Source: Plasmodium brasilianum
Taxonomy: Eukaryota; Apicomplexa; Aconoidasida; Haemosporida; Plasmodiidae
NCBI RefSeq assembly: GCF_023973825.1
Contig: NC_090123.1
Coordinates: 1,967,501-2,031,500, forward strand
Direction: 5' to 3'
Length of the DNA: 64,000 nucleotides
The notes beneath the pieces were generated by a model. That model saw only the letters and a program-made list of their open reading frames with translations, was not told the DNA's origin and ran no database searches. The position numbers and the translations under genes were made by a program. Below, piece after piece: positions 1 to 64,000 of this stretch; within the stretch, counting starts at the first letter, position 1; every line of letters begins with the position of its first letter.

Positions 1-2050
1 AGAGAAATAAACTTCATTGTATTTGAAAAAGTTCTTGGACTTCATTGACAACGTTTAAGAATTGTACCCAGTTATTCTTGGTAATACGATTTATACGAGA
101 ATTATATTTATTTAAAATATTTTTAAATTATTTTCAAAGTTTATTGCATTTTGTGTAGTATATCTATTTAAGTGATCATTATATAAACAAATATATTTTT
201 CATTATAGATGTGAAGAATACATATATATTGAATTATAGAGGTAGTATAACAAATAATTAGCATTAAAAATATAAAAAAGTGGAAATTTTTAAAATATAT
301 GTTTTTGTAGAAATGTATAAACATAATCCTATTAAAATAATTAATGTTTTAAATTAGATAAATAATACATATTATATATAAAAATAGAATATTTGTTTGA
401 ATATTTTATTTTTTGTGGATATTGGAATATATAAGTGATGAAACTATAAAAATATTATACTGAAAACTGAAATTTAATACTGTTTTATATTTAGCTTGTG
501 TTATTTGCACAAATTAAAAATTGATAATATACTTTATTAAATATAAAAAAGATGTAATTTGGAATATATTTAAAATTTATGTATATATATATAAACGGAA
601 ATTTACACATTATATTTGAGATATATATACATTATAAGAATGAAAATTAAATATTTTACTTGGAAATTAATGTATAAGTATGTAACTTATTAATGTAAGA
701 AACGTACAAATAATTTAGTAAAATATAGATATTAGTTTTAAGAAAATATTTATAAATGTTGTTTAGAAAAGTCAAATGGTGCTAAAATTGAAAATTTTTT
801 ATTTATATATATGGAACAATTTTATTTTATAGTTAAAAAACTTTTAATATATTATATGTGGATTACCATAAATTCATGATATAAATTAATTTGTATAATA
901 TATATAAAAATTAACTATGAGTAAATATTAAATGTTACAAAAGAGAGAGAAAAAGTAGAAGAAACTAAGAAAAAACCTTAATGAATATCATAAGGCAAAT
1001 AATTTATATTTTAAAAAAGTAAAAATATAATAATTTTAATTTCTGTAAATGTTTTTTTTTTTTTGGAAATTTAAAAATAGTATATAAAATTTTTCTTTTT
1101 TTTTCCATTTTAAGTTTATTATATATTTACTTGGAAAATATTGTGATTTAAGACCAATATTGAAAGGCCATATTTCAAATTGTTACAATTATTTTTGTTA
1201 GTGCAATATTTTTGTAATTACTACCATTTTCCCATAATACATAAGAAATCGAAATATTTTTAAATGAAATATTTTTGCAGTTAAAGGGTTTTTTAATAAA
1301 ATATTATTTATTTATATATTTAAGTTAATCCCTTATTCCGAACCTTTAAAATGTGTACTTTATATATTTTTAAAAGAATAAATAAAAATTAATATATTTC
1401 CATAAAATTAGTAAAGGATGAACATCTAAATCATATATTTTAGAAGATTATATTGTTATTCATTCTGATTTGATACAAATATATTTTAAATAAAATTATT
1501 TTATTTGTTATATTTTTAAATTAATGAAATTATATGCAAATAATTTTATAGAAATATATCTCTAATCTTCCAATTTTTTTTTTTGTTTTTTTTTTACTAT
1601 ATCTGTATATCTTCTAAATATATGTAGTTAATAAAAAAAAAATTAAAATCTTAAGTTAAAGTGAAACTACTTCATTAGTAATAAGATAAATTAAACTTAA
1701 TTAAAATTTTTTATTTTCAAATATTATGGTACATAAGTAGAAATATCAGTCCTTGTATGCTTGAAGAATATATATTTTTTCGTATATTAAGTATTACTAT
1801 ATATATAAGGTTTTTTAAATATATAATGCATTATAATTTATTCTATGTTATTGAGGAATAATTAATACATATATTTTAAATTATATAAAACAAAATGTTG
1901 CTTTTTACATTTATTATTATTAAAATTAATATTTTATTAAATATAACTAATTTTTACAATATACCATGTTTATAATACTAGAATTATTAATAGAATAGCA
2001 CATTAAAATTAGTAATTATCATCTTAAAATTAGAGAAATCTATTATACAT
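1..2050. other. Gene-free AT-rich stretch
   Basis: No supportable gene. It is dominated by A/T runs and (TA)n. Only the first ~100 bases are slightly less AT-rich and contain a short plus-strand frame (EINFIVFEKVLGLH then a stop) that could be the tail of a decayed gene entering from the left. I cannot support this further. Confidence 0.5.
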
Positions 2051-2082
2051 ATTCTCTACATTTTCTATAGTATATAAACTCA
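2051..2082 (+). promoter_or_regulatory. Conserved upstream element of fam-m pseudogene
   Basis: The block ATTCTCTACATTTTCTATAG followed by TATATAAACT lies 385-416 bases before the ATG at 2467. Closely similar pyrimidine-rich blocks lie at the same distance before all other fam-l/fam-m genes in the window, so it is probably part of the promoter or 5' leader. The function is inferred from position and recurrence only. Confidence 0.5.
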
Positions 2083-2466
2083 ATATATATATATTATAAG
2101 AAGCTCCATATTTATTTCTTAATTGTGAATATTATTAATAAAAGAATTATATAATTAATGCACTAGAGTAAAAAAAATTAAATTATATATTTTAAATGTT
2201 TTTGAATCAGTTAAAATTACTCTATTTTATTGAAATTCAGTTTTCTTTTAAGGAACGTTATAATGATAATGAAATAATATATTTTTAAGGTTATTTTACT
2301 TTGTATGTGTGTTAAAGTTTACTATAGTTATATAAATTTTACTAATTATTTAAAAATAATAAATTAAAATTTTTTATTCATATAGCACCCCTTATAATTA
2401 GAAGTATACAATATTATTATTAGTACATTGCATACCGAATATATGGGGATATTGAAAATTTGTAAG

Positions 2467-3314
2467 ATGGAAAATAAAACTAAGTCAATTATTATTATTA
2501 TAATTGCTATGTTTATGCTTAAAACTTGGTATTGTCATTTTTATAATGATACGGTATAATAATATTATTTAATAATATTTGAATTATTCTTATTTTACGT
2601 ATTTTAATATTTTTAATACTATTTTATTCTGTTAAATTATGGATTTTATTAAATAAGAAGTATCTAAAATTTATTTTGTTAAGATATTTTTAACAATTAA
2701 TTGTATGAAAATTGTAACCTTTGTGAAAAGTTATGTCCAGTAAATTATGAATTTCTAGTAGAATATAAACAAACTAAAGATTCATATATTTTGAGTTTAA
2801 AGGATGATATGCTAAATAATGAAGATAAGAAGAAGGAAAAAAACAAATGATCTAATATAAATTTATTAAATAAGGTGCATACTATACAGAAATTGGTGAT
2901 TATAATAGTGGAATATTTGATAGAAAACATTTTCATTTTGAAAAAATGGGGATAAAAAAAAAACATTACTATAATTTTATTGAAAAAAGGAGGAGAATTA
3001 TATATATAAGTTTATAGAAAATAGTATTTAGATGATACGGATTTGGAGTTCCTATTATTTGTCTTTTTATCTTGCTAGGATTAGGATACCCCATATCTCA
3101 TCGTTATAGTGTGGTGGAAGGAATAAGGGGGAAACTCGTAGAATTACTTCCAGTATTTTATGATGACCTCGATAAGGTATTAAAGGTTTGTGAAATGAGT
3201 ATAATATTATATAGTGTAGTCATCGTTATTTTATCAATTATACTTACAGTAGTGATTTATACGATCTTAAGAAATAATGAAAAATATCAAAAAATTAAAT
3301 ATAGGAATAGGTAA
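2467..3314 (+). pseudogene. fam-m exported protein, pseudogene
   Basis: Decayed two-exon fam-m gene. Exon 1 (2467-2553, 29 codons, MENKTKSIIIIIIAMFMLKT...) is intact and hydrophobic and ends before a GTATAA donor. Exon 2 aligns end to end with the intact fam-m at 19084: the YYTE..DYN...FD.KHFHFEK core, the RYGFG-like entry to span 1, and the ILRNNEKYQKIK tail are all visible. It is broken by TAA at 2698-2700, TGA at 2848-2850, a one-base deletion near 2878, TAG at 3015-3017 and TGA at 3033-3035. The usual TTAG acceptor appears mutated to TTAA near 2680, and the export-motif arginine reads as glutamate (NYEFLVEYK). Only the last 80 codons (from about 3072) remain open. Both flanking conserved blocks are still present. 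I am sure this is a family member and a pseudogene; the name fam-m rather than fam-l is less certain. Confidence 0.85.
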
Positions 3315-3462
3315 AATATAAATCAAGGAATACGTTTCTTTGGGGTAAATGAATCTTTAGTATGAAATGATATCTATAATATCTTTTGTTTTGCGCTTAA
3401 TGAGCATACCTTATTTGTTTACATTTAATAGATGTTTATAATTAAATTAGCCTAAATAATTT

Positions 3463-3500
3463 GTAACAATAAAAAAATATATTCTCTGTTTTTTGCTTAT
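3463..3500 (+). terminator. Conserved 3' block after fam-m pseudogene
   Basis: The block TAACAATAAAAAAATATATTC starts 149 bases after the stop. It contains AATAAA and matches, in position and sequence, the block found after the other family genes. It is a likely 3' UTR or polyadenylation region. Confidence 0.4.
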
Positions 3501-6500
3501 TTAAAAGTTATAAATTTTTTTAATGTGTATTATAATGTATTGCCATAATTTAATGAAACATTATAATTAATATATATATTTATATAGAGAAAATGACTTC
3601 TATGAAATGTTTTATATTTTTTCTATAAAATTTATATATAATAAAACAATATATATAATTGTACTAAATGCTCATGTTATTTTATACTAGAATTATAAAA
3701 AATGATATATTTTGTATTTCAATAAAATACTGTTTAAATTTATTATTTGATAAAACCTTTAATAAAATGTATCATTATTTTTAACTTAAAAACGAATTTG
3801 CATTGTTTTGTATTCATTGTAATGATGTAATAGTATAATTATTTCAAAAAGATATATTCACTATAAAACAACTTTTTTGATAAGTATGTTAAATTATATA
3901 TTTATTAGATTACCGTATTAAAAAGATTTTTTTTATTTTTCGTTTTAATTGTATAAAAGTAATATATAATAAAATAATATCCTTATAATTGTGGTTTATT
4001 TATAATTGTTGAATAACTTATGAATTATAAAAGCTTCAGAATAAAATTTAGGTGTAATGTCATTTAATTCATTTTAATTTTTCATAAATAAGGTGTTAAT
4101 TATATTTTGGAAAATTTAATAAAATATATATTATACTGAAAATTTATAAATAAATAAACTATATAAATATTTTTCTTCTTTATATATTTATAGTATTAGC
4201 ATAATAAATTAAATGTAATATTATATTAATAGATAAATGTTTTATATTGCTTTGGTTTTCTAACTTTGTTTTTCTGTAATAATATATATGTAAATATGTG
4301 TTATACATTTATATAAAAAAAAATTATCATTAAGGTTTATGAAAATAAACATATACTCTTTACAATTATACATTATTATGTAGATGTTTATGCATAAAAT
4401 GTTGTTATATTTTTTGTTTATAAGTGTTTTACTTATAGTGTTAATGTTAATTTAATATGTGTATAAATATATATATTTTATTAATTAACAATTAGTAATA
4501 TTTTTAAATTAATAACTATTATTCCTTGAACAAAATAAAAGTGAAATATGAAATATTTATTTGTATATAATTTATAAGTACAAAATATTGTTTTATTTCT
4601 TACATATTTCTTGATACGTTATATTAAAATGTTATTCTACTTTTTTTATAATATATAATTAATTATATATAAAATGTAAAGTTCTGTATGCGATAGTTTT
4701 GAGAGTAAATTTAATAAATAATTTCATTTATTAAATTTGATTTTTCATAGATTCTCATGAAATTTATTGTACAGTATTAATATATGTTTTAGCTATCATA
4801 ACTGTATACATTTAAAAAGTATCTTTTAATAATTTAAATAATACATGCAAATGTTTATTGTTGTATCTGTATACTTAGTTTCTAGGTGAATATGACCAGT
4901 ATATATTGAAATATTTGCATAGAAAATGTGAATATATTACTTTTATGAATTTAAATAAGAACTGTCTATATATTTTTTTTTATAATATTAAATATTATTA
5001 TATTTTATTAAAATATTTATTTCTATGAATGTAACATGTATGTACATGAATATATATGGACTAATCTTCTGTGGTAACATGCTTTTTCTTTTCTATATTT
5101 CCATATATTATAAGAAATAATTATATTTAGAAACAGAAAGAATTATGTTTTATTTAATACATGATTAATTGGGAACGATCTAAAAATTGAGAAGACCATA
5201 TATTATTATTTGAAATTTTACGGAAATTTTTGCTTTGAAATATATTAAAGTACTTTTGTTTCCTGTATATCATGTTAGGACTATTATTATGTTTACTCTT
5301 ACATTGTTCGCACTAAATTTAAGTACATAATTGTAAAAATATGTATAAATTTTTAACTTTCATTTTGGTTATGCATAATTATAAAAATATTCTGTGAAAT
5401 CGTAAAAGCTGTTAAAAAAGTTTTACATACTTCATATTAATAGTTGGTCAAGAAATAAATTAATAGGTACAATTAAATCCTAGGTGTTGAAGAAAATTGT
5501 AGAAATACAAGGAAATATAAGTTTATTATTAAGGGTAATTTATAGAAAATTTTGAATAATTTTTTGTAATTGTTAAATATTAAAATTCAGTGAAACTAGG
5601 ATAAAATTCATATGCATAGAATGCCATATGTAAAGTCACTTTTGCTTTACTTATTTAACCATTATACGGAATTTACAGAATATATAATTCTAAAAATACT
5701 ATAATTAAGATATTATTATTTATCATATTTATAATTTAAGTAGTCTAATATTTTTTTTTTTTTATGCTTGTTATTCATGATATTTCGCCAAGAGTAATAG
5801 TTATATAAATTTTTTATTTATATTATATGAACGAAAAATTGCTTCTATTATTATTTTTAGTGTATTTAATTTTATTGGATAAAATGCATTATAATAATGC
5901 ACAAACATTATATATTCATCTAAAATATTTTTAAAGTGAAGATAATGTTTTATATTTTATAAAATTCACCATTTAAAAAAAAATAATATATTAAGTAAAG
6001 CAAGTAAGATATTTTAATTAAGAACAAAAAAAAAAAAAAAAATTAGATTTTTTCTATTTTTATTTATAAAGGATTATAATTTAGAAAAATTAGAATAAAG
6101 AAAACAAATATATAAAAAAAAAAATAAATAAATAAATATAAAAATCAGTGAAAAAACGATGTATCTATAGTTACTAAGGTATCAAATAGTAATTTATTTC
6201 ATGTTTTATGAATCTTTATATGTATTCATACTTTTTATTTTTGCATTATATAATAAGCGGATATATATTATATACATATTATATTATGTGCCATTAAAAT
6301 AATATGTATACAGTTAACAACATATAATATTCTGATTAAATAAAAGAATTAACTATAATATATTATAATATAATAAAAAAAAGTTATACATTTAAATTAC
6401 ATTTTTAATAGTATAATTATTTACTTCAGTATTTAAATGTAACAATAAATTTCAGAATATATATTTGATACAATATAGAAAAAAAACTTTTTTTTTTTTA

Positions 6501-7199
6501 TCAATTTTTCTTTTATAAGTTTAAAAATCAGGATTTAGTTCCAACATTGAATTTTTTTCTTCTTTTTATTGCTTATTTCATTCTTTTTTATATATGCACT
6601 TTTGTATATATTTAAATTTCTGTTCATTGTATTATATAGACACTGTTTAATTTTTTAGTTTCTGCAGTCTATATTTTTAGTTTTATTTTTCATTTTATTA
6701 ACTATTTTGGAAATCCTTTCATATGTTTACATATATATATGTGTAATTAGTATAATGTATATATATAAATATATTTTTAAAATTTTCTTTTCTTCAAATT
6801 TTCAGTTTTTCTTTTATCTACATTTTATAATATTATTTTATTTATTTTATTTTTTAGAATTATTATTTCAGAAGATAAGGTTATAAAATAAACAATTATT
6901 AAATATTAATAGTATGACTTTATGAAAAAATTATTAAATCTAAGAAAAAATTGTATTTGAATTTTGTCATTTCAACAAAGTTACTGAATAGTCAATATAT
7001 TAATGAACGGTTATAATAATTGTTTTGATATGTATAATTATAAATGTCAAACTTATTCTGTTTTTTCATGCTTGTGTATTACTTTTAATAGTATCTTTAC
7101 TTATTTACCGATTGTTCTTTTATAAATAAAAAAACATAAAAAAAAGAATAATTGAAGTAGTTAAGAATATGTACATTGTAATAATATGCATATGAAAAT
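3501..7199. other. Gene-free AT-rich stretch
   Basis: No open frame with family similarity or balanced codon use was seen on either strand. Long A or T runs occur near 5750, 6027 and 6485. Confidence 0.5.
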
Positions 7200-9250
7200 A
7201 ATGAAAAATACGAATTCCTTTTTTTATATTACATATATCTATATTAGGAGAACTTATTCTTAGTAAAAAAAAGTTAATTTAAGAAAGGATAGGATGGAAA
7301 ATAAGGAAAACAATGATTGATAAATCTATGAAAATACGCTACGAAAACAAATGAAAATAAGAAAAAAATATAAAAAGAAAAAAATCATAAAGTATGGTAA
7401 TGTATAATAATAAATATATAAGTATAACGCACATTTAAACAAAATTTTTTTTTTTTTTAACATGTTTACCTTTTTAAGGAAGCAATTGATAAGATGTTTT
7501 CTACAATAAAAAGATAAATATTAACATAAATGACAAATGCAAAACGGGCATGAAAGAAAAAAACAAAAAGGAAGTGTAAAAGTTTGAAAATATGTTTTAT
7601 TTTATTTTTACTTTCTTATTTATATATGAAATTGAAAAAACATGAAAATAAATCTATAATTATGTACAATCTTTGGAAATGGTAACATAAGAATTGAAAA
7701 ACATTTTCGAAGAATTTTTATAAGTCATGCTGCTATACTGTACAGATGAATGTGTACTTACGTATGTGCATAAAGATATACACATATATATAGACTTTCC
7801 ATAGAATGATCTATCATTTTACATATATCAACATTTATATATATCTATTACATAGAATGAATATTTGTTTTTATAAGTACTAAAACACTTTAACATATTT
7901 GACAATATCATTAAAAGTATTAAACCAAGAATTATCTCTTCATAAAAGAAGAGAATATTAAAAATTTATAACAAATAAATGAAATTAAATGCATTTTACA
8001 TGGAATGCTTTATCGTTTCCACCTTAATCATTCCATCTATTTCTTATTATGACTGAGCTTCATACGAGCATATGTAAATTTTTTTTGTGTTATCCTCACA
8101 ATAGAAGGCGAGCCAAATAATGAAATTCCATAAGAAATGTACTTTTATGAAGTCACCTATTTGTACATGAACCATTTAAAACAAAGTAAATTGGATAATA
8201 TATTTGTTGTCGGAAAGTAATTTAATGCGTATAAATAAATGAAATAATTTGAGTGCAAAGTTGAGATAATATGTTTGTATATTCATATGAAGTATTATTC
8301 ATAAGTGAATGCTTATTTATGAATATAACTCTAATAAATTATATATACTAGCTTTCTTACATATGATATCATGTTTATATTGAAAAGTCCTCACTGGGAG
8401 TACATATGCGCCTACATGAACACATACGTACATGTACACATGTATATATATACGCACATATGCATATGAACATATATGTACATACATATATATACGCGTA
8501 AATACATATACGAATACATATATGCGCACATATATAAAAACATTTGCATACTAGGTATATATTTATGTGTTTTTACTCACAGTAGGATCTTATGATACCC
8601 CACTGCATATGTATACATGTGAGAGAAAGTTTATGCTTACATCAAAGAATGAGACAAATCATAAAATTCTTATAAATATCAGGGGAGTAGAACACCAATG
8701 CATAAAATATATTGAAGCAGATATTTAACTCAGGGATGTAATTAAAGAAGAGGAGAAGAAAATATATGTTTGATAGATCATCTTAACATGATATTGCTTA
8801 AATTATTTAGATGAACAACAAATTAGTCTCAAAACTAACCAGATTATATCACGTCTAAGTTACATATGTATTTTTTATTACTTTTATTAAAGATTTTTAT
8901 TCAAGGTTTTAATTAGCATATTCGTAGTAAGCACGGAGGAAGTACAAATACGAGTGTAAAAACGGAAAATGAATAAAATGCATGGATATAATGCTGAAAC
9001 AGATATATTATTAATTAGTCGTACTTCTATGTAGGAGAGTTTATATGTAAATGTTGGTGTATATATGAATAAGATGAATTTACATTTAAATTGGACATAT
9101 TTTGAATATTCACTATGCATAAACAAGCATGTAAAGGTATACATTTATAGTAATAAAAAAAAATGAATAAAAAACTTGCACATTCAAATATGAATATAAT
9201 AAATTAAATCATTTGTAACTTAAAAAGAAAAGAAAATTATACTATAATTT
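7200..9250. repeat. Noncoding duplicated block A (less AT-rich)
   Basis: Gene-free block whose sequence is visibly less AT-rich and more complex than its surroundings. It has a diverged counterpart at 47.9-50.3 kb with landmarks in the same order: around 7,700-7,790 (GTCATGCTG..ACTG..., TGTGTAC.TACGTAT) against about 48,640-48,700, and around 8,090-8,140 against about 49,070-49,120. Short open frames here (8317-8529 minus, 8887-9144 minus) are repeat-derived or lack family features and are not called. It may be a decayed gene, a noncoding RNA locus or a structural spacer; the sequence does not decide. Confidence 0.5.
8397..8545. repeat. Degenerate ACATA/TACGCACATATG repeat
   Basis: A run of imperfect short units built from ACATA, TACAT, TATACGC and ACATATG, repeated many times with CpG-containing variants (ATACGCGTA, TATGCGCAC). 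It is the densest alternating purine-pyrimidine tract in the window. A similar but shorter tract lies in the paired block at 48,660-48,780. Confidence 0.7.
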
Positions 9251-11738
9251 TTATTGTTCTCTTTTGTAAAAATTACATTAGATATATATATGAAAACTTA
9301 TTTTTAATATGAAAGTTTTAAATATTTTTTGAAAAAAATAAATTAATTAGAAAAATTAAATAGCATTAAAGTATTAGAGTGGAATGAAACACAAGTAAAT
9401 AAAACTTGTAATGATCATAAATTTCATGCTTATTCTAAGATAAATATTTTTGTGTGTACAGTATTCATAGATCTCATAGTAATAATATTTTCGAAGTGCC
9501 CTAATAATTCTATTATAAGGATAACTGAAAAAATATTAACGCAACAATAGAAAAATAATAATATCATAGAGTATGCGGATAAAAAGTATTAATATATTTT
9601 TAAACTAAATATTAAAATAAAAAAAGTTCTATAGCGCATTACTATAGTGACATTAATAACATCTATTAAAAGAAATATATAATATTGTCTTAAAAGGTAT
9701 ACTTAAGAAAAATAGTTATTACAAGTTATATTATATCTATAAGACAACAAAACGTATTAAGAGATTAATATAAATATATATATGAATTAATATTTATATA
9801 TATATTTAATAATATCGTTAATTAATCTTGTAAAGTTTTCCAAAGAATCTAATAAAAAATTTCAACAAAAAATGTGAATTATTTATAGAATATTCTTTTA
9901 TTTTGATGAATAATATAAATATTTAATTTTAATTGACGCGAATATTTTTAACAAATATTACATGTATAATATAATTTGAGAAAAAATAAATTCTCCTAAA
10001 ATTTGACAACAATAATAAATATGAAACATTTGAAAATAATTGTAGTTTAGAAGCTTATGAATTCAAATGATTTTTATCATTATATACTCTGTATAATAGT
10101 ATTAATTATTCAATTAAAATCTTAACATTTCTATATAAACACGAATTTATAAATTTTGACAAATGTGTATCCAAATGAAAGATGTACTTAATGTTCTTGA
10201 TAAATGAATATTTTTAAATATATATATATATATATGAAAATCTTAAGTAAAAAAGTTTATTAACTTATTTTTACATAATTCTCATAATGTATTATACTGG
10301 TAATTTAAAGTTTTTTATATTGTTTTTTTAAAAAACTAATTTGTTTACACACGTTTGAATGAATTAATATGGTATTGTCAAAATAATATATTAATACATT
10401 GTATTTTTATGAGTATTTACGTTCACTACATTCAGCGAACATTATGAAATATAACTATTTCTGATTTTATATGTATATTTTATAAAATGTCTAATTTATT
10501 TTATGCTAATAGATGTAGTTTAATTTATGATTCTAAGTAATATTTATTAATAAATAAATAAAGAATATACAAAATTTTATCTCCTTCGAAAAAATGTTAA
10601 AATTTAAAGTAATGCATTAAATATTTTCCTAAATTTTTTTATATGTTATTTTACGTTATCTTTTTGTACTATTTAACGATATCATTTTTTTCTTAAATTA
10701 TTTTATTTACAATAATTGTTTACTGGAATTTTGTTTTGAGTATCTTATTTACTAAATGTTTTAATTTAATAATATTTTTCTCCTTTTATATTATGATCAT
10801 TTCTATAGATCTTATAAACTTATATTAATTTTTTTAAAAAAATAAAATAATAAATAATTATAAATTACTTAATTCTTAAATTTAATAAAATTAACTTATA
10901 ATAAACAAAATGTATTATTTTAAGTTATACAAATATTATAGTATGACACTTATAATAAGATAGTACAAAAATATAAGAGTGTTAAACTGGATGGTACTTT
11001 TTAAAATAGAAAATTGTGTACATTAATTAAATCCTAGAATATAATTTTTATATTATTATAGTATAAGTGCTCTACACGTCATAGGTTTATAGCACATATA
11101 CGAATAAATATCTGCCCAATATAAAAATTGTCTTTTTTTATTTTTTCTTTTCATTTAATTTTATAAATACTATTGTACTCCATACATCAATTTATATTTT
11201 TGAAATATCATATAATGTTTAAAAGGTATAAAATACATAATGAAGTAGGCTTATTCTTAAAAATAATAAGGAAAAAATTAATTAATATGTTCTATATATA
11301 AAATAAAGTATCTATTCTCTCCTCATATATCTTTTTTATTATAATTATGAACAAAGATTTTTATGAAGTAAAAAGCTATCTTATTTTAATTTAGTCGTGG
11401 AAATTATTGCTAATAAAAATTTAGAATTCTTCTGTTAGAATATTAATATATATATATATATCTTTTTTTTTTGGGAATATATAAATAATTTTAGATGTAC
11501 AAAAACTGATATATGTTGTGTTGCCTTTTTTATAATAACTTTCTTTAAAATATTTAAAGGAATATATTTAAAAGTATATTTGCTTTTTTATACCCCTTGT
11601 ATTTTATTTATGTAATTTTATTCTTTTTTAAAACATAAAATAACAGCGCAAATAAATATATATTATAATTGCTATTTTGTAGATAAAGCGTTATTATTTT
11701 ACCTAATTAAAAATATTATAACATCAAAACATCCTAAT
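9251..11738. other. Gene-free stretch, left flank of X copy A
   Basis: No gene seen. It contains segments that match the 50.3-52.6 kb region in order: 9604-9629 pairs with 50480-50507 (nearly identical), and about 10,975-11,130 pairs with about 51,850-52,030. A CTATTCTCTCC block near 11,311 lies ~420 bases before the exon 1 start of the next pseudogene, the same place as the fam-l/fam-m upstream element, but the match is weak. Confidence 0.5.
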
Positions 11739-12565
11739 ATGATAGAAAAAATATAATCTTTTATTATATTAAACATACTTATTATATTTTTTATTGGGAA
11801 TGTTTTAATTTATGTTATGCGGTATAATAGAAACATAGCTGATAATATTTCGTATATTATTTGATACCTAAAGTTGAATATACATATAAATTAATTTTTA
11901 TTATTTGTATGTAAATTTATTATATCATAAAAATTTAAAGTAATTTTTTTTTATTGAACTGTAATTTAGGTAATTCTTTAGACAAATAAAGCAGTGAATA
12001 TGGAATCTTTAGTCCAACAACTAATATATTATTATCATAAAATGAGAAAGAACAAACAATTTACTATTAAAGATATATTATATGATATTAGATAAGATGA
12101 TTCAGAAAATGAAGGTAATAATATTTACTCAGCATATGGTATAAATGATAGTTTAAGGTTAAACATAATTCAAATGCTACAGATAATAAATTATTTAAGA
12201 AATTAGAGTCGGCTATATGTAAGCCCCTTGAGGTGATAAATATATTTATCTTTTGGAAATCTGTTATATAGAGTGTTTAGTCCTGCATATATTTGCCAAA
12301 AAATTTACCTATCCTACAAAAAAAACAGGTTTAAAGAATTTAGAAGATATGAGTAGCCCTTAGTATTTACTTTACAGGAATACATTCTATTATAGTATTT
12401 TTATTTTTTATTGCATTATGAAATTTATTGTTTATTAGAGAATGAATTACTGAGAATATTATTTTGCTCTAATGAGAAAGGTACAACTGTATTGTATTTT
12501 GTTGCTTTAATATGTATTTTAAAGTTTATTTATATACTGGTAAAATTTTAAAAACCCATAGATAG
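11739..12565 (+). pseudogene. Decayed two-span exported protein 'X', copy A
   Basis: Probable two-exon gene of the same general plan as fam-l/fam-m. Exon 1 starts at 11739 (MIEKI, stop, then the hydrophobic SFIILNILIIFFIGNVLIYV) and ends at a GTATAA donor near 11822. Exon 2 begins after an AG near 11971 and reads VQQLIYYYHKMRKNKQFTIK through DDSENEGNNIYSAYG with TAG and TAA stops inside. It ends in a degenerate hydrophobic stretch (YFVALICILKFIYILVKF). A second copy lies at 52,876 with the shared motif IYYY..MR and a matching membrane and tail region. I do not recognise a named family. The number of stops and frame breaks shows it is not functional; exact ends are approximate. Confidence 0.55.
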
Positions 12566-14130
12566 AGTAGGAGAAAATGAAATGATGTCCCGTTTATAAT
12601 ACATATACTGTTTTCGAAAATAATATTTATCACTAATCTAAATAAGTTTTGCTTTATGCTTAATAAAATAATATTCTTAGAAAAAAGAATTGTATTTTAA
12701 TAAATTTTTTCTTATGGGACCTACATATTATAAAAGTATACACTCATGAACAAAAGTAAAGAAAAATATGTTAAATATTTTTAATAGTACGAATGTTTCT
12801 ACTTTTGATTATTTATAATACTGAATTTTTTGGCGTAATTTAGTACTGTTATACATTGCATAATAATGTATATATATATAAAGATATAAACGTGAAATTG
12901 ATATTTCTCGATATTTACATTATAAATATGTGTTTTATAAGCACAAAATATATATACAATTTGTATCATATGGATTCACATTATGGTAAATATGTAGACG
13001 TTTAATTTAATATTAAAAACACAGTTAATATAACTTTAATAATCTACTGGAGAATTTTATATTTTTAAAAATTATATTTTTTTCTTCTATAGTTTTATGT
13101 GATCATTTGAATTAACTTTTAAAAACATATGTTATACATTAGTTTTATTTTCTTTATATTACGTTTTTCTTCATATAGTAAAATAAAAGCCGTATTTGTT
13201 TTTGTGTTTAAATGTATTTTTTATTTAAAAGTAAACATAACAAGTTATATTTATAGAAAAAATATTATATGAAATATATGTTTTATAACATGATGCTATG
13301 TTTTTTTCAATATATTTTTTTTATTATTCATGTATGAAATTAGAAAACAATAATAATATAATTCTTTTTTAAAGTAGCAATTATTAATATAATATCATCG
13401 TTTTAACAATTCATGAAGAATTATTTTTAAATGTGGATCTTGAAATTTCCTCAGATTACATTTTATCTTACGTATTTGTTGGAGCTACGAACTTTTTTAA
13501 AAAATTACTTGGACAACTGTGAAATATACACAAATAATAAAAAATTATATTTATTTTACTATTGAAATAATTAAACAACTTAATAATATTACCTATAATA
13601 TTCTTATTTAATGTACTTTGTACAAAATTACTCTAAAAATATTTGTATCTTCTTTCTCATATTTCTAATAAATATATATATAACATTGAAAAAATAAGAA
13701 GTAATTTAAAAAAATTCGATAAATTTTTAAACTTTTCTTGCATATATAATAGTATGAATTACATATAATTAAATACTATAACCTGTATTAATTAAATTAA
13801 AAAATTAATGGATTCTTTTATATATTTTTTAATATATGCTTTTGTTGTACGTTAAGTCATATACTATAAATTTGATACTATAAATGCATTATATATCATA
13901 AAATAAAGCGTATGTTTATAAAGGATCTAATGGCATTAATATAAAGTAAATAAAACAGAAAGTTATAAAAAGTATTATTTTCTTAATTTATTATTATATT
14001 GTTATAACAATTAATAATATTATGGGAATAACTAATTTTTCCATAATATAAATGTCATAGTGTTTTAATTATTAATAAGAAAATATCAATTAAGTGAGTA
14101 ATACTTCACTTGATGTAGAGAAAAATGTAT
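12566..14130. other. Gene-free AT-rich stretch
   Basis: No supportable gene or remnant. Sequence is ordinary AT-rich spacer between pseudogene X and the fam-l upstream region. Confidence 0.5.
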
Positions 14131-14192
14131 TATCTATATTCTCTACATTCTATATTCTCTATGTACTCCATACTTCTAAATATTATAAACTC
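14131..14192 (+). promoter_or_regulatory. Conserved upstream element of fam-l
   Basis: TATCTATATTCTCTACATTC, then TATATTCTCT and a TATAAACTC box, 366-427 bases before the ATG at 14558. This is the longest version of the element in the window, with the TATTCTCTA core repeated twice. Confidence 0.55.
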
Positions 14193-14557
14193 ATGTATAT
14201 GATTTTTTATTTGATTTTTTAAATTAATAAAATAATTATTTAATTAGTTTACTATATAAAATAAATAATTTATATATTTTGAATTTTTATTGATGAATTC
14301 AATTTATATCATATTTTGTAAAGTTAAATTGTTATAAATAATATAATATAATATAACAATTTTAGAATATATATTTGAAGTTATATTTTTTTTTCTCCCT
14401 TGTAAAACAAATTGCGGTTAAATAATATTTGTTATGATTTTATGAAAAAAAAAAACTAATTAAATAATAATAATAGAGTTCTATATGATTAAAACTATAT
14501 TATGTTATTGTTAATTATATCGTTTCTCAATTTATTACTGTATTAAATACTTATATT

Positions 14558-15563
14558 ATGGAACAAAAAATTAAGTCACTCTTATTTATTAAAATTGCTA
14601 CATTTAACCTTTTTATTTGGATATGTTATTTTTGCATTTTCACAGTATGATATAATTATTTAAGGATATTTGTGCTATTTTTATTTTTCGTGCTTTATTT
14701 TTATTAGTTCTTTTATTTTATATTAATTCATTCTTTTAAAGGATAATTATTTTTTTATTTTTTCTTAGAGTACGTTTAACAAATCTTTGGATGAATGCTA
14801 CAAACATAGTAGAAAATTGTATACAATAAATTATCGTTTACTAGCAAAATATGAACATGATAACGATTCAATTATTGTTCGTTTAAAAGAAGGGATACAG
14901 AATGGAGTGCATGATAGAAGAGATAAATCTAGAAGTGGAATATTTAGTGATGAAAAAAAGAAAAAGCCAAATGGAGGTTCACCTAGGATTGAAAGAAGCC
15001 ATAAAAAATATATGAAAAATAAATATCATATATTTGAAACAAAAAAATTGTCTTATTTAGAAAAAAAAATATTCAAAGAACTAGATTATGAAGATTTTCT
15101 AAAAAACAACAGGACATTTAGTGATAAGGTTTATAAAAAAATAATATTTAAAAAATGCGGATTGCGAGTTGCTTTGCCTTTATTAGTATTTTTGGTGTTA
15201 TCATTATCATACATATTAGATAAGTTTTGGGGATATGGACTTACATCTGCTTTGTATAATGTAATACTTATTTTTTCACCTGTTCAACAAATAAGTATTG
15301 CACCTGGGAATTCAATAAAAATATCTTCGGCCATAAAAGATTTACATGATTTTTTGAATAAACCATCTTTACAATGGTTCACACAAATTTTATTAGAAAA
15401 CACAGTGACAAAAAAGATAGCAAATTTTTGTGTGACAGGATTTTTGGGATTTCTAATATATTTTGTGCCTTTATTCATATTAAGTATAATGCTTATATCA
15501 GCGGTTGTTTATTATCATAAAAAAGTTAAAAAATATGAAAAAATTAAGTTCAGGAAAAGGTAA
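14558..15563 (+). CDS. fam-l exported protein (two-exon, intact)
   Basis: Exons 14558-14644 and 14769-15563; intron 124 bases with GT..AG and phase 0; 293 residues. Exon 1 (MEQKIKSLLFIKIATFNLFI...) is a recessed hydrophobic signal. YRLLAKYE follows, with the export-type arginine at residue 52; it fits R-x-L but has K rather than E/Q/D at position five. A lysine-rich variable stretch leads to the conserved block HIFETKKLSYLEKKIFKELD / LKNNRTFSDKVYKK, then span 1 (about 163-179), a variable extracellular-type loop, span 2 (about 254-277) and a basic tail YYHKKVKKYEKIKFRKR. Family knowledge: P. malariae fam-l/fam-m proteins are predicted to be exported to the host red cell and have been modelled with an RH5-like fold; molecular function is unknown. 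Its partner fam-m follows 3.5 kb downstream on the same strand. No damage is visible. Confidence 0.9.
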
Positions 15564-15708
15564 ATGAATAATAAGTAATATTTTTCTTTCTCTAATAATA
15601 CGCTGAGCATGAACTAATACCTGTAATATCTTGAATGGTTTTCATAATATGTATATTCATAATTGTTTATAATTTATAAAAGTACGTACATGTAACTGGT
15701 CTCATTCA

Positions 15709-15775
15709 TACACACCAATAAAAAGAATGTTCTCACTTTTTTGTGAATTTGAATTTTTCAATATTTTTTAATTTG
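15709..15775 (+). terminator. Conserved 3' block after fam-l
   Basis: CACACCAATAAAAAGAATG plus TGTGAATTTGAA, starting 146 bases after the stop codon. The position and core match the blocks after the other family genes; AATAAA suggests 3' end formation. Confidence 0.45.
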
Positions 15776-18660
15776 CATTTTATGTTAGGTTTCATCTAAA
15801 TTGAATATTTTGGGTTATATATATTTATGTATCTCCATTTATTACTATAAAAAAATTATACTTGTGCTTAAGAATTAATATGATGTAACATAATTTATAT
15901 ACTTTTATTGATGTCTTGTGCTAATTTATATTTTAATTATTAATAATACTTCTTTACATTTTTTTATCTTTTTATAGTCTAAAAATATTATTTGTTGATG
16001 AATTTAGAAAAAATTTTATTAGGATTTAATTAAAAAAAAATATATCTCGTTTTGTATCTAATAGTACGAAATGAATGTACTTTATTGTATTGATGTATAT
16101 ATTATATATATTAAAACTTAAGATCTATTACATAAAATAAGTTTTATAAGAAATATGTCATAGAAAAATTTCAGAGTAAAGCCATTTTCAATGGATTTTT
16201 ATTTTTTTTTTAAATAATGTAAAAAATAAAATATAAATATAATATATCATTATTAAATTTAGGGTACTATAATAGTTCAATAATTTCATAATTCTAAATA
16301 TTTACAATTAAATAGAGAGTTACCATGATTTCGAGTTTTGTTATTTTAATTAATTGTGCTGTTAATTCAATATAGTAAAAATTCAAATAAATATACATTA
16401 TATTGAAAATTTATAATTAAATATTTGTATGTATTTTATATTTTTTACATAGTTTTATGTATAAATCAATGAATTAATAGTAATCGAATACTGATAAAAC
16501 AATATGCATAAATCATTTTTTTTTTTCATAGGAATAAAACTTAATAAACATTTATATCTATGTCAAAAAAATACATTATCAGTAGGGATAATGAAAAAGT
16601 ATATAATTTGTTTACATACATATAATAATGCATCTACCTTTTTTTATATATTTTTCATCATTTTTTATGTTTATTAATATATTATGTAAATAGTTAAAAT
16701 TATATTATAGATGTATACAAATGCATATAATTTATATTGAATATATCAAATTAATTTATATTAATAATACTTTTTTTTTAAACAAAATGTAATTTAAATG
16801 AAAGGAATTATTTTTTTATAAATGATTTTTGAGTGTATTACTTTTTTTTTTTTTATTACATAGGTGTCCTTTAGGTATATTAACGAAAGTTTTGTATTTT
16901 TTTGTAAATGTTTTAATTAAATATTTGTTGTTTAATATTATAAATGATGGATAATCTTTAATTTTTGATAAATAAAAAAATGCACTACAGTTTACATTGT
17001 AAGCCTAGAAATATGTTAAGTACATTTTAGACAATAATATAGAATGATAAAAAATTACTCTAAGCGCTTGTAGATTTGAAAACCTTATCAACTAAAAATA
17101 CTGCATATTAATATAAATAATAGATATATAAAATGGGTTTGCAGAAGAAAATGTTGGATCTACAGATGAATAAAATAATCATATGGTATCAACACGAATA
17201 TGTATATATGGGAACAATAAACATATGGTTTATATATTAAAAAAGGTGAAAAATATATTTTTTATAAGGATATTTATGTATTTCTATATTATTTCTTAAT
17301 TTGGAAAGAACATAAAAAATTTAGAAAAATATAGTATGTTTAATTAAAAAAAAAGGCACAAATATTTTGAAATCACAAATGTTAATAAAATGACAAAATT
17401 CTATTTGTAAGTAATATTATAGCAGAATTATATTACGTAGTTTGTTTGTTTTTTGTAATTAATTTTATAATATACATATATATCTGTATTATTTAATATT
17501 TTAAAACTCTTATGTCATATTTTTAATATAAAAACCAAGCTATGAGATAATACATTTAAAGATCTAATCATTGTAAGATATAAAAGTACCTAAATAAGAG
17601 TACATGTAGTTATTGGGTAAATGCATGAATATTTTAAAATTATAAGAATGCAGTAATATTAATATCTGTAATGTTTTCAATTTTTTTAGTTATTTATTTA
17701 TTCACTAATAGGAATAAAATACTTTTAAAAGAAAAATATTAATATGTTATATTTCAGATGATTACAATAATTCTCTTGGAGTATTATGTTTTAATAATTA
17801 GTATTATTGTTGGGATACAAATCATAAGGAATATATATATTTGAATATAATATATTATTGTACCTATATATACTTTAAATATAGTATTTACTGTTTATAT
17901 ACATGTCTATATATTATAGAAAACATTTAAAAATTATTTTTGACTTCAAGTATTTTAAAAGGAATTAATAAAAAATAATATTATTTTTCTATATATAACT
18001 ATGGTAAAATTAATATATCATAAAATTAACTATATTATATTGTTGTTCTTTCTTATCTGTTATGTATATATTGTTCTCCATATGTATCATACTTTTTTTA
18101 TAACTTCATATAAAATATAATTAATGCGAATGTAGTAATATTTTTGTAACAGTTTTTTCATTAATCAATTTTTTTCCTTTCCTTTTTTTTTTTTTTTTTT
18201 ATTATATTAACAATTCCACTAATTATATAAGTAATTAAAAAGAGCTTATATAATTTAATAGATAAATATAAAGCATTTTAATTTAGAAATAATGATATAG
18301 ATTAATATTAAATAAAAACTGTAAATCCCAAAAACTATGGTATAAAAATAAAAAATCAATTTGTATTTTCTTTTAAAATATGTAATTTTTCATAAATTAG
18401 GTATTCTCATATAAATACTACATTTTAAAAGCTTTATATACAATAAAATATTGTGCTTAAGGTGGAACTATTACACGTGCTATAATTAATGTAATACAAA
18501 ATATTGTTTCACTACTTTTGCATTATTATTAACAAGTTATAGTAGTATTTTATTTTAAAGAACAATTTTTTCGAAAATGCAAAGTTTGCATAATTTTAAT
18601 TATTAATAGTACATCTTTAAAACTAGTAATTATTATTTTATTATATAGATTTATATATTG
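15776..18660. other. Spacer between fam-l and fam-m of doublet A
   Basis: No gene supported. Around 17,030-17,220 the sequence is slightly less AT-rich, with short purine-rich pieces (GGGTTTGCAGAAGAAAATG), but stops occur in all frames within a few tens of codons. Confidence 0.45.
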
Positions 18661-18692
18661 CATATATATTCTCTATATTCTATATACTACAA
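18661..18692 (+). promoter_or_regulatory. Conserved upstream element of fam-m
   Basis: CATATATATTCTCTATATTC followed by TATATACTAC, 392-423 bases before the ATG at 19084. Further conserved pieces follow nearer the gene: TTTAATTAGTGCACTA at about 18,773 and a TTATTTCACTTTGTATATGT block at about 18,900, the latter shared with the fam-m copies at 2.3 and 59.0 kb. Confidence 0.55.
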
Positions 18693-19083
18693 AAACTAAA
18701 TATGCACTTAAATAAGAATTTACACGTTAATTTCTTAGTTTATACTTAAAGTATATAATAAGATTATTATTTAATTAGTGCACTACATTAAATAAAAAAT
18801 AAATTCTAAATATTTATAAATCAATTCAAAATATTTTATTTTAATAATAATTGTTTTTTAAATAACATTATGAAAATAATTATATGATATGTTTTAAAAG
18901 TTATTTCACTTTGTATATGTGATAAAATCCATTATAGCTATATAAAATTTACTATGTATTTATGAAGGAATAATAAATATAAAAGTTTTAAAAAAATATT
19001 ACATCCTTTGTTATCAGATGCATACTGTACTATAATTAATCTTTTTATTTTTGCATTAATTAAAAATATTTATTATCTATATA

Positions 19084-19977
19084 ATGGATCAAAACATTAA
19101 GTTGCTCCTTTTTATAAAAATTTCTACATTTATACTTTTAACATGGATATACTATATTAACAGTGAGTTGGTACAGTTATATAATTTAAAGGTATTTACA
19201 GTATTTATATATTTAATATTTTATTTTTATTAATAATTTTACGTAAAGTCAATTATTTATATTTTATACATAAAATATCTAAATTTTTTTTTATTTTAGT
19301 GTACGTTTAACAAATCCCCCGATAAAAACTATAACCTCAGTAAAAGATTTGATAAAAAAAGTTATCGAATACTGGCAAAATATAAACAGAATAAAGATTC
19401 AAATGATATATATTTAAAAGAAATATTTGAAAATAATGGAGAAAATAAGAAGAGAAATATATTCAATAATGAAAATTGCAGAACAGGAAAAAATAAGCAA
19501 TCAAACAGAAATTTATTAAACAAAGCGCAATACTATATAGACGTTATAGATTATAATAATGGAATGTTTGATGGAAAAAATTTCCATTTTGAGAAAAAAT
19601 GGTTAAAAAAAAGAGATTATGACGAATTTAGAAAACAAAAAAGGAGAAGTGGAGAAATAGCCTTAAAAAAAATAAAATTTAGAAGTTACGGTTTAGGAAT
19701 CACCATATTTTCTTTTTTTTTATTTTTGGGAATAGGATTAGCCGTCCTACCAAAATTACCATTTTTAAAAGGGGTATGGGATGCTATTGAAAAAGCACAA
19801 TTCTTTATACAACTTAAAGGAGCTATTGAAGTTGCGGAAACATATGTAAATAACTATCTTTATGTAATATTATTTATAGTACTTATGGTTATATTATCAG
19901 CTATAGTTATAATAGTGATTTATAAGATTTTAAGAAATAATGAAAAATATGAAAAAATAAAGTTGATGATTGAGTAA
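19084..19977 (+). CDS. fam-m exported protein (two-exon, intact)
   Basis: Exons 19084-19170 and 19300-19977; intron 129 bases, phase 0; 254 residues. Exon 1 is MDQNIKLLLFIKISTFILLT... (hydrophobic signal). YRILAKYKQ places the export-motif arginine at residue 52, again with K in place of the acidic fifth position. The class-specific core reads NKAQYYIDVIDYNNGMFDGK then FHFEKKWLKKRDYDEF and ALKKIKFRSYGLG, leading into span 1 (about 161-179). A short variable loop precedes span 2 (about 215-238) and the tail KILRNNEKYEKIKLMIE. The reading frame from the acceptor to the internal ATG at 19564 is fully open, so the gene is longer than the ATG-initiated frame suggests. It forms doublet A with the fam-l at 14558. 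Role: predicted exported red-cell membrane protein, function unknown. The fam-m name is from memory of the family. Confidence 0.9.
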
Positions 19978-20122
19978 ATGAATAATAAATATTGTATATC
20001 TTTTTGTAAAAAAGTGTTTGTTATGAAGTAATATCTGTAATAGTTTTAGAGATATACTTATTAAGCACATAAATAATTTTTAAAATATTATAAGTACATA
20101 TTTGTATACCACATCCATTTAA

Positions 20123-20205
20123 TACACAACAATAAAAATATGTGATCTCTATTTTTGTGAATTTGAATGTTTTAATATTCTAGAATTGTATTTTAAATTG
20201 TTATT
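20123..20205 (+). terminator. Conserved 3' block after fam-m
   Basis: ACACAACAATAAAAATATGT plus TGTGAATTTGAATGTTTTAA, starting 146 bases after the stop. It is the best-preserved example of the block; AATAAA is central. Confidence 0.5.
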
Positions 20206-23200
20206 ATAGATTAATTAAATATAATTGCATAATACATATATACTTATTAAAATATATATCCATGAATATTATATAGCTGTGTTTTAAGTTGTATATATAG
20301 TATCACAATTTATGTAATTCAATAGAAATGTGATAATTTATATTTGTAATAAAATGTTCAGGTTATATACAATATCTTGTAATATAAAGTTATTATTTGT
20401 TTAGGTTTTTAAGAAAATGAATTATTTTTAAATTAGCAATAAATGTGTCTTAATTGTATTTAATAAGAATAAGTGAAAATATTTCTATACTTTGGTATGT
20501 ATATATATATTTGTTTTTGCTTAGAGAAAAACTTACTATTTTTTGTGTAACATAAGTTTTTCGTGCAATATGTTATAAATTATTTTATTTGTAATTTTTA
20601 ATTTTAAAGACATTTATTTTTTCTTTGATAGCATAAAATTTAAATAATAAATATATAAGGAAATGATATCCTTTTAACTTATGGATTAATTATGAATGAT
20701 TATTAAATTGAGAACAATATATAATTACATTTGTGTAAAGAGTTACAATCATTTTTAATAATATTCTTGTTCCTAGTTATAGTGTAAAATAAATGTTTCA
20801 CGAATCAATTATATATATATTTTATTGAAATATTATATTTATATAATCTATATATTTTATATATCTTTTATATAATAAAACGATGAAATTAATGGACAAT
20901 ATTTAATGAGATATTAATTGTTCTTTTGTTAAAATTCAATTTTTTTCCTTTTTCATAAATATTATTTATTTTTCCTTAAATAATTCAAATCACTGCTCGT
21001 TTTATATAATATATTGCGAGTCATTATTGTTATATTTCAATAATAATTAATTTATATATTTTAAAAATTTAATCAATGATGTTAGATAGAGATGTCTAAT
21101 AAAAAATAATAAAAGCCTTATTTTGTTTTTTTATAATACACATTACGTTTTTTGTTTTACTATGTAATTTTTTTTAATTTTTTTTTTAAGGGGTTTTTGG
21201 ATTACATTATTTTATTACCTTTTAATAATACGGGTTGTGCAAGCATATTATCATATATTAGACGGCTTATTTTATTATACTAAATGTAGGAAATATTTAT
21301 GTTCTATTAGGAATTTAAGAAGTTTTAGAATGCTTCAATTTTTTATTATATTTTATAAATATATAGAATTATATTTTTCAAAATAGTATATATATAACAA
21401 ATTAGCTTATTTATAATTATGTTTGGATGTTTTCTTTAGATTACTTTTAAATGTTTTTGTCTAATAACTTACTGAATAATAAATTACTTATAATAGTATA
21501 TAAATAATTTTTTTTTTAATTATTTCTATTATATCTTTAAACATTTTATAAGATATTTTTGTGTCTATTATGCACTTTACATTCTCAGATAATTATTAAA
21601 TAATAAAATGTGTTATATAAGAGATTTTATAAAAACTGTGGAATTAATAAATTGTATACGTTGATGACAATCATTAAGTATTATGTTTATATATAATATA
21701 TCGTTAAATTTTTTTTATTTGCACATAGATATCTATGATATGCAAGCTTTATTATAATTATTAAATTGTGTAAATATATATTTAAATATCTAAGAAGGAA
21801 CTCAAAATTGTATAATATCTAGTAAAATACAATAAAAAAATATTATTATATATATAACGTTTGTGGAAGAAATATAAGAATATATTAAATTTATTAAATG
21901 TTGTTATATCTTCAGGTTAAAATATTTTATTCTCTTATCTATTCAGTTGATGAACCGAATGTGGTCATAATTTTATGTACATTTTTATTGAATGCCTAAT
22001 GGAAATTTAACCGTAAATATTGTTTTTGTTTATTCTGACCATATCAATATATATACAAAATAATGTTATACAAATCCATAATATATTAAAAAATAGGAAA
22101 GAAACTAGTTTATGTGCTAAACAAGTTCCTTGAATAAATTACATTAATTTAATTATTAAAATAAATAAATGTAACATATTTTTGAATTAAAGTAATACTT
22201 TCTTTTTATTACTTACATTTTATTTTTTTATTTTTTGCTCATAAAAACGTATAGTTCTTTAGAATATTTCTCTAGTATATGCATTTATTCCTTTATGCCT
22301 GGTATATGTGAATCGTGAGGTACTTCGGGTGTTACAATACTTTGTACGCGTAATATATAAATTTAAAACCGTAAGAAGTTAACCATTACGACGAAAAACA
22401 TAAATTGAGAAAAATGTTTTCAGGTTATAAGAATTTTATATATATTCTAATAATCCAAAAAAATGGTGTATATATTAAAATTTCATTAACATATAATTTC
22501 TGTATCTTATAAATTATTTCATTAGATTTAAAAAATATAAATATATATATATTTTCAAATTTTATATCAACAATAATAAATTTCATACAGCGTAAATAAT
22601 ATTATACTTCAATATATCTAAATATATTTATTATTTTTACTGTTATCTATAAATATATTATATCAATTTCTTTCTCAAGTACATCTGGATATATGTACTT
22701 AAACTAAATATAAAGAAAAGCTTTAGATATTAAAAACGGACTTTTTTTTCTTTTAATATATTACTTTACAACAAAAATGATCTTAAGTTGTAACATATTA
22801 TACATGATAAAGAAATAACAAAATTTTTGCAAATATCTTAAATTAGAGGATTTTATAAATGTATTGTCTTATTAATAAAATATATTATTCTTTATTTTAC
22901 AAAATATATGTTGTTTATACTGAATATACACATATATTTTTAAAGATAGTTGAACAATATATAAATAAACATACAAAAAGAGAAAATATTCTTATAATTT
23001 TTCTTTCGAATTACTTCCATTTAAAAGGGAACATGAATAATCTGAAGAAAATATAATAACTTAAATATTATTTTTGTGAATATAACTTATTGAAGCAAAA
23101 ATTATTTGAATTAATATGTAAGAATACATAAAGATTGTAAGTAAAGTTATATATTTAATAATTATTATATAATTAGTATGATTATAGATTATCAAATGTA

Positions 23201-25238
23201 TAATTTATAAAATTTAATGTATAATCATTCCTGTATGAAAAAAATAATAATCCTACTTAACAAGAAAAAAAAATAATGAAATAATTTGAGGAAAATATAT
23301 AACTCACAAAATAATTAAGAAATATTATTAATATTATGTGTTGTCCATTATAATATTATTCGTCATTTATTTATGATTTCATAAATAACAAAAATGATCC
23401 TCTTAAATGGCGCTATTTTTAAGGCTTTTATTTGAATAAAATATATAATATGAAAAATAAATAATATAAATAAAAATTAAGATATAAAAATGTTTAATAA
23501 TATATTTAATAATATTTTTTCTTTATTTATGTCAAAATTAAGTATAAAATATTTATTTATTTATTTATTGAAGGGAGCTTTATTACGAAAACATTATTTT
23601 ATTAGTGTTTATGATTTATTAGTAACAAACTAGAAAAGTATGAATAAAATAAAATATTATATTTATATAGTGAAATAAACGTGAATAAGAATCAATAGAA
23701 TATGTAACAAAAACAAAATATGAATAAAATAAAATATTATATTTATATAGTGAAATTAACGTGAATAAGAATCAATAGAATATGTAACAAAAACAAAAGA
23801 AAAAATAATATAAAATATTTTTTTCTGTTATTCATTTTAAATATTGATGAGTAAAATATTATAAATAAATATATAAGACTTAAAATAATTTTTCAAAGTA
23901 TAATATATTTGTTATATAATAATAATTCCATTATGCAGAAAATACAATATATTATAAATACAGTTTTTTTATATTTTTTATAGAAAATACATATATGCAG
24001 AAGCATAAGAAAATATTAGTTAATATTTCGTTAATTTATTTATATAATAAATTACATTTTGGTTAATTTATCATTAGAAAGGAAAAAATACATATGAAAT
24101 ATTAAGGAATATATATAAATTTTGCAACATTACTTTAGTATATATAAATAATTAAATAGATATCGTAAGTATACTTTCCAAAATTAATATAAATATTTAG
24201 ATTATAATAATTCCTTCTAGTTAAATTATAAATAATTTGTTTATTATACTGTACAAATAAAATTATATTTATTTTTCTCTTTAAGGAAATTAGAATTTTT
24301 ATGTTTCACTTAAATTATTTTATATATAATAATCCACATGATTGTTTAATTTATATATAAATATTTTGATATATATCAAAATGTTCACTGCAAGAACTGT
24401 AATATGAAAGATAAAATAAAATATTGACATATGAAATAAAATATCATCAATATACATGAAGAATTTGTAGTCGATTTATGAGGGATACATAAAAAATAAT
24501 AGAATTATAATTAATATAAATACATTATTAGCAATATTCTTATAATATTAGAAACAGTTTATTTATTATATTTCATATGAACTTTTATGCATTATTCCAC
24601 CTTTTTTTATATATTTTTAATTTTTTTTAATATGAGAATTTATTTTATGCTTATAATAAATGTATGTATTATTACATTTTCTAACCTGGGTAAAACATGT
24701 GATTTTAAGGAATGATTTAAAATGATTTGATGGAATAATTCAAAAAAACTGAATTTTTTAATTTTATTATGTAACCATCGTAAGACATATATAAGTTTTT
24801 AAACGTACAGATATACCTGAGATAAAATATATCACTACAAATGATAAGTTTTAACTCTACATGTTTATATTATATTTTCCATTAAAGAAAGTTTAATAAT
24901 AATGACTCATTATATATATATATATAATGTAATTTTACTATAATACTCTTATTTTTTTGCTATTTACTATTACATTTTATAAATGTTAAATTTATGCAAG
25001 TGTTGATTAAAAGTATTATTTTAATAAAAATCCATAGAATTATAGTTTATTCTATAAATTAAATTATATTTTATACTGAGAAGCATGTATATAAGTATAA
25101 ATTATAATAAAAAAAAAATGCCCAGGATATATTGTATATAAATATGTTGTAGTTTTTTATACATAAATACTTATACATCTGTATTTCTGTTATTTCCCTT
25201 AGAGCATATATTCAAAAATTTGAAAATATATTATAAAA
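20206..25238. other. Gene-free stretch upstream of pir
   Basis: No gene called. A 65-codon plus-strand frame at 22859-23056 (MYCLINKIYYSLFYK...) is low complexity, has no signal-exon context and no relative in the window. The region around 22,260-22,420 is less AT-rich but has no long frame. An 80-bp tandem duplication lies at 23,639-23,798. Confidence 0.5.
23639..23798. repeat. 80-bp tandem duplication, two copies
   Basis: Bases 23,641-23,720 are repeated at 23,721-23,798 with only one visible difference (AAATAAACG against AAATTAACG). The period is exactly 80 bases. The high identity in such AT-rich spacer implies a recent duplication. Confidence 0.95.
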
Positions 25239-27130
25239 ATGGAAGGAGAAAAGGAAACGATTTTTGTATATTTTCATTTTTCATAGATATAATAATAGAT
25301 ACTCGTTTTTTTTTAATAGCATTATTTACATAAAATAAATTAAGTAAATTAATTTTTTATGAGTATTTAAGTATTTACATGATTTGTATTATGAATTCAC
25401 TTTTTAGGATGAAATTTTACAAGAGTTACCTTCGTACAAGTTATATGAAAAATTTAAATCTGAGGCCAATGAAGAAGATGACGAAATCAGTTGTAATATA
25501 TTTAATGAAGTAAAAAGTAATTTAAAAATAGAGTGTGTTAAACTATGCAATAAAGTTGTACGAAATTTTAAATCTTTATTAGAAATAGGTAAACCAGAAA
25601 TATATGACGACATTTGTTTGCATTACAAATACTGGGTATATGAAGAAATAGGGAAATTGTTTGAAACTAATAGAACAAATATCAATGTTAATGCTGTTAT
25701 TACTGCATTTAATAAATTACAACAATCTCTTACTGAGAATTATAGGATACATAATTGTGAGTACAAATTTGGTCAAGATATCATAAGCTCTTTGAATGCT
25801 AAAAATAACGAAAAAATTTTGTATATATATACTACAAATTATAATAGAATAAGGAGTAGAGAATTTTGTAATATGTTAACGTTTAATAAATATAAAAAAT
25901 ACCTTAATGCTATCAGTAATATATATATAGATAAAAAGACTAAATGTTGTGCCTCAAACTTATCGATATGCCCAAATTTGTTTTTGAATTGTGGTGATGA
26001 GTTGAATCCAAGTAAAATATCAGCTCTTTTAAATTTAGAAAATGGTGATAGTTGTAATAAACTAGAAAGTATTAAAGAAACTGAATCTGCTGACAAAAAT
26101 TTGGATTCTAATGTTTTAGAACCAGATATTTTGGATTCAATTCTTTTTACAGATTGTCCTATTAATAATTATAGCGAAAATTTACAGTGTGGTTTAGTCC
26201 GAGCATCTTCCATTAGACGTAGTAATGAAAATACAGTTAAATACAAAGGACAGAGAACGAATGCAGGAAGCTCATCTTCAGAAACTCGTATGATAAAAGC
26301 CAACGTAGATTCATCAGAAGTTCTAAGTGAAAGCAGTAGTAAGCAATTTTCTCCTAGTAATTCAGAAGAAAAAAATAAAATGATATTTGTTGCAAATACG
26401 GATAATGGATTTCGATGGAAATATGGAAAAGGAGATATACGTTGTTTGTCTAATATATCAGAGGATGATAAATATGGATTGTGCGAATATATGGATGAAT
26501 TGGTTAAAAATGATATTTTTATAAAAACAAAAGATTCCAATGGACATATATTTAAGAAGATAGGCTCTTGGACCTCAGAAGAATTACAAAAATTAATGGA
26601 TATAAAAGAAAAGTGGAAATCAAAAAATGTTGTGAGATTAGAATTAAGGCAGTTAAAAAGTGTTCATGTTTTAAAGCCTACACAAGCACAGGGTTTTGTT
26701 ATGAAGAGTTCACTGTCAGAAAAACTTCCTGGAACAGATGCAGCATCTAATATATTACAGAATATATTTTTTCGTATTTCTAATGTAGTTGCTTTGATTA
26801 TGGGAATAATTTTTGTTTTTTTCCTTTATTTTAAAGTAAACACTAAATTTAATATTATATTATTAGTACATTATAAGTTTCCATGAATAATAAATATGTT
26901 TTAAAATATTGTAATTGTAATATAATAATATTTTATACATTTTACATCTGAGATTTGTTCATCAGTTTACTCCCTTTGGATCATGTCTAGATAAAAATAG
27001 AAAAAGGAAAAAAAGATATAGGAATAATTTCGCTGAATTAAATACTCAAGGATTAACAAGGAAATTCATAAAACGTACATATAGGCATTCTGACAGGAGG
27101 AGATTTAGCGTAGTAAATATTGAGAGGTAA
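25239..27130 (+). CDS. PIR protein (three exons, long form)
   Basis: Exons 25239-25265 (MEGEKETIF), 25408-26835 and 26966-27130; introns 142 and 130 bases, both phase 0; 539 residues. The N-terminal part (DEILQELPSYKLYEKFK, spaced cysteines in ISCNIF, IECVKLC, DDICLHYKYWVYEEI) is typical of the PIR domain. A serine-rich low-complexity region lies at roughly residues 260-335, followed by a lysine-rich segment. One membrane span lies at about 465-485 (VVALIMGIIFVFFLYF), and exon 3 supplies the cytosolic tail starting FTPFGSCLDKNRKRKKRYR, a PIR hallmark. PIR proteins are variant surface antigens; no classical PEXEL is expected or seen. The splice at FFLYFK/FTPFG is strongly supported; the nine-codon exon 1 is the likeliest choice but is short. 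At 539 residues it is clearly longer than most family members (about 300). The unspliced frame would run on to 26886. Confidence 0.92.
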
Positions 27131-30118
27131 ACTTCATTTTATTAGTATTATATAGAATATTAAATGATTTATTTTAAATATATTAAAAATAATTCAAAAT
27201 TTAGTTAGACTTACATGCTATTAATTATCCAAAATTAAGAAAAACAAGAATAAAAGTAGCATAACTAAAATATTTTCATTTTTCTTTTTAACTTTTTATA
27301 GTTTTTTGTGTGTATTTTTGGAATACTTTTTAATAATATTATTAATTGAACTTTTTTATAATACCTCTTTTTTATTTAATTTACTTTTTTTAAATAACTA
27401 CAATCTTAGCGGACACTAAAGTTATTTCTTATATATAAAAAAATATATTTGATTTTGATGTTTAGTAATAATTTAAAGCTCTAATATACTATGAATTGTA
27501 ATAGTATATTTGAGGGATATTTCTATATATTTTAATTTTACTCATGATATAGTTTAATAAGTTCATTTAGTGACTTGTTAAAGCTTAATATATATGAAAT
27601 ATACTATAGTTATATTTAATATAAAAATAATTTGAATTCATAGATACAATGTATAAATTTAGAACAAGTAAATTAGCAAATATAACAGTATCTATATGAA
27701 CTTTTAAAATACAACCTTGATGTTACTCATAAAATAATAATTTTTAGATTAGTTCATTTTTCTAAAAATAAATGTATAGAAAATTAAGATTAAAGATTAT
27801 GTTATCATCTATGTAAAAATGTTTTGAATTTTAAATAATATTTATATATTATTATTTTATCTTATATTTTGTGTAATATCATATTCCGCCTGGTGCGTAC
27901 TCCTTTTATATATATAAGATGAAATTAATGAATATTCTGAACCCTAAATTATATAAGACTTTTACTAAATTTATAGTTAATTAAATTTGAATATTAAAAT
28001 GTTAAGGAAACGTTTTATTAATATAATATATATTATTTATTAGAGGAATATATTATAAATTTAAGTAAGAAAATAAACTAAAAAAACTTTATTTTAAAAA
28101 ATGTTAATACAATTGGTTGTATGAAAAAAAAAAAAATAAATAAACATGAAATCTTAAGTATTATACATGAAAATTAAACCAAGTGTCCTGAAAAATTATA
28201 TATAACTATTGTTAGTTGTTATCAGTGTAAATAAAAATTTAATTGAAGTTTCTTTATAAACTGTTATATAAATACATTTTTATTATTACATTTTTCAATA
28301 TTAATAAAAAATCTTTATCATATTTTTATGTAAATAATATAAATGAAAGAAACAAAAAAAAGTTGAGAAAAATAAATATTCCATAGAATCTTTAAGAATA
28401 TTATCAAATTAGCATAATGTCTTTATTGTAAAATATATAACTTACATTTTTATAATTTATTTCATAATAAAAATAGAGTCTTGCTTTCTTGTGCAAGTGT
28501 TATATATTAAAATTTTTTTTATGTAAAAATGTTTGTATAACTCATTAACATATATATTCATAAAATAATAACAGCGTTCAAATGATACTAAACAAGTGTT
28601 ACGCATTATTTTAAAGTATGTGAATAAAATTCAATGAAACGTGAATATAATTATATCAATTTCTGAGAACTGTTTAAGTAATTCAAATGAAATATTATAA
28701 CGTAATAATTATATTAGATTTTTTCATTTTTACAAATTTATTAATTTTTATTATTATTATTTTAAAATATTAATATAAACTTTCGATGATTATTATTTTT
28801 TTTTTATTAGTTATAATATTTTTTTGAGTATAATAAATATATTATTATTATCCCCTATATTATAAATTAACAAAGAGTAAAATTAATGGAATGTAAAATA
28901 AATTTCTTTTTACAAGAATTTTTTATATTATATGAAATAATAACTATTTATACTTTACCGTAGATATAAGTTTTTAATGGTGTGTATTTTAATAATATAA
29001 AATATTATTAGTTTTTTTTAAATTATTGCATATGAAAAATTAGTAAATTATCTATATTCTTATATTTTTCTTTTTATCATCTTTTTTTATAATTTAAATA
29101 TGTATTCTTTTTGTAATTTTCATTTGTAATTAAATATGTCTAAAAATATTTTTGTAATTATTGAATTTCTTACAATGCTTATATAATAAATTTATTTTTA
29201 TCTTCTTTTTTTCTTTTTTATCATATTAATATTTCATAAACGTATATTTGTTTTACCTTTTTAAAAGGAAAGAAAAATATAAAATTTATGAGTTATAAGC
29301 TTATTTTTAAATAAAAATAAATTATATATAAATTTAGATACAAATAATAATATCGTAAAAAATTTATATAAAAATTTAATACTTATTCTATAGAACTTAT
29401 AATATACATATTCCAAGATATTTTGCGAACTATAAATTTTATTAATATATAAATTATTATAAAAGAATATTTTTTGTTTTTTATATAGATACTAATGTAT
29501 ACCTTACGTAACAAAAAATATTATTGGTAACTTCATTTTTTTTTCTATTATGGTTTATGTAATAATAATTGATAATAATTAATTGTAACACGAAACGCCA
29601 CAAAAGAAGCATGAACTATAATTGAATTATTATTTAGAGACAACATAAATCTTCATGAAATCTTTTTGAATATATTTGAGTATATATTTTATAAATGCTA
29701 TATTTCTTTTTATTTAAACACAAACTTTTTATCAGTAATTAAATAATTTTTGACTTCATCTTATATAATCTTTTGCTCCTCAGTATTATATTTTTTTTGA
29801 AACTGTTATTAATAAATTTTGTCCATTTACCATTGAACACTTAATCATAATATTTTTAAATTAATCATTTATATATATTTTAATCATTTTCATAATAATT
29901 TTTCTTTTTGTTTCTTATAGTTATAATATACATTAATTACACTAAATCAATTTTTAGTTTATTTTGAGCTATATATATATATATATATTAAATTTATTTG
30001 TTATAAAAAAGATAAATCAAAAATAATAATATAAAAAGTTGCTTCTATATTATACAGTAATTAAAATATTATTAATATTTTTATTAATCCATATATTATA
30101 GTATTTAATCGTTATACA
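27131..30118. other. Gene-free AT-rich stretch
   Basis: Nothing supportable on either strand. Contains (TA)n and poly-T tracts; a pure (AT)n run lies at about 29,970-29,989. Confidence 0.5.
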
Positions 30119-30953
30119 ATGAAACAGAATTATAAGTCTCTCTCTTTTATTAAAATTGTGGCTTTTACCCTTTAAATTTCTATATAGCCTTATAACTATA
30201 ATATGGTATTATAATAATGTTTCATTTTATTGTTTAATTGTTTTTTTTTGTTTTTGCTTCATATTTTATTTTTTGAAAATAATATTTTCTTGCTATGGAA
30301 ACATCATCATTGTAAATAATAAATGTTTAAATTTTTACTCATAGAACTGTTGTGAAAAATTGTTGGATAATAAGTATAAGCTAGAACGTTACCTAGATTT
30401 AACATCTAATTGAATACTAGCATATATTTTAGTAAAAGCGAAATATAATAAATTTATATATAAAATTAACGATAGCACAGAATCAGAAAGGACAAAATTA
30501 AAAAATTGCTTATTAAATATGAAGGAACTAGATGAAGTAGCTCAGAAAAAGAATCATTTTTTACTAAATAGAATAGATACATTCTTTGAAAAACAAAATA
30601 TTTAATCTATTAGATTCTATATATAAATTATGAATACCGAAAATATTAGTAATAGGACCACATGAATGATTATATGTAGAAAGATAGCTTTAAGAGTTAC
30701 TACAACTCTATTAGTTTTATTGACTGTGTTAGCAGTAGTCTTAATATCATTTTGTGTAATTTTTATGTTTGCTTCTTTGAATAAAAACGCTGTTTAGAGC
30801 TATGTATTTTATGTTTTCATAGCACTAGTGATATATTCATTATTTATTGTATTATTGGCTGTTTTCATTGTATTAAGTATTGTTTATACATTAAAAAAAA
30901 TTGAAAAATATAAAATGATAAAAGCGAATAATCTCAAAATTTGCTTTAGTTAG
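30119..30953 (+). pseudogene. fam-l-like two-span exported protein, pseudogene
   Basis: Exon 1 is 30119-30205: exactly 29 codons, MKQNYKSLSFIKIVAFTL, with TAA at 30173-30175 and TAG at 30185-30187. Exon 2 is 30345-30953: 202 codons plus stop with no net frameshift, so only nonsense changes have accumulated. One of them, TGA at 30411-30413, sits at residue 52 where intact relatives have the export-motif arginine, and is followed by ILA; this fits a CGA to TGA change. Further stops occur near 30,600, 30,627, 30,663 and in the loop at NKNAV. The membrane part IICRKIALRVTTTLLVLLTV resembles the fam-l span 1 region; span 2 (IALVIYSLFIVLLAVFIVLS) and the tail YTLKKIEKYKMIKANN follow. The middle (ELDEVAQKKNHFLLNRIDTF) differs from both fam-l and fam-m, so this may be a separate subfamily. 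It lacks a clear upstream element. Confidence 0.75.
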
Positions 30954-33900
30954 TTAATTTACTTTGTAAGGAAAAATCTAATAAGTAATAAAATGATATC
31001 TTGTATCCTTAAAAATATAACTACCATAAAAAAGTGCAAATACAATTAACTAATTTATATAATTGCACCTACGTATACATGGATATTTTGATATAAAAAT
31101 ATGTATTCTATATCCATAGTGAATTGTGTTTTACCTTATACATTTGTGTTTAAAGGAATTTTTTGTATATAATTTAATATATTGAAACAAAATAAGAATA
31201 ATAATATAATTACGTTGTTTTAAAAATATATATATGTTTTATAAATTCATATAAAAAAATGTAGCTAGTATAACTCTGTTAAATGAGTGATGAAAATTAT
31301 GCTGATACCTTAATAAATGCTCTTATTTTGTTATCCTTTCTTTTACTTTTTCATGGTATAAACTATGTGGTAATTTAAATATAACAAATATATAAAGTGT
31401 TTCAAATTAATTGTAAATCTCTTTTTTTGTATATAATAGAATAAAATAAGTATGTTCTTTTTTGTTTTTATAATAATAAAATTTAATTAATATATATTAT
31501 AAATGGTATTATAATAAATACATTATAATTCTTATTTACTAAAAATACCTTTTTAATATATGTTTAAATTTTTGAATGTTTTATGAATTAAACTATATAT
31601 ATGTTAAAATGAAATTAATAATAAAGTAACAAAAAAATAGATATTTTTTTTTGTATAACCCAATAAGTACGAGTAAATAATTATTCTTATATTTATTATA
31701 TTATGGATATATTAAGAAAAAATGAAATTTCCAAAATAAGGAATTAAAATAAAAATTTTAAATTGAAAGTGTGCTACATTTTTATACAGTTAAATTTTTA
31801 CTTTTTTATTTAAATGCTTAAAACAATATTTAAAATATACAAATATGAAAAATTCTACTTATATATTAAATATAGTAGTCCATATATTAATACAATATAT
31901 TCATTTCTACTAACCTAATTTATGAATTTGTTTCTTATTATAAAGTTAATAATGAATAGTTTTATTTACATAATACTGATACTGGCAAGTTAGGTAATAA
32001 ACATATTAGGATATGGTGGGAAATTTCATTATTATGCAAAAGAAAAGTATTAAGTCGAAAATTATAAATTAATTGAAAGTATATATGTAAATTTTTAGTG
32101 AAAAGTATCTGGCAATTGCATTTACCTTGTGAAAAATGTATATAATAATAGACGAAAGTATAAACGAATACTGTAATATTATAAAATTAAAATTGTATGT
32201 GTTTATTTAACATTTAAATATAAAAATTAAAAAAAAATAATAAAAATATATAATAAAAAATGATACATGAATTTTTATTTTATTTCCCTTTATTTAATGA
32301 TGACTGTAAAATATATTGTTCTTATAAGATAAATTATTATAAAAATTTTTATATATTAATTTTCAATTTTTGTATTGACAAATATTGGTTAATATATAAA
32401 GAAGGGTTAGTTGTTATAATCATAATAAAATGTACAACAAAAAGTTTTTTATTAATTCAATATACTTAGTAAATATTTTCACGTTTATTTAATTTACATT
32501 GTACCGATTAAATTTTAAAGAACGGTTTAACGAATATTTAATTATTAAAAAATGTAGTATTAATTATTATTTTTATATATGAATAAAAAAATCAAACTTG
32601 AATAAATTAAGGTTAATTTTTGTATAAGTTTTTATTTTGAAATACATATACTAGTGTAAAACCTTTATTATGCTAATAAAAATGTTATAAATAGTTATGT
32701 TGTTGTACTCATACTAACTGATGTGCACTAAACTTAAAGTTTTCTTTTCAATTTTAATTTAATTTTTTTTAATTTATGGTTATTCCTAATAATTATGATA
32801 AAATAGAATTAAAAAAAAAGTTTTTGCATTATAGAACAAATTTTTATGTTGAATAATTCTAGTATATCTTTAAACTTTTTGAATTACTCTATTAAAATAA
32901 ATCCCTTTAATTTTTATAATAAATATTGAAGGAAGATTCACAGATTCTATAAAATTTTTAAACATGTTCGAAGGTATAAAAAAAAATAAAAAATGATAAC
33001 ATGAGATTATTATTTAATGGAGGTAAAATTTAAGCTAAAACAAAATTTATGCACATTATATAATATTATTTAATATTTTTTTTTTAAATATATTTTGCGT
33101 TATAATATATTGAAGGAATTTATCTAAGTAGGAGAAAATGTATATATTTTTGCATTAAATGAATTATGGATCATATGTATAGATATATATCTAGAGTATA
33201 TAAAATATGATAATACTATGATTTAATGTTATTTGAAAAGATACTGTTGAGACAGCAAACATCATTATGAATGATATAATTATTTTTATAACTTAATACA
33301 TTTAAAGAATTATCAAATTTCAAGTTATATATATAATAATATGAACGATTTTAGGTAAAATAATACTTCAATAAAATAAGAAAAAAGACAAAAAAGATAA
33401 ATTTTTATGAAATTTAATGAAACCTTTAAAATGATATATAAATTATGTTTATTAAAAATGACTTTATGTAGACTACTTTTTGAATGAGAAATAGAATTTT
33501 AACAATATATGGGTATTAAAAAAATAATTAAAAAATTTATATTTGAAGTAAAGACTACAGAGATTACTTATTCAGCGTTACAACCTTTGATGCCATAAAT
33601 AGATATATTCTCATAAGAATTATGAAATCAAATCTTTTTGCAAATAATATATTTAAATGTGGAAAAATGTATATGTAATATACATTATTTAAATTTTTGA
33701 TGAATATATAGAAAAAAGAAAATTCAACGATATTGAAGTTAAGAATTCCATAATTATACAAAAAGTTAGAAAATAGGTGATATAATAAATGTATATACGA
33801 AACAATATTATAAAAGTGTTATTTTTAACGATGTAATAATATGCGTTAATTCTAAGATATATATAATTTTATATTAATAATATATGTAAATTATAGCTTA

Positions 33901-34600
33901 TGCGAATATTTACGTAAAAAAAGAGAATCTTTGTTGAGGTATGTTTGTACAGTACATAAAAAATCATAATTCAGAAGAACAAAAAAAATAAAAAAAATAC
34001 TATATTTTACTATATAAATAAACAAAGTTATCGAATAGTTACATTTCATATATTTTATATACTCATAAGTATTAATTAATAATACAAAAATATTTTTAAA
34101 AATTAAAACGAACAAGAACTTTGTATATATTCAATGAAAAATATGATTTAATTTAATATAATTAATGGAATTTTTCGTATTTTCTATACATGCGATATTA
34201 ATGTTTTTGATACAAATATACTTAAAAAAATATATATATTATATATAAATCTGTGGAAAGTATATTTTTAGATAAAACATAAAACATAAATAATTTGAAC
34301 CAATAACTAAAATATAAATAATTTTCTCATATTATGAGATATGTATAATTATGATAAATCATTTTGGTAAGATTAAATATGAAAAAATAAAGAATTCTAA
34401 TATTATATAATTTTACTAAGGCGTAAATTTTTTTAATATAAAGCATACAAAATTTTATGCACACTTAAATTACTGTAATAAGTTAAAAAATTTTTAAGTT
34501 TAATTGTTCATAGTGAATATTTTTTTATACTTATCACTGGATTTAGCTTTATCTATTAAATAATTTTATATATATTACTTAACCAGCGCCAACAGGACTG
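30954..34600. other. Mostly gene-free stretch
   Basis: No gene called. Around 33,540-33,780 and 33,890-34,000 the sequence is less AT-rich and short frames on both strands have mixed composition (for example EVKTTEITYSALQPLMP on plus), which may be remnants of a decayed gene. Nothing aligns with other genes in the window. Confidence 0.4.
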
Positions 34601-35487
34601 CTATTTACCTTGCGGAAGTATACATATACTCTCAACCGTAGGTGATCTACAAAAGTAGGAAATTGTAAGAAAAAAAATAATACAAAATATAATTAGAGTA
34701 AATAATAATATTATTTTTTTATGAAATTTTTTTTTTTTATATAAATGGAGAATATACTTGATGTTTTTTTCTTAAATATAAATGATTTCTGACTATATTT
34801 TGGTGTTTAAAATAATGATGATTAATGCTTGAGCTGTTTCGAAATAAACTTGATTTATTCTTTGAGTCTACCTTTTTTTAAGATGCATATGTGTTTTTAT
34901 GTTATTCAACATTATCATAATGTTTTATATTATATTTTTTTTTTATTTTATGTTGAGAGTTGGGTAAATCATGTTGTTTTGGAAATTTCGTATATTGCAT
35001 TAAATTATTAAATTTTTGATCAGAAATATCGGTTGCATTAAACCAATAAATCTTTTTCGAAAAGAGTTATAATCTTCCAATGAATTTAGTCTTTCTCGTA
35101 AGGAATCATTACTTTGATGCAATGAATCATTTATTCTATTTTTTGATATTTCAAGTTTACTATTTTCTGCTACTTCTGTTTCACTACATAGTAACCTTCT
35201 GAACCTTACGTTGAATGTGTGATTTCCGTCGTATTCATTTTCCCATGATTTGGTATGGATGGTTAACTAGAAATGAAGATGAATATTCAGCATTCAAATA
35301 TAATATTTTATATATTATTTGAATAGAGATTTATTCTCGTAAAAAAAATTAAAAAAAAAAACAAAGAAAAAACATAGTATATATATAATGATTATAGTAC
35401 TTCATCAACATATTTCCTAGTACATATTAAAAAGAAGAATATAATAGCTTCAGTAAAAAAGGTAAGAATATTTGTATTTTGTTGTAT
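34601..35487 (-). pseudogene. Exported protein of unknown function, pseudogene (minus strand)
   Basis: The only gene-like locus called with some confidence on the minus strand. Exon 1 is 35487-35401: exactly 29 codons, hydrophobic (ILTFFTEAIIFFFLICTRKY), but its first codon is ATA where ATG is expected. The donor GT is at 35400-35399 and the acceptor CTAG ends at 35267. Exon 2 from 35266 reads LTIHTKSWENEYDGNHTFNV then RFRRLLCSETEV, a PEXEL-like arginine-leucine motif near residue 52. SLHQSNDSLRERLNSLEDYN follows, a likely short coiled coil. A one-base frame change near 35,030 moves into NATDISDQKFNNLMQYTKFP, with later stops (34.9 kb) and another shift in a poly-A run near 34,730. A final hydrophobic segment (IILLFTLIIFCIIFFLTISY) and tail end at TAG 34603-34601. 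I do not recognise the family; it resembles small exported proteins of the vivax-type subtelomeres. Confidence 0.65.
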
Positions 35488-38400
35488 AATGAATTCTTTT
35501 AATGTTGATAAAACTTTTGCAATAATTAATATACTGCTTATAAATAATATTTTTCATAATAGTAGGTAAATGCTTGATTTATATTTTACTTTAATTGTTT
35601 TTTATTATGTCAATATAAAAAAACTTTATATATTTTTTTAAAAAAGTATAATTTTAGCATGCACTGAAGAAGAAAAAAATATATATAATTAAAAATAAAA
35701 TTTAAGTGTTTTATTTAAAATTGTTATTAATATTACTAAAATAAAATTAATTTAATTGAATTTATTAAATTTTAAGAGTATAAAATTGTATGAAAATTAT
35801 AACTGAATAACATACAACTTATTTAAAAAAAAAAAAGTTATAAATACTATACATAGATAAAATATTTAATTAATGATATATTAGAGGATAAAATCCTAGC
35901 AGTAAAATTTGCATTAGTATATATGCAAAAAATACTTTTAGAACAATTTTGTTTAAATCTGTTGTTAGATGATGAATAATAAAAGCTTATTTATAGATTA
36001 TATACTAATTATGCTGAAATGTTTTTTACAAATATTTTGATAAATATTATTAGTAGACAAAAAAGTGTATACATAAACTTAACAAAATTATAATATATTA
36101 TATTAGTTTACGTATATGTATACTATTAATTTTGATTACAGTTGGATATTAATTAATAATAACTATATTTAAGTAATCTAATTATATAACAAATACTTAT
36201 TTTTACTTTATAAAATAAAAAATATTAAAAAATTTTACTCTGTATTAGCATTTATCACTATTCTCTATTTATTTCTTGAAGGGGACATATATTAATATAT
36301 ATAGTCAACAATTTTAATAATATAATTCTAAAAAGAATATTAAAATTATAAAATATATGAACTTATTATACTTTGTTGTATGAAGAATCCAACAATGAAA
36401 TCAAGTAGGGATATAGTTAGAAAACCAAAATAAATAAATAATACAATATCCTTTTATAACGTACATTTTTTCTTTGAACATTTTGCTCGTATTATATTTG
36501 TACATTATTTAATTTTTTGCAATTTTTGTAATTCTAAAACATTATTTTTATTTTAAATTTGTTTTTTTTATTTTATTAGTTTATATCGTTTTTGTTAAAT
36601 AATTTTGTAATTATTAATTCAATACGAGGATCCTCAGAGAAAAAAATTTATGAAATCAATAGAAATATTTTTTAAAAATATTTTAAAAAAAATTTCATGG
36701 AATGAATCTTATTTAATAAAATTAAAATTCGAAAAAAAAAAAGGAAAGAAAGAAAAAAAGTTTTTTATTATGTTTATATAAAATATTTTATTTATTCACT
36801 TTATTTCTTTATTTACTATTTTATTTATATGTGTGATTTTTTTTTTTTTCACGTTCTTTTTATATTTATTTTTTTAATATGTCATGAAAATAATAGCTTG
36901 GTGCAGGAATTAAATATTACATTTATTTAAATTTGATACAAAATTAATAACAATTTATATAATTTATTGAAGGTTTTTTTATAGTACAATAAATATATTA
37001 TGTATTTTTGTTTCTTTTCTTTCTTAAAATATAACATATAATATTAAAATATATATGTTCAGTATGTAAATCATTGACATAATATAAACTAATAGAAATA
37101 CTTCAAGAATTAAAAGAAACCCACAAAAAAAATATATAATTAAATGTAATTATATTTAAGAAAGTATAGTTGTTTATGTAACAAATTATATTTTTCTTTT
37201 ATTTATTTAACATGTATAAACCCCGAATGTAAGAAATGTGGAATATATTATTAAAATAAGGCACTTACATATTTAAATTCTTAGTTAATGTTATTTCTTA
37301 GTAGAGTTCATAATTATCTATATGTTATAATAGGAAGTAAGTCCTTAATAATAAAATAGCTTCAAACTAATATAAAATATATTGTTTTGATGATAAATAT
37401 ATTTTTATTTTAAGCATATTCTTTTAGTTATGCAAGTAAATATAGAGCACCATCATGCTATAAAAAAAAACTTGTTATATATTTAATTGTAATGAACATG
37501 AAATAAATTATATTTACCTAAATTATTGTAATGTAAAATATGTGATACTATTGTTATGTTTAATTAAAACGGATTAATTCTATTGGATTAAAAAATTTCG
37601 TTCTATATATAATAGGTTTAATATCAAATTCTATATCTCGAGCATTGATATTTCAAATTTTGGTTCCATATTTTAACGAATATCTGTCTACTTAGTTATT
37701 ATAGTATCAAAATTATAATATTTGTATTACTACTACATTAGTTTATAACGTATTTTTATTATTACAAATTATTAGGCAATACAAAGAACCTTTTATATTT
37801 CACCGTATATAGTTATAATGTTATACATATTTATTTATTTAATTGTTTTTACATATATTATGTGGATGAATTATTGGTAATACATATCATACGTCCTAAC
37901 TATATTAAGCTTGAGTAATAACATTCATATTATTAATTAATATTTATATATTTTTAAACAATAGCTCCATGTTCTTAGTGAAATAAAATATTTTTACAAA
38001 AGAATTAGTATTTGATTTAGAGTCGTTCTTTTTACCTCACTAAAATAGTTAACACGTGTCTTTATATAAGAACTTTATATAATTTACTTAGAATCATACC
38101 AAGTTCAATCCTATTAATTTGCAATATCATTATTATAAAATTTTATTTCATAATTTTTGTTTTCTGTAATTTTTTAAAACACACTTAAGCTAACATGTAC
38201 AGTTATTTATTTTATATTATCAATGATTATTATAATTGAACAGTTATAAATTAGTATTATTTGATGCATAATATGCTGTATAATGCATCCTATTACTTAT
38301 GTATATATGGTAATTTTCATAACAATGACTAGTTAATTGATTATTTTGTTCAAACAAATATTTAAATTTTTTTTAATTTTTTTTATTGAAAGCAATATCA

Positions 38401-40710
38401 TTCTACAGATCGAGTAAAATAGTATTTAAAAACACATATTTGTAAATACAGCATTATTATAGCTGTAATTCATTGTCTTAATTAATTAAAGAGTATGTAG
38501 GAGAGCATCATTATTTTTAATTAAAATAATTTATAGTTTTAGAAAAAGAAATAATATGTAAAATAATATAGTAAATGTTTATGCAATTACTGGAAATTAG
38601 TAGATGAACTCTTGCTAAGTATTACTCGAATATATTTCTCGTGGGTATATAACTCATGTGAAGATCTTATAGGAAATGAGATTCATTGAAATTCAGGAAC
38701 TTCGCGTATCAAGTTAAGAAATTTTAAAAATAGTCAATTTTTGCAGTCGTTTAATTTTTTTGAGTATTATATTTGAAGATTTAAATTTTTTTACAAACAT
38801 TATTGCTTTTTTGTGTAATACATGTATATATAATTTATCATGTAATCAATCTTATTGACTTCCAGCCTGTAACGACAGCATATATTGGCTAAAAATTGAG
38901 AACTCTTTAAAAATAGTGAAGAAAATAATTTTTATTAAAATTATACAAAAAAAAAAAAATTTTCAGCAGTTTTTCCTTCTTGTAAAACAAAAAATATAGA
39001 TATACTTTAGTAAATTATAGATGCATCCACATAAAAGATATATTTCGTTGTACAAAAATTGAGCATTTAAATGAACATGTTATTGTTGTATGTATTTTAC
39101 TATATAGCTAGTGTAAATATAAAAATAATGTTTTGAAGATTAATATTATTTTATATTTAACTAATTATATTGTTATATATTAAATCCCAATAATATTTTT
39201 TATTAAATATAATATACACAATATAAAAAATATCTAAAATTTATATATATATATATATATGACACAATTTACTTATTGTGGATATATTTAATGAGGAGAT
39301 AAATAAATTTATAAAGGAAATAAAAATATTTATATTTTATTTATTATTTCAAAATAAAAAATAAATAATTTTGAAAGAACATAGGTTTATATTTTAAATA
39401 AAAATTAAGAAAAAATGAATGTTGCTAAAATTTTAAAGGCTTATTTGTAAATAAAATTTTAGAATGTCTTTACTATAAAATACAATCGTATTACCTAATT
39501 CATTTTATAATTTATACGTATATTATTATGAATATTTAAATTAATTTGAAATACAAATTATATATAAATATTAATTGTTCATAAAAACGTGAAACGAACA
39601 ATTGCGTGGTATCCAAAAAGAAACTAAGAACAGGGATGTATAAATACTATCTCTGGTATTGTATATTTGTTAAAACAATGAAAATATAATAACGGTAGTT
39701 TTTGTAAATATATTATTTCTGTAATTTATAAATGTATTTAAAATTTCGCAATATTTTTCTCTTTTTTAATTATTTCAGTGGATCATATATCTATATACGA
39801 ATAACAACATAAAATTATATCTAAGATGATTACATTAATTTTAGGTATATAATTTTTATAATTATGATATTATTATATATAAAATATAAAAATAAAAATA
39901 TTTGGTTATAATTTATTTTTGTTGCTAAAAGTATTTTTAATAAAATATTAATTATCTATATATTTATGTCAATGTATTAAGCTGCATGTCTGAAACATAT
40001 TCCCAACAGTATTTTTAAAAGAATAAATAAAAGATAATATATTTTTTGTGAAATTCTAAGTAAAAAAATTAGTAAATCACGTATTATAGTATATTATGTT
40101 GACATTTGTTTTAAATTGTTAGTACATGTTGTATTCTGAATATTATTTGTGAATTTATTTCGTTTGTCATATTTTCAAATTAAAGAAATTATATATAATA
40201 TTTCTACACTATTATTTATTTTAATCTCTTTTTATGTTTTTACAATTTATTAATATTAATTTTAAATATATATAATTAATTAAAAAAAAATTAAAAATAT
40301 TTGTAGATAAATGTATCGAATTTTAATTTAAATATAACATTATAAATTAAACATAATTGAAACATGTAATTTTCAAAAATTATGATATCAAAATAAACAA
40401 TAAGTCTTTATTTGCTTTTAGAATCATATTTCTTTTGTATTACCTAGTTCAATGTAAATTTTACTCTTAAAAAATTATACTTAATAAAGTATTGCATATA
40501 CTTAAAGGCGAATTAATGTATTTGTTATAATTAACATAACATGATGAATTTTTTTTTATTATTAACATTATTATATTGTAATAATTAATAGTTATTTAAA
40601 AATAATAGTTTTTCCAAAGTACAAAGTTTATAAAATTAGAATTATTAATATAACAATAATGTTAATGTTTGTAGTGATTATCATAATAGATAGAGGAATA
40701 TATAATATGT
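35488..40710. other. Gene-free stretch
   Basis: No gene called. At about 38,590-38,740 a minus-strand frame with balanced composition (REVPEFQ, stop, ISFPIRSSHELYTHEKYIRV) may be a short remnant. A second less AT-rich patch is near 38,860-38,910. The rest is ordinary AT-rich spacer. Confidence 0.4.
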
Positions 40711-40740
40711 TATATATGTTCTACATTCTATATAGTAGAT
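40711..40740 (+). promoter_or_regulatory. Conserved upstream element of fam-m
   Basis: TATATATGTTCTACATTCTA followed by TATAGTAGAT, 391-420 bases before the ATG at 41131. A TTTAATTAGTGAACTATATT block follows near 40,822, as in other copies. Confidence 0.5.
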
Positions 40741-41130
40741 AGGCTTAACATTTGTATATAACAAGAAATTACATATTTATCTCTTAGTTTATTCTGAAAA
40801 TAATTAATATAAATATCATTTAATTAGTGAACTATATTAAATAATTAAATTATATATTTTAAATATTCTTGAAAGTATTCAAATCATTATTTCTTTAAAT
40901 AACCTTATGATAAATATTACATACTATATTTTTACGTTGATTTTTCTTTGTAGTTGACGCAAAGTAAAATGTAGTGATATTTATTTTTTTTATTTTTTAA
41001 GAGAAAAAATAATAATAACAAAAAAAATATTTAATGAATTGTTACAGTATCGTTTTCCGTAAAAATCATATTATATTATTTATAATCATTTTTTTTTTTT
41101 TAATATATTAGAATATTAAAATTCTAAATA

Positions 41131-42003
41131 ATGACTGAAAATATTAAGTTACTTTTTTTTATAAAAATATTTGCATTTATACTTTTAACTTGGACATGTC
41201 AATTTAAAAAGAATATGGTATAATAATATAATATATAGGTTTATCTTTTTAATTATTAACATTTTCCATCTTTTATTTTTATTAAAACAATTTGTTGCCA
41301 TTAGATTATTTATTTTATTAAATAACGAATATTTACTTTTTTCTTTTAGAGCACATTTAGTAAATCACTGGATGAAAATCGTAATCTTTTTATAAAATTA
41401 GATACAAGAAATTATCGATCACTAGCAAATTATAAACAGAAGATTGATTCAAATAATGTATGTTTAAAAGAAAATTTTACAAATAATGGAGTGAAGGAAA
41501 AAAAAGTCAACGGAAAAAATAAACAGTCTAATAGTGCGTTAAATAAGATGCGATACTATACAGAAGTTATTGATTATAATAATGGAATGTTTGATGGAAA
41601 ATATTTCCATTTTGAAAAAAAACGGATTAAAAAAAAAGATTATGATAATTTTCTTGAAAAAAATAAAAGAATTTGTGATATAACGTTAGGAAAAATAAAA
41701 CTTAGAAGTTATGGATTTGTAGTTGCTATTTTTTTTTTTTTTGTATTGTTAGGAATAGGAATGCCCGCATTACATGTATTAAATCCTTTTAATGTTGAAA
41801 CGAAAGATATGCAAGGATTATGGAAAACTTTGAATGTAACTATAGAGAAATGGATAAAAGGTATAGAAATACAAGTTTATGTGGCATTATATAGCGTACT
41901 TATGATTATGTTATCTGTTATTCTTATAATAGTGTTTTATAAAATCTTAAGGAATAATGAAAAATATAAAAAAATTAAGTTAATAACGAAGAACAACGAA
42001 TGA
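41131..42003 (+). CDS. fam-m exported protein (two-exon, intact)
   Basis: Exons 41131-41217 and 41350-42003; intron 132 bases, phase 0; 246 residues. Exon 1 MTENIKLLFFIKIFAFILLT... is the hydrophobic signal. NYRSLANYKQ puts the export-motif arginine at residue 52, with N in the fifth position. The lysine-rich linker is shorter than in other copies (KEKKVNGKNKQSN). The core MRYYTEVIDYNNGMFDGK, then FHFEKKRIKKKDYDNF and RSYGF, leads to span 1 (about 152-168) with an unusual run of phenylalanines. The loop (residues ~169-204) is variable; span 2 is at about 205-227, with tail KILRNNEKYKKIKLITKNNE. Here the order is fam-m first and fam-l second (44886), the reverse of doublets A and C, with a gene remnant in between. 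Predicted exported red-cell protein of unknown function. Confidence 0.9.
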
Positions 42004-42140
42004 CAGGATATATATATCTTTCTGTAATGAAATGTTTAATATGAGGTAAAATCTATAATATTTTTCTTTGATATACATAATAAGCATACATATAATTTCT
42101 AAAGTATTATAGATGGGAGCGTGTATGACTGCTCTCTTTG

Positions 42141-42205
42141 ACACACAACAATAAAAATATGTGATTTTAGTTTATTTGTTAATTTGAATGCTTTAATATT
42201 TTCGA
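42141..42205 (+). terminator. Conserved 3' block after fam-m
   Basis: ACACACAACAATAAAAATAT and then TGTTAATTTGAATGCTTTAA, beginning 138 bases after the stop; AATAAA is included. Confidence 0.5.
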
Positions 42206-42849
42206 ATTTGTATTTTAAATTGTGAATGTGACTTAATTATATATTATGAATTAATATATATATTTGTGTGTTAAAATATATTTCTATGAGTATGTATGTT
42301 TATTATAATGAATATATAATAGAATAGTTCACATAATTATATAGAATTGTATTTATATTTGTACTAAACAGTTTTTTTATTTTATAATTTGTTCTATTAT
42401 AAAATAATATTTGTTAATATTTTTAACAAAAAACATTGCTTATTTAAAATTAAAAATAAGTCTCTCTTGTTTTGTATTCTATAAAAGTAATTGAATGTAG
42501 TTTTATAAATATATATATATACCTTTAACTAAAACAAAAAACTTAATATTTATTTTATAAAATAGGTTTTATGAAAAATGTACACCATAATATATCTACT
42601 GTAAAAATGATTTTATGTGTCTTTTTATTTTTTGTGTATTGTATAAATGTAAAATTATAAATATGTAATAAGATAACATGTCTTTTTAGTTATATATTTT
42701 TTATAAATGCTTACTAACTTCGAAATTATCTATTATTAAAATTATATGAATAATTAAATCAATTTATTATTTATTTTTGTGCTTCAAGTTATACATATGG
42801 AAGTAATATGTCTATGAAAAAATAGTTAATGTGAAAAGAATTAAGTATA

Positions 42850-43842
42850 TTGTAGAATTATTGATTAGGATCATTTATGAAAGAAGAAAATAAAATAATG
42901 AAATGTACTAGAAAATGAATCTAATATTAATTTGAAATATGAGTTATGGGATAATATCATAAAAACAAAATAATTTATGAAATAAAAGGCTAAGTGTCAT
43001 AGGAATATATTGAATGAGCTAAAAAGTAAAGCAAATTAGCATTTTAAATATTATATCAAAAGATGAATTAATAGAATATATAGGTATAGAAGAAGATAAA
43101 AACACTTTGAATGTTGTAAAATAATATTATTTTATATTCTATACGAGAAACTTAGAAAAATATATGGAAACAGCAGATAACGTAGTATGTTCAAGTCATA
43201 GAATAATATTTATAAGAAAGTTTGTATGGAATTAAGGTATATTGGAGAGATTTATATGGTAACAGTGAGAATGATAAGGAAGATATGTTAATAAACACCA
43301 CATAGAATTTGTTATATAAAGGAGTTTTCGAAGAATAACATAATGATAAAAGAAAAATATTAATAGAGGAATTATTTTTAGTCATATATATAATAGTATT
43401 AGAGGAATATATGTATGAAGAATGCATTAGGTGCAAAGAAAAATTTTAAAATTCAAATGTTAAAAATATGAAGAAATATAGTATCGTCATGAAAATTTGC
43501 ATCGTTTATGTATAACTGATGAAATGAAGGAACTATATTAAAAATAAAGAAAATAAAAAATATTAGAGATATAGAATTGATATGATTTTGTAACATATAC
43601 AGAGTTTTGATGAAATATAGTTATAATAAATAATGGAGTTTAAAGATTTGAATTTATCTAAAATAAAAGATAAAAATAGTATTAATGGAAATACATTATT
43701 GGAAACAAAGAAATGTATGCAACTATATATCCATAAGAACATATGTAAAAAAACAAACAGAAGGAATATGGAAATAATATGGTTATATATTGTTCTTTAT
43801 AAAAAAAAAAAAAAAAAAAAGGAAAAAAGTTTAATAACCTAG
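42850..43842 (+). pseudogene. Purine-rich decayed gene remnant
   Basis: About 1 kb of markedly purine-rich plus-strand sequence, unlike the T-rich spacer either side, with short coding-like pieces in changing frames. These include ENESNINLKYELWDNIIKTK, ISKDELIEYIGIEEDKNTLN, VYWRDLYGNSENDKEDMLIN and EEYMYEECIRCKEKF, then a 69-codon frame at 43633 ending in a 21-base A run. Many stops and frame changes show it is not functional. The acidic and lysine-rich pieces recall an exported or surface protein; a distant likeness of the VLEEYMYEECIRCKEKF piece to STP1/SURFIN C-terminal repeats is possible but not established. It lies inside a fam-m/fam-l doublet. Confidence 0.45.
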
Positions 43843-44430
43843 GTAAACATATATTTCTAAAAGCTGATAAATTTTAAGGAAAAATATTTGCAAACATATA
43901 TTAAAAAAATAATTGTAATAACATAAAATGTTAAAAAATAATAACTTTATTTTTTTTTAATATTTATTTATTTTATATTTTATTATATAATATTAACATA
44001 TATTCTAAATATATACATTTTATTAAAAAGGAAAAAATTAATTTAGTATTTAAAAATATATTATTTACAAATCATTATATGCATTAATCATCATTAAAGA
44101 TAATTAATTCCAAAAATTGTCATTAAAAAAGAAAAAATTTACAACTTATTTACCATTAAAACATAAATTTTTTTGTAGAATATATAGTATGAAATAAATT
44201 CAATTTTTTAAATGTATTATTGAACTTTAATGAATGAAAATATTTTATTTAATATATTATATAATACTTTAAAAAATATGGTTATACTCATTCATCTTTA
44301 TTATTATTGTAATAATTAATATAATTTACTAATCATATCCTGTTTTTCTAATATATTTTTATTATAAAATTATAATAATAAATAAACATTCATAAAAATA
44401 GTTATAATTACTTCAGAATAGAGAACAGTG

Positions 44431-44462
44431 CATTATCTGTATTCTATATATTCTATATAGTA
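44431..44462 (+). promoter_or_regulatory. Conserved upstream element of fam-l
   Basis: CATTATCTGTATTCTATATA followed by TTCTATATAG, 424-455 bases before the ATG at 44886. A TAAACTCAAT box follows, as upstream of the pseudogene at 2467. Confidence 0.5.
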
Positions 44463-44885
44463 AACATTGATGATTCTGCATAAACTCAATATTTAGAAAT
44501 ATTAAGTAGTTTTTATTAGTTTTTATATTTTCTTTTTAAAAATTTTTACAGACATAGTTATTTAATTACCATATTTTAATAAATAATTTAATTATATATT
44601 CTGAATATTTATGAATGAATTCAAAATATTTTGTTTTAACTGAAAATAGTGATATAAAAATAAGATTAGTATTAATATTGTATAATATATAATTCAATTT
44701 ATTTTTCTTTGTAATTGTTGTCAAAAACATTATATATATACACTTTTTCATATTTTTAAGGAAAAATAAAAAATAATAAAAAACAAAATTAAATATATAA
44801 TAAATTATCCTTTGTCATTAAGTGTACACTATACTATTGTAATTTATTGTTTACGGAATATATTACAGTATTAATAATTTATGTT

Positions 44886-45852
44886 ATGGAGAAAAAAATA
44901 AAGTTATACTTATTTATTAAAATTGCTGTTTTTTTCCTTTTAACTTGGAAATATCAATATTGCAATGATTTGGTACGAATATATTATTAATGAAGATATC
45001 TGCTTTTCATGCATTTTGAGTTTTATTTTTATTAGTTTTTTTTTCCACGATAATACTAATTATTATTTCATATAATGAATATATACTTTGTCTTTTTAGA
45101 GTATATTTACCGAATACATAGAAATTGACTATAATGTTGATACAAAATTGGACAGAAGGTGTTATCGTTTACTAGGAAAATGTAAAAGAGATAATTATTC
45201 AAATATTGTAGGGTTAACAGAAGAAATATCAAATAATGGAGCATACAAAAGTATAGATCTATATAATAATGAAAAAGGAAACCCAGGAAAAAAGAAACAT
45301 ATTAATGGTACATCAAAGTATGAAGAAGGCCACAAAGTAACTGTGAAAAATAAAACGTGCATATTTGAAACAAATAAATATTCCCATTTAGAAAAAATTA
45401 TATTCAAAGAACTTGACTATATGGATTTTCTTAAAAAAAACAGAACAATTAGTGAGAAAGTTTACAAAAAAATAATATGTAAGAAGTGTAGATTACGCTT
45501 TGCTTTACCTTTATTATTGCTTTTGTTATTATTAATATCACTGATATTAGATTTTACCTCTACTTTTGGCCCTTTACATATTTTGCTTAACGGATTGAAA
45601 AATTATCTTAGTAAGGATTTATTTTATAATTTAAATTCAACATTGTGGCATTCTCCATTAAGGTGGATATCGTATTCTAAAAGGACTGTTAATAACGGAA
45701 AGAAAATAATGTCTGGTGTTTTAGGAAATTTACTTGGTATTATAATATATATTTTGCCTTTAATTTTATTAGGTACCTCAATTATATTTGGAATTATATA
45801 TTACCATAAAAAAGTTAAAAAATTTGAAAAAATTAAGTTTAGGAAAAGATAA
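44886..45852 (+). CDS. fam-l exported protein (two-exon, intact)
   Basis: Exons 44886-44972 and 45100-45852; intron 127 bases, phase 0; 279 residues. Exon 1 is MEKKIKLYLFIKIAVFFLLT... CYRLLGKCK carries the export-motif arginine at residue 52, with K in the fifth position; the segment just before it (SIFTEYIEIDYNVDTKL) is more diverged than in the other copies. The conserved block CIFETNKYSHLEKIIFKELD / YMDFLKKNRTISEKVYKK precedes span 1 (about 162-179, a near-pure leucine run). The loop differs strongly from the other two fam-l copies. Span 2 (about 239-263) is followed by YYHKKVKKFEKIKFRKR. Predicted exported protein of the host red-cell membrane, function unknown; its partner is the fam-m 2.9 kb upstream. 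Confidence 0.9.
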
Positions 45853-45998
45853 AGACGAGCAATAAGTATTATACTTCTTTTTATAATTAAATAATTAAAA
45901 AATTGTTATATATAATATTATTAGTGATATATATCATAAACATATCTATAATTGCTTAAATTTTATTAATATTCCCAGACATACATGTTCTACTTTAT

Positions 45999-46065
45999 GC
46001 ACAAAAGTAATAACTATTCATAACATTTAGTGAATTTGAAGGTTTTAGTATTTTTCAATTTGCAT
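45999..46065 (+). terminator. Conserved 3' block after fam-l
   Basis: CACAAAAGTAATAACTATTC and then TAGTGAATTTGAAGGTTTTA, beginning 147 bases after the stop. The core AATAAA is altered here (AGTAATAA). Confidence 0.4.
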
Positions 46066-47899
46066 TATAAAGTATTGTTTTAGCTTAATTTAATATAATT
46101 TTTATTGCATGCCTATGTTTTCTATATAAATAAATTTCTATAAAACAGATTTATTTGTGTATTAAAATTACTATATAATAGAACAGTGCATATAATTTTA
46201 AACTATTTTTGCAATAATTTATATTTTAAATAAAAAATCTTCCTTCTTATTTTATATCTAGTTCTAATTTAAGCGATTTTTTTTTTAAATTATTAAGAAA
46301 AAAAAAAAGCATGGATTTTAAACTAGCCATGAAAGTCAATTGTTTTGTATTTAATGAAAGAAAATGAATATTTTTTGTTATATTGATATAAATATATATA
46401 ATTTCTTCACTAAATATAAAACCTAATATTTATTTTATAAAATATGTTTTGCTACAATTTTATTATAAAACACAATTATCGTAAAAACCATTTTAATGCC
46501 CTTTTAATTTTTTTCTTATGACATAAATTTGAAGTTAGAAATATATAAGAAAAAATATCCTTATATAAAGTGGATTATTTACATTTGCTTACTAATTTAT
46601 ATATTTTATATATTTACAACTAAATTAAAAATTTGGAATCATTTATTATTTAACTTAATTGTGCTATTAATTAATTTTTGTAAAGACAAATCAAATATAT
46701 ATATTGAATATTTATATATAAATAAAATATATATATATTATTTTAACATTATTAAAACATTGAATAATTGAATTAATTGTGAACATATATTAATGGATAA
46801 TATGTATAAGTTTTTTGTTTTTTTTATAATAGTAAAATCTTAAGTATGTGTATATGCCTGTAAAATGCTAAATTAACGTTACTAATAATGAAAAAAAAAA
46901 CAGTTTTGTAATATCTTATAATAATACTTAGGCATATTTTTATATATATTTCCAATTTTTCTTGTATAATAATATATTATTCATAGAGTTAATATAATCT
47001 TAATGATGTGTAAATATCTATATTTTATAGGGCATTTAATAATTCGTTTATATTCATAATACTGATCTTTTAAATAAAATAAAATTAAGAAAAAAGTAAT
47101 ATTTGTTTTATATATTTATTATGTACACGACATTGTTTTTTAGTTTTATAAACCTTAATAAGTTATATTTAAAAATTACTATATTTTTTATAGAAGTTTT
47201 AATTAAATGCTTGAAATTAATTTGATTTCTTATGTGAATAATTTATTTGCAATATTCGGTACTAAATTTAATATATTAAGATTGTACCTTTATAAATTTA
47301 AATGAATATTATAATATAATATTAATATTTGTTTCTGTTAACACATTAAAATATAATTAAAAAATTTTTTTTAATCAAAAAAATAACACATGAATATTTA
47401 TTTCTTTGCAAAAGTATACAAAAGAGATTATCAATACGAGAATAAAGTATACAAACAGTTTTCCTTGCTCAAAATGAAAAGATTGCTAATAATAATTTTA
47501 ATAAAATAATTTGTATGTATTTTTGGAATTTTAATACGAAGTATTAATGTATTTTATAAAAATATATTTTTCTCTGTATATAATAGATATACTTACGTAA
47601 AATGATTATACTACAAAAATATATATTTTGTTGTTTCTTTTTTTTTCCCCCTTCTAATTTTTTATAAATATTTACATGTATATGAATAGAGGACATAAAT
47701 TACATACGTATTTATATAGATAAAAAGTTCATTACTTCTTATGGTTAATTCTCCTTTTTATCTCACTTTTTTGGTTTTAATCTTTTTTGCATTTAACATT
47801 TAAAAAATTAAAATAAAAAAATAAATTATTATTAACTTATAATGAAATAACCATCTGGGAGAATCTTTAAATTAAAGAAAGCGTAGAATTTGAGATCTA
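46066..47899. other. Gene-free AT-rich stretch
   Basis: Nothing supportable. An 80-codon frame at 46529-46771 is almost entirely I, Y, K, L and N with no family feature, and lies in sequence resembling the spacer after the fam-m at 41131, so it is rejected as a gene. Confidence 0.5.
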
Positions 47900-50300
47900 C
47901 CATTTTAAGAAAATTACTGAATTGTGAATATAGCATTGAACGAATATAATATTTATTTTGATATATATTATTATAATTGTAAAAATTATTTTATTTTGTG
48001 TGATTGGTATACCACATGTCACTTTATTCATAAGTATTATCGGAGTGAGCATCCAATAATTTTAACAAAAATAAATAATGATGTTGCAATAATTAACAAT
48101 ATGTAAACTGTAAGAATAACAATATCAGGGATATGGACGATACAATTTTTTTTTTTAGAATACTTGTAACAATATCAAGATTAATCATTCACCGAGAAAG
48201 AAAGTTACACTGAAAAAGGAGAGAATGGAGAAGGGAAATCCTGTCTTACGAGACAATGCATGAGGGGATGCAAGAAAAGGAAAATAAGAAAAATAAAAAA
48301 AGGTAAAATAACAAGAAATGTAATTTATAATGATACAAAATATATATGTATATTTGTAAATTTTTGAAATGATTTTTTTCTTCTCCTTATTTTTCTATTC
48401 TAAGAAAACAATTACAATTATATTTTTTTAAAAATTTAGATAGATCTATATATGAATGTTTTATAAAAATAGACAGAATAAAAAAGGAAGTTTAACAATT
48501 TGGAGCATTTTTCTAATTTATTATTGTTTCCCTTAATTGGAAAGGAAAGTCTAAAAGTCACGAAATAAGTGAGTAATTATGTATTTTTTTGGGAATTGGA
48601 GATATTAACGTTGCACAAATCGTTTTTAAAGAATTTGTAAGTGTTAATCATGCTGAAGTACTGTGGGTATATATGTGTACATACGTATTTGTATATATAC
48701 ATTTACATATAGGCCTGTATATATGTAAAACATATGGGAGCGTGTGTATGTGTACATATGTATACTTACATAATGTATGGTATCCATTTACATATTTCAA
48801 TAAATATCCTTCCCTGTATTTCATAAAACGAATCTTAATTATTAAACTTGAAAAAAATTCATTGAATTATTTATCTACATTATGAGAATTGGCACAAGAA
48901 TGTTTTTCTGTATAAATAGAGAGCACATAAAAATAAAAATTACTAATAAAACAAATAAGACGTTTATTTTACAAATGAATTTATCTATTTCATTTAATGA
49001 AATAATTATAGCAATTCCATATTATGGATAAGCTTCATAGATATATATATAAATATTTTTTTATGTTGTTGTACTCATTATATGTGACACAAATGAAGGA
49101 ATTCGTAGAAATAATGATTTCATAAGGACACTTGTGTTCATTTAATCCGTTTAAAAAAAAAAAAATAAAATAAGAAATTTATAATAGGAATACAATTTTA
49201 TGTTAATAGCTGAAATAATTTGAGAACATAATTGAGTTCATAATATATACACGTTAATAGGATAGCATTGTTCATGTTTAGATGCTTATCTATACATATG
49301 ACGTGCACACATATATATTTTTTTTTGTTATATTATTTGTCCTTGTAACTGTTAGATCATTTATAATGAAAATTCATATAGGCGAAAGCATGCGTACATA
49401 TTTATATGTATACAAACTTTTGTATATTGTACATTTGTTTACATGTCATTAATGATATTACTGACTTATGTTGGTCCGTTATATATGTGAAAAATTTAGA
49501 ATAATAGCATACACATAAGAGAGAATGAAGCGGATAAAAAAATTCAGATAAATGACAAGGGAAAATAATAATAATGCATGAAAATCATTGAAAGAATTAC
49601 TTCTCCTATCGATGTTAATAAGGAAAAGGGCTAAAAAAAAGTATATATTATGACTCATCTGAAACGTGAGCTCTTTATATTAATTATTTCGAAGGGAAAT
49701 TTGTTTAAGTGTAACCCATTTTATATTACTACAAAACAGTTAATGTACTTTTTATTAACTCTATTAAAGATCTTTATATAAAAATTAATTCATGAATTAA
49801 TCTTAATCATGGAGAAAGCAAAAAAAAGAAGATAAAAATTACAAAAATATAAGGCGTAAATGTATGTGCGAAAAACAGAACTTTTTTAGTTCGTCATAAT
49901 GTGATGCAAAATGTTTCATATATGTAGGTAAGTGTACATGTATATAAACTGTATTATATGTTGATTCATATGTTCATAATTTTCATCGTAGATAAACAAG
50001 CATCTAAGGAATTATAAACTTGTATTAATAAATAATACGCTGCAGGTTATTATGTATGCACGTTTGAATGTAATGGATGAACTCATTTTAAATATAGAAA
50101 AGAATAAAAATAATACTCTAATATATATATTTTTTTGTAAGTATTACAGTAGACATATATATGGAAAATTATTTGCAATAAGAACGTGTTAAATATGTTT
50201 TGAAAACAAATAATTTAATTAAAAAAAATAAATGTACGTAAATGTCTAGAGGAGAATGAAACACATATGCATAAACTCTTAATGGTCCTGGTTTTAGCGA
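47900..50300. repeat. Noncoding duplicated block B (less AT-rich)
   Basis: Counterpart of the 7.2-9.25 kb block: gene-free, visibly less AT-rich, with ordered patches of similarity to it. A purine-rich piece at 48,200-48,310 (GGAGAGAATGGAGAAGGGAA) is the least AT-rich stretch here and lacks an open frame. The 98-codon frame at 48589-48885 runs through the TG/CA repeat and is not called. Confidence 0.5.
48660..48780. repeat. Degenerate TATATGTGTACATACGT repeat
   Basis: Imperfect TGTGTACATA, ACATATG and TATATACA units, the counterpart of the repeat at 8,397-8,545. Fewer CpG-containing variants than in block A. Confidence 0.6.
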
Positions 50301-52875
50301 TTATATTAACATATATATATTTGTATGGGAACACTTCAATAGACATAATTGTAGTAATAGTATTGTAAAACGTTTTAGTATTTGTTTAATAAAGATGACT
50401 GTAAAAATATTGCTTAATGAAATAGTAGAAAAAAAATAATTTCACTGAAAAATGTACAACGCTCATTAATTAATTTTTAAACAAAATATTAAAATAAAAA
50501 AAGTTGTATGCCTTATTATTATGACAGTAATTACATGATAAATTAAAAGAAACCTAATATATTACAATAAAAGTTATATTTATATTAAATCATTATTACA
50601 GTTGTCATTATATCAACACTGATTTAAAAAGTATTAAAGTATTAATATGGATATATATGAATTAATGAATGCAAATATATAAAAAAATATATATTTAATA
50701 ATGCTACTTGTACATGTCATATGAATTAACATAGGAACTAAAGTATTTCAAAAAAAATAAAAATTGTTTATTAAATGTTCTTTAATTTTATCAAATATAT
50801 ATAATTAATTAATTTATATTGCTGTGAATATTTTCAATAGCCATAACCTGCATTAAATAATTTAGGAAAATAGTGAGCTCCTAAGAATTAGCATCTGTAT
50901 TAGTTGCATGAATATTTAGAAAATAATTAAAATAATAAAGCTTATAAGTTTATGTAATTTTATCATTATATATTATTCATAATATATCGTACTCTTGAGA
51001 TGAAATGTTGTTTTTGTTTTATATAAGGAGGAATTGTAATTGGGGGAAGAAATAAGAACTTCCAAGTAAAAGAATCATTTAAGGATCTCTAACCAAGAAT
51101 ATTTTTACGTATATTTATATATATATAAACACGTGAAAAAATGATATAAAAAAATAACAATCTTATTTTTTTGATATACAGAAGTGTAATATTGATTATA
51201 CTGTCCATTAAAAATTTAAAGATTTTATATATTTTTTTTTAATTAACTATTTTTTAGGAAAATGATTTAATTACACGAATTAGTGTCAATTTATTATTAT
51301 AGTTAAGGTAATATATTTAATATATTATTTTTTTATAATTATAACTATGCTCTATATTAAATAGAAAGTGTATGATATTAATATTTCTACTTTTATTTGT
51401 ATATTCATAAACTATTTGTTTTAAGTTACGTAAGAGATGTAAATTAATGCATTATATTGTTATTATTTATTTATTAATAAAAAAAATACATATGCAGTTT
51501 TTTCCTCCATAAAAATATGAAAAAGAAAAATAATGAATTAAAGCTTTTCCTAGAATTTATGGTACGTTATATATAGTTTTTTCGTATTTCCTAGGGATAT
51601 ATATTTTGATGTTATATTCTTTTTTAATTATCATTTCTAAAAATATTTTTTTTAATTCTTTTGCTTTTATATTTTTTTCTTTTATTAATATTATATTTTC
51701 TATGTAATTTACAAATTTATGTATTAAAAAAAATAAAAAGTATAAACTATTTAATTTTTAAATTTAATAAATAACTTTAATTCCTTATACGTCTAATGCA
51801 CTATTTTAAAGTATATGAAGTTATGGATTTCCACTTTTAATAATATAATAAAAATGTATAAAAGTGTTAAATTGGATAGTACATTTTAAAATAAAATATT
51901 TTTTTTTGTGTTAACTAATTTCTATAACGTAATTTCCAAATAATTCTCGTATAAATGTTCTACATATCTTTGAGATATGAGATATGTTAAATTATAATTA
52001 TTGCTATAAAAAAATTTGTCTTTATAAATTTTTCATTTTTTTAATACTATGAATACTACTACGATATATATTATAATTTATATTTATAAATAATAAAATA
52101 GTATCTAAAGATTTAACATGTACTTATAACTAAACTTTTATTAGCAATATGACAAAAAAATTTATAAGTATATCCCTAATATATGCTTATATATTATTCT
52201 CAACACATATATATTTTTTTATTTTAATTATGTTATAAAATTATTATCCTAAAAGAAAAAGGTCCTCTACTTTATTATTAATTTGAGAGCTGTTTGTAAA
52301 TCAAATTTAGAATTGTTATATTATACTGTTAATATATATATAGATAGAGAGGATTTATTAAAATAATTAGTATTACCAAGAATTATTTTGATTTTGCTTT
52401 TTTGTAAAAAACTTCAATGTAAATGTTTACAAAATTATTTTAAAAATCATCTTTTCTTTTTTATACTTTATATTTGTATTTGATTTGTACAATATAATAA
52501 TTTTTTAAAGAATAAGTTATTGTCGAATATATTACACACTTTTGTGATAACCTTACGAAAATATAGTGAATTTTTTAGCTATTAGATTTATTATAATGTT
52601 ATCTAGTTTTTGTATAAATTAAATAATTAAATCTTTTTTTTAAGTTGAAGTTTTTTTATTTATTCTTTATGTTTGGATATATACTTATTTCACTAATGTG
52701 TTTTAATAACCTAGCAGAAATTTTGTGTAATATTTTTTTTTGCCTCATACTATATAAAAATATATATATACGTACGGGTAAATTTCCTTCGAGTAGGTAT
52801 ATTTAATATAAGATAAATAATAAAAACAATTTTTTTACGATGTACTGTATTGTTAATATATCTTTTGTTAATTAG
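50301..52875. other. Gene-free stretch, left flank of X copy B
   Basis: No gene seen. Contains the partners of 9.6 kb (at 50,480) and 11.0 kb (at about 51,850). A possible decayed hydrophobic exon 1 (KLKFFYLFFMFGYILIS) is at about 52,640-52,695, without a start codon. Confidence 0.45.
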
Positions 52876-53495
52876 AATTGTCCACATGGTATATTACAAG
52901 AAATGATATATTATTATCTGAACATGAGAAGGTAGTAATTAACATAGAAGTGAAGATATATTGTTTGAAAATGGATATGACAATTAAAACAATTAACATG
53001 ATGATTTTCAATCAGAATATGTTGGAAAGTTTTAGTTTAATGATAATAATAATTCAAGAATTGCAATCAAAAAAATTAATTAAGAAATGATTATCTGTTA
53101 GATATAATCCATTATCTGTAACATACATATTTATTTTTAAAAAATTATTGCATATGGGTTCTACTGCTGTATATACAGATAAGAAATATTCTGATACTTT
53201 CCAAAAAAATAAGTTTAAAAGATTAATTATTTATAAGCATCACTTTATTACTTACTCAATGGGAATACTTTCCTTTATAATATTTTTATTACTTTATTTA
53301 TTTCTTATTGCATTGAAAAATTCTTTATGGATGATGGAAGAAATGCTAAGACTATTCTTTATTTCTGAGAGGGGAATTACAAATGCATTATTATTAATTA
53401 TATAATTAACTATTTTAGTGTTAATTTATATTCTGGTAAATTTCTTAAAATAAATTAATGAATAGAAAGAAATAAAATTGACTTGTCATAATTAA
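52876..53495 (+). pseudogene. Decayed two-span exported protein 'X', copy B
   Basis: Exon 2 begins after an AG at 52874-52875 and reads NCPHGILQEMIYYYLNMRR then several stops, matching copy A (LVQQLIYYYHKMRKNK). An 85-codon open piece at 53148-53405 contains span 1 (about ITYSMGILSFIIFLLLYLFL) and the short loop NSLWMMEEMLRLFFISERGI. Span 2 crosses a stop (LLLII, stop, LTILVLIYILVNFLK) and ends in a broken tail (INE, stop, KEIKL) that resembles the NEKYEKIKL tail of fam-m. So X is plausibly a diverged relative of the fam-l/fam-m superfamily. It is more decayed than copy A in its first half and better preserved in its membrane half. Confidence 0.6.
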
Positions 53496-55031
53496 TATAT
53501 TGAAATAAGAAATAATGTTCTTGATGTATCCAATGAACTTTTACTTTATACTTAATGAAATTGATCTAAAACAAAATTAATTGTTGTATATTTATAATTT
53601 TTTTTTTGTGCAACCTGGATATTATATAAAGGTATATTGATACAGAAAAGTAAAAAAATATATATTTAATATTTTTTATAGTTAGTATATTTCTATATTA
53701 GATATTTTATTATAATTTGTTGTTTTTAAATAGTTTAGTAACTTGACTTAATATATATATCTAGAATATCTTCCTTGATTCTTAAAAATATGATATTAAC
53801 TTTGCTATATATTCCCTATAAATATAAAGGCTTTATATTGAAAATTTATTAGTGTATATGATTCTTGTATATTTGTATTATAATAAATGTGTGATCGTTT
53901 AATATAATATATAAAATCAAAATTATTATAACTTCATTCATATAATGAAATTATTTATATATTTAACAATTTTTTTTTCTTTCTTGTTGTTTATAAAAGA
54001 TCATTTGAATAATTTTTTAAAAAGTTTTATTATATATTACTTTTAATTTTAACGTTGTTCTCCATTTAATGAATATAAAATCATTTTGTTTTGTCTTTGT
54101 ATATGTTGTTTATTTAAACGTAAAAATCAAATTATTTTTTAAAAAAACATTTTTTGGAACAAATGTTTATTATCTCATTTAATGTAGGAATTTTTAATAT
54201 ATCTTTATATTATTTTTATAGTTAATTTATCAAATTATAAGTAAATGATAATGTGATTCTCTTTTAAATAATTAATTATTAATAAAGTATTATCAAGTTT
54301 ATAATTGCTAAATATTTGCACTAAGTGAAATGCTTAAAGAACATATCATATTTTACTTTTTATCTAATGCAAAAATTATAGTACAAAATTTTTTATAAGA
54401 ATTACTTAAACATCAATTAAAAAATACACGGATAAAAAATTGTATATTAATTTTCATTCTCCAATCAGTTAATTTAATATATTGTTTAATAAATACACGT
54501 CTTATATTAATATATTTAGTATAAGAGTTACCCTATCCTTCATATATTTATTGTTTTTTTAATATCATTATTCTAAATATATATATCAATATAAAATAAA
54601 AAAAATGAAAGTAATTTTATAATTTTACAAACTTTTATTTGGAAATAACAATGTCAATTTTATTAAATTAAGTACTATAACCTTCATGAACTATATTATA
54701 AATATAAAGGTTCAGTCTTTATTTACCTTTGAAATATATACTTTTTTTAATAAATTAAGAGATATGTTATAAATTAGATACTTAATGTATATTTCAGATC
54801 ATAAGATAATTATTTTATTTAAGTAGTAACTAATGTCAGTAATATTAATTAAATCAAATAAAATATTTTAATATTATAGTATACATTATTTTTATTACAT
54901 TGTTACTATTATTAATACTTTTTGAAGAATAATAAGATTTTTTTAAATATAATTTTTATAATGTTGGAATTTTTAGTAGAAAGATGTCATTATAATAAGT
55001 AATTTATCTCTTAATATGTAGAACATTGTGT
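53496..55031. other. Gene-free AT-rich stretch
   Basis: No gene or recognisable remnant. It corresponds in position to 12.6-14.1 kb in the other copy of the duplication. Confidence 0.5.
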
Positions 55032-55068
55032 TACCTATCTTCTCCATGTTCTATATTCTATATATATT
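55032..55068 (+). promoter_or_regulatory. Conserved upstream element of fam-l
   Basis: TACCTATCTTCTCCATGTTC followed by TATATTCTATATATA, 390-426 bases before the ATG at 55458. The core differs by a few bases (TTCTCCATG for TTCTCTACA). Confidence 0.5.
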
Positions 55069-55457
55069 CAATGTTTTGAACTATTAAAAAGTCATATATA
55101 TTTTTATTTTATTTTGAAAAGTATAAATAAAAGAAAATATTTATTTATTATTCTAAATTAAATATATAATTCATATATTTTTAATATCTATTAATAAATT
55201 TAGTTTATAGTATTTTAACTAAAGTTATTTTGTTATAAATAACATTAAAATAAAAATTTTGTAGTTTACATTTGAAGTTATTTTTAAAAGCATCATTATA
55301 AAAAAAAATAAAGATATATAATTTTATTATTATTTTACAGAAAAATAAAAAATAATACGAAATAATATAAATAATAATAGTTCCCTTTATCACTATATGA
55401 ATATTATATTATTGTTATATTTTTTCTTAGTATATTACATTTTAAAACTTTTATACG

Positions 55458-56479
55458 ATGAAGCAAAAAATTAATATTTTATTATTTATTAAATTTACTA
55501 CGTTTATCCTTTTATGTTGTATATGTCATTTTTACATTCATGTGGTATATTATTATTATTTAGTGATATTTTTGTTATTCGTACTTTTCGTGCTGTATTT
55601 TTATTAATTCTATTTTTTCACCACTGAACAATTTATTATAATATATAACTATATGGGAATTTTATTGTTTTTTAGAGTACTCTTAAGCTATTGTTAGAGG
55701 AAAATTGCAATAATTGTAAAAAATTTCCTGCAAGAAATTATCGTTTACTGTCAAAATACAAGAAGAATTGTGATTCAAATGCTTTATGTTTAAAAGAGGA
55801 ATTGCCAACTAAAGGATTTTCCCCCCCAAATGATATATCTACTAATAAGAAGGATAAATTAGAAAAAAACAAAAAAAAAAATGGATGTTCATCAATGATT
55901 GTAGGAGATTATAAACCAGATGTGAAAAACAAAACTTGTATATTTGAAACGAAAGAATATTCCAATTTAGAAAAAAAAATATTCAAGGAACTTGATTATA
56001 CGAATTTTCTTAAAAATAACAGGACTATTAGCAATAAGGTTTACAGAAAATTAATATGTAAAAAATATGGATTACGCATTATTTTACCTGTATTATTCTT
56101 TTTGTTTTTATTAATAATATTTATATTAGAAGTAGCACTGGGATATGTAGGAAAAACTAGTTTATTGTATGTATTAGGTTTAAACAAGGTTAATTTAACA
56201 TCCTTGTCCAGCCAAGAACCATGGAAATACATTATAGAAGCGTTGAAAAAGACAGATTTCCTTAAGCACGCTATAGAAACTGGAGTTTCCCCCCAGAGAG
56301 TATGTGAACTTTGTAGTAGTGCAAAAGAAGTTAGTGATATCTGTATTTTAGGACAATTTTTTCGCATTTTAATATATTTTGTACCTTTCATTATAATGAG
56401 CATAACCATAATATCACGAATTATTTATTACCATAAAAAAGTTAAAAAATATGAAAAAATTAAATTAAGGAAAAGATAA
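55458..56479 (+). CDS. fam-l exported protein (two-exon, intact)
   Basis: Exons 55458-55544 and 55676-56479; intron 131 bases, phase 0; 296 residues. Exon 1 is MKQKINILLFIKFTTFILLC... ARNYRLLSKYKKN has the export-motif arginine at residue 52, with K in the fifth position. Core: TCIFETKEYSNLEKKIFKEL / LKNNRTISNKVYRK. Span 1 is at about 163-181; the long loop includes cysteines (VCELCSSAKEVSDIC) not present in the other two fam-l copies; span 2 is at about 258-280; tail YYHKKVKKYEKIKLRKR. It is the positional counterpart of the gene at 14558 in the duplicated segment, but the loops of the two are no longer alike. The downstream fam-m partner (59163) carries a nonsense codon, so this gene may have lost its pair. 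Predicted exported protein, function unknown. Confidence 0.9.
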
Positions 56480-56627
56480 AACACATACTAAAGAATATTT
56501 TTTTTTCTGTAAAAATATCTAGAATATGAACTAATTAATGAAATATATATAAACATATACTTAATAAACATATGAAAAATTCCTTAAAATTTTACAAAAA
56601 TTTATAAGTATACATTGCTTTTTTTAT

Positions 56628-56695
56628 GAACAATAATAAATGTATATGCTCTTAGTTTGTTTGTGAATAAGAATATTCTAATATTTTTCTATTTG
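56628..56695 (+). terminator. Conserved 3' block after fam-l
   Basis: GAACAATAATAAATGTATAT and then TTGTGAATAAGAATATTCTA, beginning 149 bases after the stop; AATAAA is present. Confidence 0.45.
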
Positions 56696-58726
56696 TGTAT
56701 CAAAATATGATTTCATATTAATTGTATATTATAACTTAAAGCATATAATTTTGCATTTTAATGATTTCTTATGATCATAAAATATTTTTACGTTATAATT
56801 AATTAACAATATAACATTATGTATAATTTTATTAGTAATATTTGCTAATTTATATTTAACTATAAAGAATACAGACTTTTATTTTTATATTTCTTTGTGC
56901 TCTAAAATAATAATATGTTCGAGAAATTAAAAAAATATAGATTTACTATAAATTACGTATAAATGTGTTCTTATTTGTGTTTCATAAAAGGAAGTTAACA
57001 TATTATATTATACTGATATATATATATATTATATTTACTAACAAATAAGCATAACTTATTTTTTTTAAATATGCTTATTGATATACATGTTATAGAAGAA
57101 TATTATTTAAAAGTCTTTTTAACAATGATTTAGTATTTTTTGTAAGATCTAAATATAAAATTAAGAATATATAAGAAAATAAAATATTTATTAAATACTG
57201 TTTATTTATATTTGTTTAATTACTTAGTTTTTCTACTTAATCACAATTATATAGAGATAAAAAATTCTTTTGCTGAATTATTGTTCGAACATAGGATGTT
57301 AATTCAATTTTTTAAAATTAATTATATATATATTATAAAGAAAATTTATAAATAAATAAATATATATATTTTTTTATATCTTTAAATAATTAAATTATTG
57401 AACTATATATAATCATATTTTAATAGATAATATATTGAAATATTATTAGGTAGTTACTTTTTATTTTTTCATAATAATAGACCTATATATAAGAATTACG
57501 ATGTTAGTTCAGTATAATGGAAATAAATGTATTGTTTTCTGTAAAGATATAATTATATATGAATAAATTATATTTATATACGCTACTATTTATTCTTAAC
57601 TATAAATATATTAAGGGATAATATTGATTTATATATATATAAGAACATACATAGATTATGTTGGTAATGTCTAATTCATTTTATTTTCAAAGTTAATTTT
57701 TTATGTAAAATTTAATTAAAAAAAAGCATAGTTTTTTAGTACTTAATTCATAAATATAAAACATAGTTTTTTTGATAGATATTGTTTACTAAATTATATT
57801 TGTTTCACTTTTTTATTTTTTCTTTAAATTTTTAATTAAATAAGTATTATCTACAATGTTTTCTATGCACCTGTTTTGTAAATAATTTAAATCTATAAAA
57901 TTTGATTTTGTAAAAATTGAATTAATAACTATACTAAAATATTAGCAGATGTTTTAGTTGTAACAATAAGATATTAAGAATTACTCTTTATTCAATTAAA
58001 GAAAACATAAACAATTTTGTTTTTTAACGAACGCTTAAAACCTGCAGAACATGAGACTAGAATATGTAAACATCTGGGAATTGAAATATCGGAAATATTG
58101 ATTATACTATTTTAACAAAAGAATGAATTATTTTTATTATCTTTTTTTTTTTGTTTTTTTAATATTATGTGTTTATATAATTTATTAAAATGTTTATTTA
58201 ATGTATGGAATATGTTATATGTAAAGATAGACGAAGTAATTATACCTTGACAATATGTTTTTTTTTTTTCTTTTTATGGAACTATATTAATATTTTTTCT
58301 AAATCTATATATCAAAAAAATATAATAAAAAAAAATTATGTTTATGTGTAAAAAGATTTTTCATATAGAAATAATGGTATAAACTGAATTTAATTAAAAA
58401 TTATTGTACAAAAGTATAATATGTGTTTCTATTTTCCTTTAAAATATATATTATTTGATATATCGTGTAATAGCAAATATTTTCAATTTTTTTATTATAT
58501 GCTATATTATAAAAAATTTTATGTGCATCTGAATTATATAAATTATGTGCTATGTTTAACACGATTCAAAATATTAATTCATTAATATATTATTACTATT
58601 ATTATAATAATTATTATTTATAAGTATAAAAAATAGGTCCTACCATATATTGTTTATAACTTTAGAATTTTTAGTAAGAAATATCCTTATGATTTGTACT
58701 TATTGTATAAATATATTGAACTGTAT
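56696..58726. other. Spacer between fam-l and fam-m of doublet C
   Basis: No gene supported. A less AT-rich patch at about 58,020-58,110 (CCTGCAGAACATGAGACTAG) has no open frame of useful length. Confidence 0.5.
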
Positions 58727-58760
58727 ATTATCTATATTCTCTATGATCTATATTACATTC
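58727..58760 (+). promoter_or_regulatory. Conserved upstream element of fam-m
   Basis: ATTATCTATATTCTCTATGA followed by TCTATATTACATTC, 403-436 bases before the ATG at 59163. A TTTCACTTTTTATATATTTT block near 58,983 matches the fam-m copies at 2.3 and 18.9 kb. Confidence 0.5.
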
Positions 58761-59162
58761 ATACTGATTATTTCATGATATTGTAAAAAATAATATATAT
58801 TTTTTTTAGTATTATATTTTGAAATGAATTAATAAAAAAATATTATTAAATTAGTATATTACAATAAAATAAATATATATTTAAAAATTTATTAATAAAT
58901 TCAAATTGTTTTACATTTATGTAAGTTATTTTCATTTTCAAATAACATAATGATAAAATTCATATAATATACATTTAAAGCCATTTCACTTTTTATATAT
59001 TTTAAAATCAATTATAGTTATATAAATTTTATTGTTGATTTATAAAGAAATAATATAAATAAATTTTTAAATAAATGTAGCGCCATTTTTCATTGGAACT
59101 ATATTATATTTAGTCAATTGTTTTTTTTTTTTAAATAAATTAAAATATTAAATATTTACTTA

Positions 59163-60050
59163 ATGGATAAAAATATGAGGACAAAAATATTTATTAAAAT
59201 GTTTGCGTTTATGATTCTTACATGGATATGAAATCTTAACAATTTTATGGTATAATAACATCAAATATGTATATTTTTTATTATTTATATTTTTCTCATT
59301 TTATTTTCGTCAACATAGTATCTTATTATTAGTTAATTTGTTCATATTAAAAATTAATATTTATGTTTTTAGAATATGCTTATTAAATCCACGGAAAGAA
59401 AATATAAATATGGTATAATATTAGATAAAAGAAATTATAGAATAATAGCAAAAACTAAACAGGATATATATCCAAATGTTTTATGCTTAAAAGAAAAGTT
59501 TCCAAATAATGAAAACATTAAATATAAAAATATATCTAATAATGCAAAAGGAGTTAATAGAAGAAACAAGCAATCAAATAGAAGTTTATTAAATGAGGCA
59601 CAATACTATACAGAAGTAATAGATTATAATAATGGAATGTTTGATGGAAAACATTTCCATTTTGAAAAAAAATGGATTAAGAAAAAAGATTATATTGATT
59701 TTCTTGAAAAAAAAAGGAGAATTTGTAATATAGCTTTAAAAAAAATAAAATTTAAAAATTACGGATATATAGTTGCTATGTTTGTTATTTTTTTTTTCTT
59801 TGGAATAGGATTACCAGTATTATCTAACTTGGAGTCTTTGGATACAGCATGGAATGGGCTGGACAAAAAAAATGTATTGAAAATTTTATATGAAGCCGTA
59901 AAAGGGTGGGATCAAACAGCAAAGTCCACTATTTATTTAACAATATTTAGTGTACTAATGCTTACATTAATTATTGTGCTTGTAAAAGGAATTTGTAAAA
60001 TCTTAAGAAATAATGAAAAATATAATAAAATTAAGTTGATAACTGAGTAA
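59163..60050 (+). pseudogene. fam-m exported protein with exon 1 nonsense codon
   Basis: Exons 59163-59249 and 59373-60050; intron 123 bases, phase 0; nominal 254 codons. Exon 1 reads MDKNMRTKIFIKMFAFMILT W I then TGA at 59229-59231, where other copies mostly have a cysteine codon (TGT). The rest of exon 1 and the splice signals are normal, and exon 2 is entirely intact. It reads NYRIIAKTKQ (arginine at residue 52), AQYYTEVIDYNNGMFDGK, FHFEKKWIKKKDYIDF, span 1 (about 160-177), span 2 (about 216-236) and ILRNNEKYNKIKLITE. An ATG directly after the acceptor (59376) could start a 224-residue protein, but this would lack the signal segment and so probably could not be exported. It is a recent pseudogene, a sequencing error, or a gene with an altered N-terminus. 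The conserved flanking blocks are present. Confidence 0.75.
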
Positions 60051-60200
60051 AATAAATAATAATATATATATATATATTTTTCTCTAATTAAGTCTTTAAT
60101 ATTAAGTAATATCCATAATATTTTTAGTGATATGATGAATATGTATTAATATAATTTCTAAAATATTATAAATTCTTATGTATATAATTAGTCATTTTGA

Positions 60201-60260
60201 TACACAAAAATATAATATATGTTAATCGTTTTTATGTAATATTTGAACGTTTAAAATATG
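60201..60260 (+). terminator. Conserved 3' block after fam-m
   Basis: TACACAAAAATATAATATAT and then TGTAATATTTGAACGTTTAA, beginning 151 bases after the stop. AATAAA is lost, making this the most diverged copy, in keeping with a decaying gene. Confidence 0.35.
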
Positions 60261-63200
60261 CCTAATTTCTATATTAATGAATAATTTAAGCTTAATTAAA
60301 AACAGGTATTATAACAATTATATTTTTGCATATAAATAGATTTCTATGAATAACATGCGTCTGTGCTTTGAAGTGGATAAATAATAGAGTTATTCATATA
60401 ATTTTATGGAACTCAGTTAAATTATATTTTAACTAATAATTAGTGTCTCCTATTATGTACGCTGTTTTGTTATAAAATTACTATTTGTTATGGTAATTGA
60501 AGGAAAAAATATTGATTGTTTGGTATTAACAATACACATTTCTTGTTTAGTATTTAATAAAACTATGTGAGCACATCATGCTTAACTGTCATATATATAA
60601 ATATATATTTTTACATTAAAAAACCATTAATATTTACTTTATATAATATTTTTTATGAGATATATGTAAATGAATATATTTATTGAAAAAATATTCTTAA
60701 AAATCCTTTGGTTTTGTTCTTATTGAATAATTCTCAAAATATAAATATATAATAAATTAATATAGCTTTTGATTATGGAAAATTTATAATTTTTTAATAA
60801 TTTGTGTATTATGAAAATTCATAATTAATTGAAGGGAAAAAGCGAATTATTATATTAATATTGTTCCTAATTATATTCTTGATACTATTCTTTATAAATT
60901 ATTTAATATATATTATATTGTAAATACATTATATGATGTTTTTATTTTCTATATCATTGAAAGTTGAAATTTGTTAATAATATTTAATCAAATGTTAATA
61001 GGTAATATTTATATTTATTTAGAATGTAATGTTTAACATTATAATCTATATTGCGATACAAAATACATATGAGTTTGGTACTGAAAATATATATAAACGT
61101 AGTTCTGTTTATTTTTATCTAGTTTTTCTAATGTAATATAATCATTTTATTCCTTTACTGCAATATTGGTGTGTGTTTATTGCATTAATGGTTTAAAATA
61201 ATAATATATCTTATTTTTATAAGTAATCAGAGAAAGTAGAATAAGACACATAATTAAAATTCTAAAATAAACAACGGTATAACAAAATGTTTTATGAATC
61301 ATTTTTTTAAATATGCACTTGTGAAATATATTTTATTATATGTTTACATTAAAAACATTATGGTTTAAAACTCATAAAATATTTAACCTCTTATATTTTG
61401 TTTATATATTATATTATTTTGTATATTACTTCTATGGATGAATATTTATAGAGGAAGATATATATCCAATCAATAGAAATGATAACTATATAATAGATAT
61501 ATATAAAATTCATAGGCAAATATATTTTTCTATTAATATAAAAATTATTAATTTATATTGGCTTAGATATTTCAAAAATTACATTTGATTTCCTTATAAC
61601 TTCTTTGCTATTACATTCATATTTTAAGAATAATTACGTTATATATACTAAATTTTGGATATATACAATGTAACACAATTATTGAATTAATAATAATTAA
61701 ATACTTATTTTATGGATAATATATCTTATACGTTTTTTTTTATGTAATTTAGTTAATTTTTTTTTTCTGATGTGCTTTTGTATAGTATTATTATATTACC
61801 CTATTATTATAGTGGAAATTAAATGCATATTTTAGTGTCTACTTTATAACTATGGTATTTAGTTATAAATATTCAGATTTTATTTAAGAGTTATTATAAA
61901 TTTAATTATTTAAAAATTAGTTTCAATTATACTAACTTGTGTTAATATATTGAGCATTTATGATTAATATTTAAGGAAAAATAAGATTGAATAACACATG
62001 TTTCAGGGTTGCATTTCATTGGATCTTTTCCGTACGTTATTGTAATGTAAAATCTGAATAATAAGAACAGAGTCCTAAGCACGTACTCTAAATAATGAAA
62101 CCATGAAACGTAATAACTGTAGTAATTATATAGAAGAAGATTTTATAAATGTTTTAATATTAATTCTTAGATATAACATTCGTTTTATTTATTTCTATGT
62201 TCTTTCTAATTTAAAGCTTCTTATTCGTTTGTCTATAAATTACATTGTTTTTTTTTTTTTCTTTTCTTAACAAAGGAATACTTCTATTAAATAAAAGAGT
62301 TTATCCATTATTAATTCTTTTTGTACCCTTGAAATATTGAAGTAGATATTATTTTTGTAAATTATCTACTATTTTTTCGATTGTTTTGCTTTTCTGTGAA
62401 AATGTTTTACGTTAGCAGTTATTTTTTCAATATGAATATATAAAAGTTATCATTGTAGGCCATTCGCATAGAACACTATCTATCGCACCTATTATATTCT
62501 TAATATTTGACATGTATATAAGTAAATTCAAGATATATATGTTTTGTCTACGAAAATATTTCAATATATGTTAAATTATATAATTTTTAATTTTTCGTTA
62601 ATATGGAATATTGAGTTACAGTATATGTTGATAATGCCAAAATAAAGGGAAAATTAATGCCTTTTATTTTTTGTTATTAAAAATTAAACAAAAAAAAAAA
62701 GGATATATATTGGTATGTAAAGAGGTGATTGAGTGAAAAAAATTTTTAAAGTAATATTTAGAAGAAACAAAAAGAAGGAGAAATAATAAAATTTTAGATA
62801 ATAAATAGAGTACAATTGTAGAATGAATAAAAAAAAGAAGAAATTTATTTGAAAAACATCTTCCAAAAAAATATAAAATAAATATAAAAAAGAATTAGAA
62901 AATATTTAAAAATTTAAATCCATTATATTAACGATTACGCATATAGAGTGTTATCCGTTCATTTTATATCAAATAAAATAATACAAAAAATACATGCATA
63001 TATACTTGCATCATATTATCAAATGGGGTAATGTTAAACATTATGATTAAAAATGAAAATTCAATGCTTATTTAACTAGTATATATGTAATATATCTTAA
63101 TCCAATAAAATAAGGGTAATTTTATATCTATACTGTTACAAATTAAACAAATGCACTCATGCTACATAATGCAAAAATGTATACTTTGTACTCATTTAAT

Positions 63201-63709
63201 TTGTAATATTGAAGAGTTAAAACAATTTATTCTGAGGAATTTTATACTTATTTGGTAATTTGAATTAAGGAATGAATTGTTTATATTCTGACTAATAAAT
63301 TTAAATCTAAAGAAAAATCCTTAATTATATTAGACATCCTAATTATAGAAGTAATATTATGATATATGGGAATGAATGTAGTATTAACTAGGAAATATAT
63401 TTCTAATATAAATACATGATAGTATATATGTTTTAAAATGAAACATTATTTTTATAAATTGCATGAAAAAAGCAAAAGTACTTTTCTAAAATATAATATT
63501 TTTCATATACTGAGAAAATTCAAGAACATGAAGTAATATATAAGAACAAACACTATTTAAACACAAATGCAATATATGCATATAAATTTAAAAGTACATT
63601 GTGATTTTTTATATATGAATGGAAAATTGCAGTTACAATTATATAACTATTCTATATTTTATTTAATGTGAATTTTCGAATGTAAACATTATTCAGTTCT
63701 TCTTTTCAG
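60261..63709. other. Gene-free AT-rich stretch
   Basis: No gene called. The 60-codon minus-strand frame at 62684-62866 is phenylalanine-rich antisense of A-rich sequence and is rejected. Confidence 0.5.
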
Positions 63710-63801
63710 TTATCCAGCTTCATTTTTATTCTGTGTTTCTTTTTTTTTCCAATAAGCATCCTCTTCGTTCAAGAAAAATATAATATATTCATTTCTCATG
63801 G
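63710..63801 (-). CDS. Possible terminal exon of a gene, minus strand
   Basis: Read on the minus strand, a TTATACAG acceptor-like site at 63,809-63,802 is followed by an open frame of about 30 codons. It reads MRNEYIIFFLNEEDAYWKKK then ETQNKNEAG and a stop at 63712-63710. The charged, well-balanced composition differs from spacer translation. I could not find the preceding exon with confidence and do not recognise a family; it may equally be chance or a remnant. Confidence 0.2.
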
Positions 63802-64000
63802 CTGTATAAGGAAAAAGATTAACTAACTTATCTTTATTTTATATGTTTTTTATTATACATATTTGTCTGTTTCCTAGTGTTCACTTATACATGATGAAAT
63901 ATCTATCCTGGAAATTAAATTGATGAAAAATTTGTCATTCCTCTATGTTAATGTTACTATAATATTTATTATTTTTATTCACTAATCTATTTCATTTTCT

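Follow-up and report, generated by a model that had tools for sequence, protein, structure and literature searches.

A conserved element upstream of fam-l and fam-m genes in Plasmodium brasilianum, a candidate regulatory site

Plasmodium malariae/P. brasilianum is a monkey and human malaria parasite that is hard to culture, and for this reason the control of its fam-l and fam-m genes has gone unstudied. No other lineage-specific family of P. malariae/P. brasilianum is as large as these two. The P. brasilianum annotation holds 213 fam-l and 157 fam-m genes (PMC9671904). In the available text of the paper describing telomere-facing doublets of these families, a role at the red cell surface is proposed for their products (Rutledge et al., 2017; PMC5326575). 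That text treats the same families, does not contain the word "promoter", and its single "upstream" concerns P. ovale hypnozoite genes. In the accessible parts of papers covering fam-l and fam-m, "promoter" is absent or denotes transgene promoters. No description of the element treated here was found in the available portions of the open full-text literature, subscription journals and preprints aside.

A 64-kb stretch of P. brasilianum DNA (the window) carries a short pyrimidine-rich sequence that recurs before genes of both families. What is this sequence, and does it recur by virtue of a function or merely as part of a region copied with the genes?

The element and its seven sites

The initial annotation placed the sequence at seven sites, 370–450 bases before the start codons. 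A 59-column matrix finds the element at all seven, on the plus strand, with scores from 25.5 to 68.7 bits:

2032..2090, plus strand, element (59-column block); 55.7 bits; core start 2048, 419 bases to ATG 2467
14119..14177, plus strand, element; 68.7 bits, 66.6 left out; core start 14135; fam-l gene, ATG 14558, exon 2 from 14769
18649..18707, plus strand, element; 29.5 bits, 25.6 left out; core start 18665; fam-m gene, ATG 19084, exon 2 from 19300
40697..40755, plus strand, element; 25.5 bits, 18.6 left out; core start 40713; fam-m-type gene (own HMM), ATG 41131, exon 2 from 41350
44422..44480, plus strand, element; 27.5 bits, 26.7 left out; core start 44438; fam-l-type gene (own HMM), ATG 44886, exon 2 from 45100
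55020..55078, plus strand, element; 55.5 bits, 48.8 left out; core start 55036; fam-l-type gene (own HMM), ATG 55458, exon 2 from 55676
58717..58775, plus strand, element; 44.5 bits, 40.2 left out; core start 58733; fam-m-type gene, ATG 59163, exon 2 from 59373

Six of the seven window genes belong to the training set of the matrix, and their left-out scores run from 18.6 to 66.6. The distances from core to ATG, in site order 419, 423, 419, 418, 448, 422 and 430 bases, are tighter than had been claimed; across the 50 non-redundant genes the distance runs from 342 to 481 bases, with a median of 421 and quartiles of 417 and 427. Apart from an overlapping register at 44438, no further match above 8 bits occurs in the window, and with the same matrix none is on the minus strand. 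A literal 20-mer, with 3 mismatches at most, matches five of the seven sites (2044, 14131, 18661, 44434 and 58729) versus 0.18 expected, a count reached in none of 100 shuffles. Sites 40711 and 55032 are more diverged and are missed by the literal 20-mer.

All six intact exon 2 frames of the window match PF12420 (Fam-L, Fam-M like) at 168 to 240 bits (cut-off 34). The frames at 14769 and 19300 are 100% identical to P. brasilianum fam-l and fam-m proteins, respectively, and ATGs 14558 and 19084 are the starts of the matching database proteins. The locus behind the first site (2467–3311) is a disrupted fam-l/fam-m-like gene with exon 2 in three pieces, and the fam-m-type gene at ATG 59163 has a stop in exon 1. 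A degenerate relic at 30.1–30.95 kb lacks the element, as had been stated for the pseudogene there, and it also lacks the longer upstream unit described below.

The element is a block of about 59 bases in one orientation; its core, TATATTCTCTACATTCTATA, lies some 420 bases ahead of the ATG. Of interest is the internal repetition of the core, TATATTCTCTACATTCTATATTCT, in which ATTC units lie 9 and then 7 bases apart. The self-match at lag 9 is 0.545 in the core versus 0.386 and 0.406 in the flanks, and TATTC occurs at 28 per kb in the element versus 2.0 and 2.4 in the flanks. A third ATTC unit is present in 15 of 25 fam-l but 7 of 25 fam-m upstreams, a difference noticed post hoc (p 0.045). When 600-base upstreams are compared, the 18 most enriched 8-mers all centre at -402 to -420.

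Specificity for fam-l and fam-m genes

The genome searched comprises 31,374,054 bases in 43 contigs. Exon 2 places were gathered without using the motif: at least 145 of fam-l type and at least 150 of fam-m type (at least 295 together). The gene sample (n = 66) consists of 60 genes from fetched stretches, which were picked for carrying fam-l/fam-m genes and not for the motif, and the six intact window genes. The ATG is fixed by a short conserved signal-peptide exon in 57 of the 66; nine are without a confident exon 1. After removal of seven near-duplicates, 50 upstreams (25 per class) were used for the alignment and the matrix, and each aligned gene was left out in turn when scored.

With the 59-column matrix, 57 of the 66 genes (29/32 fam-l-type, 28/34 fam-m-type) have the element at more than 14 bits on the sense strand of their upstreams, versus none on the antisense strand. 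The top score in 1 Mb of order-4 simulated sequence is 1.1 bits. That both families carry the element was borne out with matrices trained on one class, each of which finds the other class. The fam-m matrix scores above 10 bits at 28 of 32 fam-l genes, with the best match in place in all 32; the fam-l matrix does so at 27 of 34 fam-m genes, with 31 in place.

Absence before pir genes had also been claimed, and with the full matrix none of 20 pir upstreams exceeds 14 bits, the best reaching 5.9. These 20 were chosen among 110 matches listed, with 1.5 kb measured back from the domain match and not from the ATG. With the fam-m-only matrix one pir upstream scores 13.0. The comparison covers pir as the other subtelomeric family.

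Within the window and 60 fetched loci (334,723 bases), every one of the 61 matches above 10 bits lies before an exon 2 of fam-l/fam-m as defined by our own HMMs; these loci were chosen for fam-l/fam-m or pir genes, and the absence of stray matches applies to them and not to the genome at large. Such a match is present at 61 of 69 fam-l/fam-m loci. When aligned, four of the eight loci without one (L013, L015, L016 and L027) still show the element in diverged or gapped form. The element thus tolerates large change, since A_L015, A_L016 and B_L027 are intact-looking genes without a 10-bit match. Loss of the element is found in 2 of 5 disrupted genes versus 6 of 64 others, which is not significant (p 0.10).

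The motif is also in excess in the whole genome. With at most 3 mismatches the 20-mer has 475 matches versus 78 for the reversed pattern, and the 17-mer ATTCTCTACATTCTATA with up to 1 mismatch gives 122 versus 1. Among 100 places listed of the 475, 84 sit 575–776 bases before an exon 2 among the genes listed and 16 are unmapped; among 100 listed of the 122, 84 sit 581–769 bases before such an exon 2, 16 are unmapped, and one place is in a chromosome interior. Eight loci fetched for the motif all carry it before a fam-l-type exon 2. A BLAST search of the genome with one 101-base copy of the element returns 40 matches.

Shared ancestry and conservation

The element marks the best-conserved point of a longer upstream region, about 0.9 kb, that both classes share. 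The copies in the window, with nhmmer E-values and positions in a 925-column model, are:

1588..2463, plus strand, upstream unit copy 1; E 8.7e-119, model 2–922
13655..14556, plus strand, upstream unit copy 2; E 1.1e-135, model 15–924
18193..19082, plus strand, upstream unit copy 3; E 2.5e-132, model 2–924
40238..41126, plus strand, upstream unit copy 4; E 8.7e-127, model 4–921
43981..44882, plus strand, upstream unit copy 5; E 1.2e-111, model 4–922
54552..55455, plus strand, upstream unit copy 6; E 9.1e-124, model 9–923
58275..59158, plus strand, upstream unit copy 7; E 3.3e-116, model 4–921

Of the 69 loci, 68 are matched by the profile of this unit; the relic at 30.8 kb is the sole exception. 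Three of 76 profile matches are without an exon 2 in view; all three are at ends of fetched stretches and one is weak. Homology fades within about 20–40 bases at a poly-T tract near -890, where identity is 0.58–0.66 inside the edge versus 0.40–0.51 outside it, except for the outermost bin (0.56). Between 40 and 480 bases ahead of the core, aligned segments have a mean identity of 0.608 versus 0.437 when shuffled, and those beyond 480 bases 0.485 versus 0.427. Within fam-m the upstreams are 0.643 identical and within fam-l 0.653; between the classes the value is 0.626. Class-specific alignment columns are present (lowest p 3.7e-7 in 4012 tests). Since the 0.9 kb homology is present at 68 of 69 loci, sharing of the element by fam-l and fam-m is best explained by descent.

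Descent bears on the spacing, which had been put forward as a sign of mechanism. Three successive stretches of about 140 bases within the upstream region hold their length equally well (median absolute deviations of 3, 2 and 3 bases), and this argument is not supported; shared ancestry and few indels account for the near-fixed distance.

Could the block then lack a function, being no more than a piece of upstream sequence that came along when the genes were copied and owes its conservation to recent duplication? The 0.9 kb homology in both classes would alone suffice for recurrence and spacing. However, the core differs less than its neighbours within the same gene pairs. The 20-column core, named beforehand, ranks first of 50 windows in 77 close pairs, which are not mutually independent (0.84 versus a typical value of about 0.71, next best 0.80). 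In all 50 genes, by plain composition-blind identity, the core leads by a small margin, 0.761 versus 0.751 for the next noncoding window, which is AT-only. G or C reaches 65% of genes in eight upstream columns, of which the block contains four; C alone reaches 65% in only three, and all are inside it. C is kept at these three positions in surroundings of at least 80% AT, and the gap-opening rate of the core is the lowest among 15 bins wholly upstream of the ATG. Given the slow change of the core and its few gaps, we regard lack of function as very unlikely. Purifying selection on the element is suggested by these alignments, a reading that is fairly but not overwhelmingly supported.

Candidate functions and biological significance

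The initial annotation read the element as a transcription start region or a specific factor site. In P. falciparum, according to the available text, start sites have T enrichment upstream and A enrichment downstream and are often broad and multiple (PMC7278070). By this borrowed criterion, which is indirect for P. brasilianum, the P. falciparum-type signature is not found at the element: the averaged T-to-A score is 0.75 at the core, versus 1.06 at about -875 and at -120 and 1.03 at -20. The steps near -875 and -120 make a start on either side of the element more likely than one at the element itself. A core promoter reading, with the element as start region or as a TATA- or initiator-like part and a 5' leader of about 400 bases, would agree with several features. 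The distance to the ATG falls within the range of Plasmodium leaders (in the source text available, mean 577 in P. falciparum and median 754 in P. vivax), the element is pyrimidine-rich and is followed in the consensus by TATATAAACTC, and GC drops to 12–13% downstream. But the T-to-A step is strong elsewhere and absent here, and one sharp motif is not predicted by broad, multiple starts; we hold this reading to be unlikely.

If transcription were to start near -875, the element would lie in the 5' leader and might act on mRNA stability or translation. The homology edge at about -890 coincides with the strongest T-to-A step, and the element is strictly oriented, but ancestry predicts orientation equally well. 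RNAalifold gives an energy of 0.0 for the block alone and for the block plus 94 columns, that is, no conserved fold, and Rfam has no match for the element. A structured RNA was rejected on these two grounds, and an action at the RNA level is considered quite unlikely. A splice signal of a leader intron, with the pyrimidine-rich sense strand as polypyrimidine tract, is highly improbable: GT and AG need near-invariance, the highest upstream G column is 0.80 (at -442), and the candidate was rejected for want of a near-invariant upstream G column.

The factor-site part of the initial annotation is supported and the start-region part is not. The core as the most conserved window, its lowest gap-opening rate and its 9/7-base repeat structure agree with a factor site. 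With moderate confidence we read the element as a cis-regulatory site conserved across a fam-l/fam-m superfamily, a candidate factor site; it would probably be a docking site for a regulator common to both families. The following course of events is proposed. One ancestral two-exon gene probably gave rise to both fam-l and fam-m, and each copy would have retained about 0.9 kb of ancestral upstream sequence, seen today as shared homology, in which the 59-base block has changed more slowly than its surroundings in both sequence and length. In the likeliest mechanism, the repeated ATTC units would be contacted by a single DNA-binding protein with sequence specificity, plausibly an ApiAP2 factor. 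Such a protein could set the timing or the silencing of the entire superfamily together, making one regulon of both families, and choice of a single member or doublet would need an additional layer. Among the ApiAP2 words tried, none matches except TCTACA, a putative factor word that is found in 18 of 50 upstreams versus 4.9 expected and is part of the motif itself.

The element lies before most members of the two families, is absent before the 20 pir genes compared and is conserved beyond its surroundings. In these respects it agrees with a conserved, family-specific element upstream of subtelomeric Plasmodium genes. Among var genes, promoters are classed as upsA, upsB and upsC. As in that scheme, upstream regions are common to a gene family; unlike it, one upstream type here serves two separate protein families. 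A further comparable system is SPE2, which in the available text occurs in arrays before P. falciparum upsB var genes and is bound by PfSIP2 (PMC2829057). Both are subtelomeric, gene-family-specific, sense-oriented and repeated short elements upstream of genes for exported proteins. As described in that text, however, SPE2 sites are bipartite, of GTGCA type, and form arrays some 2.2 kb upstream, whereas the fam-l/fam-m element has ATTC-type units in one block 0.42 kb upstream. GTGCA occurs in 5 of 50 upstreams versus 1.9 expected; an SPE2/GTGCA-type site was rejected, GTGCA being no part of the block consensus.

The element had also been proposed to allow co-expression of the two partners of a doublet. 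Among the genes listed there are at least 95 neighbouring fam-l/fam-m pairs within 7 kb, with fam-l first in 65 and fam-m first in 30 (p 0.0004). In 16 partner pairs, block similarity is 0.657 versus 0.654 for non-partners (p 0.97), and whole upstream similarity is 0.624 versus 0.627. A doublet-specific code was rejected, partner copies being no closer than non-partner copies. The proposal is not supported in this form: most genes of either family have the element, and the copies of partners are no more alike. As a candidate site it could act on the superfamily as a whole, but it singles out no doublet and gives no sign of pair-specific control.

It is tentatively suggested that the malariae-lineage superfamily may be switched or silenced as one unit, and that heterodimer partners would be co-supplied because both retain the ancestral site. 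The short element and the defined 0.9 kb unit offer a bait for the regulator in vitro and a handle on whether the proposed partners are controlled together.

Left boundary of the upstream unit

The upstream unit, a homologous region of about 0.9 kb preceding fam-l and fam-m start codons, has a sharp left boundary. It lies at a poly-T tract, roughly 890 bases upstream of the start codon, beyond which the sequence becomes A-rich. This boundary may mark where a promoter ends or where a duplication broke off.

Window 1588, 13655, 18193, 40238, 43981, 54552 and 58275: left edges of the upstream unit

Disrupted and degenerate family members

Window 2032-3311: disrupted gene with its element, coding split over three frames
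Window 30121-30950: degenerate fam-l/fam-m relative

The element (the 59-column block within the upstream unit) is still strong in the disrupted gene, at a matrix score of 55.7 bits. In the degenerate relative, exon 1 and the last transmembrane part are still recognisable, and the upstream unit is absent. Genome-wide, among the matches listed, fam-l precedes fam-m in 65 of 95 neighbouring pairs.

Composition step close to the ATG

A second strong change from T-rich to A-rich composition is found about 120 bases before each ATG in the window. Among the 50 aligned non-redundant upstream sequences, the step is located between -112 and -166 in 90%, and it represents a candidate start site.
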